From the NCBI GenBank assembly GCA_946409515.1, contig CAMJWS010000001.1, positions 127,557-191,556 on the forward strand: a stretch of 64,000 nucleotides of DNA. The letters run 5' to 3'. Below, piece by piece: positions 1-64,000 of this stretch. The DNA is from an uncultured Caryophanales bacterium. GTDB lineage: Bacteria > Bacillota_I > Bacilli_A > RFN20 > CAG-826. Positions within the stretch are counted from its first letter, which is position 1; each line of letters opens with the position of its first letter. The position numbers and the translations under genes are program-made. The notes under the pieces are model-generated. The model saw nothing but the letters and a program-made list of their open reading frames with translations, made no database searches and was not told the DNA's origin.

Positions 1-690
1 TCTAAATAGATATAATTACCAAATAAGGTAATCTTTCCTTCGGAAAGTGTATCACTGATAACATAACTTGACATGGTTGGCATAAATGTCATTGTGCAAG
101 CTGAAACAATGCCAGGAACTGATTGAGGGACCACGCTCTTGAAAAATACTTGGACTGGATTAGCGCCTAAGTCAGCAGCGGCTTCAATTTGACTCTTATC
201 GAGTTTAAGCATTGTTGTATATAAAGGAAGAATAACAAATGGTAAATAGTTTTGAACCATACCAATTAATGTCGCTAAGTATGGCATGTTACCACCATTG
301 ATACCCATCCATGTTAATAAGTCACGAGTCGCACCTGTTCTAAGAACAAAGTTAATCCACATAGGAGCGACAAACAATGTAATTAAAACGGCATTCTTAT
401 TGACTTTTTTATCCGCAAGGAAATATGCAAGCGGATAACCAATTAGTAAGCATAGAAGTGTTGTTTGAAGGGCAACGAACACTGATGTAATCAAAACATT
501 AACTTTTGACCAGTTAGTGAAGAATCCCACGAAAGCACTAATACTTGGAAGACCATTATCGTCAGTGAACGCATAATAAACGATGATTAAGATTGGGACG
601 ATAATAAAGAGTACCAAGAATACTCCGTAAGGGATGCAGAGATGCTTACGTTTGAAAAGTTGGAAACGTGTGCCTCTATTCGATTTCATA
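1..690 (-). CDS. potB: spermidine/putrescine ABC transporter permease PotB-like (partial, 3' end outside window)
   Basis: This is the first membrane permease of a polyamine ABC importer. The 230 visible codons start at the ATG at 690 and run off the left edge. The protein opens with a basic stretch, then hydrophobic segments, and holds the cytoplasmic EAA-type loop (EAAADLGANPVQVFFKSVVP) that docks on the ATPase, followed by the typical PQSVPGI sequence. The start overlaps the last 15 bases of potA, so the two are translationally coupled. The order potA-potB fits the usual potABCD operon; potC and potD would lie left of the window. Confidence is high for the family; the polyamine substrate is inferred from family resemblance. 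Confidence 0.88.
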
Positions 691-2202
691 TTTTGAAATT
701 TCACCTTTCAAAGATAATTTAATATTTTGTGGTAAAACTTTAATAGAAACTTGGTCACCTTCATTCCAAGTATAGTCTGTAAGCGCGATGAAGTCTTCTT
801 CATCATCGGTTCTCACCATCACTTGATAGTGATCGCCTTTATAGATAATGCTCACGATGTCACCATTAGTGTCACCGTTATCATAACCGTCAATCATTTC
901 AACTTTATCTAAGGCGATTTCAGCAGTCACATCAGCATCGTTTAAATCGTATTTTTTGCCATCAGGACCAACTAAATAGCCATCTTCATTAACGGAAGAA
1001 CCCTTTAGAAGTTGAGTAATGTCACAAGCGAATGGATCTTCACCAATAACAACTTGGTTTTTGTTATTAATCCAGGCTTCACGGTAAACGTTGCTGGTTA
1101 ATTCTTTCTTCATGATTTGAATGTTTTCTGGATCAACTTCCACAGTCACTAAATCACCAACGTTACGGTCTTTTGTGTCTCTACATTCAACCTCGGCTTT
1201 GCCGACTTGAACTAAATATTCATAGTGAACACCTTTAAAGACTTTAGTTACAATCTTACCAGTAACTTTTTCTTTAGAAGGTTCCTTCACCACTTTTAAG
1301 ATGACGTCTTCTGGACGAACGACGACATCAACTTTTTCATTGGTTGGGAAATCATCGATACAATCAAAGACATGGTTAAGGAATCTAACTTTGAGTTTGC
1401 CCGCCATTGTGGCGTTATAAATATTAGATTCACCAATGAAGTCAGCAACGAATGCGTTAACTGGTTCATTGTATATGTCTAATGGACCACCAACTTGTTG
1501 AATTTGACCAGATTTCATAACAACGATTGTATCTGACATTGTTAAAGCTTCTTCTTGGTCATGGGTAACGTAAATAAATGTAATACCTAATTTCTTATGC
1601 ATTTCTTTTAATTCGATTTGCATATCTTTTCTCATCTTTAAGTCAAGAGCGCCTAAAGGTTCATCGAGAAGAAGAATTTCTGGTTCATTAACAATAGCAC
1701 GCGCGATAGCGACTCTTTGTTGTTGGCCACCAGATAAAGTAGAAATATCACGATCTTCAAATTCATCTAAGTCAACGATTTCAAGAGCGTGAGCAACTTT
1801 TTCGTCGATCTCTTTAGCAGTTAGATGACGATAGGCTGTAATTTTATTGCCTTTCTTGTCCTCTTTTTCATAAGGAATCTTTTTAAGCTTTAAGCCAAAA
1901 GCAACGTTATCATAAACATCTAAATGTGGAAACAATGCATAACGTTGGAAGACAGTGTTAATTGGTCTTTTGTGAGGAGGAATTTTTGTAATATCCTCAC
2001 CATTGAGCAAAATTTTACCGTCTGTTGGTGTTTCAAAACCAGCGATCATTCTGAGTGTTGTAGTCTTGCCACAACCAGAAGGTCCTAAGAATGTAACGAA
2101 CTCACCTTTTGTGATATCGAGATTAAAGTTATCGACTACTGTTGTGCCATCAAAAACTTTGTTGACACCTTGAAGCGAAATAATGATATTTTTTTTGTCC
2201 AT
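676..2202 (-). CDS. potA: polyamine ABC transporter ATP-binding protein PotA, with long C-terminal extension
   Basis: The ATPase subunit energises polyamine import at the inner face of the membrane. Walker A is GPSGCGKTT (residues 40-48), the signature is LSGGQQQR (156-163) and Walker B is LLLDEP (177-182). I chose the ATG at 2202, nine codons after the longest possible start, because AAGGCGGGGA lies just upstream. At 508 residues it is clearly longer than usual PotA proteins (about 350-380). A short insertion rich in Lys and Glu sits at about 108-128, before the signature. After a first TOBE-like region (about 265-370) there is a second region (about 415-508) with similar beta-rich character, ending in VLPQNIKLS. 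It may be a duplicated TOBE regulatory domain. Confidence 0.93.
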   Translation of the reverse strand: MDKKNIIISLQGVNKVFDGTTVVDNFNLDITKGEFVTFLGPSGCGKTTTLRMIAGFETPTDGKILLNGEDITKIPPHKRPINTVFQRYALFPHLDVYDNVAFGLKLKKIPYEKEDKKGNKITAYRHLTAKEIDEKVAHALEIVDLDEFEDRDISTLSGGQQQRVAIARAIVNEPEILLLDEPLGALDLKMRKDMQIELKEMHKKLGITFIYVTHDQEEALTMSDTIVVMKSGQIQQVGGPLDIYNEPVNAFVADFIGESNIYNATMAGKLKVRFLNHVFDCIDDFPTNEKVDVVVRPEDVILKVVKEPSKEKVTGKIVTKVFKGVHYEYLVQVGKAEVECRDTKDRNVGDLVTVEVDPENIQIMKKELTSNVYREAWINNKNQVVIGEDPFACDITQLLKGSSVNEDGYLVGPDGKKYDLNDADVTAEIALDKVEMIDGYDNGDTNGDIVSIIYKGDHYQVMVRTDDEEDFIALTDYTWNEGDQVSIKVLPQNIKLSLKGEISKYEIE

Positions 2203-2229
2203 AATTTCCCCGCCTTTTCTCCTTCGCAA

Positions 2230-2557
2230 TTTTTGATTAAAAAATCACGCAAAAAATATATATAAAATTGAACAAAAAAACAAACAATTTTTTTAAAAAT
2301 TTTTTTGAGGGGGGTTTTTGAAAACGTCATTTTTTAACTTTTGTTAGATTATATCTATACTTTTTGTATTTTGACTTTTTCAAAATTTTGTTAAGTTTTT
2401 CTAGCGATTTTTCACGCAATTTTTTGAGCAATTTTTTTGACGAGTTTTTTGAACGTTTTTTTTGCTCTTTTTTTAGGTCGATTTTTTGAGTGTTTTTTGA
2501 GGGTTAATTCTTGGGGTATTTTTGAACCTATTTTTTAAGCTTCTCTCACACATACGC
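2230..2557. repeat. intergenic region with regularly spaced T-tracts
   Basis: The space between the divergent potA and lipoprotein genes has no convincing gene. It holds runs of 5-8 T on the plus strand. Between 2408 and 2498 eight runs are centred near 2410, 2422, 2435, 2447, 2459, 2471, 2484 and 2495, so the spacing is about 12 bases, and most runs are followed by GA. A second pair lies at 2519-2523 and 2531-2536. T-tracts in near-helical phase are expected to bend DNA. A role in promoter architecture or nucleoid protein binding is inferred. Confidence 0.6.
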
Positions 2558-2586
2558 TTGCACGCATTATCTTCTTTTTTTATAAT
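2558..2586 (+). promoter_or_regulatory. strong sigma-A promoter for the thioredoxin-like lipoprotein
   Basis: TTGCAC (2558-2563), a 17-base spacer and a perfect TATAAT (2581-2586). Transcription should begin near 2592-2595, only a few bases before the ATG at 2598, and no Shine-Dalgarno site exists. The transcript is probably leaderless. Confidence 0.75.
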
Positions 2587-2597
2587 TTGTTTTAGTT

Positions 2598-3698
2598 ATG
2601 AAAAAATTATTGTTACTACCCCTACTTGTCTTACCATTACTTACCGGCTGTGATGGTAATAAAGTAGAAGAAAAGCATCGCCTTACCTTTGGCAGCAAAA
2701 TGCAAGAAGGTAATGAAGATGCGATTAAAGAATTGAGTAATTCTGAACTGTTAGTTAAGACTAGAGACGAAAAAGAAGTCTTCCTTTTAGCGGTCTATCA
2801 AGATCGATATAGTGAAGATTGTTTATGTTGGAAAACTTATAAAGAGGTTCTTAAGACCTATTGCTATAAATACCGTGGCTTAGTTTATCTATATAACGCT
2901 CATAATCAAGATGAGACTTTGTCACATCTTAAAATAGAAAAACTAAATACAAGCACGCCTTATCTATATATCTTTAATGGTGAAAAGTTAGTTAAAAAGT
3001 TTTCTCACGCCAACAACAAGCAAAGAAAGATTTTTGAAGATACAAGCGCAGAAGAGATGAGAACTCAAATAACCAAGTATGTAGATAATCCATCTCTTTA
3101 TTATGTGGACGAAGAAAACATCTCTAAAAGTGAACCACAAGTCGTCATGTTTATGCGCAGCGGTTGTAGCGATTGTAAATATGCTTTAGAAGAGGTAATA
3201 ATACCCTACATTAATTATGTTTATATTTATAGACCTATCTTCTTATTTGATATGCAAAAGTATTACGATTTATCTAAATATCCAGATGCTTCTGAAGAAG
3301 AAAAAGCCTATTATCAAAACCTAAAAAATAAATATGGGTTAAGTGAAGCGGAAGATAATCCGTTTGGTTACCAACAAGGCGTAGTTCCTACAATTCAATA
3401 TCGTGATTACAGCGGGGTTAAAGCGGCGGCGGTTTATTTCAACGATGTTATTGATAAAAGAGAAGACGGTAGCTATTACATCTCTGATTCATACTACTCA
3501 GAAGAAAGAAAAGAAATTCCAACAGAACCATATACCTTCCCTTATGTCTTAAAAGGCATGTCTTTAAAAGAAGGGGTTATTGAAAATAACGGCAAATATT
3601 ATTGGTCACAAGAGGCCGCTAATAAATACCATAAGGAGAATTTTGTAGCCTTCTTAAATGCTTTTAATCTTGGTTGGAATTGTTTACCTGAAAAGTAA
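2598..3698 (+). CDS. thioredoxin-like lipoprotein
   Basis: A secreted lipoprotein of 366 residues. The signal peptide ends in the lipobox LLTGC with the lipidated Cys at residue 18. A thioredoxin-type motif, SGCSDC (Cys190 and Cys193), follows a beta strand (QVVMFMR). An earlier CLC pair (Cys75, Cys77) sits where a first thioredoxin-like unit would have its active site (preceded by VFLLAVYQDRYSED), so the protein may be two thioredoxin folds in tandem. An extracytoplasmic thiol-disulfide role is inferred. The gene is alone on its strand and its last 15 bases overlap the end of the convergent hydrolase gene. Confidence 0.72.
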   Translation: MKKLLLLPLLVLPLLTGCDGNKVEEKHRLTFGSKMQEGNEDAIKELSNSELLVKTRDEKEVFLLAVYQDRYSEDCLCWKTYKEVLKTYCYKYRGLVYLYNAHNQDETLSHLKIEKLNTSTPYLYIFNGEKLVKKFSHANNKQRKIFEDTSAEEMRTQITKYVDNPSLYYVDEENISKSEPQVVMFMRSGCSDCKYALEEVIIPYINYVYIYRPIFLFDMQKYYDLSKYPDASEEEKAYYQNLKNKYGLSEAEDNPFGYQQGVVPTIQYRDYSGVKAAAVYFNDVIDKREDGSYYISDSYYSEERKEIPTEPYTFPYVLKGMSLKEGVIENNGKYYWSQEAANKYHKENFVAFLNAFNLGWNCLPEK

Positions 3699-4301
3699 GA
3701 CTCCTTGATAATCCTTATATTCATCTAAATCAAGTTCTTCATTATCTAAATATCGATAATTAGGGAAGAGCTTTTTAAATTCATCGATCATATTACCATC
3801 AGGATAACCACTATTGTGTTCCTTCATATAGTAATGCATTGGAATGAGAATTCTTGGCTTAATAACACTAGCGATTTCTTTTAATTCTTTTGGTCCAATA
3901 GTATAGAAGCCATTAATTGGGGCTAATAAAATATCACAGTTTTTAAACGGTTCTAAAGTCTTTTCATCTAATAAGCAGCCAGTGTCTCCAAGATGGACAA
4001 TTTTATAACCTTCAATGTCAAACATATGAATCTTGTTTAAACCACGTTTTGCACCACCACAATCATCATGTGGAACAGTAATGGAAACCGCTCCAACAGA
4101 GGCTGGATTATCCTTAATATTAACTAATTCGCGAGCGTTATGATCAGCATGTTCATGTGAACACACTACTGCATCAACTGGTTCAATATTTGGGAATTTT
4201 AAGTTTGGTACACTACCGTTTTGGTATGGATCAATTACTAACGAGTAATCATTTCCCTTAAGTAAAAAGGAAGCGTGTCCTAAATATACAATTTTGCTCA
4301 T
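3684..4301 (-). CDS. metallo-beta-lactamase fold hydrolase, UlaG-like
   Basis: A cytoplasmic metal-dependent hydrolase of 205 residues. The metal-binding motif HEHADH is at residues 49-54, followed by GDT (about 106) and a C-terminal MHYY, in the order of the UlaG/L-ascorbate-6-phosphate lactonase-like branch. The N-terminal pattern IVYLGHASFLLKG is typical of this branch. The substrate cannot be told from sequence. The gene has its own AAGGAG-like site and converges on the lipoprotein gene with a 15-base overlap. Confidence 0.82.
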   Translation of the reverse strand: MSKIVYLGHASFLLKGNDYSLVIDPYQNGSVPNLKFPNIEPVDAVVCSHEHADHNARELVNIKDNPASVGAVSITVPHDDCGGAKRGLNKIHMFDIEGYKIVHLGDTGCLLDEKTLEPFKNCDILLAPINGFYTIGPKELKEIASVIKPRILIPMHYYMKEHNSGYPDGNMIDEFKKLFPNYRYLDNEELDLDEYKDYQGVLLFR

Positions 4302-4368
4302 AACTAACTCCTTAATTTTTCACCATTATTCTAACGTATTTTCTAGAAAAAAGGCATACGTAGATACA

Positions 4369-4397
4369 TTGCATTTTAAATAAAAATGGATTACCAT
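4369..4397 (+). promoter_or_regulatory. putative promoter for mscL
   Basis: TTGCAT (4369-4374), a 17-base spacer and TACCAT (4392-4397), followed by the Shine-Dalgarno AAAGGAA before the ATG at 4430. The -10 box is imperfect. Confidence 0.4.
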
Positions 4398-4429
4398 AAA
4401 ATTAACTTGAAAGGAATTTCAAACATAAT

Positions 4430-5080
4430 ATGGCAAAAAAAGCAAAAAAGGGTCCAGGTTTGTGGGCCGAATTTAAGGAATTCATCAATCGTGGCAACGC
4501 CTTCATGTTAGCAGTTGGTGTTGTTATTGGTGGCGCATTTGGTGCTATCGTTAATGCATTTGTTAACATGTTAATGTCTTTAGCGACATGGCCAGTCCCA
4601 GGTGGCTTAGCAGGCTTAGTTACTGTTTTACCAGCCTTGACAGAAGGTCAAAAAGGTTTAGCCGGTGTTGGTCAATCCTTCGCCGCTGCTGACTACAACG
4701 CCGTCGCTAAATCAATCGGTGATGCCGCTGGTGCGACAGACCCATTAGTGTATGGTGCTACAGTTCTTAATGGTAACTACACAAAATATGGCACAAGCTT
4801 CTATTTCAATGGTTCCGCTATCATTAACTGGGGTGCATTAATCAACGCTTTTATCTCCTTCATTATCATTGCTATCGTCTTATTCATTATCGTCAAGGTT
4901 ATGAATGTTGCCGCTAGAAAGAGAGAAGAGCTCAAAGCCAAAGCTCAAGAAGCTTACTACGAAAAGCATCCAGAAGAAAGACCAGTTCCACCAGAACCAG
5001 GCAAACCAGAACCAACAGAAATCGATTATCTCAAACGTATTGCTGACGCTTTAGAATCAAAGAAAGCTAAGAAAGAATAA
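4430..5080 (+). CDS. mscL: large-conductance mechanosensitive channel MscL, enlarged extracellular loop
   Basis: MscL opens under membrane tension and releases solutes in hypo-osmotic shock. The N-terminal helix and first membrane segment are canonical (EFINRGNAFMLAVGVVIGGA, about residues 16-35; TM1 about 22-48). The second segment is about 133-160, followed by a charged tail whose motif EIDYLKRIADAL is the usual cytoplasmic bundle. At 216 residues the protein is much longer than the usual 130-150. Almost all of the extra length lies between the two membrane segments, giving a loop of about 85 residues. The tail also has an insert rich in Pro and Glu. Confidence 0.93.
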   Translation: MAKKAKKGPGLWAEFKEFINRGNAFMLAVGVVIGGAFGAIVNAFVNMLMSLATWPVPGGLAGLVTVLPALTEGQKGLAGVGQSFAAADYNAVAKSIGDAAGATDPLVYGATVLNGNYTKYGTSFYFNGSAIINWGALINAFISFIIIAIVLFIIVKVMNVAARKREELKAKAQEAYYEKHPEERPVPPEPGKPEPTEIDYLKRIADALESKKAKKE

Positions 5081-5099
5081 TTGATTTTAAATAAAATTT

Positions 5100-5129
5100 A
5101 AAAGGAGCGAATTAATCGCTCCTTTTTAT
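5100..5129. terminator. bidirectional terminator between mscL and fba
   Basis: AAAGGAGCG and CGCTCCTTT form a nine-pair stem with a seven-base loop. It is followed by T-rich sequence on the plus strand and by A/T-rich sequence on the other, so it can serve both convergent genes. Confidence 0.85.
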
Positions 5130-5146
5130 TTGGTTTGTTATCTAGA

Positions 5147-6121
5147 TTAGATCTTGTCGTTTGAGCCTAACACATCAACGATTTTGTGTTTGACTAATTG
5201 TTTGACATAAGCACGACCATCACCGACATATTGACGTGGGTCAAAGTGATCTGGATGAGCTCTCATGTGTTCTCTAATACCAGCGGTCATCGCTAAGCGG
5301 AGGTCACTGTCGATATTGATCTTACAGACAGCTAATCTAGCAGCTTGTCTTAATTGAGCTTCTGGAACACCAACTGCGTCTTTTAAGGCACCACCGTTAT
5401 CGTTAATGATTTTAACGAATTCTTGGTTAACGGAGGAGGAACCATGTAAGACGATTGGGAAACCTGGTAAACGTTTGCTCACTTCTTCTAAGATATCGAA
5501 TCTTAATGGAGGTGGTAATAAGATACCTGTTTCTGGATCTCTTGTGCATTGTTCTGGTTTGAACTTGTAAGCACCATGAGATGTACCGATAGCAATAGCT
5601 AAGGAGTCACAACCAGTTCTACGAACGAATTCTTCGACGTCTTCTGGTCTGGTGTAGGATTCTGCACCGTGTTCAACTTTAACTTCATCTTCGATACCTG
5701 CTAATGTACCTAATTCAGCTTCAACTGTAACATATGGCACATGAGCGTGAGCGTATTCACAAACTTTCTTTGTGATAGCGATGTTTTCTTCGAATGGTTT
5801 GCTGGAGCAGTCAATCATGACTGATGTGAAACCACCATCGATACAATCTTTACAAATTTCAAAATCTGCGCCGTGGTCTAAGTGAAGAACGATTGGTAAG
5901 TTGGTGTCTTCGACAGCAGCTTCAACCATTTTCTTTAAATAGACAGGTTTAGCATATTTTCTTGCCCCAGCGGAGACTTGGAGAATAACTGGTGAATTGC
6001 ATTCTTTAGCAGCTTCTGTAATCGCTTGAACGATTTCCATGTTGTTGCAGTTGAAAGCACCAATTGCGTAACCGCCGTTATAGGCTTTTTCAAACATTTC
6101 TTTGGAGTTAACTAATGGCAT
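5147..6121 (-). CDS. fba: class II fructose-bisphosphate aldolase
   Basis: The glycolytic enzyme cleaves fructose-1,6-bisphosphate to dihydroxyacetone phosphate and glyceraldehyde-3-phosphate using a zinc ion. The 324-residue protein is full length. Visible signatures are GAFNCNNMEIVQAI near the N-terminus, the LHLDHGADFE zinc/catalytic segment, the EAELGTLAG stretch and the VLHGSSSV zinc-binding segment near the C-terminal third. GGAAGGAAA precedes the ATG. The gene is monocistronic between its promoter and the terminator shared with mscL. Confidence 0.96.
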   Translation of the reverse strand: MPLVNSKEMFEKAYNGGYAIGAFNCNNMEIVQAITEAAKECNSPVILQVSAGARKYAKPVYLKKMVEAAVEDTNLPIVLHLDHGADFEICKDCIDGGFTSVMIDCSSKPFEENIAITKKVCEYAHAHVPYVTVEAELGTLAGIEDEVKVEHGAESYTRPEDVEEFVRRTGCDSLAIAIGTSHGAYKFKPEQCTRDPETGILLPPPLRFDILEEVSKRLPGFPIVLHGSSSVNQEFVKIINDNGGALKDAVGVPEAQLRQAARLAVCKINIDSDLRLAMTAGIREHMRAHPDHFDPRQYVGDGRAYVKQLVKHKIVDVLGSNDKI

Positions 6122-6144
6122 ATAATTTCCTTCTTTCCGGGAAT

Positions 6145-6173
6145 ATTATACACCACACTATTATTTACACAAA
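6145..6173 (-). promoter_or_regulatory. promoter for fba
   Basis: Read on the minus strand: TTTGTG (6173-6168), 17 bases, TATAAT (6150-6145), followed by GGAAGGAAA and the fba ATG. Confidence 0.6.
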
Positions 6174-6245
6174 TAATACGTTAATATTTTTTACTAAAAG
6201 TTAGTTAAGACTAACGTTTATCTAATCGGTAAAGCTTGGCGTATA

Positions 6246-6273
6246 TTGAATTATTTAGGGAGTTTGATATAAT
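6246..6273 (+). promoter_or_regulatory. promoter for candidate antisense RNA
   Basis: TTGAAT (6246-6251), 16-base spacer, perfect TATAAT (6268-6273). It points into the 3' region of the small toxin-like gene on the other strand. Confidence 0.7.
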
Positions 6274-6278
6274 AGAAC

Positions 6279-6334
6279 CGAAGAACGAATCCTCCTGACA
6301 CTTATCGGTTAATTAGTCAAAAGGGTTCTTTTTT
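6279..6334 (+). ncRNA. candidate type I antitoxin RNA
   Basis: A short transcript is predicted from the promoter at 6246-6273. AAGAAC (6281-6286) pairs with GTTCTT (6325-6330) and TGAC (6296-6299) with GTCA (6316-6319), and the stem ends in a T-run to 6334, so it should terminate there. Its loop carries CCTCCTgaCACTTA (6291-6304). This closely repeats CCTCCTttCACTTTA (6426-6440), the complement of the ribosome-binding site of the small hydrophobic gene on the other strand. The RNA could therefore cover that site in trans. It is also antisense to the 3' part of that mRNA. The call is an inference from layout. Confidence 0.5.
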
Positions 6335-6416
6335 ATACCAGTTTTAATAAGAGGCACAAAAATAAGCAAATTACAATTAGGGCCAAAGCTAGTTTAAGCT
6401 CCTTTAACTGTTTCAT
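6333..6416 (-). CDS. 27-residue hydrophobic peptide, candidate type I toxin
   Basis: The peptide MKQLKELKLALALIVICLFL... is 27 residues: a short charged start and one membrane helix of about 18 hydrophobic residues ending in a Lys. The start is supported by a near-perfect site, AAAGGAGGTGATC, 5 bases upstream. The leader also holds ACCTCC (minus strand, 6450-6445), which can pair with GGAGGT of this site and hide it. Size, hydrophobicity, hidden ribosome site and convergent antisense RNA match type I toxins such as TxpA or Fst in layout. I do not recognise the sequence itself as a named family. Confidence 0.5.
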   Translation of the reverse strand: MKQLKELKLALALIVICLFLCLLLKLV

Positions 6417-6495
6417 TGCAGATCACCTCCTTTCACTTTAGACAGGAGGTATTCGTTCCGAGTTTTAATGTCTTGTCTTTGACAAAAATAGGAAA

Positions 6496-6524
6496 CAAAA
6501 AAGGGATAGAAACATCCTTATCCC
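6496..6524 (-). terminator. terminator-like hairpin after the surE operon
   Basis: Read on the minus strand: GGGATA (6524-6519), ten-base loop, TATCCC (6508-6503), then six T. It fits as the terminator of the surE unit. An outer pair AGGAAA/TTTCCT encloses it, so it may instead be part of a structured toxin mRNA leader. Confidence 0.65.
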
Positions 6525-6543
6525 TAATCCATTTCCTGTATAT

Positions 6544-6552
6544 ATTATAACA
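6544..6552 (-). promoter_or_regulatory. extended -10 promoter upstream of the toxin-like gene
   Basis: Minus strand TGT-TATAAT (6552-6544), an extended -10 without a good -35. It lies just after the end of the 6576-7628 gene and could start the toxin mRNA, although the hairpin at 6496-6524 would then be in its leader. Confidence 0.4.
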
Positions 6553-6575
6553 CTTTTATATTAAATATAAAAGAT

Positions 6576-7628
6576 TTATTTGATTAATACTGAGTTTTTT
6601 ACTCCTTGAATATTTAGTAAAGCATCTAGTTCATAACTATTATGGAGTGTATAGTTTTCTAGATTCTTTTTAATAGTTAATTGAATTTCATCATAATCAC
6701 TTTCGTTCTTATAATATTCATCTTTAATAACACCAATGATTAATAATCTTAGGTAAGCAATTAATGAATTTTCAATCCAATAATGACGTTTTGTATAAGT
6801 GAACTTATCAAATCTTTCTAATAGCTTAATATACATTGGTAAACCATCACTGACATCATGCCATAAGTCAGAGAAGATAAAATCATAATCTCTATCATTA
6901 ACTAAATTGATGAACGCTAAAGCGTTAGCTTTAATGATGTGGATCTTTTCTTTATATGGGAATAAAGGAAGTAGATGCTTTTGAAATAACTTAATGAGTT
7001 CTAAATCCATTTCAACAATATAGACTTCTTCGACTTCTTCTTTTAGATGAACCATATAAGCGAAATAGCCAAGTCCTAAACCTAGTGTTAAGACTTTTCC
7101 TTTAGCGACTTGTATAGGCATTTCCATTGTTCTAATTTCATGAGGATTAAGGCTCATCCACTCCTGGTCATATAACGAAATTGTGGGATAATCATAATCA
7201 TTGGTAAAATAGCCAAAAGACATCTTTAATATTGAGTTACTTCCATAATGATATTGTTCGTCATATGGAAATAAGGTAAAAGCTTTCATTGTCTTATGAG
7301 ATAACTTCCAGCCATCTTGTTCAAAGTTGATGTTTTTAAGCGCTTGATAATATGGATTATTGACGAAAGTATCTAACATCACCTCTTGAGTATCCCAAAG
7401 AAGATTCTTATTGATGAAAGATGAATCTGTTTTATTACTTTCTAATGCTTGTTTAATGAATTCTTGTTTTGTTTCAAAACTATTTTTATTAACAAAAAGA
7501 CCACTATTGAGGTGTGGTGCTTGCCAAATTAAGTCGCGGACGTATATCAAATAATCAATATTCTTCTCGTGTTGTTCAAATAAGGCGAGAAGCTTTTTAT
7601 TTTCGGTTTCGTTTAATTCAAAACGCAT
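6576..7628 (-). CDS. spermidine synthase-like / SAM-dependent methyltransferase-fold protein
   Basis: A 350-residue soluble protein. The middle has a Rossmann methyltransferase core: GKVLTLGLGLGYFAY (a glycine-rich nucleotide loop at about 180-194), then VYIVEMDLELI (acidic residue after the second strand), then YDFIFSDLWHDVSDG where spermidine synthases carry the catalytic Asp region. The N-terminal 150 residues are not recognised. The gene starts 2 bases after surE and ends at a terminator. Substrate is unknown; putrescine aminopropyl transfer is possible given the nearby polyamine transporter but is not shown. Confidence 0.6.
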   Translation of the reverse strand: MRFELNETENKKLLALFEQHEKNIDYLIYVRDLIWQAPHLNSGLFVNKNSFETKQEFIKQALESNKTDSSFINKNLLWDTQEVMLDTFVNNPYYQALKNINFEQDGWKLSHKTMKAFTLFPYDEQYHYGSNSILKMSFGYFTNDYDYPTISLYDQEWMSLNPHEIRTMEMPIQVAKGKVLTLGLGLGYFAYMVHLKEEVEEVYIVEMDLELIKLFQKHLLPLFPYKEKIHIIKANALAFINLVNDRDYDFIFSDLWHDVSDGLPMYIKLLERFDKFTYTKRHYWIENSLIAYLRLLIIGVIKDEYYKNESDYDEIQLTIKKNLENYTLHNSYELDALLNIQGVKNSVLIK

Positions 7629-7630
7629 TA

Positions 7631-8344
7631 TTAATCTTGTACCTTCTTTTTAAGTTCTTCGTATTGATCTTCATCAAATGGAATACGAGAAATAGGTGTA
7701 ATAACAACATAGCCTTCTTTCACTAATCTACAATCAGCATCTTCAGGCATTTCTAAATATTCTTGTGTATCTCTTAAAGCGTAATATAAGTCTTCATTTT
7801 GATCAAAATAATAACGGTCTTTACGATAGAAGAGTCTGCCTAAAGCAATACCTTTATATTCTCCTCTTGGTAAGTTAACATTTAATACATATCTCTTATC
7901 TAGTAGGTTATACTTCATAATGTATTCCCAGATTTCATCAAAGTGTTCAATTAAACATGTGAAATCATCAAAAGGCGCACTGAAAGCGACGGTCTTTTTA
8001 CGGAAAGTAGCCGCGCCTAAGCATGCTCCAATTGTGCCACTTAAAATGACATCATAAGATAAGTTTGGACCATTATTACAACCAGAGACAACGACATCAC
8101 AGTCAATGTTAAGTCCTGCTAAAGCAAGAGATGTACAGTCTGTAGGAGTGCCATGCACTGCATAGGTATGTTCATTGATTCTATCGACTTTAAGCCAATC
8201 TCCTAAGGTAATTGACGCACTCTTCGCGGACATATGTTCAAAAGGAGCGACAATCGTCACTTCACCATATTTTAAGAGTTTATCTTTAAGGAGAAGTATC
8301 CCTTGAGCGTTATAGCCGTCATCATTAGTTAATAAGAATTTCAT
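7631..8344 (-). CDS. surE: 5'/3'-nucleotidase SurE
   Basis: SurE removes phosphate from nucleoside monophosphates using a divalent metal. The N-terminal LLTNDDGYNAQGI carries the metal-binding Asp pair (residues 8-9), and SGCNNGPNL supplies the conserved Asn-rich metal loop. GTPTDCTSLAL and LSGTIGACLGA follow the family order. Length (237) is slightly below the usual 245-260. It is the first gene of a two-gene unit with the spermidine synthase-like protein. Confidence 0.93.
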   Translation of the reverse strand: MKFLLTNDDGYNAQGILLLKDKLLKYGEVTIVAPFEHMSAKSASITLGDWLKVDRINEHTYAVHGTPTDCTSLALAGLNIDCDVVVSGCNNGPNLSYDVILSGTIGACLGAATFRKKTVAFSAPFDDFTCLIEHFDEIWEYIMKYNLLDKRYVLNVNLPRGEYKGIALGRLFYRKDRYYFDQNEDLYYALRDTQEYLEMPEDADCRLVKEGYVVITPISRIPFDEDQYEELKKKVQD

Positions 8345-8370
8345 ACCTCATTATTTTGTAATATTTCTTT

Positions 8371-8404
8371 AAAAAAGAAAAGAGGGAAACGATATTCCCT
8401 CTCT
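8371..8404 (-). terminator. terminator after the EF-G-like gene
   Basis: Minus strand AGAGGGAA and TTCCCTCT form an eight-pair stem with a six-base loop, followed by TTTCTTTTTT. Confidence 0.85.
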
Positions 8405-8421
8405 TCCTGATTTGGGTTTTA

Positions 8422-10473
8422 TTATTGAGAAATCTTATTCTCTTTAATAACTTTGTCTTTTAAGTATTCTGGAACTTCTTCGTAAGAGACAAATTCTCTA
8501 TTGAAATAGCCAGAAGCTTGAGTAATGGACTTAAGTTGTGTGACGTAGTCAACGATTTCTGCTTCAGGAATTAACGCTTCGATATCTTGCATACCTTCGT
8601 GTTCTTCCATGTTTTGAATACGCGCACGACGTGTATTTAAGTCAGACATGATATCACCAGTATATTCAGTAGGAGCGATAACATGGATTCTCATAATTGG
8701 TTCTAAGATGATTGGTTTACATCTTGGATAAGCGTCTTTAAACGCTAAGATACCAGCCATTTTGAATGCTTGTTCGTTACTATCAACTGGGTGATATTTA
8801 CCGTCGACAAGGACGCCTTTAACACCAATAACTGGGAAGCCTGCTAATGGGCCAGAGTTAAGGGCTTCAAAGAAACCTTTTTCAACAGCTGGGAAGTAGT
8901 TCTTTGGAACTGCACCACCGAAGACTTCTTCTGCGAAGACACTTTCTTCAGCTGGTTCAAATCTCATCTTAACGACACCATAGAAACCACTACCACCAGA
9001 TTGTTTGACGTAACGGCCATCACCTTCCGCGGTGCCCTTAATGGATTCACGATAGACAACTTTCATTGGTTCGGTTGTGACATCAATCTTATATGTTTCT
9101 TTGAGTTTGCCGAGAACAAAGCTGATATGTGAATCGGAAACGCCACCTAATAATAATTGTTTTGTTTCATTATTACGTTTGACTTCAACAGCTGGATCTT
9201 CGGCTTGGATTTTTGCTAACGCTGGACCAATCTTAGCTTCATCGTTCTTATTGGCTAAGATGATGGCTTTGAAGATAACAGCAGTTGGATAATGAGCTGG
9301 TTTATATTCAATAATGGCTTTTGGTGAAGATAATGTCATGCCACTAGCGACACCTTCAAGTCTTGTGATTGCGGCGATATCACCAGCGTGGACTTCTTGA
9401 ATAGCGTCAAGTTTCTTACCTGTCATTTGATATAACATAGAAACTCTTTGCGTGCCTTTATTGACGTAGATTTCATCACCAGTTTTTAAGACACCAGAAT
9501 TAACTTTAATAATATTAATTGTGCCTGAATATGGGTCTACGACTGTCTTAAAGACATAAGCGGAGAATGGTTCACTATCTTTTGTTTCACGAGTGACAGG
9601 ATTACCATTTTCATCTTTTGCTTCGTATGGTTTTAAGTCCGCTGGGCATGGTAAGTAATCAATGAACATATCGAGCATTGTTTCAACACCGATGTTCTTT
9701 GTAGCACTGCCGACTAAGACTGGAACTAATTCACCCGCTAAAACGAGTTTTCTTAAGGATTCGTGAACTTCTTGAACAGTGAATTCTTCACCGGAGAAGA
9801 ATTTTTCTAATAAGACGTCATCCGCTTTAGCGACTTCTTCACTAATCATGTTATGAAGTTCGAAGATCTTTTCTTTCTTATCATCGTGGATAGGAGCATC
9901 TTCACACTTCTTGCCATTAAGTTTTCTAGCTTTTAAGTCAACGACATTAGCGAAACCATCAAAGCCATCACCATGACCTAATGGGTAGCAGAATGGGATA
10001 GCGTTCTTACCTAATTTGGAACGAATTTCTTCTAATAATTCATCGAATTTAACGTTTTCTTTATCAACTTTGTTGATGAAGATGAATGTTGGGATGCCAC
10101 GTTTTCTAAGTTGATTCCAGTGTTTAACTGTACCGACTTGAACACCGATTGAAGCATCAATCACTAAGACCGCGCCTTTAACTGCGCCTAAGACACCAAT
10201 GTATTCAGAGATGAAGTCATCATTACCTGGAACATCAATGATGTTAATCTTATGGTCTTTATAAGTTAATGGGATAACGGCGGTTTGAATTGAGCCACCT
10301 CTTTTTTGTTCATCAGGTGTGTAGTCACTTAATGTGTTTTTCTTTTCAACTTCACCTTTTTGAGGAATTAAACCAGCGATGAACGCTAAGGATTCAGCTA
10401 AAGTTGTCTTACCTGTTGATTGGTGACCTAAGATAACGACATTTCTAATATTTTTTGCATCGTAATTTGCCAT
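8422..10473 (-). CDS. elongation factor G-like GTPase (EF-G2 type)
   Basis: A 683-residue translational GTPase with all EF-G domains. The P-loop is GHQSTGKTT (16-24) and the base-recognition motif is NKVD. The switch II motif reads DVPGND instead of DTPGHV, so the catalytic His of canonical EF-G is replaced by Asn. Together with short spacing in domain I this places it with the EF-G2/EF-G-like paralogues rather than the main fusA. The C-terminal VDGKYHPVDSNEQAF and PTEYTGDIMSDLNTRR are the usual domain IV/V signatures. It starts 12 bases after the Fic gene and is probably co-transcribed with it. Confidence 0.87.
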   Translation of the reverse strand: MANYDAKNIRNVVILGHQSTGKTTLAESLAFIAGLIPQKGEVEKKNTLSDYTPDEQKRGGSIQTAVIPLTYKDHKINIIDVPGNDDFISEYIGVLGAVKGAVLVIDASIGVQVGTVKHWNQLRKRGIPTFIFINKVDKENVKFDELLEEIRSKLGKNAIPFCYPLGHGDGFDGFANVVDLKARKLNGKKCEDAPIHDDKKEKIFELHNMISEEVAKADDVLLEKFFSGEEFTVQEVHESLRKLVLAGELVPVLVGSATKNIGVETMLDMFIDYLPCPADLKPYEAKDENGNPVTRETKDSEPFSAYVFKTVVDPYSGTINIIKVNSGVLKTGDEIYVNKGTQRVSMLYQMTGKKLDAIQEVHAGDIAAITRLEGVASGMTLSSPKAIIEYKPAHYPTAVIFKAIILANKNDEAKIGPALAKIQAEDPAVEVKRNNETKQLLLGGVSDSHISFVLGKLKETYKIDVTTEPMKVVYRESIKGTAEGDGRYVKQSGGSGFYGVVKMRFEPAEESVFAEEVFGGAVPKNYFPAVEKGFFEALNSGPLAGFPVIGVKGVLVDGKYHPVDSNEQAFKMAGILAFKDAYPRCKPIILEPIMRIHVIAPTEYTGDIMSDLNTRRARIQNMEEHEGMQDIEALIPEAEIVDYVTQLKSITQASGYFNREFVSYEEVPEYLKDKVIKENKISQ

Positions 10474-10485
10474 GATTGATTCTCC

Positions 10486-11526
10486 TTATAGTCTGAAGTA
10501 CTTGCTATATCTACCTTTAGATATGAGCTGGATTCTATTATCTTTCACGAGTTCTGCTAAAGCCTTTTCAATGGTGGCAGAACTTGTGGCGTATAAAACG
10601 TTTTCAATAACACGTTTACTAATTGGTTTCGCACTATCGAAGATAACTTTGTAAACCTTTTCAACGGTTAATTCATCCATATCATTGACTTCCATAATGT
10701 AGTCAAGTTTACGGTACGCTTCTAAGATGCACTTGAGCATATAAGTAACGAATTGTGTGTAATCGTTTTCATTATCATGCCAACCTTGGGAAGAAGCTTC
10801 AAAAGCATCAATATAATCAGAGAAACGTTGTCTCATGATATATGGGATGGAGAAGTAATTACCGATATCATAACCATTCTTCTTCATTAAGAAGTTCATG
10901 ATTAATCTGGAGATACGGCCATTCGCTCTATTGAATGGATGGATACAAACGAAGTCGAGCATGAAAGCAAGAATAAGAACGAGCTTATTTGTTTCTTCGT
11001 TTTGAGCGGCAAGGTTATATTGATAAACAAGATTGTCTAATAGTTGAGGAACCGCACTTGGATCAGCAGTGACGAAGATTGTTCTCATTGAACCATCAGT
11101 CATTCTTTCTTGAATATAATTTAAGGCGTCTTTATATTGACCACCCATTTCTGGGTTATAGTCCTTATATAAGTAGTAATGTAATGTTGAGATAAATGAG
11201 CGATCGAATGGTTGGAATTTGTAGCATTCATCGATGTGCTTTAATGCTTTGTAGTAACCATTGAAAACATATTCTGTATAGGTTGCTGGGGATTGTCCCT
11301 TAACGAGTAAAGCTTTCATACGATCATCACCGATGAAGACTGAACCCATCGCACAGCTAGCTTCTGTGCCACTGATGTAAGCAAGTTCCGTTAATTTTTC
11401 AATTTTCTTGAGTTTCTTAACGGCGGTAGTTTTTCCTTTATATAATTCAATAGAATTAAGTAAAGAAACAATGTTAGGGTTGGTCAAAAGAGTATTGACA
11501 GCACCCTGTAAGTCAAACATTCGCAT
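10486..11526 (-). CDS. Fic family protein with altered active-site motif
   Basis: Fic proteins usually transfer AMP from ATP to a target hydroxyl. The 346-residue protein has an N-terminal domain, a central Fic domain and a C-terminal winged-helix-like region (about 275-346, ending SKGRYSKYFRL). The motif reads HPFNRANGR, where canonical Fic has HPF-x-[DE]-[GA]-N-[GK]-R: the acidic metal ligand is replaced by Arg. AMP transfer may be lost or changed. The ATG at 11526 follows AGAGG by nine bases. It is the first gene of a unit with the EF-G paralogue; the link to translation is suggestive only. Confidence 0.85.
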   Translation of the reverse strand: MRMFDLQGAVNTLLTNPNIVSLLNSIELYKGKTTAVKKLKKIEKLTELAYISGTEASCAMGSVFIGDDRMKALLVKGQSPATYTEYVFNGYYKALKHIDECYKFQPFDRSFISTLHYYLYKDYNPEMGGQYKDALNYIQERMTDGSMRTIFVTADPSAVPQLLDNLVYQYNLAAQNEETNKLVLILAFMLDFVCIHPFNRANGRISRLIMNFLMKKNGYDIGNYFSIPYIMRQRFSDYIDAFEASSQGWHDNENDYTQFVTYMLKCILEAYRKLDYIMEVNDMDELTVEKVYKVIFDSAKPISKRVIENVLYATSSATIEKALAELVKDNRIQLISKGRYSKYFRL

Positions 11527-11548
11527 ATTATGTAACCTCTGTGATTTT

Positions 11549-11577
11549 AGTATGTATCACTTATGGAAAATATGCAA
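11549..11577 (-). promoter_or_regulatory. promoter for the Fic/EF-G-like unit
   Basis: Minus strand TTGCAT (11577-11572), 17 bases, CATACT (11554-11549), then AGAGG before the ATG at 11526. Confidence 0.5.
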
Positions 11578-11632
11578 CTACCTATTTTTGCCTAAAAAAT
11601 ACCGAATTAAACTTTTTTGATTAAATAATAGG

Positions 11633-11729
11633 TTAACAATTACTGAATTGGTTTTTTATAATAATTGCCCTTTAAATAACTGGATGGGCATATTAGAAAT
11701 AAAAACCACTACTTTGGATTAGTGGTAAA
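11633..11729 (+). promoter_or_regulatory. orphan plus-strand promoter and hairpins in a geneless gap
   Basis: TTAACA (11633-11638), 18 bases and TATAAT (11657-11662) form a plausible promoter with no gene behind it. Downstream are two foldable stretches: TGCCC...GGGCA (about 11667-11690) and ACCACTA...TAGTGGT (11704-11725). The second is also a good minus-strand terminator, with TTTTT after the stem. I found no supported reading frame. It could be a small RNA. Confidence 0.3.
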
Positions 11730-11807
11730 AGAGTGTTAATAGAATTTATTGAAAAAATATTTTTTAAAGATTCCTTCTCTATTTTATTAATGGATAACGC
11801 ATGCGCG

Positions 11808-11838
11808 CGTAAAAGAAAAGACCCACACTGGGCGGGTC
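11808..11838 (-). terminator. terminator of the alanine-rich membrane protein gene
   Basis: Minus strand GACCCGCCCAGTGTGGGTC, a GC-rich stem with a loop, followed by TTTTCTTTTA. Confidence 0.85.
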
Positions 11839-11858
11839 ATTATTCTTTTGTGAATTAA

Positions 11859-12266
11859 TTATTCAGCTTGTTGTTGTCCTTGTTGACCTTCAGCGATTAA
11901 ACCAAAGATACCAGCGAGAACATAGAAAACGTTAGAAGCAATAGCACCGCAAACGATTGTGATGATGAATGGCTTTTTGTTGGATGTTGCTTCATTTGCG
12001 AGTTCTCTTTGAGCTTTACGAACGACGATTAAGCAGATAAGAGATGTCACGAAGAAGTAGAGACCAACGAAAATGAGACCGATGGCTGAGGTTAAAGCGG
12101 CAGCAGCGGCAGCAGCGGCTGCTTCATCACCACTAGCAGCGGCCAAAGCAACACCGGAAACGATGGAACTAATGAGACCGATGAGGAATAAAATGGCGCC
12201 TAAAACAAGATAGATAATAGTGAAAATATTACCAATCTTAAACATGATTTCTGATGCTTTTTTCAT
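11859..12266 (-). CDS. small alanine-rich integral membrane protein, unknown
   Basis: A 135-residue protein with about four hydrophobic segments (about 10-40, 55-78, 100-125 and a shorter middle part). A run of nine Ala at about 50-58 sits between the first two segments and is coded by repeated GCN codons. The C-terminus is Gln-rich. AAGGAG precedes the ATG. I do not recognise a family. It is monocistronic with its own terminator. Confidence 0.6.
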   Translation of the reverse strand: MKKASEIMFKIGNIFTIIYLVLGAILFLIGLISSIVSGVALAAASGDEAAAAAAAAALTSAIGLIFVGLYFFVTSLICLIVVRKAQRELANEATSNKKPFIITIVCGAIASNVFYVLAGIFGLIAEGQQGQQQAE

Positions 12267-12327
12267 TAAAATATTTCTCCTTTTGAATACGTGCTTTTAT
12301 TTTAGCACTATTTAAGGGCATATATGG

Positions 12328-12333
12328 TAATAT
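12328..12333 (+). promoter_or_regulatory. extended -10 promoter of the lipase-like gene
   Basis: TGG-TAATAT with the -10 at 12328-12333. The ATG at 12340 is six bases downstream and no Shine-Dalgarno site is present, so transcription should start at the ATG itself. Confidence 0.5.
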
Positions 12334-12339
12334 ATTTTC

Positions 12340-13413
12340 ATGAATGTTTTAGGATACATTAAGAAAAATCAAGACAGCATCAAACAAACGCCGCTTAATA
12401 TTTGTGATGCTTTAGTGGTTTCCTGGGTGGCTTATTTTGACTTTTCTATCGTTAAAGATAGACTACCACTTACTTTCAATGATTTTGACTATATTCCAGA
12501 ATACAAAAGATTAGAGCCATATTACTTCTCTTATTTCCCACGTTTTTCGCGCAGATATTTGAAATGCCTCATTAATTCCGAGAGATTTAAAGACGCCAAA
12601 GTTGTGGATTATGAATACATTTTAGACCGCAAAAAAGGTATACAGTTTGCCGTTGTCGCGGTCAAGTTTGATAGTCAAATTATTATCGCGGTCAGAGGTA
12701 CTGATCCTTCCTATGCTGGTTGGAAAGAAGACTTCACTTTATCTTATAGTGATAGGATGCACTCCTACGCTTATGCTGAAGACTTTATTAAAAGAGTGAT
12801 TAAAAGACATAAGAAAGAAAAGATTATCTTATGTGGACATAGTAAAGGTGGTAACATCTGCACTTATATGCTCAGTCAATTAGAAGATGTTTCAAGAATC
12901 GAACACGTCTATTCTTTTGATGGTCCTGGTTTTAGAATCAAAGGATTATTTAAAGGTAAAGAAGATAGATTAGAGAAGTTTACTAAGATTGTTCCACAAT
13001 CCTCTATCGTCGGTGTTCTTTTCTCTAATGAAACTGATATTAAGATTATTAAAAGCCGTGCGGTCATGTTCTTACAACATAACCCATTTGAGTGGATTAT
13101 TAAGGACAATGATTTTGTTTATTTAACTAAACGTACTTTATCTTCCAGACACTTAGAAAAAGCTCTTAATGCTTGGATTGAATCTCTTAAACCAGAAGAT
13201 AGACAAAGATTCACCGAAATCATCTTTGGGGAATTAGAGAAATTTGACGCGGATGATTTCGTGGTCTTCTTTAAGAAGCTTCTTCTTCAAATTGGCCCTG
13301 TTTATAAAGCATATAGAGGACTTAGCAAGGAAGATAAACAACTCGTTTACCGAGTTGTTAAAAAGTTAATTAGAAATATGATTAAACCAGAGAAGAAGCA
13401 ATTGATTGCTTAA
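12340..13413 (+). CDS. alpha/beta hydrolase, lipase-like (DUF2974/Mbeg1-like)
   Basis: A 357-residue cytoplasmic protein with lipase features. IIAVRGTDPSYAGWKEDF (about 114-131) is the oxyanion-hole strand, GHSKGG (166-171) is the nucleophile elbow with Ser168, and YSFDGPGF follows, as in the DUF2974 group. The last 100 residues are helical and charged. The end overlaps the convergent antiporter gene by four bases. The substrate is unknown; lipid or ester hydrolysis is inferred from the fold. Confidence 0.78.
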   Translation: MNVLGYIKKNQDSIKQTPLNICDALVVSWVAYFDFSIVKDRLPLTFNDFDYIPEYKRLEPYYFSYFPRFSRRYLKCLINSERFKDAKVVDYEYILDRKKGIQFAVVAVKFDSQIIIAVRGTDPSYAGWKEDFTLSYSDRMHSYAYAEDFIKRVIKRHKKEKIILCGHSKGGNICTYMLSQLEDVSRIEHVYSFDGPGFRIKGLFKGKEDRLEKFTKIVPQSSIVGVLFSNETDIKIIKSRAVMFLQHNPFEWIIKDNDFVYLTKRTLSSRHLEKALNAWIESLKPEDRQRFTEIIFGELEKFDADDFVVFFKKLLLQIGPVYKAYRGLSKEDKQLVYRVVKKLIRNMIKPEKKQLIA

Positions 13414-14711
13414 AGGTTTTCTTCTGGGATTTCGTGTGCTTTCTTAAGAGCGAACTTAGCCACCATTGGACCAAAGAGTTCGTAGATTAATGTACTTGTT
13501 AAGATAATGGCGAGAATTAAAACGCCTGTTTTTTGCATTGCAGGATCGCTATACTGTGAAAATAGCTTATATGCGGTTGTGGATAAACCAATTGCAACAC
13601 CCGCTTGAGGGACTAAGGCGAAACCCAAATATTTCTTAACTTGAGGTTCACATCTAGTGATTGTGGCACCAGCGAAGGCACCAGACCATTTACCAATCAC
13701 ACGGAAGATAAGATAAGTTAAAGCGATAAGAACCACCACTAAACCATCACCATTAAAGAAGATAGTTAAGTCTAAAGATGCACCAGAAATTACAAAGAAC
13801 ATCATATAGACTGGAGAAGTGAATCTATCCATAACATCTAATGTACGTCCTGATTCTTTTACAAAGTTAGTGTATATCGCACCCGCCATCATGCAGGTAA
13901 GAAGTGAACTAAGTTCAAAGCCACCCATCATTGGGCTTTTAAATAAATAATAGAAGCCTAAAGCGGCAAAGACGGAGAAGATATTCCAAATAAGTCTGTT
14001 GTTTCTTGATTTAAAGAAGCGGTTAGCAAAACTAATCACAAAGCCAAGTACCGCACCTACTCCTAAGGAGATGGTAATTTCAAGTAATGGCTTAACAATA
14101 ATCGCATATACTGAAATAGAACCACCCGCTAAAGCGGTAGCGATTTGGAATAAAATAGCGAAAAGAATTAAAGCAGCAGCGTCATCTAATGCCACAACTG
14201 GTAATAAAGTATCGACTAATGGACCATGTGCTCTATATTGCTTAATAACCATTAAGGTCGCGGCAGGAGCAGTCGCACTAGCAATTGCGGATAATGTTAA
14301 TGCTAATTCTAAGGAAACGTATTGAGGGAAAATGAAGTGTGCCACTAATAAAGCAACCACCACTAATAAAGAAGCGCCTAAGGCTTCTAAAACAGTAATA
14401 ACTAATACTCTTTTACCTAAAGATTTAATTGTGCTGAATTTAAATGAAGTACCAATGGAGAAGGCAATAAAACCTAAAGCCACAGTGGAAACCCAACCTA
14501 GTTGATCAACAAATTTAAAAACCGTGCCTTCTTTGATACCATCAAATGAGAAGTTATTGAATACTAGACCAAATAAAAATGGTCCCATGATGATACCGGT
14601 TAAGATATAACCAGTCACGTTAGGTAATTTGATAAGACGCATTAAACGCGTTGATAATAAGGCCACTAACAAAAGAGCAGCCACATAAGCAAATATCGAA
14701 AAGACTTCCAT
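13410..14711 (-). CDS. cation:proton antiporter, CPA2 (KefB/NapA-like)
   Basis: A membrane transporter of 433 residues with about 13 hydrophobic segments and no C-terminal RCK/TrkA-N domain. The segment ATAPAATLMVIKQY and the following LDDAAALILFA hold the conserved Asp region of the ion-binding site. LVPQAGVAIGLS near the C-terminus is typical of CPA2 exchangers. It starts 5 bases after the PII-like gene, which suggests a regulator-transporter pair. Whether Na+ or K+ is exchanged cannot be told. Confidence 0.88.
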   Translation of the reverse strand: MEVFSIFAYVAALLLVALLSTRLMRLIKLPNVTGYILTGIIMGPFLFGLVFNNFSFDGIKEGTVFKFVDQLGWVSTVALGFIAFSIGTSFKFSTIKSLGKRVLVITVLEALGASLLVVVALLVAHFIFPQYVSLELALTLSAIASATAPAATLMVIKQYRAHGPLVDTLLPVVALDDAAALILFAILFQIATALAGGSISVYAIIVKPLLEITISLGVGAVLGFVISFANRFFKSRNNRLIWNIFSVFAALGFYYLFKSPMMGGFELSSLLTCMMAGAIYTNFVKESGRTLDVMDRFTSPVYMMFFVISGASLDLTIFFNGDGLVVVLIALTYLIFRVIGKWSGAFAGATITRCEPQVKKYLGFALVPQAGVAIGLSTTAYKLFSQYSDPAMQKTGVLILAIILTSTLIYELFGPMVAKFALKKAHEIPEENL

Positions 14712-14716
14712 AATCC

Positions 14717-15046
14717 TTAAATAGAACCTTCAAAGTCGTCGATTGCTCTTGAATACATGAAACCTTTAATCTCTGTGAAGTTCTTAGTTGTTTCGCGAAT
14801 GACTCTCTTCAAATCTTCTAAACGATCATTTTCCACAATAAAGACACCTAAGATACTTTCAAAAACATCTCTTTGTTCAACGTGTCTAAGACTGATGAAT
14901 GTATGTTCGCCTGGATAATAGTCAACAGCGTGTCTTAAAGATTCACTGGTCATAACAGTAGCGTTATAACCCGCTCTTTTAATTGCTTCTAATGCACCAT
15001 AAGCGCGTTCGGTAGTTTTTAACACGAGTGTTAATTCAACTTTCAT
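14717..15046 (-). CDS. PII-like signalling protein, probable regulator of the antiporter
   Basis: A 109-residue soluble protein. The start KVELTLVLKTTERAYGALEAIKRAGYNATVM has the beta-alpha-beta pattern of PII/CutA ferredoxin-like folds. The central HTFISLRHVEQRDVFESI resembles the T-loop to second-helix part of PII-like proteins. It is the first gene of a two-gene unit and precedes the antiporter by five bases, a layout known for PII-like proteins that gate transporters. The bound ligand is unknown. Confidence 0.5.
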   Translation of the reverse strand: MKVELTLVLKTTERAYGALEAIKRAGYNATVMTSESLRHAVDYYPGEHTFISLRHVEQRDVFESILGVFIVENDRLEDLKRVIRETTKNFTEIKGFMYSRAIDDFEGSI

Positions 15047-15096
15047 TCTTTTTTCCTCGCTTATGATTATAGATGCATTTTTTATTTTGTTAATAA

Positions 15097-15945
15097 TTAT
15101 TTGCTTTTATTCTTCTTTATGGTTCTACGCAAGGCAACAACAGAAGTTGTTACTAAACCTAATGATGCTGCAGCAGGAACACCAAAGAGGATCGAACCAC
15201 GACATCCTTTCGTAATATTGTCAAAGACAGTTTCAACGTTACTATGTGTTTCAAAGAAGTCTCTTTGCGCAATCATTTCCTCATAACCTATGTATTCAGT
15301 TTTAAGAAGTTTAACTAATTCGGCTTCATTGTTTTCATTTCCTTTAACTTCCTTGGCTGTGGTAAAGGAAAAGTTGTTCCATTCATTGACGACAAAGTAT
15401 GCTTCTTTTTCTTCCACTAACGCTTTGATTATCGCGCCGTAGCAATATTTTTCATCCTTAGTGTAATCAAATGACATATCAACGTGACTATAGTAATAGT
15501 CGTCATACTTTGTGGTTGTCATAACATTTGTGCCGCTGACTGTTACTTCATCAGTGAAAGAGGTATAAGCACTACCGTGTATTTCAAATTCATCAAGATT
15601 ATCGGCGTTATAATTAGCAGACACTACAAAAATTGCTTCTTGATTAGGGGCTATAACGTACTCATCAGAGGACTTGCCTTCTAACATAGAATGATATGAA
15701 CGATAGCTACCATCAAAAGTAAAATAGATATCTTTGATGTATCCTTCACCAATGTTTTTAACATTGACTTTATAACAAGTTCCTTGTTCAAAGGATTGGC
15801 TGTAGCGTTCATCATCTTCAGCATATTTTTCAACTAAAGTCACTTCAAAATCATTGTATTCATCAGTGGTCACGGTTCTTGGTGGTAAAGGTGAAGTGGC
15901 AGTTAAGCCTGGAATTAACGATAAGACAGCTAATAATGTTTTCAT
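15097..15945 (-). CDS. exported membrane-anchored protein, unknown
   Basis: A 282-residue protein with an N-terminal signal sequence (MKTLLAVLSLIPGLTA) and a C-terminal membrane helix at about 250-271 followed by RRTIKKNKSK, a stop-transfer anchor with a basic tail. The exposed middle is acidic, rich in Tyr and Asp, with a beta-sandwich-like pattern (YKVNVKNIGEGYIKDIYFTF). No LPXTG motif is seen. AGAGGA precedes the ATG. Function is unknown. Confidence 0.6.
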   Translation of the reverse strand: MKTLLAVLSLIPGLTATSPLPPRTVTTDEYNDFEVTLVEKYAEDDERYSQSFEQGTCYKVNVKNIGEGYIKDIYFTFDGSYRSYHSMLEGKSSDEYVIAPNQEAIFVVSANYNADNLDEFEIHGSAYTSFTDEVTVSGTNVMTTTKYDDYYYSHVDMSFDYTKDEKYCYGAIIKALVEEKEAYFVVNEWNNFSFTTAKEVKGNENNEAELVKLLKTEYIGYEEMIAQRDFFETHSNVETVFDNITKGCRGSILFGVPAAASLGLVTTSVVALRRTIKKNKSK

Positions 15946-16060
15946 AGTTTATGTCCTCTTACCAAACTAGACGAATAGCAAGATAAAACCTGTTAAAAGT
16001 TTTTACAAAAATCTTTATGAGTTGCGCTTTTTTATCGTTTAACTATTTATTTCCAATAAA

Positions 16061-16071
16061 TGTGATACAAT
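16061..16071 (+). promoter_or_regulatory. extended -10 promoter of cobW-queT unit
   Basis: TGA-TACAAT (-10 at 16066-16071), followed by CGGAGGG and the ATG at 16100. No riboswitch-like element or clear Zur palindrome is evident upstream. Confidence 0.45.
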
Positions 16072-16099
16072 AGTCTAGCAAAAACGGAGGGTAAGAAAG

Positions 16100-17380
16100 A
16101 TGGAAAACTATAAAACAGTGCCAATTACACTTATTACCGGTTATTTAGGAAGTGGTAAAACCACATTAATCAATCACATATTAAAAAACGCTAAAGGTCA
16201 TAAGATGGCCGTTATCGTTAATGATATTGGCGAAGTCAATATTGATGCTGAATTAATTGAAGAAAACGGTGTTGTCACAGGTAAGGATGAAAACTTAGTG
16301 GCGCTCTCTAATGGCTGCATCTGCTGCACATTAAAACAAGACTTAATTCAACAACTAGCTGACTTAGTCAAACAACAAAAATATGACCATATCTTAATTG
16401 AAGCTTCTGGTATTTGTGAACCAGTACCAATTGCTCAAACAATTACCTATATGGAACAAGAATTTGAGAAACAACATTTACCAAAGTTCTATTGGTTAGA
16501 CGCTATTATCTCTGTCACCGATGCCTTAAGACTTAGAGATGAGTTTGGCTGTGGTGAAACATTAAAAGAAGCGACACGTGGTGAAGAAAACTTAGAAAAC
16601 CTTGTCATTCAACAAATTGAATTCTGCGATATCGTTTTATTAAATAAAGCCTCATTAATTAGCAAAGAAGAACTCAGAAGAGTGAAGATTGCTATTAAGG
16701 CTTTACAACCAGAAGCTGAAATTATTGAATCAGATTTCTGTGATGTTGATATTGATAGATTAATTGATACAGACCTCTTTGATTTCGATAAGGCTAGTGG
16801 CTCCGCTGCATGGATTAGAGAATTTGAAGACTGGGATAGCGACGTTGAACATCACGATGAAGATGATGACGATGATGAGGAAGAAGAACACCATCATCAT
16901 CACGACCACGATGACGACGATGACGATGAAGATGAACATGAAGAACATGAACACCATCATCATCACCATCATCACCACCATGGCATAGAAAACGAAGAAG
17001 AAGGTACCGCCCTTGAATACGATATCAATACATTCGTTTATTATCGTAGAAGACCATTTGATCAAGAAAAGTTTGAACATTGGGTCAAAGAAGAAAGCGG
17101 TAAGCACCATATCATTAGAGCAAAGGGTGTTTGCTACTTCGCTAATGAAAAAGATAGTATTTATGTCTATGAATCAGCAGGTTCTCAAACAACCTTAACT
17201 TATTCAAGAAAATGGTTCTCTGCGACATTAACAAAAGCGCAATTAACTTATTTAAGACATAACGATGAGAACTTCGCCCATGACTGGGATGATGAATATC
17301 AAGATCGATTAATCAAACTCGTGTTTATCGGTCAAAACCTTAACGAGAAAGCTATTAGAAAAGAATTGGATCAACTATAG
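16100..17380 (+). CDS. CobW/COG0523 GTPase with His/Asp-rich metal-binding stretch
   Basis: A G3E-family GTPase of 426 residues, probably a metallochaperone. The P-loop is GYLGSGKTT (14-22), the CxCC metal motif is CICC (73-76) and NKAS serves as G4. Residues about 248-295 form an extreme insert of Asp, Glu and His, including a run of ten His, coded by repeated GAY and CAY codons. After it comes the CobW C-terminal domain (FVYYRRRPFD onwards). Zinc or another transition metal is the likely cargo. queT follows after one base, so the two share a transcript. Confidence 0.9.
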   Translation: MENYKTVPITLITGYLGSGKTTLINHILKNAKGHKMAVIVNDIGEVNIDAELIEENGVVTGKDENLVALSNGCICCTLKQDLIQQLADLVKQQKYDHILIEASGICEPVPIAQTITYMEQEFEKQHLPKFYWLDAIISVTDALRLRDEFGCGETLKEATRGEENLENLVIQQIEFCDIVLLNKASLISKEELRRVKIAIKALQPEAEIIESDFCDVDIDRLIDTDLFDFDKASGSAAWIREFEDWDSDVEHHDEDDDDDEEEEHHHHHDHDDDDDDEDEHEEHEHHHHHHHHHHGIENEEEGTALEYDINTFVYYRRRPFDQEKFEHWVKEESGKHHIIRAKGVCYFANEKDSIYVYESAGSQTTLTYSRKWFSATLTKAQLTYLRHNDENFAHDWDDEYQDRLIKLVFIGQNLNEKAIRKELDQL

Positions 17381-17381
17381 A

Positions 17382-17948
17382 ATGAAAACAAACGCACTTA
17401 CAAAATACTTCGACATTAAAATGATTTGTGTCAACGGCATGATTGCAGCGTTGTACGCTGTCATCACTATTGCCTGTGGCCCATTATCATATGAATTCTC
17501 ACAGTTCAGAATTAGTGAACTACTTAACTTATTAGTGTTCTTTAATCCTAGTTACACTATTGGTTTAACTCTAGGCTGCTTACTTGCTAACTTAGCCTCC
17601 ACTGTTGGGCCACTTGATATCATCTTTGGCACACTAACCACTTTAGTGTCTTGTTTAATCATGATTGTTTATTCAAGATTCATTAAGAACTTATTCTTCG
17701 CAGGCTTTATTCCATGCCTTGCTAACGCGATTGTTATTCCTTTAGTTATTTACTATTCATGCATTGGCACACCTGATGCGATGGAATTAAACCCTGTTAC
17801 CTACTTCACCATGTTTGGTGGTGTCTTCTTAGGTGAATTCGTGTGCATCATGTGTGTTGGTTATCCATTAATGCTTGTCTTAACTAAAAAGAATCCATCA
17901 TTCTATAAAGTGATATTGGCCACAAGAAACACTGATTATAAGTGGTAA
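17382..17948 (+). CDS. queT: QueT-family transporter (queuosine precursor ECF substrate-binding component)
   Basis: A 188-residue membrane protein with about six hydrophobic segments. The sequence QFRISELLNLLVFFNPSY near residue 46 and GPLDIIFGTLTTL are typical of QueT S components, which capture queuosine precursors for an energy-coupling factor transporter. The ECF ATPases and EcfT are not in this window. Pairing with a CobW-type GTPase in one transcript is of interest, since zinc-dependent enzymes act in queuosine synthesis and salvage. Confidence 0.85.
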   Translation: MKTNALTKYFDIKMICVNGMIAALYAVITIACGPLSYEFSQFRISELLNLLVFFNPSYTIGLTLGCLLANLASTVGPLDIIFGTLTTLVSCLIMIVYSRFIKNLFFAGFIPCLANAIVIPLVIYYSCIGTPDAMELNPVTYFTMFGGVFLGEFVCIMCVGYPLMLVLTKKNPSFYKVILATRNTDYKW

Positions 17949-17969
17949 ACAAAATAAAGAATTTATAAC

Positions 17970-18006
17970 AAAATCTAGCCGTGATGGTTAGATTTTTTAT
18001 TTTTTT
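17970..18006 (+). terminator. terminator after queT
   Basis: AATCTAGCC and GGTTAGATT pair (one G-T) with a five-base loop, followed by a long T-rich run. The T-run ends just before the promoter of the next gene. Confidence 0.85.
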
Positions 18007-18045
18007 GCTATACATTTTTATTTCACTAGTATATTATTTCCACAA

Positions 18046-20061
18046 ATGAAAATAAGTAAGATTGTACCTACATTATTTGCGCTTATCGTCGCTTCTTGTA
18101 CTCCTGCTACTAGTTCATCTAGTTCTAGCGTTAGTTCATCAAGTGAATCTTTAACAAGCAGTGAAAATAGCACTACTTCTTCAAGCGTGGATAGTTCAAG
18201 TGAAAGCAGTAGTTCTACTACCTCTAGTTCTTCTAGTAGTATCAGTAGCAGTTCAATTTCATCTAGTTCGATCGCACCAAGTTCTAGCTCATCTAGTTCT
18301 ATTTCTTCAAGCAGTAGCGTGAGCTCTTCTAGCTCAATATCAAGTAACTTCTCGTCTTCTTCATCTAGTTCTATATCAAGTAGCACATCTTCTTCCTCTA
18401 GTTCTTCTAGCAGCTCATCAGGTGAGGAAACCGTTAATTTAGCGTTAATGTCTGCGCCTTTATATATGCCTGCGACTAACAATAATGATTGTGTTTCTTA
18501 TAAAGCGTGGGATTTAGATTATGCGATTAAAGATGAAAATACTTTTATTCCTTACATGTCTTTACAAACCGCTTTATTAACAATCTATGATGATGTTGAA
18601 GTCATTAAAGAAGGTAATAAGATTACATATACATGCCCATACGATATTGTATTCACCGTTGATCACGAAGAGAACACTATCACTGCCCATAATTTTGATA
18701 ACATTATTGCCTCTGATGGAGGCGAAAGAAACATCTTCCATATGACTGATGGTGAGGAAGTTAATACCCATATCAAAGAAAACTACATTACTTATCAAGG
18801 AACGGAGGACGTTGTTTTTGATTTAGATAAATATCATCTAGATATCTATAAATACAACGATGATTTCTATCTACCATTTTCTATTGTTAACTCAATTACA
18901 TTTAATATGTGCTTTTGGGCTAGTTGCAACTTTAATGGCACCGCATTTTATTTATTAAACTTCTCAAGAGGTGCGGTTGCACTTAACTATGTTGGCACAT
19001 CTTTTGAAAAAGATTTCCATAATGGTGATTATCGTTTCAAAAACGCAAGAAGTAATTATGACTTTAGAGAATATAACTACAATTCTTTAATGTTCCATTT
19101 AGACATTTCATATGGCTTTAGAGATTGTAGAATTAGTGACTTTAATGATTACTTAACAAAGAATCATCAAGATATCGTTAATAACTTAAAGAGTGATAAC
19201 GAAACATTCTATTGCCAAGCTGTTGAAAAACTCATCAACTATGTGATTGGTGATTGCCATTCAACCGCTGGTAACAACGCAAGTGCGTGTGGTGCTTCAA
19301 CATATACTAGAACGGGTATTATGAGTGAACGCTATCTTACCTTAATAGATAACCAAGAAGATTTACTTGCTAGAAGACAAAAGGTTTTAGGTAGAAAAGT
19401 TCCAAGCCTTAGATATTATCGTGATACCGCGATTATTACTTTTGATCAATTCTTGTACTATCCATATGAAATGTCTGATGCAATTGCTGAACAATTAGTG
19501 AATTATGATAGCTTCGCATTAGTCTATTCTTCTATGAAGAAAATTAATAATAAAGCCGGTATTAAAAACATTTATTTCGATTTAACATGCAATCCTGGTG
19601 GCGGTGTCATCGCGGCGATTGGTATCTTAGGCTATATGACTAACAATGTTGAATTAACTACTTACTGCGCTTTAACTAAAACTGCGGCCTCTCAATCATA
19701 TAAAATAGACACTAATTTGGACGGTAAGTTCAACGATGAAGATTGCCTTGCTAGCAAATATAACTTCTTTGTTTTAACTTCAGCATTGTCTTTTAGTTGC
19801 GCTACTTGGTTCCCACATTTAGCAAAAGAGAATGGCTGTGCCACGATTGTGGGCGAAAATACCTCAGGTGGTGCCTGTAATTCATATATTACCGCTACTC
19901 CTGATGGAAAGATCTTCCGTATCTCTGGTATTGCTCCAAGAGCGGGTTTTAAAGATAATCCAAGTGCTCATCCAGATGATGGTGTTATCGTTGATGTACC
20001 TTTAGATAGAGACTATTTCTATAACGATGAAGAACTAGCGTACATCGCTAATAACCATTAA
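18046..20061 (+). CDS. S41-type peptidase-like lipoprotein with poly-serine linker
   Basis: A 671-residue lipoprotein. The lipobox VASC places the lipid on Cys18. Residues about 23-125 are almost pure Ser with some Thr, a flexible stalk that lifts the rest from the membrane. The C-terminal 200 residues have the S41 tail-protease fold: IYFDLTCNPGGG, then LTSALSFSCATWFP with the likely nucleophile Ser in SFSC, then IVGENTSGG. No Shine-Dalgarno site is present and a -10-like box lies 8-14 bases upstream, so it may be leaderless. A paralogue lies at 25355-27196. The target is unknown. Confidence 0.75.
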   Translation: MKISKIVPTLFALIVASCTPATSSSSSSVSSSSESLTSSENSTTSSSVDSSSESSSSTTSSSSSSISSSSISSSSIAPSSSSSSSISSSSSVSSSSSISSNFSSSSSSSISSSTSSSSSSSSSSSGEETVNLALMSAPLYMPATNNNDCVSYKAWDLDYAIKDENTFIPYMSLQTALLTIYDDVEVIKEGNKITYTCPYDIVFTVDHEENTITAHNFDNIIASDGGERNIFHMTDGEEVNTHIKENYITYQGTEDVVFDLDKYHLDIYKYNDDFYLPFSIVNSITFNMCFWASCNFNGTAFYLLNFSRGAVALNYVGTSFEKDFHNGDYRFKNARSNYDFREYNYNSLMFHLDISYGFRDCRISDFNDYLTKNHQDIVNNLKSDNETFYCQAVEKLINYVIGDCHSTAGNNASACGASTYTRTGIMSERYLTLIDNQEDLLARRQKVLGRKVPSLRYYRDTAIITFDQFLYYPYEMSDAIAEQLVNYDSFALVYSSMKKINNKAGIKNIYFDLTCNPGGGVIAAIGILGYMTNNVELTTYCALTKTAASQSYKIDTNLDGKFNDEDCLASKYNFFVLTSALSFSCATWFPHLAKENGCATIVGENTSGGACNSYITATPDGKIFRISGIAPRAGFKDNPSAHPDDGVIVDVPLDRDYFYNDEELAYIANNH

Positions 20062-20063
20062 CA

Positions 20064-20098
20064 AAAAAATCCCCGTCTTTGGGGATTTACATTTTTGT
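20064..20098. terminator. terminator between the lipoprotein and tRNA-His
   Basis: AAATCCCC (20067-20074) and GGGGATTT (20081-20088) with a six-base loop. It has T-rich sequence downstream on the plus strand and a poly-T run on the minus strand, so it can also end the tRNA transcript. Confidence 0.85.
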
Positions 20099-20099
20099 T

Positions 20100-20177
20100 T
20101 GGGGCGAGTGACCAGATTCGAACTGGCGAATGCCTGGTTCACAGCCAGGTGTGTTAGGCCTCTTCACCACACCCGCC
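20100..20177 (-). tRNA. tRNA-His (GTG)
   Basis: Read on the minus strand the acceptor stem is GCGGGTG/CACTCGC (one G-T pair), preceded by the extra G at position -1 that is diagnostic for tRNA-His and faces C73. The anticodon arm is CCTGG-CTGTGAA-CCAGG with anticodon GTG, and the T arm has GTTCGAATC. The 3' CCA is encoded. It lies downstream of the 75-residue membrane protein gene and its hairpin. Confidence 0.95.
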
Positions 20178-20232
20178 AAATGCTTAAATATAATAATATT
20201 TTTATGTGGTATTGTCAAAGTGTTTTGATAAG

Positions 20233-20279
20233 AAAAATACCCCACCTATACAGTAGTTGCATAAATGGGGTATTTCTTT
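20233..20279 (-). terminator. terminator of the 75-residue membrane protein gene
   Basis: Minus strand AAATACCCC and GGGGTATTT pair across a 23-base loop, followed by TTCTTATC. The loop is long and the T-run weak. Confidence 0.6.
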
Positions 20280-20282
20280 TGA

Positions 20283-20510
20283 TTAGAATTCAATGACTTT
20301 GTCACTTGTAATAACTGTGATAAGGTCGACAATCCACCAAATCCAGCCAAGTAACACGGCGATAACAATCCAAACAGCCATCATTGCCCAGTTCTTTTCG
20401 TTGACTTTCTTGATGATACGATAGACCATCCAGGTTAAGTCAAGGTAGAAGATACAGAAGACAATTTTGAGGACTTTGGATAAGCCATCCATCCATTTAA
20501 CATAGCCCAT
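20283..20510 (-). CDS. small two-helix membrane protein, unknown
   Basis: A 75-residue protein with two hydrophobic segments rich in Trp (about 12-32 and 43-66) joined by a short basic turn (KKVNEKN). AAAGGAG lies just before the ATG. It starts 27 bases after the aminopeptidase gene, so the two may be co-transcribed. I do not recognise the family. Confidence 0.65.
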   Translation of the reverse strand: MGYVKWMDGLSKVLKIVFCIFYLDLTWMVYRIIKKVNEKNWAMMAVWIVIAVLLGWIWWIVDLITVITSDKVIEF

Positions 20511-20537
20511 AATTCTTTCTCCTTTACATTATGTTTA

Positions 20538-21899
20538 TTATTTGACGAGGAAGGCCTTGTAACCAAGGTAAGCCTCGTAAACATCAACTTTGGAAACAAT
20601 TTCCATTGGAGCGTGCATGTTGAGTACTGGAATACCAGCGTCAATAACTCTCATATTATAGTTACCTAAGATGTAGGCGATTGTGCCACCACCACCTTGG
20701 TCAACTCTACCAAGTTCAGCATTTTGCCAGTTAACTTTAGCTTCATCCATAGTGTTTCTAATGAAAGCGTAGTATTCAGGCATAGAGTCATTGCTACCAC
20801 CTTTACCACCTCTACCGGTATATTTATTGAAGACTAAGCCTTCACCTAAATAAGCAGCATTCTTTGGATCGTTAACTGATGGATATAATGGGTCAAAGCC
20901 CGCGCTGACGTCAGAAGATAACATTTCACTATTTTCCATTGCTAATCTAGCAGCCCATAATGGGTGATCATTACCCGCCAAAGCGAGAAGTTTAGCAATC
21001 GCGTTTTCAAAGAATAAGGATTGTGCACCAGTGGCACCGACAGAGCCGATTTCTTCTTTATCAACTAAAATACAGCAAGCAGTCTTATTGACTTTCTTAG
21101 TGTCTAAAAGAGCCACTAAAGAGGTATAAGCACAGCTTCTATCATCATGGCCATAACCAGCAATCATACTTCTATCTAGGCCATAATCTCTAGCAGGACC
21201 GGCTGGAACGATTTCGATTTCAGCAGAGATGAAATCTTCTTCATCAATGTCATACTTTTCTTTTAATAAACGTAACACATTAGCCTTAACTGGTTCTTTT
21301 TCTTCTTCATTTAATGGCATAGAACCTAATGTGATATCAAGGTTTTCACCTTCGATAGCCTTGGCTAATGTTTTGGCCATTTGGTCAGCGGATAAGTGAA
21401 TTAATAAATCAGTAACACCGACGATTGGATCTTTTGGATCATCACCGATATTGATATCCACGACTGAGCCATCTTTCTTACAAACCACACCGATTAAGGC
21501 AAGTGGAATTGTTGTCCATTGATATTTTTTGATACCACCATAATAGTGAGTATCACCTAAAGCGAAACCTTTAGATTCATAGAATGGGTGTTCTTTTAAG
21601 TCTAAACGTGGGGAGTCAATGTGGGCTCCTAAAATTCTTAAACCATTTTCAATTGGTTCTTTGCCGATAATGAAAGCGGCAACATTTTTCTTTTTGTTAA
21701 TGAAATAGACGCGATCACCAGCTTTAACGGATTTAACTTCTTCAACGTTCTTAAAGCCGTTGGCTTTTAATAACTTTTCTGCTTCTTTGACCGCTAATCT
21801 TTCATTCTTAGCGACAGTGATGAAATCTTTATAGCCTTCAGCAAAATCCATAACTGGTTTTTTGTCTTTATACTTTAACCAAGCATTTTTACGATACAT
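20538..21899 (-). CDS. M18 family aminopeptidase
   Basis: A cytoplasmic zinc aminopeptidase of 453 residues that removes N-terminal, often acidic, residues. Metal and catalytic segments appear in order: GAHIDSPRLDL (His and Asp), GYGHDDRSCAYTSL (bridging Asp), VDKEEIGSVGATG (catalytic Glu pair), and NMHAPMEIVSKVDVYEAY (C-terminal His ligand). The segment DTHYYGGIKKYQW is typical of the bacterial/clostridial M18 branch. Length is normal. Confidence 0.93.
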   Translation of the reverse strand: MYRKNAWLKYKDKKPVMDFAEGYKDFITVAKNERLAVKEAEKLLKANGFKNVEEVKSVKAGDRVYFINKKKNVAAFIIGKEPIENGLRILGAHIDSPRLDLKEHPFYESKGFALGDTHYYGGIKKYQWTTIPLALIGVVCKKDGSVVDINIGDDPKDPIVGVTDLLIHLSADQMAKTLAKAIEGENLDITLGSMPLNEEEKEPVKANVLRLLKEKYDIDEEDFISAEIEIVPAGPARDYGLDRSMIAGYGHDDRSCAYTSLVALLDTKKVNKTACCILVDKEEIGSVGATGAQSLFFENAIAKLLALAGNDHPLWAARLAMENSEMLSSDVSAGFDPLYPSVNDPKNAAYLGEGLVFNKYTGRGGKGGSNDSMPEYYAFIRNTMDEAKVNWQNAELGRVDQGGGGTIAYILGNYNMRVIDAGIPVLNMHAPMEIVSKVDVYEAYLGYKAFLVK

Positions 21900-21978
21900 A
21901 ACTAATATTCCTTTCTTGTAATTTCGATACTGTAATCATTCTATAACATTTATTCGAAATGTTAACTAATACACTAAT

Positions 21979-23175
21979 TTATTTTTTCTTAATAACCTTA
22001 CTCAAACCCTTTTTCGCGGTTTCACGATACCCAGCGTGTAAGTCTTTTCCAGTTAGATACATTGTTAATAATGATTCATCAAATGTGACTTTCGCTGTTT
22101 CTATTGGCATGATATCAACAATAGAGGCAGCATTAATTGCCTTTAAGGCGAATATCGCACATCTTTCAATGCATGGGATTTGCACATAGCCCTTAACTGG
22201 ATCACATGTTAGCCCTAATGAGTGTTCTAAAGCCACTTCAGCGGATTGCGCAATCTTTTTATATTCATAGCCAAGAGCGGTCGCAATCATCGCTGCGCCC
22301 ATCGCGCATGCCACGCCTATTTCTGCTTGGCATCCTGCTTCCGCACCTGAGATTGAGGCGTTTGTTTTGGCTAGTAAGCCAATAAGACCTGCCACTAAGA
22401 ATCCTTTGCGAATATCTTCATAAGGAACTTTCTTCATTTCTAGATATTTAACAACACCTGGAATAACACCAGCACTACCACAAGTTGGGGCAACCACTAT
22501 GACACCAGCAGCAGCGTTTTCTTCACTCGCAGCAAATGAGGCAATGGCAACATTAGTTTGGATATCATTTTCCTTATGCTCTTTAAGCATATTTTCATAC
22601 ATGGCTTTGGCTTTTCTTTTAACGTGTAATTCACCAGGAAGCTCACCTTCCGCGGTTATACCACGCTCAATTGATTCCTTAATTGCTTGATAGATTTCAT
22701 CGATATAAGAAAGAATACTTTCGCCTTCATGGAATAAAACATACTCCCATAAAGAATAGCCATATTCTCGACAATAATGCATGATTTCAGATAAGGTGTG
22801 ATGTGGGTATAATTCGCTACCGTCTTGCTTCTTTTCCTTATTTATAGCGATAGCGCCACCACCGATTGAAGCAATAACATCTTTCTTTTTAATGTTGTTC
22901 TTTAATGTAGTTTCAAAGATCATCGTATTTGGATGTTTGGTCTTTTTACGAGCATCAAAAACAATATGGTGATTAATGCCTTTTAAATATTTATCGATAA
23001 TGTAATCAGTTAAGTGGCCTTTACCTGTGGAGGCTAAAGAACCACATAATGTGACTTTGATGTTTTCAATATCTTTATATGTTTCTAGGATATATCTAAT
23101 AGCATTAACAGGCCCTATCGTATGTGAACTACTTGGACCATGACCGATATAAAAGACGTTTTTAATTGATTGCAT
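21979..23175 (-). CDS. sdaA: L-serine ammonia-lyase (iron-sulfur), single chain
   Basis: Deaminates L-serine to pyruvate and ammonia with a [4Fe-4S] cluster. The N-terminal GHGPSSSHTIGP belongs to the beta domain, and VVAPTCGSAGVIPGVVKYL opens the catalytic alpha domain. Cluster Cys candidates lie in APTCGS, GAEAGCQAEIGVAC and LTCDPVKGYVQIPCIERC. At 398 residues it is shorter than the usual 450, by loss in the beta domain. One base separates it from the upstream P-loop protein gene. Confidence 0.92.
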   Translation of the reverse strand: MQSIKNVFYIGHGPSSSHTIGPVNAIRYILETYKDIENIKVTLCGSLASTGKGHLTDYIIDKYLKGINHHIVFDARKKTKHPNTMIFETTLKNNIKKKDVIASIGGGAIAINKEKKQDGSELYPHHTLSEIMHYCREYGYSLWEYVLFHEGESILSYIDEIYQAIKESIERGITAEGELPGELHVKRKAKAMYENMLKEHKENDIQTNVAIASFAASEENAAAGVIVVAPTCGSAGVIPGVVKYLEMKKVPYEDIRKGFLVAGLIGLLAKTNASISGAEAGCQAEIGVACAMGAAMIATALGYEYKKIAQSAEVALEHSLGLTCDPVKGYVQIPCIERCAIFALKAINAASIVDIMPIETAKVTFDESLLTMYLTGKDLHAGYRETAKKGLSKVIKKK

Positions 23176-23176
23176 A

Positions 23177-23731
23177 TTAATCCCCTATTTCATCTTTGAT
23201 GATTTGAAGAGCCTCTTCTGTCACTTCATCTTCATCAAGATTGGACATATCTAAATAATTAGGGGTGAAGACAAAGTCTTGATCTCTTAATTCGTTTATA
23301 TAATCAGAGAATCTTTCTAAAGAATAATCAAGATTCATTGAACGATGAGCGATATGTCTAGACGGTAATCTATCTAAGAATCTTTGATAGAGTAATGGAA
23401 TATCGCCTGTAAGAATAAGTAACACAACATTGTAGTTATATTCATCAGCGATACCTTTTATTTCTAAAAGTTCTTCTGTACGGAAATTAGCTTCTAAGAT
23501 TAAATCATTACCAACAAGAGCGCATTGCTTAAAGAAATAAATCATATCTTGTGTTGCAGTAATGGATAACTGACGGTTTTCTTGCCTTGTTTGATAACCA
23601 ATATTGTCGCACGCTATCTCTTTAAGAGTGTCTTTAATGATATAAGGGATACCTAAAGAGTCACTTAAAGCAGCGGCGAGAGTTGATTTGCCTGCGGCTA
23701 AATCACCTGTAATGATAATTAATCTTTGCAT
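23177..23731 (-). CDS. P-loop nucleotide kinase-like protein
   Basis: A 184-residue protein. It starts with LIIITGDLAAGKSTLAAAL, a kinase-type Walker A, followed by IIKDTLKE and a lid-like segment RFLDRLPSRHIAHRS. It resembles small-molecule kinases (shikimate or chloramphenicol phosphotransferase-like AAA_33) but the substrate is unknown. I chose the ATG at 23731; a TTG ten codons upstream is in frame but precedes a likely -10 box. There is no ribosome-binding site, so the message may be leaderless. It is followed after one base by the serine dehydratase gene. Confidence 0.65.
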   Translation of the reverse strand: MQRLIIITGDLAAGKSTLAAALSDSLGIPYIIKDTLKEIACDNIGYQTRQENRQLSITATQDMIYFFKQCALVGNDLILEANFRTEELLEIKGIADEYNYNVVLLILTGDIPLLYQRFLDRLPSRHIAHRSMNLDYSLERFSDYINELRDQDFVFTPNYLDMSNLDEDEVTEEALQIIKDEIGD

Positions 23732-23756
23732 AACAAAATAATAATAGCATTTTATA

Positions 23757-23784
23757 AGCAAAAAGAAAGGCGCTTATTAGCGCC
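23757..23784 (-). terminator. terminator after degV-like gene
   Basis: Minus strand GGCGC-TAATAA-GCGCC followed by TTTCTTTTTG. It separates the DegV gene from the kinase-like gene. Confidence 0.75.
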
Positions 23785-23790
23785 ATATCT

Positions 23791-24660
23791 TTATCTGTGC
23801 TTGGCGTGGAAACTAACGCCCATCGCATTAGGGCCACAGTGACTACCAGCGGTTGGGTTCACCACTTCGTATTCAATGCTAAGGTCTTGACCGAAGTGAG
23901 CTTTAAGCATATTACCGAATTCTTCAGCAATTTCTAAGGCATCTGTGTGCGCAATAATGACACGGTGACCTTTGATATCATCTTCTAAATCAATAACATA
24001 TTGTAATAGTTTTTGTAATGCTTGTTTACGGCCACGGCATTTATCTTTAGTGGTCATCTTACCATCATCACCAATATAGATAATTGGTTTCAAGCCGATG
24101 ATGTTACCAAAGAAAGCGGCAAAGCCAGAGACACGACCACTCTTACCGAAGAACTTTAAGTCATCAGCGTAGAAATAGAAGGCTGTCTTATCAATTTCAG
24201 TGGCTGCCCATTTTTGAATATCTTCAATGGAAGCGCCATTCTTATACATCTCGCCAATACTTAAGCAGATGTTATAGCTACCTAGGGTAATACCTTTGGT
24301 ATCGATGAGAGTAAGTTTTCTTTCTGGATATTTTTCGCTTAATTCTTCCATTGCTAAACGAAGAGAATTAAATGTCGCAGACATTGCAGCGGAGAAATGG
24401 ACATAAAGAATATCATTGCCCGCGGCAAATTCTGGTTCAAAGTAATTAATGTATTCAACAGGAGAAAGAGCACTTGTGGTTGGAATAGTACCTGCTCTTA
24501 ATTTGTTATAGAAAGTTTTGTAGTCAAATTCCTTAAAATCAACATAAGGACGAATTTCTTGCCCATCAATTGTGTAAGGCATAGAAATGAGTTTGTATCC
24601 GTATCTAGCCGCTACTTCTGGCGTGATATCGGTATCAGTATCAGTATATAAAGTGTACAT
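23791..24660 (-). CDS. DegV family fatty-acid-binding protein (FakB-like)
   Basis: DegV/FakB proteins bind a fatty acid and present it to the kinase FakA for phosphorylation. The 289-residue protein begins with a TDTDTDITPEVAARYGYKLI segment typical of the family, then TIPTTSALSPVEYINYF and LYVHFSAAMSATFNSL, which hold the conserved Thr/Ser and Ser residues that contact the lipid head. The C-terminal HCGPNAMGVSFHAKH includes the conserved GPxxxG motif. A FakA kinase is not in the window. Confidence 0.9.
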   Translation of the reverse strand: MYTLYTDTDTDITPEVAARYGYKLISMPYTIDGQEIRPYVDFKEFDYKTFYNKLRAGTIPTTSALSPVEYINYFEPEFAAGNDILYVHFSAAMSATFNSLRLAMEELSEKYPERKLTLIDTKGITLGSYNICLSIGEMYKNGASIEDIQKWAATEIDKTAFYFYADDLKFFGKSGRVSGFAAFFGNIIGLKPIIYIGDDGKMTTKDKCRGRKQALQKLLQYVIDLEDDIKGHRVIIAHTDALEIAEEFGNMLKAHFGQDLSIEYEVVNPTAGSHCGPNAMGVSFHAKHR

Positions 24661-24726
24661 ATGTATAACCTCAATTCCATTATAGCAACAATATTACAGT
24701 TTGGAGATTTACAAAATGTTACAAAT

Positions 24727-24766
24727 GTAAAAAAGAAAAAACCAGCTCATATGGGGCTGGTTTTTG
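24727..24766 (-). terminator. terminator of the four-helix membrane protein gene
   Basis: Minus strand AAAAACCAGC and GCTGGTTTTT pair over a nine-base loop, then TTCTTTTTT. It faces the DegV gene, which has its own start at 24660. Confidence 0.85.
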
Positions 24767-24784
24767 CTAGTTTTAATAATTGTA

Positions 24785-25273
24785 TTAAAGACCTTTTTCT
24801 TCTAAGAGTGGAGCAGCAGCGTTAGCGGCACCGGCAATGAACGCTAAGATTGCAAAGACGATTGGTCCAGCAGCTAAGCGATAATCCTTAATGCCAAGGC
24901 CATCACCATTCATACCTCTATACAAGACACCTGTTAAGAGCATCATGACAGCACCAACGGCAATAACACCACCAGCGATGAATGATAATTTCTTTGTGAG
25001 ATCTTTACCGATAAGTTCGTCAATGAATACAAAGGCTAAACCTGCGAGTCCTCCGAATAAGACGAATAAATAACCAATAAAGCCAAGAACTGTTCCTTTT
25101 GTTCCTGCACCAGCATCATCGAAGAACGCTTCGTTCCACATGCAGAATGCTTGATCAGGGAAATCTTTGTGAACAACTTGCTTTGTGATAAACATCGAGA
25201 TAAAGACGATTAACGCGATAAGAGCAGCAGCCATTCTAAGAAGTGAATGGAGTTTAAGATACTTATTTTCCAT
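24785..25273 (-). CDS. four-helix integral membrane protein, unknown
   Basis: A 162-residue protein with four hydrophobic segments (about 9-29, 50-76, 88-108, 125-150) and a short charged C-terminus. I chose the ATG at 25273 because AAAAGGGAG lies upstream. Small Gly/Ala-rich helices suggest close packing. No known motif is seen. Confidence 0.65.
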   Translation of the reverse strand: MENKYLKLHSLLRMAAALIALIVFISMFITKQVVHKDFPDQAFCMWNEAFFDDAGAGTKGTVLGFIGYLFVLFGGLAGLAFVFIDELIGKDLTKKLSFIAGGVIAVGAVMMLLTGVLYRGMNGDGLGIKDYRLAAGPIVFAILAFIAGAANAAAPLLEEKGL

Positions 25274-25354
25274 GAGATATCTCCCTTTTGTGTTATACAA
25301 CAAAAATTATAAGAGCAATGAAGAATTTTACAACTTTTATTTTAATAATCCATG

Positions 25355-27196
25355 CTAATTATTAGTGGCATATTGAGTAATCTTATCACTCAATGTATCA
25401 ACATCATAAAAACCACCAGGAATATGATACGTTGGTTCACCATTATCTTCAATAATGCACATTGGAGTGTTGCCTTCTGTTAATGGAATATCAGGTGTCG
25501 CGCCATCTTCAAAACCTTTAAATGTCTTGGTTTCACTATTATAGGAGCCAATATGAAGATTAGAAGAATGGTAGATATATTGACTATTTGGTAAGTAATG
25601 AATACTAACTGCGCATTCACCACCACCAGAAGTTTCACCAATGATTTTCACACCCATTTCTTGGGCAAAACATGGGAAGGCATTACCACAAGAGAAGGAA
25701 CAATCAGAAGTAAGAATATAGAAGTTAAATTGATTACCGTATGCCTCATTTTCACTAAATTCACCATCCCCATTAACATCAGAGTGGTTGGTATAAGTGA
25801 AGGCAACTTCTTCAGCGCCATCATAATAACTAACCTTAGAGCTATTGTTCTTGCTAAGGAATGGGAGAAGCTTCATCATGACGCCTAAAGTACCACCACC
25901 ATTTAAGGAAGCATCAATGATGATATTTTCAACTCCAGGGTGATTAGCGATTTCAGCTAATGTCTTTCGGAATAGACAGAATGTGTCATATTTATAAGCA
26001 GTGTTTTTAACACGACCATTGTCATCAAAGACTTCTTCGGAAGTACCATACTTAAACGAGTCAAAGAAGAACATCGCAGTCTTGTCATCTTGACTATAAA
26101 GGATGTCACCTTCTTGAGGCTCAATAACATTAAGCTCTCCTTGATATTTTTCGTTACGCAAAGTGGTAAGGCGCTTTTCTAAAGCGTTTCTTGCTTGAAT
26201 GCCTTTACCATAAGGCGCTCTAGCATTTTCACCCCAAGCAGAATTAGTGCTTAAGATTAAGGAGTGATTATCATCAAAGATATTAACAGCACTAGAAAAC
26301 GCTAAGGCTCTAGTATTAGCAGAAGTAGAATAGAAATTGTCATACAAGTTCTTTTCTTGATAGTATTTCTTCATATTTTCGATGCCAAAGTGACTTCTTA
26401 AACCATAGAAATTTTGCATGACAAATAGGAAGCAGCTAGCGTTGTATTTAATCAAGTATTCAGGCATACCGCCTATTCCAACAGCGCGGACCATTTGATC
26501 ATCCACTGTGTTATATGAAACGCCATCTCTAAACGCTAATTTTGAGAAATCATCAGGATCAGTGGAGGCGTATAAATTACGATAATTGTATGTCACATAT
26601 AGGCTAGAACATTCAGAAAACGCAAGATCAAATAAGCCTAATGGCATATATAATTCGCCACCACTTCTAAAATAATCAAATTCACAGTCTTCAAACGTAT
26701 AAGTAACAAAGTTGTTTTCGCCTAATTGTTCATAAGAATAATCACTTTTAGAACCATAGTTTAAAACATCATAAGTTGGTTGAATGCCGCCTTCTCCAGT
26801 CTTCAAGGCGTTACTGACTTCGCCCGCTCTTAAAATAAGTTTCTCAGTAGGAGAGACAACAGCGTAAAAATACAACTCACCATTTATTTCTATCTTCCAA
26901 GAAGTAGTAAAGGCGTCAGTAGTAACAACGCTTTTAGCGTTTGGCTCAAGGAACTTCTTATAAATAGAAGCATATTGTTTTAAAGAGATATAAGGAACAT
27001 ATTTTTCACCATTTCTGAAACGTAGTGTTATGTTACCAATATAAGCATCGTTTAATTGAGGGTTTTCCTCGCCTGCAATCATATCTAAGACATATAGACC
27101 CACTGTTTTTTCATCAGAATCGAATAATTGAAAGAAACTGCATGAAGACAGGAGTAAAGCAGGTAATGTTGTTAATAATACTAATTTTTTATTCAT
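25355..27196 (-). CDS. S41-type peptidase-like lipoprotein
   Basis: A 613-residue lipoprotein with lipobox LLLSSC (Cys19). I chose the ATG at 27196 because it gives a clean signal peptide and follows AGGATAT. The layout matches the protein at 18046-20061 but without the serine linker: a beta-rich N-terminal half with YVPYISLKQYASIYK, then the S41-like half with IIIDASLNGGGTLG, LTSDCSFSCGNAFPCFAQ (likely nucleophile in SFSC) and IIGETSGGG. The two are diverged paralogues. It starts just after the PAP2 gene ends, so they may share a transcript. Confidence 0.75.
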   Translation of the reverse strand: MNKKLVLLTTLPALLLSSCSFFQLFDSDEKTVGLYVLDMIAGEENPQLNDAYIGNITLRFRNGEKYVPYISLKQYASIYKKFLEPNAKSVVTTDAFTTSWKIEINGELYFYAVVSPTEKLILRAGEVSNALKTGEGGIQPTYDVLNYGSKSDYSYEQLGENNFVTYTFEDCEFDYFRSGGELYMPLGLFDLAFSECSSLYVTYNYRNLYASTDPDDFSKLAFRDGVSYNTVDDQMVRAVGIGGMPEYLIKYNASCFLFVMQNFYGLRSHFGIENMKKYYQEKNLYDNFYSTSANTRALAFSSAVNIFDDNHSLILSTNSAWGENARAPYGKGIQARNALEKRLTTLRNEKYQGELNVIEPQEGDILYSQDDKTAMFFFDSFKYGTSEEVFDDNGRVKNTAYKYDTFCLFRKTLAEIANHPGVENIIIDASLNGGGTLGVMMKLLPFLSKNNSSKVSYYDGAEEVAFTYTNHSDVNGDGEFSENEAYGNQFNFYILTSDCSFSCGNAFPCFAQEMGVKIIGETSGGGECAVSIHYLPNSQYIYHSSNLHIGSYNSETKTFKGFEDGATPDIPLTEGNTPMCIIEDNGEPTYHIPGGFYDVDTLSDKITQYATNN

Positions 27197-27215
27197 TTTG
27201 ATATATCCTACAAAA

Positions 27216-28154
27216 TTATTGTTGAACTTGTTCTTGTTGAGGGTGGTACTCATCTTTATAAATGAGACCTTTACGAGTAGCGATTTCGTGTCCAATATAA
27301 GTGACTATGACAACAATTAGGGCACCCATGCATGTATCAGTGAGATAATGTGCACCCACTAAGATTCTGGAGAACATCATTAATACTGTCCAAGCAAAAC
27401 CAATATAGAACATCATTGTTTCTTTACCCTTCAATTTCTTAAAGAACATTGATAAGTATGGGAGGACCATCATCATAATTGCAGCACTACCAGAGTGGCC
27501 ACTTGGGAATGATTTAAATTCTTCTTTTGTGATGAGATGGCCATATAAGACGTGTCCTTCATCGATGTACTCTTTATAGGCGCCATAAGATTCCCACCAA
27601 TTATGGAAAGCGATCTCACCACTATTAACGACAAAGCGATAACGTGGACGATGAATCACTAACTTAATTAAGAAACTTGTTGGTAGTAAAGCTAATAAGA
27701 AGACAACTGCCATAACCATTAAAGACATCCATAATTTGTTTTCATCTCCTTTGTAGCAGACGATAAAGCCTAAAGTGGCAAAACCTAGGAAGACAAAAAT
27801 ATTAATAAGGATGACTGGTAATTCTAAAGCTAAATTATTAAAGCCATTGATTGATGGTACATCTTTAGAGCCAAGCCAAACTGATAAGCCATAGCCTAAT
27901 GCGGCTAAGCCCCATGAAACGATTCTCCAAATAATATGTAAGTCTTTCTTCTTTACAGAAGTAATTAAAAGACCACCCGCGGCAAATGATAATCCTGCAT
28001 AGCAAGGATATGTACCGAATGATGCCATGATGACACCAAACATATTGCCTTGAGAATAAATAGCTTGGTTAATTTGTAAGTCTAAAAAAGAACCAACAAT
28101 AAAACCAACTAATAAGATTCCGACAACAATGTAGAAATGTCTTTTTTTAATCAT
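27216..28154 (-). CDS. PAP2 family membrane phosphatase
   Basis: A lipid phosphatase of 312 residues with about eight hydrophobic segments. The three PAP2 motifs are present: KLVIHRPR, FPSGHSG, and SRILVGAHYLTD. These residues form a phospho-His active site facing outside. Likely substrates are undecaprenyl pyrophosphate or phosphatidic acid. I chose the ATG at 28154, preceded by GGAG; a TTG five codons upstream overlaps that site. Confidence 0.88.
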   Translation of the reverse strand: MIKKRHFYIVVGILLVGFIVGSFLDLQINQAIYSQGNMFGVIMASFGTYPCYAGLSFAAGGLLITSVKKKDLHIIWRIVSWGLAALGYGLSVWLGSKDVPSINGFNNLALELPVILINIFVFLGFATLGFIVCYKGDENKLWMSLMVMAVVFLLALLPTSFLIKLVIHRPRYRFVVNSGEIAFHNWWESYGAYKEYIDEGHVLYGHLITKEEFKSFPSGHSGSAAIMMMVLPYLSMFFKKLKGKETMMFYIGFAWTVLMMFSRILVGAHYLTDTCMGALIVVIVTYIGHEIATRKGLIYKDEYHPQQEQVQQ

Positions 28155-28233
28155 AAGAGCAATCTCCAATAGTAACTATATAGTTATTGTAGCATCTTTT
28201 TACATTCGTATCATTTGTAATTTGTGAATAAAT

Positions 28234-28944
28234 ATGGCACAATTCTTACGAAACATGATTTGCAAAAACAATTTAGGTGAACTATTAGATAATTCCTTCT
28301 CTTATGTCATTTGTAACGATACCGGTGACGAATTAGAAGAACTTTTTTATCGTTCAATCGAAGAAAATAAAGAGAACTTTGTTATCTTTAAGAATGAGCT
28401 AAATATTATTAAAGACATCTTAAAAGAAGATTTACAGTTCTTTATGGATAGCGATCCAGCGGCTTCTTCGTTAGATGAAATTAAAATGGCTTATCCTGGT
28501 TTTAAAGCAATCGCTACTTATCGTATCTCACACGTGTTATACAAATTAGGATATAAAGTACACGCTCGCTACTTCTCAGAACTAGCGCATTCTCAAACTG
28601 GTATTGATATTCATCCAGGTGCCGTCATTGATTATCCATTCTTTATTGACCATGGAACAGGTACTGTCATTGGTCAAACCTCCACTATTGGCAAAAGAGT
28701 GAAAATCTATCAATGTGTCACTCTTGGTGCAGTCTCTCTTAGCAATGCTGATAAAATGAGAGGTGTTGTTAGACATCCACAAGTTGGTGATAATGTCACA
28801 ATCTATGCTGGTGCTTCCTTGCTTGGTCCAATTAAGATTGGCGATAATGTCACAATTGGCAGTAACGTCTTCTTGCTCGAAGATGTCCCAAGTAATACTC
28901 GTGTAGTTATTGGTAAACCTGCATTAGTGTTCACAAAGAAGTAA
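28234..28944 (+). CDS. cysE: serine O-acetyltransferase
   Basis: Transfers acetyl from acetyl-CoA to serine, the first step of cysteine synthesis. The 236-residue protein has an N-terminal helical domain and a left-handed beta-helix with hexapeptide repeats. Key segments are AYPGFKAIATYRISHVL, GIDIHPGAVI, FIDHGTGTVIGQT (catalytic His) and VTLGAVSL. The C-terminus ends VIGKPALVFTKK. There is no strong ribosome site upstream of the ATG. The gene is divergent from the PAP2 gene; no sulfur genes are adjacent. Confidence 0.92.
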   Translation: MAQFLRNMICKNNLGELLDNSFSYVICNDTGDELEELFYRSIEENKENFVIFKNELNIIKDILKEDLQFFMDSDPAASSLDEIKMAYPGFKAIATYRISHVLYKLGYKVHARYFSELAHSQTGIDIHPGAVIDYPFFIDHGTGTVIGQTSTIGKRVKIYQCVTLGAVSLSNADKMRGVVRHPQVGDNVTIYAGASLLGPIKIGDNVTIGSNVFLLEDVPSNTRVVIGKPALVFTKK

Positions 28945-28970
28945 GGCTCGAAGTTATAGAGTCTTTTTTC

Positions 28971-28998
28971 TTGCAAATAAAATTAGATTGTATACAAT
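28971..28998 (+). promoter_or_regulatory. gpx-ohrR promoter overlapped by a perfect palindrome
   Basis: TTGCAA (28971-28976), 16 bases, TACAAT (28993-28998). The perfect 12-base palindrome ATTGTATACAAT (28987-28998) covers the -10 box. OhrR sites are built from TACAATT/AATTGTA halves, so this is a likely OhrR operator controlling gpx and ohrR. Confidence 0.65.
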
Positions 28999-29018
28999 TT
29001 ATTATGGAGGAAATAATT

Positions 29019-29498
29019 ATGAATATTTATGATTTCTCAGCAAATGATTACTTAGGAAACAACGTTTCCTTACAACAATATCAAGGACAAGTTATCCTTG
29101 TGGTTAATACCGCGACAAGATGTGGATTTACTCCACAATATGAAGGTTTAGAAGCTTTATACGAAAAATATAAAGATCAAGGTTTTGTCATTTTAGACTT
29201 CCCTTGCAATCAATTCTTAGCCCAAGCTCCAGGAACTTCTGAAGAGATTCACCAAGTTTGTTCTTTGAGATACAACACTCAATTCCCACAATTCGAAAAG
29301 ATTAAAGTTAATGGCAAAGATGCCCATCCTTTATTCGTTTATTTAGAATCTCAGAATGAGGCAAAGAAGGTTAAGAAAGTTAAATGGAATTTCACTAAAT
29401 TCTTAATCGGTAGAGATGGTACTTTCTTAGGCAGATTTGAGCCTACTGTTAAACCAGAAGAAATCGAAGAATCAATCGTTAATGCTTTAGGCAAATAA
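29019..29498 (+). CDS. glutathione peroxidase family thiol peroxidase
   Basis: Reduces hydroperoxides, in bacteria usually with thioredoxin as donor. The 159-residue protein has the catalytic Cys35 in NTATRCGFTPQYEGL, the Gln in FPCNQF and the Trp-Asn pair in KWNFTKFL. There is Cys, not selenocysteine. The ATG at 29019 is set by ATGGAGGAA upstream. It is the first gene of an operon with a peroxide-sensing regulator one base later. Confidence 0.93.
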   Translation: MNIYDFSANDYLGNNVSLQQYQGQVILVVNTATRCGFTPQYEGLEALYEKYKDQGFVILDFPCNQFLAQAPGTSEEIHQVCSLRYNTQFPQFEKIKVNGKDAHPLFVYLESQNEAKKVKKVKWNFTKFLIGRDGTFLGRFEPTVKPEEIEESIVNALGK

Positions 29499-29499
29499 G

Positions 29500-29937
29500 A
29501 TGGAAAAGGAAGAGTTATTAAAGCTTGATAATCAAATCTGCTTCCCAATGTATGTAGCAAGCAAGGAAATCGTCCGCCGCTATATACCTATTTTAAGTGC
29601 GCTTGATTTAACTTATACCCAATACATTACCTTATTGGCGTTATGGGAAAAGGATCACATTACTGTTAAAGAATTAGGTGAAAAATTATACCTTGATTCA
29701 GGAACTTTAACCCCACTCTTGAATAAGCTAGAAAAGAAGGGCTATATTATAAAGAATAAAAGCGATAAAGATGGCCGTGAATTAGTGGTCATTGTCACTG
29801 ATAAAGGATATGAGCTCAAAAACAAGGCTCTTGAAGTGCCACCTGAAATTGCTAAATGTGTCTGTTTAAATAAAGAAGAGGCAGTGGTTTTTTATCAATT
29901 ATTACGTAAGGTGTTGAACGGTTTTTATGGCAAATAA
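29500..29937 (+). CDS. ohrR: OhrR-type organic peroxide sensor, MarR family
   Basis: A 145-residue winged-helix repressor. The N-terminal LKLDNQICFPMYVASKEIV matches the OhrR signature, with the peroxide-reactive Cys at residue 14. YLDSGTLTPLLNKLEKKGYI is the DNA-recognition helix region. Oxidation of the Cys should release DNA and induce gpx. It overlaps the cation exporter start by 11 bases. The palindrome at 28987-28998 is the probable operator. Confidence 0.9.
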   Translation: MEKEELLKLDNQICFPMYVASKEIVRRYIPILSALDLTYTQYITLLALWEKDHITVKELGEKLYLDSGTLTPLLNKLEKKGYIIKNKSDKDGRELVVIVTDKGYELKNKALEVPPEIAKCVCLNKEEAVVFYQLLRKVLNGFYGK

Positions 29938-31042
29938 CAGAAGTAAGATCATTGTTAGAACTAGTATTATTGGTATTCTCACCAATCTTGGTTTAGTCAC
30001 GCTTAAGGCGTTTGTTGGTTTCATCGCAGGTAGTATTGCAATTATCATGGATGCGATCAATAACTTAAGTGATGCTTTATCTAGTGTCATCACCATCGTG
30101 GGCACTAAGTTATCGCAAAAGAAACCAGACGCCAAGCATCCTTATGGACATGGTCGAGTTGAATATCTAACTAGCTTAATTATCAGTGTTATTATTCTTA
30201 TAGCTGGCTCTGGTGCGATTATTGAATCAATCATCAGTATTATTGAAAATAGACAGCCATCATTTGATGTTGTTTCTTTAGTGCTTATTGGTGTCGCAGT
30301 CTTAGTAAAAATCGTTCTTGGTTTATACTTTAGACACGTCGGCAAAAAGGTAAATAGTGAAGCCTTAAAGGGCTCTGGTATTGATGCCTTATTTGATGCC
30401 CTATTATCCTTAGGTACACTCGTAGCAATTGTCGTATCTCTTGCATCACAAGGGAAGGTTAATATTGAAGGTTACATTGGCATCATCATTGGCTTATTCA
30501 TGATTAAGTCTGGAATTGATGTTTTAAGACAATCATTATCAAGCATTATTGGTGAACGCACGAGTAAAGAAACAAGTGAAGCTATTAAGCATCTTGTTTG
30601 TGAAAATCCTGTAGTTAAAGGCGCCTATGATTTAATCGTTAATAACTATGGGCCAGATAGAGGTATCGGTTCTATCCATATCGAAGTCGATGATAAAATG
30701 ACAGCGAAAGACATTCATCCATTAGCAAGAAAAATCGCTGGTGAAGTTTATGAAAAGTTCGGCATCATTATGACAATCGGTATTTATGCCTCTAATAATA
30801 GTGATCCGTTAATCAATAAGATTAGGAATGATATCCAACAAGAAGTCTTAAAGCACCCCACTATTAAGCAAATTCATGGTTTCTACTGTGATCAAGAAAT
30901 AAAATCTATTTCCTTTGATGTTATCGTAGATTTCAAAGATAAAGAAGCTCCTAAGCTCATCAAGGAAATACATGATACTTTGCAGAACAAGTATCCTGAT
31001 TATTCGTTCTATATCGTTGAAGATAAAGACTTCACCGATTAA
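29927..31042 (+). CDS. cation diffusion facilitator family transporter
   Basis: Exports divalent cations such as Zn, Mn or Fe in exchange for protons. The 371-residue protein has six membrane segments in the first 200 residues and a C-terminal ferredoxin-like cytoplasmic domain. Metal-site segments are MDAINNLSDALSSV and HPYGHGRVEY in the first half and IDALFDALLSLG in the fifth helix; the DxxxN, HxxxD and Asp patterns are those of the CDF family. The third gene of the gpx-ohrR unit, it may link metal export to oxidative stress. Confidence 0.9.
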   Translation: MANNRSKIIVRTSIIGILTNLGLVTLKAFVGFIAGSIAIIMDAINNLSDALSSVITIVGTKLSQKKPDAKHPYGHGRVEYLTSLIISVIILIAGSGAIIESIISIIENRQPSFDVVSLVLIGVAVLVKIVLGLYFRHVGKKVNSEALKGSGIDALFDALLSLGTLVAIVVSLASQGKVNIEGYIGIIIGLFMIKSGIDVLRQSLSSIIGERTSKETSEAIKHLVCENPVVKGAYDLIVNNYGPDRGIGSIHIEVDDKMTAKDIHPLARKIAGEVYEKFGIIMTIGIYASNNSDPLINKIRNDIQQEVLKHPTIKQIHGFYCDQEIKSISFDVIVDFKDKEAPKLIKEIHDTLQNKYPDYSFYIVEDKDFTD

Positions 31043-31043
31043 A

Positions 31044-31067
31044 AGAAAAGCCCTAAAGGGCTTTTTT
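31044..31067. terminator. bidirectional terminator
   Basis: AAAGCCC-TAAA-GGGCTTT with a T-run on the plus strand and TTTCTTTT on the minus strand. The stop codon of the threonylcarbamoyl-AMP synthase gene lies inside the loop. Confidence 0.88.
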
Positions 31068-31640
31068 AATATCTTCTAATGTAATTGGTCCTTGTCTAAC
31101 GAGTCTGATTCCTTCTCCTGTTAAATCAATGATTGTGGAAGGTAGTCCTCCAACTGATTGACCAGGAATAATAACCGCTACTTCATCATTGAAGATATCT
31201 TTAACTTCTTTATCGTTCATTGCTGGCTTTTGATCCGCTCTATTAGCAGAAGGCACTAGCAATGGTTTTTCTAAGTATCTAAGCAAATCTAATGCTTCCT
31301 TGTTAGAAGGGATTCTCACCCCTATCACGCCTGTATTATGCGTAACATAGGCGGGCACACACTCTTTACACCTGAGCAAAAGTGTCACTGGCCCAGGCAT
31401 GAACTTTTTAAGCGCATTTAATAGCGGTTTTTCAATGAAAGCATACTTATTAATTTCCTCTAAATCATAGAGCATTAAGGTATATGGTTTGTCTTCCCTC
31501 CTTCTCTTGATTTTGTTTAATAATTCATAAGCCTTTTCATCATCATAAAAGACACCTAAACCAAATACTGTTTCCGTAGGAAAAGCAATTACTTGATGAT
31601 TGTCTAATGCTTCTTTTGCTTTTTTAAAATATTTTTCCAT
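31053..31640 (-). CDS. L-threonylcarbamoyladenylate synthase (Sua5/YrdC/YwlC)
   Basis: Makes threonylcarbamoyl-AMP from Thr, bicarbonate and ATP for t6A37 of ANN-decoding tRNAs. The 195-residue protein has IAFPTETVFGLG, KRRREDKPYTLM, PGPVTLLL, VGVRIP and PSANRADQKPA in family order. It is the short form without the SUA5 C-terminal domain. I chose the ATG at 31640; a GTG eight codons upstream is also possible and neither has a clear ribosome site. Confidence 0.9.
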   Translation of the reverse strand: MEKYFKKAKEALDNHQVIAFPTETVFGLGVFYDDEKAYELLNKIKRRREDKPYTLMLYDLEEINKYAFIEKPLLNALKKFMPGPVTLLLRCKECVPAYVTHNTGVIGVRIPSNKEALDLLRYLEKPLLVPSANRADQKPAMNDKEVKDIFNDEVAVIIPGQSVGGLPSTIIDLTGEGIRLVRQGPITLEDIKKAL

Positions 31641-31829
31641 ATTGATTAATTGATTTAAGGCCACTACTAGCTAGCCATTATTTTCACAAATAGACTAAAC
31701 TTTTTTGGCTGCCTTTATTGTAAACAATATAGATAGTTTTGTTAATGTCTTTTTCCTCAAGAAAAAATTTATTTTTTATATTTTTGTATGTGTGGTATAT
31801 TTTTCTTGTTTGAAAGAGGGAATTTCATA

Positions 31830-32783
31830 ATGAAACATTTAATTATTTTTAATCCGGTCGCTGGTAAAGCAAACGACGGCGGCGCTGCTTTTGAGCAAAA
31901 GATCAAAGAAAGTTTTGAAGGATTAGATTACGAAATATACAAGACCACAGGTCCACGTGCAGTCGTTGAATTCTTAAAAGGCTACTTAAAGAAGAACGCT
32001 AATGACACAGTGAGAGTTTATGCCTGTGGCGGTGACGGCACAGTTAACGAAGCAGTCAATGGTATGGTTGATTTCGATAACGCTGAACTCGCTATCTTAC
32101 CAGTTGGTACAGGTAATGACTTTGTCAAAATCTATGGTGTTACAAACGAAAACGTCGAACAATATCGCGATTTCAAACCATTAATCAATGGTCAACCTGT
32201 TGAAGTTGACTTAAGTAAAATCTCTGGTGCTTCTTTAAGAGAACCAATGTATTCCATTAACGTTATCAACTTTGGTTTCGACGCTATTGTCGGTGCTCGT
32301 GGTAACTACTATAAAGAACATGGCTTACCAAAAGATGCTAAAGAAGGTACAAACCCATATGACTATGCTTTAAAGCATGACGCTATGAAATGGGGTCGTT
32401 TCAACGATATCGAAGTTTATGCTGATGGCGAAAAACTCAATGAAAAACAAATGTTATTAGCCACCTTAGCACAAGGTCAATTTGTTGGTGGTCAATTCAA
32501 ATGTGCTCCAAAGAGCAATAACACTGACGGCTTAATCGATGTCTGTGTTTTAAAGACAATGACATTCCTTGGTTTAGGTATGATTATCGGTACATATACC
32601 AAAGGTAAACATTTAGATAGAAAGAGAAAGAAAATCGTTTATCGTCAAGCTAAAGAGATCAAAATGGTTGGTCCAAAAGATTTTGACGTTTGCGTAGATG
32701 GTGAAATGATTTGTGGTAAAGAATTCAAGGTTGAAGTCTGTCCAAAAGCCATCAAATTAGTCCCACCTGCGAAAGCTGAATAA
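31830..32783 (+). CDS. diacylglycerol kinase family lipid kinase (YegS/DgkB-like)
   Basis: Phosphorylates diacylglycerol or a related lipid at the inner membrane face. The 317-residue protein begins IIFNPVAGKAND and has the nucleotide-binding CGGDGTVNEAVNG and LPVGTGNDFVK segments of the DAGK catalytic domain. AGAGGGAA precedes the ATG at 31830. It lies eight bases before an acyltransferase gene, so the pair likely handles phosphatidic acid supply. Confidence 0.92.
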   Translation: MKHLIIFNPVAGKANDGGAAFEQKIKESFEGLDYEIYKTTGPRAVVEFLKGYLKKNANDTVRVYACGGDGTVNEAVNGMVDFDNAELAILPVGTGNDFVKIYGVTNENVEQYRDFKPLINGQPVEVDLSKISGASLREPMYSINVINFGFDAIVGARGNYYKEHGLPKDAKEGTNPYDYALKHDAMKWGRFNDIEVYADGEKLNEKQMLLATLAQGQFVGGQFKCAPKSNNTDGLIDVCVLKTMTFLGLGMIIGTYTKGKHLDRKRKKIVYRQAKEIKMVGPKDFDVCVDGEMICGKEFKVEVCPKAIKLVPPAKAE

Positions 32784-32790
32784 TTAAAAT

Positions 32791-33606
32791 ATGTTTGTTT
32801 CTATATTCTGTGTAGCCGTTGGCGCTATTTTATCCATTGTCAGTGCATTCACATTCTGGCCTGTCCAAATGTGGTATGACATCTATCGACCAATCGTCCT
32901 ATTTATCGCTGGTTATTTTGGTGGTCTAGCGATTGCGTGGATCTTCTTTGATTTAGCGGGTAGATTCACTGTTTCTTATAAGAAAAATTATACAAAACCA
33001 TCTAAATTCGCTCACTTCTTATTAACAAGTGGTATCTCTTATATCAATAACCACGCCAATGTTCGTGTTAAGAAAATTGGCTTGGATAAATTACCAAGCG
33101 AGAAGTTCTTGCTTGTTTGTAACCACAAGAGCAAATTCGACCCAATGTTAACCGCTCAAGCATTAGCTAAATTCGATTTAGCCTTTGTCACTAAAGAAGA
33201 CAACATGAAGATTCCACTAGCGGGTAGATTCATGTGGCGGAATGGTTATATGCCAGTCAATAGAGCGGATAAGATGCAATCTCTTGAACAATTCAAGAAA
33301 GCGGCTGAATTAATCGGTTCTGGCGCTTCAAGCGTTGGTATTTATCCAGAAGGTAGCCGTCAAGAAGAATCCGTCATCTTAGCGGACTTCCATAACGGTG
33401 CGTTCAATATTGCCACAAGAACAAAATGTCCAGTGGTCATTATGACTTGCAAAGGCACAAGCCAAATTCATAAAAGATTCCCACGTTCTACTAAGGTAGA
33501 ATTGAAAGTGGTCCAAGTCTTATATTATGAAGACTATTCAGCGATGAATGCGACTGAGCTTTGCAATTATGTCCATGACATTATGTACAAAGAATTGAGT
33601 GAATAA
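32791..33606 (+). CDS. plsC: 1-acyl-sn-glycerol-3-phosphate acyltransferase (PlsC-like)
   Basis: Adds the second acyl chain to lysophosphatidic acid. The 271-residue protein has two N-terminal membrane helices (about 1-25 and 35-60), the catalytic NHKSKFDP (HX4D) motif, a GYMPVNRAD segment and YPEGSR. These are the blocks of the PlsC family in order. It is the second gene of the lipid-kinase unit. Confidence 0.92.
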   Translation: MFVSIFCVAVGAILSIVSAFTFWPVQMWYDIYRPIVLFIAGYFGGLAIAWIFFDLAGRFTVSYKKNYTKPSKFAHFLLTSGISYINNHANVRVKKIGLDKLPSEKFLLVCNHKSKFDPMLTAQALAKFDLAFVTKEDNMKIPLAGRFMWRNGYMPVNRADKMQSLEQFKKAAELIGSGASSVGIYPEGSRQEESVILADFHNGAFNIATRTKCPVVIMTCKGTSQIHKRFPRSTKVELKVVQVLYYEDYSAMNATELCNYVHDIMYKELSE

Positions 33607-33653
33607 ATTCACTCTTTTCTTTTAAGTGACGCACTCGCACTACTGCATGAAAA

Positions 33654-33687
33654 AATAATAGCAAGGATTAAAACTTGCTATTTTTTT
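33654..33687 (+). terminator. terminator after plsC
   Basis: AAATAGCAAG and CTTGCTATTT pair with an eight-base loop, followed by T5. The right arm TTGCTA may double as the -35 of the ktrB promoter. Confidence 0.8.
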
Positions 33688-33710
33688 CTAAAAGGGGTAT
33701 ACCTATCGGT

Positions 33711-35087
33711 ATGAAAGATCAAAAGAAGCGTCTTAATCCATACCTACTTGTTATTCTTTCATTTGTCATCATCATCTTGATTGGCTCTGTTCTTTTAATG
33801 TTCCCATTTTCTAGAACAGCGAATAACTATGGTAATTATATCGATTGCTTATTCTTAGCGACATCTGCGACTTGTGTGACTGGTTTAAACTGTTTCCATC
33901 AAGGTATCGCTACTGAATTAACTTTCGCTGGTCAATTGATTCTATTATTGCTTATCCAAGTTGGTGGTTTAGGTTTTATTACTTTGTTCACCTTCGTTTT
34001 CACTTTATTTAATCGTAAATTACAATTTAAAGATCGTTTATTCATTTCCTTAATGGTCAATAACGAAGATATGGCGCAGGTTACCACTTTCGTAAGAAAG
34101 ATTATCTTAATTTCCTTCTCTTGCGAATTGATAGGTTTCTTATTAGGCTTACCAGTCTTCTTAAGATATTCAAGTGACGTTCCAAGTGGTTTATGGAACT
34201 CATTATTCACCTCTATTTCATCCTATAACAATGCGGGATTTGATTTATTTGGTAATGCTTCCCTTATTAGGGGTAACGGTGGCTTCATCGATACTTTACC
34301 AGATTGGGCATATTACTATTTATGCTCATATATCATGCTACTTATTATCTTAGGCGGCATTTCCTTCCTTGTTGTTATGGATATCTTTGCTAAACGCAAT
34401 TTATCACAATTACGTGTTTTCACTAAGATTTCACTATTAATGACTGGTATCTTAATTGTCACAGGTTTTGTGGTTTTCTGGATTGGCCAAGGTTTCCAAC
34501 GTCCATTTGACGCTTTATTCCAATCAGTGACATGCAGAACCGCAGGCTTTGCCACTCTTGACCAAGATAAGTTAAGTGTTGTTAACAAAGTCTTCTCTTG
34601 CTTCTTAATGTTCTTCGGTGGTAATCCTTTAGGCACCGCGGGTGGCGTTAAGACCACTACTTTATATATTATTGTCCTAGCGATGGTTTGCTATCTAACC
34701 GGTCGTAAAGTGACTTCATTCCATAGAAGATATTCTAACGAAGTTATCGTTAAAGCAATGTCTTTGGTTATTCTTGGTGTTTCCGTCATCTTCTTAAGTT
34801 TCATTGGTATTTACGCTTTTGAATCTAAGATGGATGTCGCTGCATTAGGATTACAAAGCACAAAAGCCAGTGCCTTAATTTACGAAGTATTTTCCGCTTT
34901 CGGTACTGTTGGTGTTAGTGCGGGTGTCACACCACACTTAACCTATGGTAGTAAAATCATCATCATCTTATTGATGTTTATTGGTCGACTTGGTCCAATT
35001 ACCTTCTTACAATTACTCGGCAGCAAAATGCGCTTTGATGACCAAAGCAAATATCACTACGTTGAAGAAGACTTCTTAATTGGCTAA
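33711..35087 (+). CDS. ktrB: K+ uptake protein KtrB/TrkH family
   Basis: The membrane subunit of a K+ uptake system, 458 residues, four M1-P-M2 repeats. The P-loop filter segments are SATCVTGL, NNAGFDLFG, CRTAGFAT and GTVGVSAG, each with the key Gly. I chose the ATG at 33711, giving MKDQKKRLNPYLLVI. AAAAGGGG lies 13 bases upstream, rather far. A TTGCTA-17-TATACC promoter (33675-33703) would start transcription at or near the ATG. The KtrA gating subunit is not adjacent. Confidence 0.92.
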   Translation: MKDQKKRLNPYLLVILSFVIIILIGSVLLMFPFSRTANNYGNYIDCLFLATSATCVTGLNCFHQGIATELTFAGQLILLLLIQVGGLGFITLFTFVFTLFNRKLQFKDRLFISLMVNNEDMAQVTTFVRKIILISFSCELIGFLLGLPVFLRYSSDVPSGLWNSLFTSISSYNNAGFDLFGNASLIRGNGGFIDTLPDWAYYYLCSYIMLLIILGGISFLVVMDIFAKRNLSQLRVFTKISLLMTGILIVTGFVVFWIGQGFQRPFDALFQSVTCRTAGFATLDQDKLSVVNKVFSCFLMFFGGNPLGTAGGVKTTTLYIIVLAMVCYLTGRKVTSFHRRYSNEVIVKAMSLVILGVSVIFLSFIGIYAFESKMDVAALGLQSTKASALIYEVFSAFGTVGVSAGVTPHLTYGSKIIIILLMFIGRLGPITFLQLLGSKMRFDDQSKYHYVEEDFLIG

Positions 35088-35093
35088 TGAAGA

Positions 35094-38000
35094 TTATTCT
35101 TCATCAGCTTTCTTAAATTTATTAGTGCCTCTAACTGTTTCAATTAAAGCTTGCTTTTCTAATGGTCTGAAGAAGTAGAAGCCTTGTAATAAGGCATCAA
35201 CACCAACTTCTTTAATGAGTAAGTATTGGTCAATATTTTCAACACCGACGACAGAAGCTTTCATATCGAAACGATTGATTAATAAGAGTAATTGTTTCAA
35301 AGAGTTGAAACGTTGGTTATCACTATCGATGTGGGTAACAAGGTTACGGGAAATCTTCACTTCATCGAAGCCGATTTCTTTTAAGATTTCAATAGAGATA
35401 TATCGGCCTGTATATTGGTCACACACCAAGACGATATTGAGATCTCTAAGCATCTTAGCAATGCTCTTGAATTCATCAATATGAGTAGAAACATCATGTT
35501 CTGGAATTTCGAAAGCGATAAAGTGCTTTGGAAGTTTCAAGTCATCAATATATTTCTTAATATCTTTAGCGAAGTTCTTATCGGTAAAGAAGGAATAGTC
35601 AGTATTAAGACCAAATCTTCTAAAGCCTAAAGATGAGAAGAACATCGCACCATATTCTTTATATAAAGAAGCGGTGAAATCAAGAAGGGCGTGAGAAATG
35701 ATGCCGATTTGGTTATATTTCGCAGCGATATTAACGACTTCATCAGTACGCATCGCGATATTACGATAATCATCAGTAATACGTAAGAGAAGTTCTGCGC
35801 CATAGATTTGTTTATCAGAAGAATTAACCATTGGTTGTAAGTTGATATCGTATGTCTTATCGCCGAATGATTTCTTAATAATAGAAAGAATGTATTCTTC
35901 CCTATTCGCACTTCTAGAATAATCATTTTCATCAAAATAAATATAATCCTTATTAACTTCATAACGGCCTCTTGTGGAGAAGACATCAGCTTGTTTAATT
36001 AAGCTTGTAGCGTTAGGGAAGGCACGAGGATAAGAAACTGGTAAGAAGGTGATGTTTAAAACATAGTCCGCGGACTTATCAAGATTCTTCGCTACAGCGT
36101 AAATCTTTTCACATTCATCTAAGATGTCAGTTTGGCCGTATTCGTAGAATAACATCGCCATGAATTGATTAGTGTAATAGAAGATATTTTCTAAACCATT
36201 ATGTAACTTCTTAAGACGTTTAGCGAAGTCACGAAGAATAGATAAAGTACCTTCAGAACCATGTTCTTGCACAAGTTCTTCTAAGTTATCAATTCTTAAT
36301 AAGAGTAAGTAACCTTTACCGTTCATTGTGTAGATATCATCTAAGTTCTCCACGAGAGTGTGGAAGGAATTGATGAGAAGGTCTTGGTTATAACGGCTAT
36401 GTGATTTATGAGAATAGACATTCTTAATCGCTAAAACACGATAGATATTATGGTGATCAGATAACACTAAGGATGTCTCATAGTTATCACGACCATATTT
36501 CACTGTTTTCTTATTGCCTGTAAGAAGTGGACAATCTTTGCAAGGCATATCTAAGCCATATAAAGCCTTATGACATTTTTCACCATATTTAACATTTGGG
36601 AATAAGGCTTTTAATGTTTGACTACTATTTAAGAGTGTGAAGTCATCAGCACTGACACGATAGGTAGAGAAATCAGCGAGTTTAAGAATCGCATCAATTT
36701 CATCAAATGAACTTTCGATTTCACTATCACGCTTAGCGCTAATTAAGTAAGAAGCGATTCTAGTGCAAAGCATTAACATGGATTCTTGAATATAAGAATC
36801 GAACTTTAATTCCTTGTTTTTATTGAAGAAATAAATGACACCTTGCACCACATCATTGCTCTTAATGACATAATAGAAGCCACTTTCTAGTCCAATGCGG
36901 TCTAAATGACGTCCTAAGGCGTTATTCGCATGATTCCTGAATGAGAAGTAGTAAGAACCATTATCGTCCTTAGTTTCGTCCATTATGCGGATTAAAGCCT
37001 GGTTGACGTTACCATCATGAGATAACGGATTGATTTCATCATCATTTGCTTGATAGGCAATGATGTAGCGTTTGTTAACAGCATCAAGAGCGATGATACC
37101 AGCATAGTTGATACCAAAGTATTGTGCGGTGGTTTTAATCGTATTTTGAATAATCTTATTATTCTCACTAGCGTTATTGGAACCATGTTTCATCGCGGAT
37201 AAAGGTGCGATGATTTTACTCATGTTGTTGAGGTTTGTGGAATTTCTTAAAATGGCGTTACTCTTTAAGGAATGTAAACGGTTTGGTAAATAGAAGAAAA
37301 TATCGTTACCTTGACGTTTCGCATAACGCAAGTCTGGGAAAATTTCATTTACATCACTATATGGGTAGCAAACCACAGAGAAATGCGCGGTTAATGGAGT
37401 AATACCATCTGCGAGACGTTTAGAAATAGAAGCGCTACGCATACATGTTTCTAATTGCTCTCTGATTTTGCTTAAAGAATCGATTCTTGGTAAATAGAGA
37501 TAAACACTCTTACTATCTTCACCTAAAACATATAAAGGCTGCTCATAGTCATAGAAGTTTTCTTGCAAGACTTTAAGAATATAATCGATATTCTTTTTGG
37601 TTAACGGTTCATCTTCAAGTTCATAATATGTTTCGATGATGATATTACGATAGTTTTGTGATTTGAAGATGATGTTATCAATCTCTCTTTTGAACGATTC
37701 AAAAGTGACAAGGTTCTTTTCCTTATCGATATAATCTAATTCAATATCAAGGAAGTTATTTTCATTAGGAATAATAGTCGCACCGATTAATTCTTTTCTT
37801 AAGATATCAACGTGCTCATTTAATTCTGCGATTTCTTTATATTGCTTACTTGGATATTCACGGAAATCGTTTTCGTTTCTAGCGATGTTTTCAAAGTTAG
37901 AAATAGTGACACCATATAAGCCTTTAAAGAAGACGTTTCTAAAGCGGCTAACGACGTAGATTGTATAAAGAATATATAAGGCAATCATCGCCGCGGAGAA

Positions 38001-38159
38001 AATGATTAAGGCAATAAAGAATGCCATATCGTTAGTTCTAGCGTAGAAGAATGTGAAAAGCGTCATGCCTAAAGCAAAGACAATTAAGAAGACGATTGGG
38101 AAGCTCATCACGAAACGGAAGAAGGTTTTGATTGAACGGCTTTTAAATGATTTTAGCAT
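35094..38159 (-). CDS. membrane-anchored GGDEF/GAF-like protein with degenerate EAL domain
   Basis: A 1021-residue signalling protein, last gene of the fibre operon. Two membrane helices lie at about 14-66. The middle holds a sensor-like domain (about 325-480) and a degenerate nucleotide-cyclase-like domain (about 590-745). The C-terminal 250 residues follow the EAL plan (NLQPMVNSSDKQIYGAELLL onwards) but key residues are lost: the DDFG motif reads CDQYTG, KID reads KIS, and EGVE reads VGVE. It probably binds c-di-GMP or a partner without hydrolysing it. GGAGG for its ATG lies inside the end of the upstream gene, so translation is coupled. Confidence 0.75.
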   Translation of the reverse strand: MLKSFKSRSIKTFFRFVMSFPIVFLIVFALGMTLFTFFYARTNDMAFFIALIIFSAAMIALYILYTIYVVSRFRNVFFKGLYGVTISNFENIARNENDFREYPSKQYKEIAELNEHVDILRKELIGATIIPNENNFLDIELDYIDKEKNLVTFESFKREIDNIIFKSQNYRNIIIETYYELEDEPLTKKNIDYILKVLQENFYDYEQPLYVLGEDSKSVYLYLPRIDSLSKIREQLETCMRSASISKRLADGITPLTAHFSVVCYPYSDVNEIFPDLRYAKRQGNDIFFYLPNRLHSLKSNAILRNSTNLNNMSKIIAPLSAMKHGSNNASENNKIIQNTIKTTAQYFGINYAGIIALDAVNKRYIIAYQANDDEINPLSHDGNVNQALIRIMDETKDDNGSYYFSFRNHANNALGRHLDRIGLESGFYYVIKSNDVVQGVIYFFNKNKELKFDSYIQESMLMLCTRIASYLISAKRDSEIESSFDEIDAILKLADFSTYRVSADDFTLLNSSQTLKALFPNVKYGEKCHKALYGLDMPCKDCPLLTGNKKTVKYGRDNYETSLVLSDHHNIYRVLAIKNVYSHKSHSRYNQDLLINSFHTLVENLDDIYTMNGKGYLLLLRIDNLEELVQEHGSEGTLSILRDFAKRLKKLHNGLENIFYYTNQFMAMLFYEYGQTDILDECEKIYAVAKNLDKSADYVLNITFLPVSYPRAFPNATSLIKQADVFSTRGRYEVNKDYIYFDENDYSRSANREEYILSIIKKSFGDKTYDINLQPMVNSSDKQIYGAELLLRITDDYRNIAMRTDEVVNIAAKYNQIGIISHALLDFTASLYKEYGAMFFSSLGFRRFGLNTDYSFFTDKNFAKDIKKYIDDLKLPKHFIAFEIPEHDVSTHIDEFKSIAKMLRDLNIVLVCDQYTGRYISIEILKEIGFDEVKISRNLVTHIDSDNQRFNSLKQLLLLINRFDMKASVVGVENIDQYLLIKEVGVDALLQGFYFFRPLEKQALIETVRGTNKFKKADEE

Positions 38160-38160
38160 T

Positions 38161-38904
38161 TTACTTACCTCCTTCAGTGATGATTTCATTACGACCAATG
38201 TCACCGATACAAGTAACAACGGCTTTACCGATATTGACGTATTCTTTCATCGCTTTTAAGTATGTATTAACATCACTATTCTTATCTAAGTAACGTTCCA
38301 CGACTTTGATAGAAACAAATGGCACCTTTGTGAGGTTGCACGCTAAAGCGGCACCACCCGTATTTGTGTCAAATACCACGTTATTATCAAAACCTAAGAC
38401 ATGTTCAAACTCTTCAATGTCATAGATTTGACCTGGTTTATGATAGTCCACACTCGTGGAAATGAAGTTAGCTTCTTTAAAGATAGAGAATGTTCTCTTT
38501 TCAAAGGCGCTTTCAATATAGGAAACAACGTCTTCAGAAGCATCGAAGACTTGTTCAAAGCCTGGGATTTGACCATATTTAACATTATCTTCGTTAACTT
38601 GGTCAACATCTCCCAAGATAACGTGCTTAGAAATAACAATATCTAATGGTTTTAAGTCTTTCTTATAAGCGATACAACGACCCACCACTAAAACGAGGAT
38701 AACGAAATATTTCTCAATGAGATATAACGTTAGAGCACTGCTCAAGTAATTTGTTTTTACTTGATCCACTAACATGACCGCTTGGTTAAAGATTGTGCCA
38801 ATGGTCACTTTGAATTTGCCCATGACGAGTTCTTCTCTTTTGTTAGTGATGACACTTTCGAAGTAGAGGATATCATCATGTTGGCTACCAATAATCATGA
38901 TCAT
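38161..38904 (-). CDS. MTA/SAH nucleosidase-fold protein, catalytic residues missing
   Basis: A 247-residue protein with the phosphorylase/nucleosidase plan: N-terminal MIIGSQHDDI, LDIVISKHVILGDVD in place of the GDIVV segment, KYGQIPG, and FDTNTGGAALACNLTKVPFVSIKVV aligning with the EMEATAIAHVC...VPFVVVRAISD block of MTA/SAH nucleosidase. The N-terminal Glu, the ribose-binding Met-Glu pair and the catalytic Asp of that enzyme all appear replaced. It is probably a binding or regulatory pseudoenzyme. It overlaps the EAL gene by four bases (ATGA), between two c-di-GMP-type proteins. Confidence 0.6.
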   Translation of the reverse strand: MIMIIGSQHDDILYFESVITNKREELVMGKFKVTIGTIFNQAVMLVDQVKTNYLSSALTLYLIEKYFVILVLVVGRCIAYKKDLKPLDIVISKHVILGDVDQVNEDNVKYGQIPGFEQVFDASEDVVSYIESAFEKRTFSIFKEANFISTSVDYHKPGQIYDIEEFEHVLGFDNNVVFDTNTGGAALACNLTKVPFVSIKVVERYLDKNSDVNTYLKAMKEYVNIGKAVVTCIGDIGRNEIITEGGK

Positions 38905-40442
38905 GCGTTAAGACCCTCCTTCTTTTCAAATGGGTTATTATCTAAGAATTTTTCGAAAGCTTTCTTTTCTAAGGCTTCAGAATAATAGAAACCTTGGATC
39001 GTATCGCACTTAGCTTTCTTTAAAATCTCAACTTGTTCTCTGTTATCGACACCTTCAGCGACAACTTCCATACCATTGATCTTACAAAGACCAATTAAGA
39101 ATCTCACGATTTCACGTGATTTAGTGTCGTTAACGATGCCATCAATAAATGACTTATCAATCTTAACAACGTCGAATGGAATCTTTCTTAAGTTACCGAC
39201 GTTAGAGAAACCAATACCAAAGTCATCCATTAAGACGCGAATACCGTTTTCTTTAAGCTTCTTAATAATGGAGATGGATAAGAATTGGTTAGCTTGAGAA
39301 GTCGCTTCTGTAATTTCAATTTCAATTAAATTCGCAGGGACATGGAATTCTTCTAAGATACCCATAATCGTATCTAAGAAGTTCGCACTATAGAATTCGA
39401 ATAAGGAGAAGTTAACAGAGACTGGTAAGGCTCTTCTACCTCTTCTAATTAATTCATTTAAGTCTTCACAAACTTGTCTTAAGACATAGATATCAATATC
39501 GTGAATTAAACCAATGGCTTCCGCTTTGTTAAGGAACTTAGTAGGCGCTAATAAACCATACTTTTTACTGTTCCATCTAATTAAAGCTTCTGAAGAAATA
39601 AACTGTCTCTTGGCTAAATCAAATTTAGGTTGATAATAAACAACGAATTCTTTATTTTCTAAAGCTTGAGTTAATTCTTCAATATCACTAGAAGTAACAC
39701 TCTTACGGAATGTCTCTTGATAATAAGTAATTGTTTCAAAGTTCTTTTCGGAATTGTCTCTCGCTAATAAAGCGTTTTCAATTTGGTGAGTTAATTGTCC
39801 ACTATCAAAGACACGAGCAACACCGAAGAATGGTTGCACCCAGATATGACGGCAGTTTTGTTCACCAAATTCATAAGCATCTTTAGCGATAGTTTCACAG
39901 ATATTTTGAATAGATTGTTCATTTTGTCTTGAGCAATAGATTAAGAAAGAACCACGAGAGAAACCATAGACAAAGTCTCTCTTCTTTCCACCGACCTTCA
40001 TTGGTAATTGTTCTAAGAAATTAGCGATGTGGTTATTGATTAAATAAATTTCGTGGTTTCTATTAACGTTTTGGGAAATAACAAGAGAAGAGAATGTGAA
40101 AGCAATAATATGTTCTGTTTTCTTACCAATTCTATTGAATCTTGAAATTAATTCAACACGCTTTTGGAAAGCATACATATTAAAGAAAGCACTTCTCACA
40201 CCTAAGTTATATTCGTTATCGTCTTGTAATGTCTTAATCATCGATAAGTTAGAAACATATAAGTAAACAAAGGTAACGAAAATAACGACCAAACCAATAG
40301 TGATGAGGTTTAGTAAATTGTTTAAGAAAATATTGTCACCGAAAACACCACCGATGAGGGCTAAACCTGTAACTACGGCAACGGCCGCAAGAAGAACAGC
40401 CGTGATGATAACTATAGCTAATCTTCCTCTACTTGCTTTCAT
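38901..40442 (-). CDS. EAL-domain c-di-GMP phosphodiesterase, membrane anchored
   Basis: A 513-residue protein with two membrane helices (about 8-32 and 40-63), a degenerate GGDEF-like region (about 95-245) and a full EAL domain (about 255-500). Catalytic and metal-binding residues are present: SEALIRW (EAL), the Asn in PVSVNFS, the Glu in IEIEITEA, MDDFGIGFSN (DD), VKIDKSFI (Lys), VVAEGVD and QGFYYS. It should hydrolyse c-di-GMP to pGpG. Being downstream of a predicted c-di-GMP riboswitch in the same operon it can close a feedback loop. Its stop is TGA, the only one noted in the window. Confidence 0.88.
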   Translation of the reverse strand: MKASRGRLAIVIITAVLLAAVAVVTGLALIGGVFGDNIFLNNLLNLITIGLVVIFVTFVYLYVSNLSMIKTLQDDNEYNLGVRSAFFNMYAFQKRVELISRFNRIGKKTEHIIAFTFSSLVISQNVNRNHEIYLINNHIANFLEQLPMKVGGKKRDFVYGFSRGSFLIYCSRQNEQSIQNICETIAKDAYEFGEQNCRHIWVQPFFGVARVFDSGQLTHQIENALLARDNSEKNFETITYYQETFRKSVTSSDIEELTQALENKEFVVYYQPKFDLAKRQFISSEALIRWNSKKYGLLAPTKFLNKAEAIGLIHDIDIYVLRQVCEDLNELIRRGRRALPVSVNFSLFEFYSANFLDTIMGILEEFHVPANLIEIEITEATSQANQFLSISIIKKLKENGIRVLMDDFGIGFSNVGNLRKIPFDVVKIDKSFIDGIVNDTKSREIVRFLIGLCKINGMEVVAEGVDNREQVEILKKAKCDTIQGFYYSEALEKKAFEKFLDNNPFEKKEGLNA

Positions 40443-41292
40443 GGCTTTCTCCTTTCTTCTTGCTAATCATTTCTTCTAAGAGTTGTTCTTTAAGTCTTTT
40501 TTTATCTTCTTCGGAAAGAGTTTTAGGACCATTGCTATTGCTAGCTTGTCCTCCCGCTCCTTCTTGAGCAACTTCTGGCTCTTTATAAGCCTTAAAGATA
40601 TCAATGACACTAGATACCACTAAATAGAATGCTGGGATTAATAGGAGTACCAATAATCCAATAGGTGAACCAACAAACGAGAAGATACCACCTAAGAATG
40701 CAGAGTTAATTGTCACCCTACCAAGGACTTCTTTTTCTGTGAAAGCTTGATATTGGTTAATAACGATATCAGGTTCTCCTTCTTTCCAACCTAAGTTTGT
40801 GGATCTTGTATTAATACCGGCGGTGATAAATGTATATTTACCTTTGCCTTTTTCCGCACCATTATTAACATGAATTTCTTTGACTCTATGGGTCATAGGA
40901 ACGCCAGTAGGATCAGTTCTTTTTGTTAATTCTGGATTATTCATTGGTGAAGTATATTCATTATTGATGTTATAAACGTCAACGAATGTGATATCCACGT
41001 CTTCACCTTTATTGAAACGCTCATAAATCTTATCAGCGTCTTCATTATAAGTAATAAGAGCGGTACCAACTTTGTATTTTGGATCCATGGAATCTGTTTG
41101 AACAACGAAGGTACCATAGCCAAATCTAAGTTGTTGGTTATAATGATCTTTCTTATGAACTAAGCCATCAATTTGGCCCGCAAGGACGAAGGCAAAAAGC
41201 ACAAGGAAAAGACCAGTAAGGACCCATTCAATTATCTTTCTGGCCTTACTTTTTGGCTTTTTCACACGTTTTTCCTTCACTTGTTCGTCCAT
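40429..41292 (-). CDS. sipW: SipW-like type I signal peptidase (S26B)
   Basis: Cleaves signal peptides of TasA/camelysin-like proteins. The 287-residue protein has an N-terminal membrane helix (about 20-42), the nucleophile Ser68 in TDSMDPKYKVG, and His135 in MTHRV in place of the Lys used by most bacterial enzymes; a Ser-His pair is the mark of the SipW/archaeal/ER type. A second helix lies at about 203-232, then a charged tail of 55 residues. It sits in the operon with its probable substrates. It overlaps the EAL gene by 14 bases. Confidence 0.88.
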   Translation of the reverse strand: MDEQVKEKRVKKPKSKARKIIEWVLTGLFLVLFAFVLAGQIDGLVHKKDHYNQQLRFGYGTFVVQTDSMDPKYKVGTALITYNEDADKIYERFNKGEDVDITFVDVYNINNEYTSPMNNPELTKRTDPTGVPMTHRVKEIHVNNGAEKGKGKYTFITAGINTRSTNLGWKEGEPDIVINQYQAFTEKEVLGRVTINSAFLGGIFSFVGSPIGLLVLLLIPAFYLVVSSVIDIFKAYKEPEVAQEGAGGQASNSNGPKTLSEEDKKRLKEQLLEEMISKKKGESHESK

Positions 41293-41303
41293 AAATTACT
41301 ATC

Positions 41304-43664
41304 TTATTTCTTTTCTTCAACCTTCTTAGGCTCTAATGGGTTTTTAGCCTTTGGCTTTTTATAGATAACGGCAACAGTGCCATCACTTCTCTTAAAGAAC
41401 TTTCTGATTGGTCTACCTGCAGGTTTGGCAGGTTCATTAGCCTCTTTCTTTGGAAGCGGCTTTGGATTTCTTAGTTGCGGCCAAATCTCATCAGCGGCTT
41501 GTTCAAAGCTCACTGGCTTAATATTTTTGTTCTTTTCAGTTTCGTAAATGATAACTTTAGAGCCATCAGACCTTCTAAAGGTCTTCTTGATAGGTCTACC
41601 CGCTGGTTGAGGCTTCACTGGAGCTTCTTCAACGGCTGGAGTTTCTCGAATAGGAGCTTCGACAACCGGTTCTTCAGCAATAGCTGGCTCTTCCACTTTT
41701 GATTCTGGCTCAGTGATTGGAGTTGGATTATTTAACTGTGGCCAGACTTCATCAGCGGCTTGTTCAAATGTCACTGGTTTTGCCTTTGTATTATTTTCGG
41801 TTTCATAGATGATGACTTTTGAGCCATCAGATCTCCTGAACTGAATCTTAACCTTACGACCCTCTGGTTGAGAATCCACTGGGACTGATTCTGTAGCTTT
41901 ATCTTCTGTAGCTTCATCAGTAGCTTCTTCAGACGCCATTACAGGAATAGACTCAACTGGTTCTACTTCAATAGGAGCTTGTTCCACTGGTGCTTCATTG
42001 TTAGCCTCTTGAACTGGAACTTCAACAACCGGTTCTTCAACAGGTGCTTCAACAGCAACTGGTTCTGGCTCTTTGACTTGTTCTTCCACTGGAGCAGGAG
42101 TAGGAACTGGAACTTCCTTAACAACTTCTTTAACCACCACTTTTTCCACGACTTTTGGTAATGGATGTGGGTGTTTAAGTTGTGGCCAAATCTCATCAGC
42201 AGCTTCTTCAAATGTCACTGTTGGTGTATAGACCTTTTCAACTTTTTCTTCTTTCTTTTTGCCCTTCTTAGGTTCTTCTACTGGGGCATTATTAGCGTTA
42301 ACGATTTCGGTAACGTCTTGTTTAGAAGCATCGATGATTTCTCTACGCATCGCGTTGAGTAATTCTTCTTCTTCTCTTCTAATAGCTTCTTTCTCCATTT
42401 CAAGGAGTTTAAGTCTAGCTTGTTCACGTTTCGCTAAGATGTCTTTGACTTTCTTTTCGAAGGCGTTAGCTTCTTTTTGTCTACGCTTTAATAAGTCATT
42501 CTTGGCTTTAATATCTTGTTGATTTTCCTTCTTAGCGGCATATTCATCTTCGTAATATTCTTTTTCTTTCTTTGTTGGGTGGAGTGGTAAGTCTTTCTTA
42601 ATCTTACTGTCTAAATAGGCTTGATAGCCTTCATCCACTCTCGCGAAAGAAATTGGGCCTTCTAATAATGGACCATAGATAAATGATTCGTCTTCCATAG
42701 AAGTAAGAATTCTTGGCTTATAAACCTTAGTGTTAACTTTCTTTTCACGAGCCATGCCGTTACCTCTTAAGGTCACATAGTTAGCAAATAAGGTTCTATT
42801 TAATTCAGAAATTTCTTCATCATTGAATAATGAATAGTTTTCATCAATCTTATAGTCGACACCTAATCTATCGTAGGTTTCGATAAACCTATAAACTTCA
42901 TAGCAGTGTCTATATTTAGGATTCTTTCTAATGATGTTGGTTTGAACGATTGGGTTTCTAACATCTTTTTCATTCTTCATTTGTTTCATAAATGGAGAAT
43001 TATAGAAATAGGAAATATAGTCTCTAGTTTGTTGAATTCTTTCAACGTAACTACTGTTAATTTTGGTTTCTTCGTCTTCTTTCTTGTAAGAAACTTTAAT
43101 CTTTGTTTCAATTTCTACTTCCGCACCATCTACGATAGATTTGTTTTTGAAATATAAGACTTCTTCGTTATGCAATTCTGCGAATTTAGAAACGAATTCA
43201 TAACGTTTAGAAATGAATAAGTAAAGTCTTCTTACGAAGGTAGCAATGAATCTATTTTCATAAGTATGTAAATCATCATCACTACTCATGGATAAAATCT
43301 TAGAAGGAATGACGTTTCCGTATTCATCGACTTCTTTAACGTATTGGGTATGGCTCGCTAAGTGTTGCACAGATTCAGATGTGACTTTTCTAGCGAGTTC
43401 AACTGGTGTTAAGTTACCCACTATTTTGGTGTGTTGTCTTGGATTAGCGATGATATCGCCTAAATCGAAGATACAGCCTTCAATGATTTCAATCCAGCTC
43501 TTATCGAATGAGGAAGAAGCTAAACGGTCAAGTCTTAAATAAGAGTTCTTGCCCGCACTTAAAGAATCGTAGATTTCCTTTGCGTGGTCGTCTTTTACGA
43601 TTTTCTTTATAGCGCTATGGTACGCCTTATTTAGTTGTTTGTTTGTGGTGACCGTTTTTTTCAT
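41304..43664 (-). CDS. DUF2357 (McrC-type) protein with repetitive C-terminal half, no nuclease seen
   Basis: A 786-residue soluble protein. The N-terminal 330 residues carry DUF2357 features, including DDDLHTYENRFIATFVRRL, the ENRF signature of McrC-like proteins. A coiled coil rich in Lys and Glu follows (about 375-450). The C-terminal half alternates Pro/Glu/Val-rich linkers with three copies of [TS]FE[EQ]AADE[IV]WPQL and three of GR..[IK]K..[FR]RRSDG[ST]...IIYE-type modules. No PD-(D/E)xK nuclease pattern is seen, unlike true McrC. It directly follows the AAA+ gene (19-base gap), the usual McrB-McrC layout. A role in assembly rather than DNA cleavage is inferred. Confidence 0.7.
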   Translation of the reverse strand: MKKTVTTNKQLNKAYHSAIKKIVKDDHAKEIYDSLSAGKNSYLRLDRLASSSFDKSWIEIIEGCIFDLGDIIANPRQHTKIVGNLTPVELARKVTSESVQHLASHTQYVKEVDEYGNVIPSKILSMSSDDDLHTYENRFIATFVRRLYLFISKRYEFVSKFAELHNEEVLYFKNKSIVDGAEVEIETKIKVSYKKEDEETKINSSYVERIQQTRDYISYFYNSPFMKQMKNEKDVRNPIVQTNIIRKNPKYRHCYEVYRFIETYDRLGVDYKIDENYSLFNDEEISELNRTLFANYVTLRGNGMAREKKVNTKVYKPRILTSMEDESFIYGPLLEGPISFARVDEGYQAYLDSKIKKDLPLHPTKKEKEYYEDEYAAKKENQQDIKAKNDLLKRRQKEANAFEKKVKDILAKREQARLKLLEMEKEAIRREEEELLNAMRREIIDASKQDVTEIVNANNAPVEEPKKGKKKEEKVEKVYTPTVTFEEAADEIWPQLKHPHPLPKVVEKVVVKEVVKEVPVPTPAPVEEQVKEPEPVAVEAPVEEPVVEVPVQEANNEAPVEQAPIEVEPVESIPVMASEEATDEATEDKATESVPVDSQPEGRKVKIQFRRSDGSKVIIYETENNTKAKPVTFEQAADEVWPQLNNPTPITEPESKVEEPAIAEEPVVEAPIRETPAVEEAPVKPQPAGRPIKKTFRRSDGSKVIIYETEKNKNIKPVSFEQAADEIWPQLRNPKPLPKKEANEPAKPAGRPIRKFFKRSDGTVAVIYKKPKAKNPLEPKKVEEKK

Positions 43665-43683
43665 GATGAGTTTTTGTTAGTGA

Positions 43684-45210
43684 TTAGTTGTTCTTAATTA
43701 AGTTATCAATGTAGCTATGGGCCATCTTGAAGTTGCCTTTGCCGTACATCTTATCTAATTGGGCATCGAGTTCTTTTAATTCGTCTTTTAAGAAAGCGAT
43801 GTTAAGAGATTCGAATTTCTTTAAAACCTTATTGGTGAAGATGAAGTCATAACCATCGACTTCTTTACCACCACAGGCGACATATACTGGGATGAATGTA
43901 TCTAATTGTTTTAAGATACGGTTACCAAAGGCGAGTTTGAATTTCTTAATGACGAAGTTATCAAGTTGTTCGAACTTGTCAGACATGTCTTTAGAAATTG
44001 GGAATTGGTTAATCGCATCATCATATAATTTTCTGATTTGGCTATATGGGACATTCATGGCTTCTTGTGGAGCACATTCAAATGGTCTGCCCTTATCATC
44101 AAAGAATATGGAAACAGCACGGTCATAGACCTTATCAGAGATGGTGAATGTACTATCATCGTTATTGGCGGTGCCAAAGAAGATGACATTTTGTGGGATT
44201 AATAATTTACCATCTTTTAAGTTAACTGGGTCGTTAGCGACAGTTGTTGGAATTAAGTCGATAACCCAGTCATTAGGATCTCTCATTTCCATGATGGATA
44301 AGAATTCAGCGAAGTAGTATTCAATACGGGCTAAGTTCATTTCATCGAGGACGATGATATCTAAGTCTTGTCTATATGTTGTGGTATATAACGCTCTTAA
44401 GAATTCAGTTTCATTGAACTTCTTAGTGAATTCATTGTAGTAACCTAATAATTCACTTCTATCTTTCCAGGATGGTTGAACTGGGATAATCGCACTATCG
44501 AAATTGAAGAATTTGCCAAGAGCGAACGCTAAGGATGTTTTACCTGTACCAGAGATACCTTCTAAGATGATTAACTTAGAGGCCGCCATACCAGCAAATA
44601 ATTGTTTAATAACATCTTCTCTATAATAGAGTTTCAACTGGCTAGCAGCGAAGTTACGGAAGGCATTGCATAATTCTTCAAGGGATAAGTTTGGTCTATA
44701 TGGAATATCCATATTAGTGCCTCTATATTTGTTATCAACATGGATAAGTTTTGGGAATCTGGAGGATACTTCTTCCACAACTTCTTGGCTTTCTTTGTCT
44801 AATTGAGCACTTTCAGGACCACGTAAACCCATGTATCCAACTTTGAGATTGAGGATCTTATCTTTTTCTTGAATGGCTTGGAATAATTCATAGTTAAGTC
44901 TTTCAACTTGTCTAGATAATTCTTCTTTGTCTAATTCTTTACGGACAAATCTGACGTATTTACGTAAGAAGATGACAATAAGGAAAATTAAACCAGCAAA
45001 TAAGCCGATTAAGAGTAATAACATAATGACCCAGAAGAGCCAGCCAACAAAGCCGAACTCACCACTGTGGGCGGCCATATAAGAGTTATAGGTGTTGAAA
45101 TTGTTTCCTAAATCAGTCCATGGAGAAACAAAGGCCTTATAGAAGAAAGTGCCGATATCCCCTAGTACCTTAAGGAACATTTCTCTTAAATAATCAAAAT
45201 AAGCAACCAT
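43684..45210 (-). CDS. membrane-anchored McrB-like AAA+ ATPase
   Basis: A 508-residue protein with one membrane helix at about 56-83, a charged linker (about 84-170) and a C-terminal AAA+ domain. The P-loop is GISGTGKT (218-225), followed by VQPSWKDRSELLGYYN, a typical McrB-branch segment. Walker B is VLDEMN (287-292), with NLARIEYYFAEFLSIME, sensor GTANND and the arginine segment KVYDRA (360-365). Membrane attachment is unusual for McrB. It follows a fibre gene with a one-base TAATG overlap, so it is made in proportion to the fibre proteins. Confidence 0.82.
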   Translation of the reverse strand: MVAYFDYLREMFLKVLGDIGTFFYKAFVSPWTDLGNNFNTYNSYMAAHSGEFGFVGWLFWVIMLLLLIGLFAGLIFLIVIFLRKYVRFVRKELDKEELSRQVERLNYELFQAIQEKDKILNLKVGYMGLRGPESAQLDKESQEVVEEVSSRFPKLIHVDNKYRGTNMDIPYRPNLSLEELCNAFRNFAASQLKLYYREDVIKQLFAGMAASKLIILEGISGTGKTSLAFALGKFFNFDSAIIPVQPSWKDRSELLGYYNEFTKKFNETEFLRALYTTTYRQDLDIIVLDEMNLARIEYYFAEFLSIMEMRDPNDWVIDLIPTTVANDPVNLKDGKLLIPQNVIFFGTANNDDSTFTISDKVYDRAVSIFFDDKGRPFECAPQEAMNVPYSQIRKLYDDAINQFPISKDMSDKFEQLDNFVIKKFKLAFGNRILKQLDTFIPVYVACGGKEVDGYDFIFTNKVLKKFESLNIAFLKDELKELDAQLDKMYGKGNFKMAHSYIDNLIKNN

Positions 45211-46289
45211 TACAAGATCCTCCTTAGTAATTTAAAACTTATGTTTGTATCGAAACAGGCGCCCATTGTTTGGTTGACGCAAGCTTTATCCCAACCTTCT
45301 AAATAAATAGAAATAGTAATTTCGGTTGGTTCATTTGGATGACATGGAATTAAGATTTCTGTATCAAGGCCATCCGCGTCAGTAAGGGCATATGAATCTT
45401 CACTAGCGATTCTTAAATCGGTAGAGTGTTCTTTATCAAATGTATAGGTATCAATTCTATTTCTAGCGATAAAGCTATTACCATAGAAGTTACCTTTAGA
45501 ATCAATTTTGTCGACGAAGCCATCTGGATCAACTGGGTCGATGTATTTAGCATCGTTACGGTTTTCAACTTCGCCGTATATATATTCTCTTTTTTGACCA
45601 TTATCGAGGTAGTAGTCATAATAGCCATCAGCATCGTTATCAAGAGTGCCACCAAATAAGACTTCTTCATTTTCTTGCTTATATGGATCAATGATGTAAT
45701 AGCGATAATAGTCTTCAGAATTCACTAAGATGGACATTCTTAAGCATTCCTTTAAACTATTAAGACTTTCAGCGATTTGTTCCACTGTCGCGTCTTTATA
45801 TTGATTGTGCATATCTTGCGCGCGTAAAAAATTAGCAGCTTCATTAGCGTCGAACGCACACTTTGATGCATCTAATGTGGCATAATAATCCACAGAATTG
45901 GATAAAAGATAAATCTTTTTAGAGAAGTAACCACTTTTAGCAACTTCTTTAAGAAGAGTGCCTCCTTCAGAAACCGCGGTAGAGCAGTCATAGAATAAAG
46001 GAGTGTCTTTTTCTTCAGCAAGCCATTCACTCTTATACATAGAGCTGACTGGGGCTAAAGCAAAGCTTTCATCTTCCACTAAATCTTCATTTGTTAATTT
46101 TTGTTTAAAAGTATCTAACTCTTTTGAGGTTGATAATAAGAGTTGAACGTTGCCGTTCATATCAATGTCAAAAGAATTAACTTGTAATTGGTCACTACTT
46201 GCATACCAGGCCCAAGTTAAAGAAACAGATAAAGTCGCTATCGCGGCCATCCCTATGATACTTGTTAGTATGATTCTTTTCTTGTTCAT
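45210..46289 (-). CDS. SipW-dependent-type exported protein (fibre component 5 of the long operon)
   Basis: A 359-residue protein whose N-terminus (MNKKRIILTSIIGMAAIATL, then WAWYASSDQLQVN) has a basic start, one hydrophobic segment and an AWY motif just after it, the pattern of SipW substrates. The mature part is acidic, with several NGxxDxDxDG-like loops (GTLDNDADGYYDYYLDNG) that could bind Ca2+. It ends in a strand EITISIYLEGWD also found in the neighbouring paralogues. AGGA precedes the ATG five bases after the previous gene. Confidence 0.75.
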   Translation of the reverse strand: MNKKRIILTSIIGMAAIATLSVSLTWAWYASSDQLQVNSFDIDMNGNVQLLLSTSKELDTFKQKLTNEDLVEDESFALAPVSSMYKSEWLAEEKDTPLFYDCSTAVSEGGTLLKEVAKSGYFSKKIYLLSNSVDYYATLDASKCAFDANEAANFLRAQDMHNQYKDATVEQIAESLNSLKECLRMSILVNSEDYYRYYIIDPYKQENEEVLFGGTLDNDADGYYDYYLDNGQKREYIYGEVENRNDAKYIDPVDPDGFVDKIDSKGNFYGNSFIARNRIDTYTFDKEHSTDLRIASEDSYALTDADGLDTEILIPCHPNEPTEITISIYLEGWDKACVNQTMGACFDTNISFKLLRRIL

Positions 46290-46294
46290 AAAAA

Positions 46295-47503
46295 TTAAAT
46301 CCTATTAGTCTCAAATCTTAATTGGAAGTCAAATTTATGTGATTGTTCTTCGTCTATGACGGAGAAATCCCAACCTTCTAAGTAAATTGTAGCATCAAAT
46401 TCACCGATCCAGCCAACACTTTCGCCACCAGTTTTGCAAACAGATGTCTTTTTGCCTTCTGGATTAGCAAGGATACCGTTGCTATCCTTGGTTTGAACAA
46501 CATCGTCAGTTCCTAAATACTTAGCGGTCTTAATGTCTAAGTTATCTAGATTTTCGTAATATCTTGGAGCGGAAGCTGAGTGAGTAGCGGTAAATGTGTC
46601 CGCAAAATCTTTTTGATTTTGTTCATTGTTTGGCTTAGATTCCCAATCCCATTTATTGTTTACATCCCAAATGAGATCATCACCAGCATATGGAGCGTTA
46701 CTAGCGCCATCATCAGAAGCACCACTCTTTATAGAGTAATCACCATAGATGATTTCACCATTATCATCAAAGTCATATGTTTCATCATAGCCAAGGTTAA
46801 GTAAGCCGCCTACTTTAGTAGCGCCTGATTGTTCAACAGATGGATTAAAGATAAACCCATTGTTTGCACCATAGTATGTTTCATCACGATTGATATACAT
46901 TCTCATTGCTTTAGCAACATTACCAGAGGATGTTTGTGACGCACGTGTTTGGACATATGTTAGCCATAATTCTTGTCCACTGACGTATTCACGATTACCA
47001 CTGGCGTTTGTTCTAAATGTTTTGAACGCAAATGTAATTTGAGAATAAGTTGCATGAGATGCAAGGTTGTGAGTTGCATCAGGATTTCTAACTTCGCTGT
47101 TTGGAGCGGTTAATAAATGGTGAGTATTGTAGTTGCTATCTTCGTGATCGAATCTGCCAGAAGTAACTGGCATTAATGTATCGCTTGCATATCCTCTAGC
47201 GGAGAGGTAAGCGTTCATATATGTTGAAGATAAACCTTCACCAGCAGGCGCGAAGTAATAATAAGAGCCACCGTGTGTCTCTTCAACCATACCTAATGTA
47301 ACTAATTCAGGTATTTCAGCACTACTTTTTACACCAATTTCTAATTGACCATTATCGAAAACAGAAGTACCAGAATATAACAAAGCCGCACGGGTTGCAT
47401 AAGCATACCATGCTAAAGTGCTGCTAACTGCACCACCGATTGATAGAACAGTAGCAATTCCTAACATTCCGAGAACTATGTTTCTAGAATTAGCTTTTTT
47501 CAT
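46295..47503 (-). CDS. SipW-dependent-type exported protein (component 4)
   Basis: A 402-residue protein. The start MKKANSRNIVLGMLGIATVL is followed by TLAWYAYATRAALLYSG. I chose the ATG at 47503, just after AAGGA, which gives a clean signal segment. The mature part has LRMYINRDETYY, an acidic DETYDFDDNGEIIYGDY loop, and ends in DATIYLEGWD...FDFQLRFETN, the same closing strand as the next genes. It is diverged from components 2 and 3 but clearly of the same plan. Confidence 0.75.
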   Translation of the reverse strand: MKKANSRNIVLGMLGIATVLSIGGAVSSTLAWYAYATRAALLYSGTSVFDNGQLEIGVKSSAEIPELVTLGMVEETHGGSYYYFAPAGEGLSSTYMNAYLSARGYASDTLMPVTSGRFDHEDSNYNTHHLLTAPNSEVRNPDATHNLASHATYSQITFAFKTFRTNASGNREYVSGQELWLTYVQTRASQTSSGNVAKAMRMYINRDETYYGANNGFIFNPSVEQSGATKVGGLLNLGYDETYDFDDNGEIIYGDYSIKSGASDDGASNAPYAGDDLIWDVNNKWDWESKPNNEQNQKDFADTFTATHSASAPRYYENLDNLDIKTAKYLGTDDVVQTKDSNGILANPEGKKTSVCKTGGESVGWIGEFDATIYLEGWDFSVIDEEQSHKFDFQLRFETNRI

Positions 47504-47524
47504 ATTCCTTCTTATTTTCTTTTT

Positions 47525-47564
47525 CACCAGCAAAGTCACACATAAGCGCATGACTTTGCTAGTG
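47525..47564 (-). other. intergenic stem-loop inside the fibre operon
   Basis: Minus strand CACTAGCAAAGTCA and TGACTTTGCTGGTG pair over 14 positions (one G-T) with a 12-base loop. It is followed by AAAAAG, not T, so it is not a terminator. It may protect or process the mRNA between components 3 and 4. Confidence 0.7.
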
Positions 47565-47601
47565 TAAATGATCTATTTATTAAATTATTCCTGCTTGCTT
47601 A

Positions 47602-48753
47602 TTAAGCGTTAGCGTCTTGAACGCCGAATTGAATACCAACATTGAACATTGATTTAATGTAATCAGGTGTCCAAATAGCGCTGCCATTTAATTTTTGCCA
47701 GCCTTCAATCCAGATTGTTACTGTGATGTTTAAATAATTGCTTTCGCTAGCAACTGTTTTACCAATGGCTCTGTTGGCTGAGACTGATTCTTTTTCAGCA
47801 TTGTCGTAAAGAATGTTGTTTTCAGAATAGACAACGAGTTGGTTAACAGGTTCAATCTTCCAATCATCTGTGGTTTTACCATACGCTGGATCGCCTTCTA
47901 CAGCGGCATCAATTTCTTCTTGAGAATAATGAACACCTGGCTCATATGCAGCGCTGGTGATGTTGTAAGAAGATTGAACTTCTCTTGTGTTATCATCACC
48001 ATCATCACCATAAACGATTTCTTCTAATTGATAATGATCTGTGTAAGTGTTATCTGTGTAGTCAAAACCAAATTCATCACCTTGTAGGTAACCTTTATCA
48101 TTTAAATTATCACCATCTAAGTCGAGTTTGCCTTTTGTTTCAATGTCTTTACCCTTTGCAGAAACAAGTCTATCCTTTTGATTTGTTCCATCATCGGTAT
48201 GGATGTGAACACGAACAGCATCAGATAAATCACCTTTGCCTTCATTAGCGCTCTTAGCATCTTCTTGGATTACCATTTTGGTAAGATAAACTGCTTTTTC
48301 AGCATTAGCTTCAGTACCATTAGTGCGTTCTTGATAACGGACTTGTAAATTGAATTGAGCGTAATTAGCTTTGTCTGCCTTGGCCCAACTTGTCATATTA
48401 GCTTGGCCCGCTAAAGGTTGTGCATAAGCACCAGTAGCTGGTAAAGCGGCATCTTTATCTAATGCACCATATGTCATTGGAACAATTTTGGTTGCGTAGC
48501 CACCATTGCTTAATTCAGCATTCAATTCGTCATAAGTGATTCTAGTTCTCCAAGCATTTGGATTAGAGGATTCACTAGCAAATCTCATTTGAAGATTGCC
48601 ACTGAAACCACCAGCTTCACCAATGAAAGCAACATTGGCTCTGGTAGAATATTGATACCAAGCAACAGTACCACTAACGGAGCCTGCTAAAGAAGCACCG
48701 ATAGCTAGAGCAAGAGCAGAAACAATAATTTTATTCTTGTTTAGTATTTTCAT
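47602..48753 (-). CDS. SipW-dependent-type exported protein (component 3)
   Basis: A 383-residue protein. The start MKILNKNKIIVSALALAIGA is followed by GTVAWYQYSTRANVAFIGEAG. The middle part DLSDAVRVHIHTDDG, then KGKLDLDGDNLNDKG, matches component 2, showing tandem duplication. The Asp-rich loops could bind Ca2+. The C-terminus NITVTIWIEGWQKLNG...FNVGIQFGVQ is shared with component 2. AGGAG lies upstream of the ATG, after a small hairpin (AAAGAGA/TCTCTTT). Confidence 0.78.
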   Translation of the reverse strand: MKILNKNKIIVSALALAIGASLAGSVSGTVAWYQYSTRANVAFIGEAGGFSGNLQMRFASESSNPNAWRTRITYDELNAELSNGGYATKIVPMTYGALDKDAALPATGAYAQPLAGQANMTSWAKADKANYAQFNLQVRYQERTNGTEANAEKAVYLTKMVIQEDAKSANEGKGDLSDAVRVHIHTDDGTNQKDRLVSAKGKDIETKGKLDLDGDNLNDKGYLQGDEFGFDYTDNTYTDHYQLEEIVYGDDGDDNTREVQSSYNITSAAYEPGVHYSQEEIDAAVEGDPAYGKTTDDWKIEPVNQLVVYSENNILYDNAEKESVSANRAIGKTVASESNYLNITVTIWIEGWQKLNGSAIWTPDYIKSMFNVGIQFGVQDANA

Positions 48754-48851
48754 AATTGTTTACTCCTAAAGAGAAATCTCTCTTTAATTTTGGATAATTT
48801 TTAAATAGTTTTTGATTGTATAATTTGTAATTTTTAAATTTATGATTGTAA
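48754..48851 (-). other. 98-base gap with a small hairpin before component 3
   Basis: Minus strand AAAGAGA-GAT-TTCTCTTT (about 48769-48786) lies directly before the AGGAG of the next gene. It may tune translation of component 3. The rest of the gap is A/T-rich and holds no gene. Confidence 0.4.
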
Positions 48852-49868
48852 TTAATTTTGATGATCGCTCTCGTGTGACTTTACACCGAGTCTAATACCG
48901 ACGTTAAATTTCTTGTTAACGTATTCTGCTGGATCCCATACAGACGTATTGGTACCATGATCATAATTATCAGAATAACCATGATCTAATTTACTCCAAC
49001 CCTCAATCCAAGTTGTGACCACTATTGTCATATAACCTGCACCTGTCTTGCCAAGTGAGATTGGATTAGTGCCTGTAGCTGGATTATCTGGGTCTTCCAC
49101 GACCGCGTCATTATCATCAATGGTATATGAGAATTGTTTCATATTTGGAGTGCCATAAACGCAATCCGAACCATCCCATAGAACCAAATCCTTGTCTAAT
49201 GCGCCATCGTTGTTTAAATCTAATTTTCCACCAACAGTTGTTTCCTCAACGTTTTTAGAAAAGAGGAAATACTTTTTTTGATTGGCGGCATCATTAACAG
49301 CGATATGCACTCTAACGGCATCAGATAAATCTGAACCAATTCCATTAGCGGCATCGTCTTCGATAATGATTTTGTTTAGATAAACATCGTTAACTAAGCT
49401 TGTAGGAGTACTTTTACCATCAACATCATTTACTTTCACAAGGATTGTAAATTGAGCGTAGTTTAGATAACTTGCAAAGTGCCATTTAGAATAATCGCCT
49501 CCGAAGCCAAAATCTGGTTGGCTATAGAATCTAACGATATTCTTCATTTGGCCACCACCGACATCTACTTGATGATAAACCAAGCCATTGTCTTTCGCTT
49601 GTGGGCCAGTAGTAATTGGAAGAAGATGATTACCAGTGATATGACTTGCCATATCGTTTTGATAATAATCATTGCCCCACGTGTCACCACCATCGACAGA
49701 AATCTTTAATATTTTTGAGCAATGGGATAGAGCGCCAATATAAGCAACTCTTGCGCTGGTGGCATATTGAAACCAAGCTACAGTTGAGCTAATACTTGCA
49801 GCTAAAGCGCCTCCAATTAATAAGGCGAGACCAGGAATGACAATTTTTCTAAGATTTAGTGTTTTCAT
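48852..49868 (-). CDS. SipW-dependent-type exported protein (component 2)
   Basis: A 338-residue protein starting MKTLNLRKIVIPGLALLIGG and SSTVAWFQYATSARVAYIGAL. The stretch LNYAQFTILVKVND, then DLSDAVRVHIAVNDAANQKK and GGKLDLNNDGALDKD, is closely similar to component 3. It closes with MTIVVTTWIEGWSKLDHG and FNVGIRLGVKS. The start overlaps the first gene by 20 bases. It is probably a fibre subunit or a modifier of the same fibre. Confidence 0.78.
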   Translation of the reverse strand: MKTLNLRKIVIPGLALLIGGALAASISSTVAWFQYATSARVAYIGALSHCSKILKISVDGGDTWGNDYYQNDMASHITGNHLLPITTGPQAKDNGLVYHQVDVGGGQMKNIVRFYSQPDFGFGGDYSKWHFASYLNYAQFTILVKVNDVDGKSTPTSLVNDVYLNKIIIEDDAANGIGSDLSDAVRVHIAVNDAANQKKYFLFSKNVEETTVGGKLDLNNDGALDKDLVLWDGSDCVYGTPNMKQFSYTIDDNDAVVEDPDNPATGTNPISLGKTGAGYMTIVVTTWIEGWSKLDHGYSDNYDHGTNTSVWDPAEYVNKKFNVGIRLGVKSHESDHQN

Positions 49869-50751
49869 GAGCAGCGATGTCTACTCCTAATTTGAGTGTA
49901 GCGCCTTCAGGGTATTCGAGTTCTGGGTTAGATTGAGGATCATTACCGTCTAGCCAAATAACGATTGTATATCGTTTGATTTGTTGAGTAGCAAATCCAG
50001 AAACTTTATATTCGGCAACAGTTTTACTGTCAAGGAATGTTTGAGCTAATGGATGTTCTACGCTTTCGATACGTTCTTCGTCACTCTTTGGAAGATAAGA
50101 GACAAATTCTCTATCTGTCTTCGTTTTTCCATCAATGAGAAAATTGTTTTCTACGGTCTTCTTTGCGTAAATCAAATACTCATGTTTGTCAGTACTTGGA
50201 TCGTTTTCGAAAACCATTACACGAAGTGTGTCATCAAGCCCCCGTCCAGAGTCATCGCTTGCTTTTGTACGATTATCAATATTAATAGCTAAATTATAGG
50301 CTGCAGTCTTTGTGCCAACGTTTTTAACATAAAATGTGTACTTAAAGAATTCTAAGCACTTACCACTTTTAAGTTTGCCGTCAGCTTCATCAATATATGT
50401 TTGATCAAATTCAGCACAGTTATATGGTGTTTCTTCATTATCTAAGGTTGCGATAGGGAAATCTTTTTTTAGATTTTTAGAAACGAACTTCTCACCAGTT
50501 GTGTCAAAACCGTTTTCAATATATTTAGCGGTGTTGTTGACACGAAGATAGGAAGAATAATCTGTGGAATCGACCTTCTCACATAATGCTAATCTGACTG
50601 TACTATTATTTAAAGAAACTGTGAATGTTCCTACGGAACGTCCAAGGAAAGAGATAATAACTAACGAAGTAATTCCGATAGATGAAAACAATGCTACGAA
50701 AGCAGCAACTTTTCTTCTCCTTCTTTTTCTTACTAATACATTGTCGTACAT
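49849..50751 (-). CDS. exported protein, first gene of the long fibre operon (component 1)
   Basis: A 300-residue protein. The N-terminus has a run VRKRRRRK, then one hydrophobic segment (VAAFVALFSSIGITSLVIIS) and GRSVGTFTVSLNNSTVRLAL, so it is exported, but the AW[FY] motif of its neighbours is absent. The mature part has KYTFYVKNVGTKTAAYNLAI and ends RYTIVIWLDGNDPQSNPELE, again the family's closing strand. It is the first gene after the riboswitch leader. The nearest ribosome-binding sequence, GGGAG, is about 20 bases upstream, which is weak. Confidence 0.68.
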   Translation of the reverse strand: MYDNVLVRKRRRRKVAAFVALFSSIGITSLVIISFLGRSVGTFTVSLNNSTVRLALCEKVDSTDYSSYLRVNNTAKYIENGFDTTGEKFVSKNLKKDFPIATLDNEETPYNCAEFDQTYIDEADGKLKSGKCLEFFKYTFYVKNVGTKTAAYNLAINIDNRTKASDDSGRGLDDTLRVMVFENDPSTDKHEYLIYAKKTVENNFLIDGKTKTDREFVSYLPKSDEERIESVEHPLAQTFLDSKTVAEYKVSGFATQQIKRYTIVIWLDGNDPQSNPELEYPEGATLKLGVDIAAHENTKS

Positions 50752-50816
50752 AAATAGCTAACTCTGTTTTACTCCCTTTTAAGGTTTTTGTTGTTTTGTC
50801 CCAATGGGTGAGAAAT

Positions 50817-50998
50817 TAAAATGCCAGTGCCTATCATCCATTTTTTCATGGCGGGTTTAATTTCGTACCCTAAGGCAACTGGCTATCTTTACAAGAATAT
50901 AAAACCTCAACTGTTTCAAACAATTGAGGTTGCTGGCTATCTTATATAAGACCCTATAGTTTTGCGTCGCCGGATTGCTCCGGTTTTGCTTTTAGCTC
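50817..50998 (-). ncRNA. class I cyclic-di-GMP (GEMM) riboswitch, leader of the long fibre operon
   Basis: Read on the minus strand from about 50998. GCAAAA precedes stem CCGGA-GCAA-TCCGG with a GNRA tetraloop (50983-50970). GACGCAAAACTATAGGG follows, then TCTTATATAAGATAGCCAG. This is the conserved GEMM core (GCAAA, GNRA hairpin, ACGCAAA, CTATAGGG, GCCAG). A strong hairpin (AACCTCAA.../...TTGAGGTT, 50932-50901) with TTTTATATT comes next, then a second copy AAGATAGCCAGTTGCC (50889-50874). This can pair with the 5' GCAA or with GGCACTGGC (50831-50823), which is followed by ATTTTAATTT. Two exclusive folds, aptamer or terminator, are therefore possible. Whether c-di-GMP turns expression on or off is not decided. 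Confidence 0.82.
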
Positions 50999-51004
50999 AA
51001 ATAC

Positions 51005-51033
51005 AAAATAACACAATTAAAAATCTAGTGCAA
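51005..51033 (-). promoter_or_regulatory. promoter of the long fibre operon
   Basis: Minus strand TTGCAC (51033-51028), 17 bases, TATTTT (51010-51005). It places transcription start about 7 bases downstream, right at the riboswitch. Confidence 0.6.
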
Positions 51034-51067
51034 TATATTTTTTCAATTTATAAATAAATTAAATATA

Positions 51068-51090
51068 AAGAAAAAGCGCATTGCGCGCTC
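51068..51090 (-). terminator. terminator of the 124-residue membrane protein gene
   Basis: Minus strand AGCGC-GCAAT-GCGCT followed by TTTTC. It lies directly after the stop codon and upstream of the fibre operon promoter. Confidence 0.7.
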
Positions 51091-51091
51091 G

Positions 51092-51466
51092 TTATTCTTG
51101 TTTTTCTTCTTTATTGCTTTGAGCTTGTAAATCTCTAAGTAATTCTTGTCTAAGTTCTTCTTTTTGCTCTTCTGTAAGATCTTCGATTTTCGCAGGTTCT
51201 TTCTTAGTTGTTTTTCTAACGTAGAGCATTAAGCCAACGATATTACCCACTAAAACAAGGAACATTGGAAGAACAAACGCAAAGAAGCTTGCGACTGGTT
51301 TCATTTGAAGAATTGCCTTAACTAAACCTTCGGTGTTATTAGCGGCTTGTGCTTTGTACTTTGTGACGGCAGTTAAAATCATAATGCTCAAGACTAAAAA
51401 GAACACAATGATTGCTACGTCTAACACTACTAACGCAATTAATAAAGGCTTTTTATATTTCTTCAT
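51092..51466 (-). CDS. small two-helix membrane protein, unknown
   Basis: A 124-residue protein with two hydrophobic segments (about 6-33 and 55-80) and an acidic, helical C-terminal tail (about 90-124: IEDLTEEQKEELRQELLRDL), possibly a coiled coil. The tail motif resembles that of the signal peptidase (LSEEDKKRLKEQLLEEM) in length and charge, so both might dock on a common partner; this is speculative. It has its own promoter and terminator between two fibre transcription units. Confidence 0.62.
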   Translation of the reverse strand: MKKYKKPLLIALVVLDVAIIVFFLVLSIMILTAVTKYKAQAANNTEGLVKAILQMKPVASFFAFVLPMFLVLVGNIVGLMLYVRKTTKKEPAKIEDLTEEQKEELRQELLRDLQAQSNKEEKQE

Positions 51467-51494
51467 AATAATTTCCGAGTCTATACGTGTCCTT

Positions 51495-51522
51495 ATTGTA
51501 TAATACTTTTTTTAAAAATCAA
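51495..51522 (-). promoter_or_regulatory. promoter of the 124-residue membrane protein gene
   Basis: Minus strand TTGATT (51522-51517), 16 bases, TACAAT (51500-51495). Confidence 0.6.
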
Positions 51523-51604
51523 AAGACATTTTTATCTCCACCATTACGATGGCACTATTTACATATTTATATGTAGTAAGAAAAACAAGTTATGTATGTA
51601 TGTT

Positions 51605-51640
51605 AAAAAAATAAAAAAGACCGGATTAAATCCGGTCCTT
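51605..51640 (-). terminator. terminator of the single fibre gene
   Basis: Minus strand GACCGGA-TTTAA-TCCGGTC then TTTTTTATTTTTT, a strong intrinsic terminator. Confidence 0.92.
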
Positions 51641-51658
51641 ATTAATAGCTGTAAATAA

Positions 51659-52561
51659 TTAAGCTGACCTTGTTTGTGTTCCGAAAGTAACTTCGATTTG
51701 GATGTTGTCCAAGTTTGCTTTTAAATTATCGGATTTACAGTTTGGATCTTCACCTTCGAAATAGAGGTAAATATCAAATTGTAATGGGGTTCCGCTTGAT
51801 GCAGGAATAGCTTGTTCAGCCAAGAATTCTTGGCTTCCTGAAGTTACTAAACCATTCTTAGTTTGATCAGCAGCAACAGGTGTAACTGTTGATTTTGCAA
51901 CAGTAGAATAAGCGCCAGCTGCAGTGGCAGCATCGTAACTAGCAGCAGCATAAAGTGGGCTAAAGACTTTAGCAGTGCTGTCATATTTAACTAAAACTCT
52001 TAATGCTTTATTCAAATCGGCGCTATTTTGTGTAGCTGGAAGCGTAGCTTTTACATTTGTAATGTAAATTGTCTTTGTTAAAGCTTCAGCAGAAGATTTA
52101 ACAAAGAATGAATGTAATGCATAGTATGTGGAATCGGAATCATAAGCGCTAGCACCTTCACCACCACCAACGGCTTGATAACCAGTTTGGTTATTGTCTT
52201 CAACATAACCAGCACCTGTTGTGCTATCAACTGTTAAGGTTAATAAGTCATAGGCATTTTCTGTATTTTCATCAGCAGAATCATTACTTGTGCTATGAAC
52301 CCATGTTGCACCTGTAGCGGTACTTGTTGGTTTAAGAGATAATGGTGTGCTACGAGTAGATGCAGCTGTTTCTTTCCAAGAACCACTAGCTGCTGCTTGA
52401 TTAGAAATAACGATACCATTTTCTGCTTTGGCTTTAACTTCCATACCTGTGGCGGTAACAAAGTTATTCATTGAGAACCATGCAACTGTGCCTGTAACGG
52501 AAGCAGCTGTAGATAAGAGTAACACGCCTAAGGCAGGAACTATAATCTTTGTCTTTTTCAT
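51659..52561 (-). CDS. SipW-dependent-type exported protein, TasA-like
   Basis: A 300-residue protein starting MKKTKIIVPALGVLLLSTAA, then SVTGTVAWFSMNNFVTATGME, a clear SipW-type signal. The mature part is rich in Ser, Thr and Ala with low charge, unlike the Asp-rich proteins of the other operons. It contains ALTKTIYITNVKATLPA and LQFDIYLYFEGEDPNCKSDN, close to TasA/camelysin strands. I chose the ATG at 52561 because AAGGAG lies seven bases upstream. It stands alone between its leader and terminator, so it may be the main fibre subunit. Confidence 0.8.
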   Translation of the reverse strand: MKKTKIIVPALGVLLLSTAASVTGTVAWFSMNNFVTATGMEVKAKAENGIVISNQAAASGSWKETAASTRSTPLSLKPTSTATGATWVHSTSNDSADENTENAYDLLTLTVDSTTGAGYVEDNNQTGYQAVGGGEGASAYDSDSTYYALHSFFVKSSAEALTKTIYITNVKATLPATQNSADLNKALRVLVKYDSTAKVFSPLYAAASYDAATAAGAYSTVAKSTVTPVAADQTKNGLVTSGSQEFLAEQAIPASSGTPLQFDIYLYFEGEDPNCKSDNLKANLDNIQIEVTFGTQTRSA

Positions 52562-52565
52562 ATAT

Positions 52566-52680
52566 AAACTCCTTATAAACGACAAAATCACTCAACTAAT
52601 ATCTTAACTGAGTGGATGATAGGTTTTTGCATCACATGTCGCCAACAAGGATTGGGACTTCCTTATCGCTTTCGCTTTGC
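52566..52680 (-). ncRNA. structured leader with pseudoknot and terminator, candidate riboswitch of unknown class
   Basis: Read on the minus strand. AAGGA (52664-52660) can pair with TCCTT (52651-52647), and GTCCCAA (52658-52652) with TTGGCGAC (52645-52638, one bulge). The order a-b-a'-b' is an H-type pseudoknot. A small hairpin GC-GAAA-GC precedes it. GTGATG (52635-52630) can pair with CATCCAC (52618-52612). The last three bases also belong to a terminator stem CACTCAGTTAA/TTAGTTGAGTG (52614-52589) followed by ATTTTGT. The two folds exclude each other, as in attenuators. I cannot match it to a known class, and it lacks the GEMM core. Confidence 0.5.
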
Positions 52681-52686
52681 ATTATT

Positions 52687-52715
52687 AGTTTAGAAAAATA
52701 TCAATAATAAGTCAA
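52687..52715 (-). promoter_or_regulatory. promoter of the single fibre gene
   Basis: Minus strand TTGACT (52715-52710), 17 bases, TAAACT (52692-52687). The transcript begins at the structured leader. Confidence 0.7.
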
Positions 52716-52811
52716 ATAATATTTTTTATTTACGTAGTAAATACTTGGACTACTTTTTCATAAAAATCAGCTATGATCGTTACATATATACGCGCATATT
52801 TTCCTTAATAA

Positions 52812-52840
52812 ATAAAAAAAGACGCTAACGAGTAGCGCCT
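52812..52840 (-). terminator. terminator of the four-gene surface operon
   Basis: Minus strand GCGCTA-CTCGT-TAGCGT then CTTTTTTTATTT, directly after the BspA-like gene. Confidence 0.85.
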
Positions 52841-52856
52841 TATTTTTTGATGTTTT

Positions 52857-55800
52857 TTATCCGTTATAATGAACACCGGAAGAATCTGCGGTATAACCAT
52901 TTGTGGCGAATGTGACAAGACCAGTAGTAGCATTAACAGAAGCTGTTCCTAAATAGACCACTTCATTATTAGCGCCAAGAGTCCAATAAACTGTACCGGT
53001 TTTGATTTCGACATAACTGCCTCCTACTTGTTTAACGACGTCTGCATTGGAACCAACGTGGAATACGATTGGTGCGTTATCGCTAGCCGCCATACGGTGC
53101 CAGTAGTCAGAAATAGCAGGCTTAGAACTATCTAAATCATTCACGGTATGCCACACATAGACTTTTAAGCTCTTGCTACTTTCCCAAACCATGGAGTCAC
53201 AACGTGTGCTATCTGTAGTGCCTGTATATCTAGGACATTGAATATCATATCCTCTTGGCATCACAAGAACAGTTAAGCTTGTGCATTTTGAGAAGTAGTT
53301 ATCTTGGCCACCTTCACTCTTTAACATATATGGAGTGGTCCAAGCACAATCTGGATCTTCAAAGAAAACCTTAGTTAATGAATAGCAGTATCTAAACTGT
53401 GAACCACCATGATTGTTATTGGTTTTTAAACGTGTATCTGCAGTAAATCTATTAGCACGTTCAAATTTGATTGAGTGGGATTTAAATGTCACAGAAACAA
53501 CCTTACTTGTATGGAATGCACCAACACCAATGTTTGTTAATGATGCTGGTAATACAACAACACCACCTGGGCAAATACTTGCGCTATTGTTTTTATCGCC
53601 TTCTGCTTCATAAGCGATTGTTGAGCCTGAAACAGCTTTCATACCAAAGGCGAAGTGACCAATTCTTTCTAAATCAGGGAATTTACTAAAGTCAAAATTT
53701 TTGAGGTTAGTGCACATATTAAATGCATAATCACCGATTTGTTTAAATCCTGTATTATTGCCATCGTTATTAAGGCCAGGTCCATTATCCACTACTTTTC
53801 TTTCTAACTCTGTTAAGTTAGCGGCCGCTGTGACGGTTTCTAATGTGCTGCAGTTTTCAAAGCAAGAATTACCAATAGTCGCGGTTTTTGCTGGGAAGGT
53901 GAATGTTTTACCTGGGAAGGTACAATCACTAAAGCAGCCATCATTGAAATGAATAAGTGCTGAAGTACCATAATTGAAGAGATTATTTGGGATTGCTGAG
54001 CGTTTAAACGCCGCGTTTAAATGTACTTCACCAGTAACATTTGCGAAGTTGATTGATGCAAGACTTGGGCAGTCTGAAAATGCCTCTTCTTCAATAGTGA
54101 AGGTTGATGTAATTGGGGCAATTAACGTTGTGATATTTGTGCCTTTAAAAGCTCCTGCTTCAATACTGGTATAACCTGTAAATGTAAGATCTAATACACC
54201 AGGAGAACATGGAGTGAAGTTATTACCACTAGTGTCAGATGGAACTTCGAAAACGATATTAGCGTTTTCCGCAAAGGCAAATAAGCCCTCAGGAATTGAG
54301 CCGCCAACAATTCGTGGAAGTCTAACTTTTGATAAGTTTTCACAGCCTTCAAAGGAATAAGCTGGTGTTTCGATTGCTGCGGCATTTCCAAAGGAAATAA
54401 CCTTTAACGCTGTGGCATTACCGGTAAAATCATATTTTTGCGCTAAATATAAATAAGTATCTTTATTCTCAGCGACATTATAAACACCAGAAATAAGAGG
54501 TTGATCTCTAGTAGTTTGATTTGCTTTACCAACGACAAGAGAATCGATCCAGTAGCACATCTTAAATGCACCATAGAGATAACCATTCTTAAATCGTCCG
54601 TTGAATTCACTACAATCGATAGCACTTTGACCAATTGTTTCTTGGACACTTCTTGAATCCTCAGAAGTAGCAAGATAATCCGCACTATCTCTATTAAGCA
54701 CTAATAATAAGGATAACTTATTCTTAGAAACCGCATTTGTGGAATAAATAGCAGAAGTATAAGTATCTCCATTATCAGCGAGGTATGTTGTGGTTGTGTA
54801 ATTAGTAGATGATGTAGCATTATTACCAAAAGTAATCTTTCTCAAAGAGAAATTATTGGAGAACACTGATGTTGTATAAGCTGAACTACTGATTGTGCTA
54901 GTATTTTCATAGAATACAACATTAGTTGGGAAATTAAGGAATTTATTAATATTACAGAATGCAAAGGCTTGTCTACCAACTTCTGTTAAGCTAGTTGGCA
55001 TAACATAGTCACCTAAAGAGACGCCTGTACTAGCATTATATGCGAATAAGTTTGTGACACCATATGCTCTCATGAAGGCATATTCACCAATCTTGGTGAT
55101 TGTGCTAGGAATAGAAACCGCTGTTAAGTCTTTGAAATTTGTATAGCCATTATAGCTAGTAGTATCGCAGAACGCCGCACTGAAAGCAGAATCGCCGATG
55201 ACGGTGACTGTACAAGATGTACCATTAACTCTGTTGACTGTGGCTGGTACTATAGCAGTGCCAGTAAAATTGCTATCATGACGGTCATATAAGTAATTAG
55301 CCATTGTGGCGGTTGAGGCGCCACAGACAAAGGCACATTTATCTTTAATGATATAGTCATTTTCACTATTTGTAGGACCTAAGCCGACAAATGTATCAAT
55401 ACTTGCATAGTCTTCATCAATTGTTAGTTCATAATGAACATTAGAATAAACAGGCATGTATTGATCTAAGCCGTAGAAATTACGTGTTGTATCCGGATCA
55501 AAGTCATAACCGTGTGTATTTTCTTTACCAATTTGATACCATTCCTTAACATCAGTAACTGGCACTGAATTAAGGCTTATATTACCCATGTAAGTCTTAA
55601 ATGTGGTGTCTTTATTATGGCCATACATATTAGTGCCAAATTCACCTGATAAATAGACTGCACCACGAGAATTACCTTGGAAGGTATATCTTGCCATACG
55701 GAGAGTTGTATATCTATTTGGAAGGAAGATTTCCTGAACACCAGGATCTCCACCTAAATCGTTTTTGCTTTTGCCAGATGACCAGCCCACACAAGGATGA

Positions 55801-57758
55801 TCGCTATTGCCAGTATGGAAGAGGATGGTTTTACCACATCTTTCTTCAAAAATAACTGTTCTAAGGCTTTCGTTCATGATGAAAGAATAGCTAGGAATGA
55901 AGAGATTAAATGTATCTGAGTCATTATTATTACCCGCTTGAACTTTGCTCTTAACACTGCCTCTAAAGATAACTTTTTCTAGAAGTGGGCAGCCTGCAAA
56001 TGAGTTAGAACCAAAATCGTTGTTATCATCCTCACTACCACCAAGACCATAAGTATCATTATCGCCATTAGAAATGCCGAAATGTTCGAGCGTTCTTGGT
56101 AAAACAAGGGTTGTTAATGTGTAGTTTGTGTCGCCATTTTTCTTAAGATAGCTCTTATGAATACCACTTGTCGAAGATTTAGAATTATCACTATTGCCCA
56201 TTTTAAAGAATGCTTCTCTACCAATCGTCTTTAAAGCAGATTTAGCGTCATCATAGACCCATTCAAAAACAGTAAGCGCTTTTAAGTGTTTGCCGTTTTC
56301 TGATGAAGTACCAAAAGCTCTCATGCCAACCGCTTTTAAGGAGTATGGTAATTTAAGAGTTTTTATGTTCGCTAATTTATCCATGTCAACAAAGGCTTTA
56401 TTACCAATGACTTCTAATTCAGTAAGACCATCAAGGATAATTCTTGGAGAAAGTTCTTCGCCACCTTGAATTGTGCTCTCATCACTAGAACAGGCTGTAT
56501 TATCATCGATAACGATTAATTTGTCATAATCACTATTGAACATACTTGGTTCAATTCTCTTTAAAGTTTTTGGAAGATAAAGACGTTCAAGTTTGCTCTT
56601 AACTGTGTTAAAGGCATCAGTTGAAATCTTTCTAACTTTATTACCTGAACCACTTGGAAGTTCATTAGGAACAGAGAGGAATTTAACAGGTGTGCCTTCA
56701 ATATCAGTTGGTCCGATATAGGAAGTAATTTCAACATCACCATTAATGGTGGTAAAAATCCAGTCGTTAGTGTAAGAAGCACCAGAGGCTGTGATTTCAT
56801 ATGTATATAAGTTACTAGCGGTCGCAGGATTGGTTGTTTCATTTTTCCAACGCCACTTGTTATCTGTGTGACGGTCTAACCAAGCTTGAACATCACTTGT
56901 GTCACCGACAAGCCAGAACTTAAGGCTGTCGTTACATCCATCGAAAGCTTTATCTTCGATAACACCAATTGGTAAATTTGTTTGCGCATCTTTAGCAAAG
57001 AAAGAAGATGAAATATAAACGCTCTTCAAACTTGCACATCCTTGGAATGCACGAGAACGAATAGTTTTAATATTCATAAACGCTAAAGTGGAATATAAAG
57101 AACGACAGTTATTGAAGGCTTCATATTCGATTTCTTCAATAGATTGAGGAAGGACTAATTCTTTTAAGTTATGACAGTTAAAGAAGCAGAAAGAAGGAAT
57201 CGTTGTTAAAGCACAAGGAATTCTTTCTTGTTGGTCATCGTCTTCCACTTCGCTACAAGAACAAGCAGAAGAAACTTCTGATGTTGTTGTGGTATTTTGA
57301 ATGGAAGCTTTGGTTAAATCTTTACAAGCATAAAACGCTGCTTCACCAATTTCATAAATCGTAGCAGGAATGGTCAAAGATTTGATTTTGCAACCCATGA
57401 AGGCTTCAAAGTCGATGACTGTAATGCCGGATGGAATACTAATTGAAGAGGCTTTACTATTTGCAAAGCCATATCTCCAAATACCAGTGACTGGTTTATT
57501 GTTGTATGTTGCACTGATTCTGATTGAACTTGTTGATGATTTAGCGCTTTCTTTTAAAGCGACAGCGTATTCTGTATCACCGTTAATGGAGTAATAAACA
57601 AAGTCACCACTGACCGATTCTTGTGTACCACTTAAAAGGTATTTTGGAGTGATACGAAGAGAATGATTGACATCACTATTACCACTGCAAGCGGCACCAG
57701 CAAAAGGAACAATCGCTATTAAGAATCCGAAATATTTCAATAGTTTTCTAAATTTCAT
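52857..57758 (-). CDS. giant BspA-like leucine-rich-repeat lipoprotein
   Basis: A 1633-residue surface lipoprotein. The signal peptide ends AGAAC with Cys24 lipidated. Most of the length consists of BspA-type (LRR_5) repeats, with units such as SLTIPATIYEIGEAAFYAC and AVSIPSTITKIGEYAFMRA repeated at about 23-25 residues and broken by longer inserts. Such repeats form a curved adhesion surface that binds host or bacterial ligands. A CSCS cluster lies at about 172-175. The C-terminus is beta-rich without a sorting signal. GGAGG precedes the ATG ten bases after the upstream gene. Confidence 0.88.
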   Translation of the reverse strand: MKFRKLLKYFGFLIAIVPFAGAACSGNSDVNHSLRITPKYLLSGTQESVSGDFVYYSINGDTEYAVALKESAKSSTSSIRISATYNNKPVTGIWRYGFANSKASSISIPSGITVIDFEAFMGCKIKSLTIPATIYEIGEAAFYACKDLTKASIQNTTTTSEVSSACSCSEVEDDDQQERIPCALTTIPSFCFFNCHNLKELVLPQSIEEIEYEAFNNCRSLYSTLAFMNIKTIRSRAFQGCASLKSVYISSSFFAKDAQTNLPIGVIEDKAFDGCNDSLKFWLVGDTSDVQAWLDRHTDNKWRWKNETTNPATASNLYTYEITASGASYTNDWIFTTINGDVEITSYIGPTDIEGTPVKFLSVPNELPSGSGNKVRKISTDAFNTVKSKLERLYLPKTLKRIEPSMFNSDYDKLIVIDDNTACSSDESTIQGGEELSPRIILDGLTELEVIGNKAFVDMDKLANIKTLKLPYSLKAVGMRAFGTSSENGKHLKALTVFEWVYDDAKSALKTIGREAFFKMGNSDNSKSSTSGIHKSYLKKNGDTNYTLTTLVLPRTLEHFGISNGDNDTYGLGGSEDDNNDFGSNSFAGCPLLEKVIFRGSVKSKVQAGNNNDSDTFNLFIPSYSFIMNESLRTVIFEERCGKTILFHTGNSDHPCVGWSSGKSKNDLGGDPGVQEIFLPNRYTTLRMARYTFQGNSRGAVYLSGEFGTNMYGHNKDTTFKTYMGNISLNSVPVTDVKEWYQIGKENTHGYDFDPDTTRNFYGLDQYMPVYSNVHYELTIDEDYASIDTFVGLGPTNSENDYIIKDKCAFVCGASTATMANYLYDRHDSNFTGTAIVPATVNRVNGTSCTVTVIGDSAFSAAFCDTTSYNGYTNFKDLTAVSIPSTITKIGEYAFMRAYGVTNLFAYNASTGVSLGDYVMPTSLTEVGRQAFAFCNINKFLNFPTNVVFYENTSTISSSAYTTSVFSNNFSLRKITFGNNATSSTNYTTTTYLADNGDTYTSAIYSTNAVSKNKLSLLLVLNRDSADYLATSEDSRSVQETIGQSAIDCSEFNGRFKNGYLYGAFKMCYWIDSLVVGKANQTTRDQPLISGVYNVAENKDTYLYLAQKYDFTGNATALKVISFGNAAAIETPAYSFEGCENLSKVRLPRIVGGSIPEGLFAFAENANIVFEVPSDTSGNNFTPCSPGVLDLTFTGYTSIEAGAFKGTNITTLIAPITSTFTIEEEAFSDCPSLASINFANVTGEVHLNAAFKRSAIPNNLFNYGTSALIHFNDGCFSDCTFPGKTFTFPAKTATIGNSCFENCSTLETVTAAANLTELERKVVDNGPGLNNDGNNTGFKQIGDYAFNMCTNLKNFDFSKFPDLERIGHFAFGMKAVSGSTIAYEAEGDKNNSASICPGGVVVLPASLTNIGVGAFHTSKVVSVTFKSHSIKFERANRFTADTRLKTNNNHGGSQFRYCYSLTKVFFEDPDCAWTTPYMLKSEGGQDNYFSKCTSLTVLVMPRGYDIQCPRYTGTTDSTRCDSMVWESSKSLKVYVWHTVNDLDSSKPAISDYWHRMAASDNAPIVFHVGSNADVVKQVGGSYVEIKTGTVYWTLGANNEVVYLGTASVNATTGLVTFATNGYTADSSGVHYNG

Positions 57759-57768
57759 AATGACCTCC

Positions 57769-60700
57769 TTAACTACCTGCTGGATAAACAATTACCTGAC
57801 CATTACTTTCGATGCCTAACAAATTAATTGTTAGTTCTTTCTGATCACCGTTAGTAAGGTTCGGTTTATAGTTGTCTACCGCAACCCGTGTCATAACATC
57901 TATTAAATCTTGACCAGTTAATGTGGAAGCTATCAAAAACTTACCAGTAGACTGATCAAACGTGAATGAGAGATTTGATGGAATAGAATCGCCAAACATT
58001 GAACGATCTGAGTTAACGAAAGCAACGTATAATCTACGGTTGCCAAGTTTGTTACCATCTGTTGGACTGGATGGATTATAGGCTGTGATATCAGAAACGA
58101 TGATGTTTTCTGTACCATCTAATGCGAAACGTGGAGTATTGATGAAGTCGACGTTTTCAACTCTATCTGTACTAGCGAAAACGTTATCATCGAAGTCGAA
58201 TTGACCATCATCTTGACCTTGAGCACACATATAATAAATCTTTGGTACGCATTGATTGTTTCTTGCAGCGGAACCAATACAATATCTACCTTTTGGTAAA
58301 CAGAATGTATGGGCAAATAATCTAGTTTTGCCATTTTCATAGCCAAATTCAGTTGTGTTGTATTCGGATGGAACTGTGGCGTCTGTCGCGTTTGTCGCAG
58401 CTGTAAATGTGCCACCACTACTATATGTACCGATTTCACCTTTTTGAGTCAAAGAGTTAACACGGTAATCAAAGTAAGCCAGACTATTGGTTGTAGGCAT
58501 GAAGAATGCATAGTCAGGATCATCATAGCTTTGAGTGAATCTCATATCATAGTCATCCATCGTGTAATCAATCTGACCTGTGAAGTCGGAATTATCAATC
58601 TTATAAACACCTAAAGCAGATGGTAAAGAATTATCGCTAGGTGCGGCGATAACGGTAACGTTAGCTAGTTCATTTTTAATTTCAAAGTTGACCATGTTGC
58701 TGACATATGGATTATGTTCAGCATCCTCTAAGGCGTAGCAAGTACGCGCCACACCTTGATATGGAGTGAGGTCTGGACAAGCAAAGCTTGCGGCAAAAGA
58801 ACTAACTTCTTGACGGAGGTTATTCTTAAGCATGACACCACACTTATTGTTACCGACTGGAATGTGGTAACTATTCTGGTCCACTAATTTATAGTTAAAA
58901 TAGTTAGCCATGAAGGCACCACCATCTGTTTCAGTATCAACATCAGAGAAGTAGAAACCTTTACCTCTACGATAGCCTGGATCAAGTTTGAAACGCACAA
59001 AGTAATTTTGTCTTGCTTCTCTAGTTTCAAATGATTCTCTAGTTACTTGGTCTTTTCTTGGGAAATGTCTACCAAGTAAGATACTTGTGGAAGAAGCGTT
59101 TTGGAAGTTATCAACGTAACTACCAAAGTTTAAACCAGTACCATATGTATTATGGTAAGTCTTATTGAATTCACCAGTGGAATAATAAATATAGTAATTA
59201 TCATCACCAGAAGCATCATCAATTGTTAAGTCTTCATCTGTCATAACAACAGATCTATCAATATTTTCACCAGCGTTAGCGTTCATACCTGTGGTACGAG
59301 CGTCAGTGGCAACAGTAAAGACACCTAAGTCAGTATTAGTAACGATTTGACGGCCTCTAAATGTCACAGCGTCTTCAGCGATGGTAATATAGTTGCCTTC
59401 GTAATAACGTAAGTATTGCATGTACTTAGTATTTTGATTTGGAGTATAAGTTACACCAGCGGTAATACCAGATTGAGTGTGTGAACCATCGAATGATGTA
59501 TCAGTAATGATGTCGCGATAAATAGTTGTGAAGTCAAGAACACCGATACTCTTACCTTCTTTAGCACCGACATCGGATTCACTCGCTAAAATGTTTTGAA
59601 CAGTACCACCAACACGACCAATTAAGCCTAAGTCAGAACCATTAGGTAAACTATTGTAGCTAGCGCCACCGTTGTTCATTTGGAAAGCACCGTTGTAGAC
59701 GTAACAGTTAGAGATAGAACCATCACAGTGACCAACGACTAAACCGATGTTATTACCATGGTCACCACTCACACGGACACCCATTGAAATAAATGTCGCA
59801 GAGTTAGAATCTAAAGTGAAGTCATATTCTAAGTTAAGTAAAACTTTGGAGTGTTTTTGACCATATCTATCAACACTAGAAACAATTAAAGAGGCAGCGG
59901 AAGAAGCTTGAATTGGGAACTTAGCGTCCACTTCATTCTTCTTTTCTTTGAAGAATTCAAAGACTCTTGTTAAGTCAGGCAAAACTTCACCATCTTCATT
60001 AAGGGTGACTAAGTCACCAGAGAGTAATGTGGAGAAGATATAACTATTAGATGGAGCGTGAATTGAAACAGTTGGTACCGAGGAAGAACCTTGTTCTGTA
60101 TATTCAAAGTCAGTCGCATTATTTGCGTTAAAGTAAGTGAAGATTGTATTTGGATAATCCTTAGTAAGATTGATTGATTCGCCACCATCGTTTGGCGCAT
60201 AAACAAACCAAGCATTGTTACCGATTGTGCTTTCAGGACTATATAGGTCAGCATATGCGTCTATATAGCCTAATGCGTTAATCGTCACATTACTAAGGAA
60301 TAAATTCTTAACCATTGACCCGTGCGCGGTATAACCAAATAAGCCAGAGTCTTGTGGGTTGGAATAAACGTTTAAGTTCTTAATTTCAACGTTTTGGCCA
60401 TCAAATACACCATAGAATGGCAAGGCTTCAGAACCAATCGCGTTGATTGGGTTAGTGTCTAAGTTAGAACCACTCATATCAAGATATGGTTTCTTTTCTG
60501 AAGATGAGTCATTGATGTAACACATTGGTACACCGTTTGAATCAACACCACCTAAGTCAACTTTACCTAATTGGAAATATTTCTTTTCACCATAGACACC
60601 TAAACCTTGAAGACGGGATAAGTTATATAAGTGACGTGGACGAGTAATGACAAATGGATCTTCTTCGGTACCGCTACCACATTCATAGTAGGAACGTAAG

Positions 60701-60840
60701 GAAACTTCACCATATGTACCATTACCGTTAACATATTTGCTATATAAAGAGAGAGATAAACCCATATTTAAAATAGTCGCAGCAATTAATACGGTGACAG
60801 TAGATGTTAGAACGATGCTAAGTCTCTTTTTATTCTTCAT
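57769..60840 (-). CDS. large exported surface protein, GLUG-like
   Basis: A 1023-residue protein with an N-terminal signal/anchor (RLSIVLTSTVTVLIAATILN). Just after it comes ECGSGTEEDPFVITRPRHLY, a sequence typical of adhesins with GLUG or similar beta-helix repeats, and then YGVFDGQNVEIKNLNVYSNP and GLFGYTAHGSMVKNLFLSNV, GLUG-style units. The rest is beta-rich and acidic. No LPXTG is seen. The signal lacks an AWF motif but has a similar LSLYSKYVNGNGTYGEVSL layout. An adhesive or fibre-associated role is inferred from repeats and operon. Confidence 0.72.
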   Translation of the reverse strand: MKNKKRLSIVLTSTVTVLIAATILNMGLSLSLYSKYVNGNGTYGEVSLRSYYECGSGTEEDPFVITRPRHLYNLSRLQGLGVYGEKKYFQLGKVDLGGVDSNGVPMCYINDSSSEKKPYLDMSGSNLDTNPINAIGSEALPFYGVFDGQNVEIKNLNVYSNPQDSGLFGYTAHGSMVKNLFLSNVTINALGYIDAYADLYSPESTIGNNAWFVYAPNDGGESINLTKDYPNTIFTYFNANNATDFEYTEQGSSSVPTVSIHAPSNSYIFSTLLSGDLVTLNEDGEVLPDLTRVFEFFKEKKNEVDAKFPIQASSAASLIVSSVDRYGQKHSKVLLNLEYDFTLDSNSATFISMGVRVSGDHGNNIGLVVGHCDGSISNCYVYNGAFQMNNGGASYNSLPNGSDLGLIGRVGGTVQNILASESDVGAKEGKSIGVLDFTTIYRDIITDTSFDGSHTQSGITAGVTYTPNQNTKYMQYLRYYEGNYITIAEDAVTFRGRQIVTNTDLGVFTVATDARTTGMNANAGENIDRSVVMTDEDLTIDDASGDDNYYIYYSTGEFNKTYHNTYGTGLNFGSYVDNFQNASSTSILLGRHFPRKDQVTRESFETREARQNYFVRFKLDPGYRRGKGFYFSDVDTETDGGAFMANYFNYKLVDQNSYHIPVGNNKCGVMLKNNLRQEVSSFAASFACPDLTPYQGVARTCYALEDAEHNPYVSNMVNFEIKNELANVTVIAAPSDNSLPSALGVYKIDNSDFTGQIDYTMDDYDMRFTQSYDDPDYAFFMPTTNSLAYFDYRVNSLTQKGEIGTYSSGGTFTAATNATDATVPSEYNTTEFGYENGKTRLFAHTFCLPKGRYCIGSAARNNQCVPKIYYMCAQGQDDGQFDFDDNVFASTDRVENVDFINTPRFALDGTENIIVSDITAYNPSSPTDGNKLGNRRLYVAFVNSDRSMFGDSIPSNLSFTFDQSTGKFLIASTLTGQDLIDVMTRVAVDNYKPNLTNGDQKELTINLLGIESNGQVIVYPAGS

Positions 60841-60849
60841 CTTTTACTC

Positions 60850-62382
60850 CTAATCACCTGCTTCTTCTTTGTGTTGTGTGGCAAAGAAGTGGAAACCAAA
60901 ATCACGGTCTAATAAATATGTTTTACCTAGACGGTTTTTATCAAGGAAATAAGTATTGTGTTCATAGTCATAATCAATGCAAATGTAGCAATGATAAATG
61001 TTATCTAGACCACTATCAGGGTTATTGGCCGCAACCAAAGTTGAATCATTGGCTTCTTTTAAGTTAAGTGTGCAGTCAATTTCTTTATCGTAAGTTGTGC
61101 CATTAATAAATTTTTGAGAATTTGCATCACCAACACGATGCATTGATGCCCAAACAGCATCTGCGTTTGCGTATGGTGTCTTAGTGAACTGTGCATAGAA
61201 ATTATAGAAATCAGAGGCTCTAAGCATATTTTGATTATTTTCATCAACATAGCCCACTAGGTTATGAGTAGTATCAGCATATTTATCCGCTAAGTTAAAG
61301 ATCGAAGCGCTTGAAGCATCAGTTCTTTCGATTTTTAAGCTAGCGTCTACTTCATTAGCGTTTTTAAAGTTAAGAATAACGTCTAAAATGAGCGAAGTGT
61401 TTTGATCATAAATCGCTTGGTTCATATAACTTTCAATGGTTGGATAATCATCCTTATCAACAGAACCAGCGTAGTCAATACTAACTTTGGTTGGGTCAAG
61501 AGAGTTATTGACGATAACGGAAATATCTTTTTTTGCACCATCATCTCTTGTATGTAAGGTGATTTCTAAACTATTTGGAGTATATGAGAATGAGTAAATA
61601 CCACTTCTTAAGCAAAGGAGTCTATCACCAATTTCATCATCGTTGTCATCAACGATTCTAAAAGCAGATGAAGCTTCTGTAATACTATTAAGCGGGAAGT
61701 AATTATATAAGTAAGTCTTTTGACCAGTTTGTGTAATCTCAAGAGTTTCTAAAAGTCTGAAAGATGAGCCCGCTGAAACAACAACGTTATCTAAAATAGC
61801 AGGTTTATTGTTCGCAACATCTTCTCTTAAACCAAAGGCATGCGCTGCTGGAAGAGACCATGAATCAGCGACACCAGAGAAGACATCATCTCCCACAAGA
61901 TAATAACGGAATTCAGGAGCGTAGTTTGCAGATGGAATATAAATATTGCTTGAGGACGCACTAGCGGAACTTGTGGTTGTGGTACCCGCCGCTTTAGTGC
62001 CTAATGTAATAATCGCATTATCAGAAGTGATGCTAATATCATCGATATCATCTCCGTCAAATTCTAGTTCGTGATCTTCAAGAACGTATTTCTTCACAGT
62101 GCCTTCACTATCGTAGTCAACGAATTCAGTGGAGTTTTGATAGTATGGATAAACATACTTATAAGCCACGACTTTTCTGACTTCGACATCAAGGTCACCA
62201 CTGATCATATCGATTTGTGAATCTCTACTATTTAAGTTAAACCACGCCATTGTGGCCATCACAACGGAAGTGATGTTGCCAACAGCGAGTAAGCCAATAC
62301 CGACATACTTAAGAGTACGATGGGTTTTACCACCGTTTTGCTTATTTGAGAATATGTTTTTGATTCTATCAAACACTTTCAT
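60850..62382 (-). CDS. SipW-dependent-type exported protein in the surface operon
   Basis: A 510-residue protein. The basic N-terminus (about 1-25) is followed by LKYVGIGLLAVGNITSVVMA and TMAWFNLNSRDSQIDMISGD, a SipW-type signal. The mature part has VEVRKVVAYKYVYPYYQNST, a Thr/Ser/Ala linker (about 125-150) and a beta-rich half. It closes with YIPSAN-like and IYHCYICIDYDYEH strands. AGGAG-type sequence lies upstream of the ATG and it is 11 bases after the previous gene. It may be a minor fibre or anchor subunit. Confidence 0.7.
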   Translation of the reverse strand: MKVFDRIKNIFSNKQNGGKTHRTLKYVGIGLLAVGNITSVVMATMAWFNLNSRDSQIDMISGDLDVEVRKVVAYKYVYPYYQNSTEFVDYDSEGTVKKYVLEDHELEFDGDDIDDISITSDNAIITLGTKAAGTTTTSSASASSSNIYIPSANYAPEFRYYLVGDDVFSGVADSWSLPAAHAFGLREDVANNKPAILDNVVVSAGSSFRLLETLEITQTGQKTYLYNYFPLNSITEASSAFRIVDDNDDEIGDRLLCLRSGIYSFSYTPNSLEITLHTRDDGAKKDISVIVNNSLDPTKVSIDYAGSVDKDDYPTIESYMNQAIYDQNTSLILDVILNFKNANEVDASLKIERTDASSASIFNLADKYADTTHNLVGYVDENNQNMLRASDFYNFYAQFTKTPYANADAVWASMHRVGDANSQKFINGTTYDKEIDCTLNLKEANDSTLVAANNPDSGLDNIYHCYICIDYDYEHNTYFLDKNRLGKTYLLDRDFGFHFFATQHKEEAGD

Positions 62383-62393
62383 CTTCTTTTCTC

Positions 62394-63260
62394 CTAAGCA
62401 AGTCTAAACATCAAATTTGTAAGAGATAACTTCTCATAGCAGTTACTATTTCCGAGAGTATCTTTTACGTAGTAAGGGTTGTTATAAGTATAATATGTGG
62501 AACTATCATCTGAAAACTCTATAGAGAAATAAATTACAACACGTTTGGTATTTCCCGCTGTTCCAGAGATTGAATTCAAGATAGTAATTGATGGTTTTGT
62601 AGTTGGAGCAATGTTGCTTTGACTATAAGTAAACTTATCAACAAGAGTGTTGTTTGTAATATCGGTGTTATAAGTCGCAAAGCCACTTGCGATATCATCA
62701 GTGACTTCAGCAGTGCTATCAATGTAATAAGCACCACCATACATATTGATAGCCCATGATAAAGAGATTTCAACATCTTCGCTATTAACTTGTGTCACGA
62801 CAGAAGGAAGAGTAACTTCACTCCAAGAGAACAAATTAAATGAACTTAATGAACCTTCAGTCACCACGATAGCATAAGTAAGTTTATGAGCAGGCCATAA
62901 ATGATTGATATCTGTAGGAGCATCAGCATTTGTGACGTTGCCACTATTATCGTAATTAACTTTGACGAAAACTGGATTAGCATAAGCGTTTTCATAACCG
63001 GCGAAAGTATCAATACCAGCGTTATAGTTACCGTCTTTAGTTGTGCTTTGATCAACAGCAAAATGACGGAGATAATATAATTCAAAATCAAGGCCGGTTT
63101 CAGCTTTAATGGTAATGGAGTTAGTCACAGCGGTAACGCTTTGGTTAGTAACAAACCATGCATATGTACCAGTAAAAACAGATGCAAGAGAAAAGATTGC
63201 AGTTGCAGTTGCACCAGCGATTTTTAATCTTGTACGTGTTTTGCTTGAGTAACCCTTCAT
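62394..63260 (-). CDS. SipW-dependent-type exported protein, first gene of the surface operon
   Basis: A 288-residue protein. The N-terminus MKGYSSKTRTRLKIAGATAT leads to FTGTYAWFVTNQSVTAVTNSI, a clear SipW-type signal with the TYAWF motif. The mature part has ITIKAETGLDFELYYLRHF and RVVIYFSIEFSDDSSTYY, TasA-like strands. I chose the ATG at 63260; an in-frame TTG at 63275 lies inside the 3' arm of the leader hairpin. No separate ribosome-binding site exists between the hairpin and the ATG, so leader folding could control translation directly. Confidence 0.75.
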   Translation of the reverse strand: MKGYSSKTRTRLKIAGATATAIFSLASVFTGTYAWFVTNQSVTAVTNSITIKAETGLDFELYYLRHFAVDQSTTKDGNYNAGIDTFAGYENAYANPVFVKVNYDNSGNVTNADAPTDINHLWPAHKLTYAIVVTEGSLSSFNLFSWSEVTLPSVVTQVNSEDVEISLSWAINMYGGAYYIDSTAEVTDDIASGFATYNTDITNNTLVDKFTYSQSNIAPTTKPSITILNSISGTAGNTKRVVIYFSIEFSDDSSTYYTYNNPYYVKDTLGNSNCYEKLSLTNLMFRLA

Positions 63261-63265
63261 AAATT

Positions 63266-63434
63266 TAAAAGCCAATTGCCTATCAATAACGGAATCGACC
63301 CGTAAGGCAACTGGCTGTCTCCTAAAGAATATAAAACCTCAACTGTGATTAACAATTGAGGTTGCTGGCTATCTTTATTGTAAGACCCTATAGTTTTGCG
63401 TCACTAGATTACTCTAGTTTTGCTCTTTTCTCAC
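63266..63434 (-). ncRNA. class I cyclic-di-GMP (GEMM) riboswitch, leader of the surface operon
   Basis: Read on the minus strand. GAGCAAAA precedes stem CTAGA-GTAA-TCTAG (63417-63404), a GNRA hairpin. GACGCAAAACTATAGGG follows and then TCTTACAATAAAGATAGCCAG. The core matches the leader at 50817-50998 while the stems differ with compensating changes, which supports the fold. The AACCTCAA/TTGAGGTT hairpin (63364-63333) follows, then a second GACAGCCAGTTGCCT (63319-63305). This can pair with AGGCAATTGGCT (63281-63270), which is followed by TTTTAAATTT ten bases before the ATG. Confidence 0.85.
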
Positions 63435-63439
63435 TTAAA

Positions 63440-63468
63440 TATTTAACACTATCTTGTAAAGATGTCAA
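63440..63468 (-). promoter_or_regulatory. promoter of the surface operon
   Basis: Minus strand perfect TTGACA (63468-63463), 17 bases, TAAATA (63445-63440). Transcription begins just before the riboswitch core. Confidence 0.75.
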
Positions 63469-63520
63469 ACAATTATTTTTAAAATAATAATAAGTGAAAG
63501 GGCGTGAATCTTAGTTTTTA

Positions 63521-63892
63521 TTAAGCTTTGTATAAGCCGTGTAGGTTACAATATTCGTAAACTGCGACGACTTTTTCACCTGGCAATAAAGCAAATTGCG
63601 CTTTTGGTTCTTGACCTGGTTGTAGGACTTTTCTTTGATTGCCAAAGTTTGTTTGCAAAGCAATCCATTGAATATAATGGGCTTCTAACATTGGATGATC
63701 AACTTCGCCGACTTTGACATTAACGATATTATCCACGACTTCATAGACTGGGACATGTTTTTCATGAGCGCCATCTTGTGTGTTAACTGGGATTTCTTCC
63801 ATTGCTTCGCCACAGCACTTTGTTGGACAGCTTGAGCAATCATTAACTAAGGCAACGATTTTGCCACATACTTTACATCTTAAAAATTTCAT
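63521..63892 (-). CDS. dfx: desulfoferrodoxin / superoxide reductase
   Basis: Reduces superoxide to peroxide without making oxygen, a sign of anaerobic life. The 123-residue protein has an N-terminal desulforedoxin-like domain with CKVCGK and KCCGEAM (two Cys pairs for iron centre I) and the catalytic domain with EKHVPVY, HPMLEAHYIQWI and EYCNLHGLY (His and Cys ligands of centre II). I chose the ATG at 63892 because AAAGGAG lies nine bases upstream. Confidence 0.93.
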   Translation of the reverse strand: MKFLRCKVCGKIVALVNDCSSCPTKCCGEAMEEIPVNTQDGAHEKHVPVYEVVDNIVNVKVGEVDHPMLEAHYIQWIALQTNFGNQRKVLQPGQEPKAQFALLPGEKVVAVYEYCNLHGLYKA

Positions 63893-63926
63893 TATAAGTC
63901 TCCTTTGAAAGCTTATTTCTAATTCC

Positions 63927-63954
63927 ATTATATATTATTTGTTTTTAAGCACAA
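63927..63954 (-). promoter_or_regulatory. promoter of dfx
   Basis: Minus strand TTGTGC (63954-63949), 16 bases, TATAAT (63932-63927). The -10 lies just after the stop of the upstream partial gene. Confidence 0.6.
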
Positions 63955-64000
63955 ATAATCTTCTTCTTTCAATATTTTCACCAGGCCAAGCAAAATAGTC
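63935..64000 (-). CDS. C-terminal end of an upstream gene (partial)
   Basis: An open frame runs in from the right edge for 21 codons (DYFAWPGENIERRRLFVLKN then Lys) and stops at TAA 63937-63935. The composition is protein-like, but too little is visible to name it. Confidence 0.4.
   Translation of the reverse strand, partial: DYFAWPGENIERRRLFVLKNK

Follow-up and report, generated by a model that had tools for sequence, protein, structure and literature searches.

A locus of about 28 kb in the genome of a gut bacterium, an uncultured member of the Caryophanales (GTDB CAG-826; genome 1.32 Mb), probably encodes a c-di-GMP-induced system for the assembly of surface fibres or surface complexes, a reading to which we assign a probability of roughly 0.6. 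The locus occupies positions 35094-63468 of the window, the 64,000-nucleotide stretch of DNA analyzed here, and a second reading of its open reading frames (ORFs) placed all of them on the minus strand, where the original prediction had put them. Besides seven proteins with an AW[FY] signal, they encode one peptidase of the SipW type and a McrB-like AAA+ protein anchored in the membrane, together with a remote DUF2357 homolog. Two EAL proteins, one an intact phosphodiesterase and the other degenerate, and a pseudoenzyme with a nucleosidase fold are also encoded. Synteny and riboswitch linkage provide very strong computational evidence that surface proteins, SipW, and the McrB-DUF2357 pair form one riboswitch-controlled system. 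Were the fuller reading true, a restriction-type AAA+ pair would have been turned to surface assembly, and a large number of gut and rumen Bacilli would have their surface controlled by c-di-GMP, a signal studied mainly in other groups. The features are listed below from the upstream end of the locus.

63357..63434, minus: c-di-GMP-I aptamer 1, before cargo unit A (RF01051, 49.8 bits; gathering score 35)
63260..63362, minus: riboswitch 1 expression platform, as read from the sequence
62394..63260, minus: A1, exported, AWF SipW-type signal (ORF and signal reading)
60850..62382, minus: A2, exported, AWF signal (ORF and signal reading)
57769..60840, minus: A3, 1023 aa, exported, without AW[FY] signal (ORF reading)
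52857..57791, minus: A4, BspA-type LRR protein of 1644 aa with a lipoprotein-like N terminus (Pfam LRR_5, E=5e-67)
51659..52591, minus: B1, exported, AWF signal; candidate cargo or major subunit
51092..51466, minus: B2, small membrane protein with a C-terminal cytosolic tail motif, LTEEQKEELRQELLRDL, common to SipW
50871..51000, minus: c-di-GMP-I aptamer 2, before the assembly operon (Rfam, 47.6 bits; gathering score 35)
50806..50931, minus: riboswitch 2 expression platform, with terminators T1 and T2, antiterminator X/X', and conserved UUGGGACA
49849..50751, minus: C1, conserved exported or membrane protein, polybasic N terminus, no AW[FY]
48852..49868, minus: C2, AWF substrate, paralog of C3-C5 (hhalign)
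47602..48753, minus: C3, AWY substrate, paralog of C2, C4, and C5 (hhalign)
46295..47551, minus: C4, AWY substrate, paralog of C2, C3, and C5 (hhalign)
45210..46289, minus: C5, AWY substrate adjoining the ATPase gene (AF2 model)
43684..45210, minus: McrB-like AAA+ NTPase, membrane-anchored, N-terminal TM segment (PDB 6hz4, Pfam AAA_5)
41304..43664, minus: DUF2357 (McrC N-domain) homolog, no recognised nuclease
40429..41292, minus: SipW-type signal peptidase with tail motif LSEEDKKRLKEQLLEEM (NF046067; TDSM Ser, THR His)
38901..40442, minus: EAL1, membrane-anchored EAL phosphodiesterase (Pfam EAL, 4e-67)
38161..38904, minus: MTAN-fold pseudoenzyme (TIGR01704, 9e-11)
35094..38219, minus: EAL2, membrane protein whose GGDEF and EAL domains are both degenerate (motif alignment)

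Comparison with related genomes separates a conserved core, running from B2/C1 to EAL2, from variable cargo. The core order of substrates, ATPase, DUF2357, SipW, EAL, MTAN, and EAL is kept in 16 of the 16 relatives compared and through much of the order, and the locus is present almost without exception in close relatives; relatives with complete genomes, for example in family f15, also carry the core. The part comprising the ATPase, DUF2357, SipW, and substrates recurs in several orders of the class, where SipW genes and AW[FY], C1, or C5 proteins flank the ATPase-DUF2357 pair; the synteny anticipated by the original prediction is thus borne out, and because the arrangement is conserved across the class, its chance assembly is untenable. 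A1-A4 are variable cargo and were dropped from the conserved machine because they are not conserved among the 16 relatives, of which only two (loci L011 and L018) have A4-like genes upstream. What had been proposed as one fibre assembly and control machine therefore survives as a conserved, riboswitch-controlled SipW/McrB-DUF2357 system, but not as a description of the whole 28 kb.

SipW adjoins the pair in nearly all members of one ATPase clade; on the ATPase tree the SipW-linked label requires 8 changes, as against 30.7 when shuffled. Pairs without SipW, the finding that was to count against the proposal, do exist, most of them in other clades, but eight are nested within the SipW-linked clade, so that SipW is not an obligatory companion of the pair. 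The machines of the sister clade adjoin giant surface proteins rather than nucleases. Among 39 loci examined from other orders, only 12 were flagged as having SipW together with an EAL gene close by; c-di-GMP enzymes are thus no fixed part of the system there.

The two GEMM cores noticed earlier both exceed the Rfam gathering score, and a search of the 1.32 Mb genome found no c-di-GMP-I riboswitches besides these two. Within the order, 89 of 108 genomes carrying the machine have such a riboswitch, compared with 19 of 137 others (Fisher OR 29, p = 2e-28), and it lies on the same strand, no more than 9 kb upstream, in at least 53 of 117 matches, a lower bound, against none of 29 distant DUF2357 loci. 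Beyond the order, 64 of 70 carriers have the riboswitch somewhere in the genome; it lies upstream of 32 of 72 loci, but of none of 10 SipW-less paralogs. It directly precedes C1 in each of the 14 loci for which the leader was covered and scanned.

The architecture of these leaders predicts a c-di-GMP ON switch. In riboswitch 1, terminator T1 (about 63362-63334) is followed by a second aptamer-like 3' half that also serves terminator T2 (about 63320-63261) as its 5' arm. In riboswitch 2, T1 spans 50931-50894 and T2 50883-50811; the aptamer's own 3' strand forms the 5' arm of T2, and the best Rfam score, 57.3 bits, is obtained with the second 3' half. An antiterminator, in which helix X (50873-50854) pairs with X' (50820-50806), covaries more strongly than in any of 10000 permutations (0/10000). 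The aptamers themselves are of the ordinary c-di-GMP-I (GEMM) type, whereas the leader of the locus differs by this extra helix and, in this genus, by two terminators, each after a 3' half of one aptamer; some orthologous leaders, such as that of locus L085, have a single terminator. A permissive Rfam scan revealed no second known RNA in the leader.

The signals of the exported proteins suggest a link to SipW. AW[FY] ends the hydrophobic stretch of A1, A2, B1, and C2-C5, so the signals first noticed are real but number seven rather than six, and none of the 39 ORFs of at least 100 aa lying wholly before position 35094 of the window carries one. (For A1, the ATG at 63260 is a likelier start than the TTG at 63275.) C2-C5 are paralogs (hhalign probability 98.6-100), and A3 has no Pfam match. 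The AF2 model of C5 (pLDDT 80) is predicted to be beta-rich and found no PDB match at E<0.001, TasA included; no TasA/camelysin-family subunit was detected in the locus by Pfam and NCBIfam scans or by this fold search. As C5 has no significant fold match, fibre formation by the exported proteins is suggested by analogy with other SipW/AW[FY] systems. The peptidase itself matches NF046067 at E=5e-9, below the family cut-off, and its TDSM and THR motifs, invariant in orthologs, support the SipW-type assignment; it is the genome's sole match to its profile, which a divergent peptidase could escape. Among all ORFs of about 97 loci, the tail motif is confined to SipW and B2.

The assignment of the ATPase as McrB-like is supported by matches to PDB 6hz4 (E=4e-4) and Pfam AAA_5. 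Its orthologs are 70-98% identical, nearly all homologs have the N-terminal TM segment, which is followed by what reads as a charged helix-like stretch, and the NxD-type (not NxxD) motif GTANNDD has N349-N350-D351 invariant in 17 orthologs. As Walker A and the acidic Walker B are also invariant, active nucleotide hydrolysis is suggested. The DUF2357 assignment is more remote: the window protein has no Pfam match, but a family member in locus L069 matches PF09823 (36.0 bits; cut-off 23.3). Its N-domain model was poor (pLDDT 62), with a predicted helix (372-399) where the modelled fragment ends, and, like that of C5, matched no known fold in the PDB; its tail is disordered-looking and Pro/Glu-rich, with a repeated AADEIWPQL motif.

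The three c-di-GMP-related proteins conform to the earlier description. EAL1 appears active, its EAL, N, E.TE, DDFG, KID, and AEG motifs being invariant in 11 orthologs. In the MTAN-like protein, an invariant Arg (R204) occupies the catalytic Asp position and the MEaaA glutamate is lost. EAL2 is altered at invariant positions (EAL to ELL, DD to DQ, AEGVE to VVGVE) and is a candidate c-di-GMP receptor, resembling LapD and FimX as a membrane GGDEF-EAL protein that has lost catalytic residues and kept the fold; it differs in that its gene adjoins that of the MTAN-fold pseudoenzyme and in that its c-di-GMP binding is only putative. With eleven GGDEF and seven EAL matches, the genome can both make and break c-di-GMP.

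Contrary to the original prediction, part of this system has been described. Bell et al. (eLife 2024, PMC11090510) named the association of McrB/McrC homologs with a signal peptidase “CoCoPALM,” in a few main-text sentences that link it to pilus assembly (section 7). Their McrB-like protein is likewise NxD-type with an N-terminal TM region, and has a McrC/DUF2357 partner and an adjacent signal-peptidase family protein. In CoCoPALM an FtsB-like TM/coiled-coil domain is fused to McrB, and the McrC homolog has a coiled coil. AW[FY] substrates, c-di-GMP riboswitches, EAL/MTAN genes, and mechanism go unmentioned in the main text. New here are the substrates, the absent nuclease, and c-di-GMP control. 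Literature searches found nothing relevant on CoCoPALM beyond that paper and its preprint, and no work connecting SipW to DUF2357, or SipW/TasA to riboswitches for c-di-GMP. CoCoPALM is thus a name to which the literature found attaches no substrates, regulation, or function; the locus offers hypotheses for each (AW[FY] proteins, the riboswitch, a surface role) and makes the role of nuclease-less McrB/DUF2357 pairs directly testable. To our knowledge, SipW/TasA fibres assemble without such an ATPase. In the SipW-TapA-TasA system of Bacillus and the sipW-bsaA system of Clostridium perfringens, which form surface fibres in biofilm, SipW is likewise encoded with its substrates, but an AAA+/DUF2357 pair and a riboswitch are not described, the latter system being controlled by a two-component system (PMC9674648, PMC10151520, PMC7395162); nor do the substrates of the locus have detectable similarity to TasA.

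In the assembly system we favor, high c-di-GMP would bind the leader aptamers and block formation of T2, so that transcription could read through into the assembly operon, from C1 to EAL2, and independently into cargo unit A. Export would proceed through Sec, and the dedicated SipW would cut the AW[FY] signals, freeing mature subunits to polymerize, with C1-C5 as a fixed base or minor subunit set and B1 and A1-A4 as cargo. On the inner side of the membrane, a CoCoPALM-type AAA+ ring might power hand-over, assembly, or anchoring when stimulated by its nuclease-less DUF2357 partner; the cytosolic tail common to SipW and B2 may let both proteins dock to this ring. EAL1 would lower c-di-GMP as negative feedback, and EAL2 and the MTAN-like pseudoenzyme could sense it. 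A more specific version, in which this restriction-derived, nucleotide-driven machine assembles SipW-processed fibres under twofold c-di-GMP control, by the riboswitch and post-translationally through action of EAL2 and the pseudoenzyme on the ATPase or SipW, is tentative; if true, many uncultured Bacilli would share a new means of constructing and gating a surface fibre.

Other roles for the ATPase must be weighed against assembly. It may instead, with DUF2357, be an unfoldase or quality-control machine that pulls out or degrades SipW precursors left uncleaved or stuck, or that gates SipW itself, as the position of SipW directly after DUF2357 in most loci, its conserved tail motif, and the stimulation of McrB rings by McrC-type partners (PMC11090510) would allow; SipW is the sole protease encoded in the locus, however, and the constant presence of C1-C5 next to the ATPase points to structural partnership, so that this role seems rather doubtful. 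Another possibility, that the surface genes are mere neighbors of a CoCoNuT-like Type IV restriction or anti-phage system, is suggested by the McrB-DUF2357 pairing, by a match of part of the ATPase to PADLOC candidate PDC-M26A (3e-40), and by the restriction role of most McrBC systems (PMC11090510). Yet Pfam and NCBIfam scans recognised no nuclease, HEPN, or methyltransferase in the locus, nor is a DNA- or RNA-binding domain recognised, and the TM anchor, the riboswitch, the near-constant presence in close relatives, and the association with SipW and AW[FY] proteins in several orders speak against such a system. Because the nuclease is missing and the surface-protein context constant, defence was rejected as the main role and is highly improbable.

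Regulons of c-di-GMP often gather independent outputs, and the variability of EAL genes outside the family would accord with a Bacillus-like AW[FY] and SipW matrix that shares only the riboswitch with the ATPase, MTAN, and EAL proteins. Alternatively, the ATPase could position the fibre apparatus on the cell without itself powering assembly. Staphylococcus aureus offers a precedent in PcdA, a protein of the McrB family by which division proteins are positioned (PMC10602043), a role for which the FtsB-like domain of CoCoPALM (PMC11090510) might be suited. Such positioning is unlikely, given that the invariant Walker and NxD motifs speak for hydrolysis and that the locus shows no positioning partner. 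Separate functions are a little less likely still, for the unit of ATPase, DUF2357, SipW, and substrate is kept across several orders even without the EAL cassette.

The locus belongs to a real and conserved system, filed here as probable CoCoPALM, the association of McrB and McrC homologs with a signal peptidase named by Bell et al. 2024 (PMC11090510). Its established part is gene content, linkage and motif states only. The scheme built on these is likely as a whole: c-di-GMP would switch the operon on, SipW would mature the AW[FY] proteins (exported proteins whose SipW-type signal ends in AWF or AWY), a ring of the AAA+ ATPase and its DUF2357 partner would drive or permit their assembly, and EAL1 and EAL2 would close the loop.

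The host genome (1.32 Mb, 92% complete) has its nearest named relatives among Bacilli/Erysipelotrichaceae MAGs, many of rumen or other forestomach origin. All genes of the original prediction are present on the minus strand, although it counted six AW[FY] proteins where seven have a hydrophobic segment that ends in this motif. Such a segment is absent from all 39 ORFs of at least 100 aa situated entirely before the locus. The GEMM riboswitches predicted in two units are c-di-GMP-I aptamers, the only two in the genome. With 11 GGDEF and 7 EAL matches, the genome is able both to make and to degrade c-di-GMP. Features in and beside the locus are as follows.

63521-63928 (minus): desulfoferrodoxin-family protein directly upstream of cargo unit A; one likewise adjoins the locus in relatives L007, L008 and L013
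63260-63434 (minus): leader before A1, aptamer at 63357-63434
50806-51000 (minus): leader before C1, aptamer at 50871-51000
41304-43664 (minus): DUF2357-type protein
33675-35087 (plus): polytopic membrane protein, TrkH/KtrB-like potassium transporter by eye, convergent with EAL2

A search with the ATPase retrieved 16 loci in which, contig permitting, the order C1-C5, ATPase, DUF2357, SipW, EAL1, MTAN-like protein, EAL2 is kept, with C2 absent from a few. The proposal of one conserved machine over the whole locus is supported for the core from B2/C1 to EAL2 but not for the variable A1-A4. Across the order, the DUF2357 profile matches in 137 of 245 genomes and falls into three score tiers, the upper and middle of which lie within SipW loci. 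Members of the lowest tier are either tandem ATPase-DUF2357-ATPase units beside surface proteins or ATPases fused to about 12 TM segments. The tandem units of L070-L078 and L125-L127 have TM-anchored ATPases and adjoin transglutaminase, BspA-LRR or other large surface proteins; in L079-L082 the fusion to the McrB-like AAA+ domain adjoins a DUF2357 protein with a zinc-ribbon-like C-terminus. In other orders of the class, SipW genes flank the ATPase-DUF2357 pair, often on both sides, together with AW[FY] proteins, and EAL genes occur at only some loci; a phylum-wide sample gave no matches outside the class.

The pair also occurs without SipW, mostly in other clades. The SipW label clusters on the ATPase tree (8 changes vs 30.7 shuffled), but not as one clade: SipW is missing from eight members nested among the linked ones, of which one or more instead have a giant cadherin-like protein together with a GGDEF/EAL protein that is degenerate, and four more rows labelled as lacking it reflect a contig end or a SipW slightly past the distance used. 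Second ATPase-DUF2357 copies without SipW occur in L110, L113, L114 and L122; a cadherin-like protein of 2314 aa and a degenerate GGDEF/EAL protein are neighbours of the L110 copy.

The riboswitch co-occurs with the SipW-linked loci. It is found in 89 of 108 upper- or middle-tier genomes vs 19 of 137 others (OR 29, p=2e-28, which exaggerates significance by treating related genomes as independent). Less exposed to kinship is position: a same-strand riboswitch lies within 9 kb upstream in at least 53 of 117 loci, a lower bound as many contigs end early, and downstream in 11, vs upstream in 0 of 29 low-tier loci. Outside the order, it is present in 64 of 70 carrier genomes and upstream of 32 of 72 loci vs 0 of 10 SipW-less paralogs. 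The aptamer directly precedes C1 in every scanned locus whose leader was covered; in G289, G336 and G416, c-di-GMP-I aptamers occur as tandem pairs or triplets spanning no more than a few hundred bases.

In single-terminator orthologs the aptamer 3' strand is the 5' arm of terminator T2, so that ligand should block T2, an ON direction suggested by leader anatomy. The antiterminator helix X/X' includes the T2 U-tract, and its two strands covary across species (mean pairing energy -11.8 kcal/mol for true partners vs -6.1 swapped; 0 of 10000 permutations). This genus adds terminator T1 and a second aptamer 3' half: both window leaders have one 5' half and two 3' halves, each linked to a separate terminator, resembling two checkpoints served by a single sensor. 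The doubling is absent from single-terminator orthologs L013, L015, L016, L084, L085 and L087. Downstream of the aptamer, GGAUGAUAGGC and UUGGGACA are conserved in L129-L148 and other leaders; this region of the window copy matches no known Rfam family.

As described (PMC11090510), CoCoPALM has three proteins: one is McrB-like, of the NxD type, and bears an FtsB-like TM/coiled-coil domain; the second is homologous to McrC and in most cases contains a coiled coil; the third belongs to the signal-peptidase family. The core here agrees in the features compared, the NxD signature and the neighbouring signal peptidase. The ATPase matches McrB (PDB 6hz4, E=4e-4), has an N-terminal TM segment and keeps an invariant GTANNDD motif. 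Its partner in the window has no Pfam match of its own, but the L069 homolog scores above the DUF2357 cut-off and residues such as YEN are invariant throughout the family. Family scans recognised no nuclease in the locus. The claim that this is not a described system is narrowed by the naming of CoCoPALM. No paper in the open-access literature was found to link CoCoPALM to AW[FY] proteins or c-di-GMP; earlier claims may exist, since Bell et al. announced a separate paper (PMC11090510). What this probable member adds to CoCoPALM is putative substrates, the c-di-GMP riboswitch and a cassette of enzyme, candidate receptor and pseudoenzyme.

In that cassette, by residue states read by eye from alignments, EAL1 has all catalytic motifs and appears active, the losses of EAL2 are conserved and the MTAN-like protein lacks the catalytic Asp and Glu, all as predicted. 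SipW, the genome's single SipW-profile match, keeps its Ser and His motifs. It shares a C-terminal tail motif with the small membrane protein B2 that occurs in no other ORF of about 97 loci; as the pattern was composed after viewing both proteins, this shows specificity rather than significance. C2-C5 are mutual paralogs and C1 is separate. The predicted structure of C5 is beta-rich and unmatched among solved structures, so "fibre" rests on the SipW/TasA analogy (PMC9674648, PMC10151520, PMC7395162).

In the tail of the DUF2357 protein, Pro, Glu and Lys are abundant and, in this genus, AADEIWPQL is repeated, with three copies in the window protein and differing copy number between relatives. 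In L008, a neighbouring region (281-450, minus) holds a lysine riboswitch (100 bits).

Follow-up and report, generated by a model that had tools for sequence, protein, structure and literature searches.

Two leader RNAs on the minus strand of the window (the whole stretch of 64,000 nucleotides analysed here) each carry a single 5' half of a GEMM-I aptamer followed by two 3' halves that compete for it, and each 3' half runs into a terminator-like hairpin of its own. This plan is conserved in 21 leaders, with covariation in its stems. We propose, at a probability of about 0.5, that such a leader is an ON switch that tests its ligand twice, one 5' half being used twice during transcription: the proximal 3' half would already respond to ligand, strand exchange would follow, and the output would be steeper and less leaky. 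At slightly less than even odds we would put a more specific reading: during transcription the 5' half would pass from the first 3' half, which is weakened, to the second, canonical one. A single RNA would then read one ligand twice in succession and would act as a switch for proofreading or for coincidence in time that needs no duplicate aptamer.

Both leaders are recognised by the GEMM-I model (RF01051, gathering cut-off 35 bits): leader A at 51000-50874 with 47.6 bits and leader B at 63434-63357 with 49.8 bits, both on the minus strand, and they are the only RF01051 matches in the whole source genome. A sequence-only reading of the window had taken leader A for a second GEMM leader with the same double architecture as leader B, standing before an 11-gene operon. 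This was borne out: the P3 3' strand is present twice in each leader, the copies lying 54 nt apart, and leader A is followed by 11 same-strand genes, from 50751 down to 35094, that fit a predicted operon. The feature is more than an extra terminator: it comprises the whole 5' leader, about 51002-50813 for leader A and 63434-63270 for leader B. The order of parts is the same in the two: aptamer 5' half, proximal 3' half, a first hairpin (T1) with a U-rich tail, distal 3' half, and a second hairpin (T2) with a U-rich tail.

In leader A, the 5' strand of P1, a GAG near the transcript start, lies at 50996-50998. The aptamer 5' half matched by RF01051 (50964-50989) contains GCAAA, P2 (50983-50979/50974-50970, with its GNRA loop at 50978-50975) and the GACGC core; in both leaders these elements read GCAAA, GNRA-capped P2, GACGCAAA and the P3 5' strand AACTATAGGGTCT. 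According to the leader alignment and pair counts, both 3' copies compete for one P3 5' strand, AACTATAGGGTCTT at 50948-50961. The proximal 3' half, GATAGCCAG-CAACC in both leaders, occupies 50928-50941 in leader A and has A81 in place of the usual U. T1 (50903-50931; terminator scan and alignment) starts at this A81 and takes up C83 and C84, its 5' arm AACCTCAATTG overlapping the proximal 3' half, and is followed by the tail TTATATTCTT at 50902-50893, found by the terminator scan. C83 we take to be the ligand-pairing base, corresponding to C92 of Vc2. The distal 3' half, with the canonical U81, is GATAGCCAG-TTGCC in leader A (50874-50887 by the RF01051 alignment, with P3 pairs in 98.8-100% of cells) and GACAGCCAG-TTGCC in leader B. 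T2 (50823-50883) takes up the entire distal 3' strand: the distal 3' half serves as its 5' arm (50883-50873), and its 3' arm lies at 50832-50823, with the tail ATTTTAATTT at 50822-50813 identified by folding. In leader B, which occupies 63335-63434 from the GAG (63432-63430) and the aptamer 5' half through the proximal 3' half (63373-63365) to T1 (63363-63335), the remaining 63270-63319 hold the distal 3' half (63319-63311) and T2 (63316-63305/63281-63270), and an ATG follows at 63260.

Both hairpins are predicted to combine a stable stem with a U-rich tract, as expected of an intrinsic terminator, although the tails of both are modest U-tracts. T1 is flagged as terminator-like in both leaders by the terminator scan; the loop of T2 is too large for that scan, and T2 folds with a U-rich tail such as TTTTAATTT. 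Between the T2 arms of leader A lie the inner hairpins GGGT/ACCC (50870-50853) and CCAT/ATGG (50851-50838), together a spacer at 50838-50870. Their presence is confirmed, but not their restriction to this copy: they also occur in two single leaders of the same operon (L044, L046), and most B-type leaders have one inner T2 hairpin of their own. Between T2 and the first gene, TTGGGACA (50797-50804) is conserved, being invariant in the 10 A-type doubles and found as well in single leaders that precede this operon in other genera.

Transcription of leader A probably begins at a promoter of its own, since a terminator-like minus-strand hairpin at 51090-51074 appears to end the upstream gene. Directly upstream of its GAG a -10 promoter-like element can be read by eye; a sigma-70 promoter scan of both regions found 3 sites against 3.0 expected from shuffled sequence.

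Compared with each other, the two leaders differ as the sequence-only reading had described at P2, where one has CCGGA/TCCGG, the other CTAGA/TCTAG. It had also held the second strand to be common to both; both do have two copies, but the second copy is AAGATAGCCAGTTGCC at 50.9 kb and GGAGACAGCCAGTTGCC at 63.3 kb. Comparison of A with B, by contrast, shows no compensating changes in the terminator arms: T1 has identical paired arms (AACCTCAATTG/CAGTTGAGGTT), T2 differs on its 3' arm only, and such changes appear only once homologues are added.

The 21 double leaders come from 14 genomes, 12 of the source genus and two of another genus in the family; 10 stand before the operon of leader A, nine are B-like and two belong to the other genus (G118, G120). 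Within the source genus, leader DNA matches in 15 of 16 genomes and the double form is present in 12. A further A-type leader (L043/L213, in G143) is cut by a contig end, but its second copy and the last part of T1 remain. Before the same operon, G133 and G132 have a single leader (L044 and L046, respectively), as do other genera (for example L005, L007, L017, L022, L026-L028). In a scan of 220 genomes of the family, the double-form pattern matched in 15, namely the 12 of the genus, G118, G120 and G063, and a reversed control pattern matched in no genome listed. The covariance model of these 21 leaders gave them at least 126 bits and everything else at most 82.8 bits among the matches listed, in a search of 279 genomes of the order under strict filters.

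Scanning 84,980 species genomes with exact patterns, which miss diverged double forms, returned 65 stretches. Sorted by eye, these comprised 18 doubles, 10 stretches without the aptamer core, one from G063 (L105) and one from an Omnitrophota MAG (L111), and the remaining 35 look like arms of terminators or second matches due to chance. The double-form pattern also hit one viral contig, in which the aptamer core is missing. For 18 of the 21 doubles there are separate MAG records; G145B was not among the scan matches and G000 perhaps lay outside the scan. The MAGs with double leaders are labelled Bacilli, Erysipelotrichaceae or Bacillales, and several derive from rumen, reticulum or omasum samples.

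Two of these matches lie outside the set. In G063 (L063/L105) a terminator is followed by AGATAGCCGG near the start codon; this may be a double form in its own right, or a matter of chance, and as a further member it is doubtful, the related leader of G071 being single and the second copy adjoining the start codon. L111 repeats a GEMM-I 3' half and P1 strand (GAAGATAC) about 33 nt apart on the reverse strand near position 2076, with a terminator on the second copy only; an independent origin of a duplicated 3' half is possible there.

Chance and assembly artefact can both be dismissed, because the same plan recurs in 21 leaders from 14 genomes with compensating changes. So can two complete tandem aptamers, because the core GACGCAAA occurs only once per leader.

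Covariation among the 21 homologous leaders supports the RNA folds, as had been proposed: P2, the upper T1 stem and one T2 pair covary, the pairs in the upper T1 stem and in the parts of T2 that MAFFT misaligned having been counted in register by script. Three P2 pairs show two-sided changes. G12-C37 and C13-G36 are present in 21/21 leaders, as are the P2 pairs except the end pair and the P3 core with either copy. T1 positions 89 and 90 are paired in all 21, in U-A, U-G and C-G forms that include two-sided changes, and position 91 occurs as G-C, G-U or A-U and is unpaired in 5/21. The T1 5' arm AACCTCAA is invariant (21/21) while the 3' arm varies, so the 5' arm probably serves a second purpose; in G118 and G120, where the 3' arm is changed, C83 is retained though its T1 partner is A. 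T2 arms could be read by eye in 15 of the 21, the pattern leaving out three B-type leaders without T2, G118, G120 and G137B (where T2 was seen by folding); in these 15, position 73 is A-U in 11, U-A in two (L034, L037) and A-A in two (L002, L035), and L049 also has U-A there in its fold. The T2 5' arm is nearly invariant, its variation consisting of the three B-type leaders without T2 and position 73, and the 3' arm varies.

Outside T1, the proximal P3 strand shows no variation in the 21 leaders, and its P3 pairs there (columns 44-45/71-72 and 49-54/63-70) are kept in 21/21, as are the distal pairs; variation in the distal copy falls at positions 72 and 73. Conserved 5' arms set against variable partners fit a second, aptamer role for both copies, although they do not by themselves prove ligand binding by the proximal one.

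The sequence-only reading had named, as evidence that would count against it, homologues that keep the core and lose the second strand or the terminator arm. Such leaders exist: L044 and L046 have no proximal copy, and the B-type leaders L045, L054 and L055 have no second terminator arm, so that this check had a mixed outcome. To us these cases look like gain or loss of a module and not like evidence of false folds. In L045 and L054, TTACCT from the second copy is paired to AGGTAATG, which lies at the start codon, and this suggests that in these leaders the second test could act on translation too. The rare GATTGCC variant of the distal copy occurs in both double leaders of G137 (L037 and L049), whose T1 loops are also alike, which hints that sequence was copied between them.

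Three points go beyond the sequence-only reading: the altered base of the proximal copy, the competition of the 3' halves for one 5' half, and uncertainty over the ligand. Position 81 is A in 21/21 proximal copies, and U in 21/21 distal copies and in 33/33 single leaders (the singles being those among L001-L084 that match one regular expression). The A40-U81 pair, which lies beside the ligand site, is therefore absent in 21/21 proximal forms and present with 21/21 distal copies; the next pair is also affected, position 80 being mostly C and A41-80 unpaired in 16/21 proximal forms. Lacking two pairs that adjoin the ligand site, the proximal copy may bind weakly or not at all. At P1, GAG is found in 21/21 doubles against 3/33 singles, and within the genus in 19/19 doubles against 1/7 singles, counts for which Fisher values are not clean because the leaders are related. 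This GAG pairs with the CUC of the proximal copy and the CUU of the distal copy (18/21). Covariation of P1 column 4 with the distal copy was unconvincing (8 U-A, 3 C-G and 10 unpaired; Fisher 0.2 on 16 leaders, leaving out the five with A: G140B, G144B, G142B, G118 and G120). We read the proximal aptamer as weaker at P3 and partly compensated at P1; it may equally be a decoy.

We estimated how the binding-competent fold (P3 pairs, G12-C37, C13-G36 and C83 free) fares at successive transcript lengths from its ensemble free-energy cost, a measure that ignores ligand, tertiary contacts and kinetics. For the proximal form, the median cost in the 21 leaders is 2.8 kcal/mol before T1 and 7.7 kcal/mol with T1. 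Once the distal copy is out, the medians are 11.3 kcal/mol for the proximal and 3.2 kcal/mol for the distal form; at full length they are 9.1 and 11.5 kcal/mol, respectively, the proximal form often being the cheaper in full-length folds. The costs thus predict two binding windows in succession, one for each 3' half, each of which opens and then closes. Fourteen single leaders resemble one such step (4.0 to 11.5 kcal/mol). The first window has a median length of 23 nt; the second measures 48.5 nt in A-type leaders, where the extra inner hairpins lengthen it, and 36 nt in the six B-type leaders in which it was measured. In G118 and G120, T1 leaves the window open (1.9 to 1.8 kcal/mol) and the distal form is costly (8.9 and 10.5 kcal/mol).

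From these elements, a switch with two tests could work as follows. The emerging proximal 3' half would pair with the 5' half. Ligand, if bound, would hold C83, which is shared with the T1 stem, so that T1 would not fully close and polymerase would pass; with no ligand, T1 would form and transcription would stop. As the canonical distal 3' half emerges, it would capture the 5' half by strand exchange, aided by refolding of the freed proximal strand into T1, now inside an enlarged P3; the move to the distal copy would be favoured because T1 can then close within P3. With ligand T2 would be blocked, and without it T2 would form and transcription would stop. The operon would thus be on only if both tests were passed, or if T1 leaked and the second was passed. 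In the pilM riboswitch, the terminator likewise sequesters the equivalent C, and the ligand-bound half-lives given for two related riboswitches are 25-190 s (PMC9262584). Such half-lives exceed the time we would expect for transcription of about 100 nt, and exchange may be too slow. The second genus, with T1 hardly changing the predicted cost, and the modest U-tracts also count against two tests.

The alternative that survives best, though we consider it unlikely, is that only the distal copy binds ligand. The proximal copy would then occupy the 5' half early, and T1 would be a ligand-independent attenuator that sets a fixed expression ceiling or delays the aptamer. The spoiled base of P3 in every proximal copy, at a position that is U in all distal copies and singles, speaks for this, as do the shortness of the window before T1 relative to that before T2, the weak competition of T1 with binding in G118 and G120, and the alignment of the 50.9 kb leader by Rfam to its distal copy. 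Rfam, however, aligns the 63.3 kb leader at full length to its proximal copy, the GAG/CUC pairing is tied to the double form, and the proximal P3 strand and C83-C84 are strictly conserved even where the T1 partner of C83 has been lost, all of which count against a mere decoy.

Improbable in our view is a band-pass switch, off at very low and at very high ligand and on at intermediate levels only, in which ligand locked in the proximal aptamer would carry transcription past T1 and leave the distal copy free to form T2. Slow ligand release in related riboswitches (PMC9262584) would allow it, the proximal aptamer and T2 can coexist in predicted full-length folds, and c-di-GMP is described as unfolding T1 of the related Bc1 riboswitch while T2 stays (PMC11218506). 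A weakened proximal site should, however, release ligand faster, and the distal form, once out, is favoured by a median of about 8 kcal/mol. Least probable of all is a tolerated insertion of a 3' strand and hairpin with no regulatory effect, spread by copying between leaders: the module is absent from the same-operon leader in G132 and G133, and the two G137 leaders hint at copying, but the double form persists in 12/16 genomes of the genus and two of another, its T1 arms change in compensating ways, and its proximal P3 strand has not decayed.

For the switch with two tests, the ligand is probably c-di-GMP, with cGAMP as a less likely candidate; it is uncertain because position 20, in numbering that we take to follow Vc2 (G20), is A. 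In Geobacter, A at this nucleotide goes with cGAMP. The 21 doubles have A in 18 and G in three, the 33 singles A in 16 and G in 17, and the two bases interchange among leaders of the same operon. The source genome (G000) has 11 GGDEF matches, which fit c-di-GMP as the EAL protein of operon A does, and all 16 genomes of the genus have some. Among the seven near-intact GGDEF domains of G000, the specificity position, which we map onto GHxxGD following PleD and GacA, is Asp in six and Asn in one, and none is of the Hypr type with Ser in place of Asp. In one example, A20G is reported to switch selectivity from cGAMP to c-di-GMP (PMC6456294). A single leader in G138 (L215, C42:6500-7000) has the core GTGCCACAAAAC where others have GTGACGCAAAAC and carries the TTGGGACA motif; it is possibly a riboswitch with changed specificity.

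The genes downstream touch on the same ligand. All on the minus strand, operon A ends with an EAL protein whose motif residues are in place (38901-40442; domain match and residue check), a short phosphorylase-family gene and a large degenerate EAL protein (35094-38219; domain match), so that the switch may govern how its own ligand is degraded or sensed. For most of the remaining genes in the operon, Pfam gave no match. The operon also encodes a SipW-like signal peptidase (40429-41292, minus strand; NCBIfam E 4.9e-9, below the cut-off), and the first gene behind leader B (62394-63260) looks secreted, with an N-terminal hydrophobic stretch ending in AWF; together these suggest that both leaders serve one surface-protein system. 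Such an AWF-ending N-terminus recurs in many genes behind GEMM leaders here, and the leader B cluster includes a BspA-type LRR protein of 1644 aa.

Precedents exist for c-di-GMP-I riboswitches, for their complete tandems and for two terminators behind one aptamer. Ordinary c-di-GMP-I riboswitches of the ON type with a terminator, such as Geobacter pilM (PMC9262584), share with the present leaders the core, P2 with its GNRA cap, P3 and sequestration of the ligand-pairing C by a terminator arm, but have one 3' half and one expression platform where there are here two 3' halves, each with a terminator-like hairpin. The tandem c-di-GMP-I riboswitches described as pseudo-cooperative (347 doublets and 12 triplets; PMC9481103) likewise place two successive checkpoints for one ligand on a transcript, with a steeper response expected; they consist, however, of two complete riboswitches each, whereas here a single GACGCAAA core and 5' half serve two 3' halves. 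By the account given there, the survey treated overlapping pairs as a single riboswitch and discarded them (PMC9481103), which probably removed the form with a shared half. The SAM-II/SAM-V tandems of that study combine two mechanisms, as do L045 and L054, where a terminator comes first and a module pairing at the Shine-Dalgarno or start region second; there each module has its own aptamer, and here the 5' half is shared (PMC9481103). The Bc1 c-di-GMP-I riboswitch of Bacillus thuringiensis also places two terminators, separated by 28 bp, behind one aptamer, but the description of Bc1 consulted mentions no second 3' half, and its T2 stays formed with ligand (PMC11218506). In the yxjA riboswitch, competing strands exchange cotranscriptionally to set termination, for one aptamer and one decision (PMC9756952); the exchange proposed here is between two 3' halves of the same aptamer. 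In the open-licence papers that our searches covered, a single 5' half combined with two 3' halves was not described.

Elsewhere, steeper or less leaky responses are obtained by stacking whole riboswitches. The leaders described here apparently obtain two-step testing with about 55-60 extra nucleotides, by duplication of a 3' half and addition of a hairpin. If this is true, they point to an overlapping class of riboswitches that a published tandem survey dropped as false positives, they offer a natural system for strand exchange between competing aptamer halves, and they would represent a cheap evolutionary route to two-step ligand testing.
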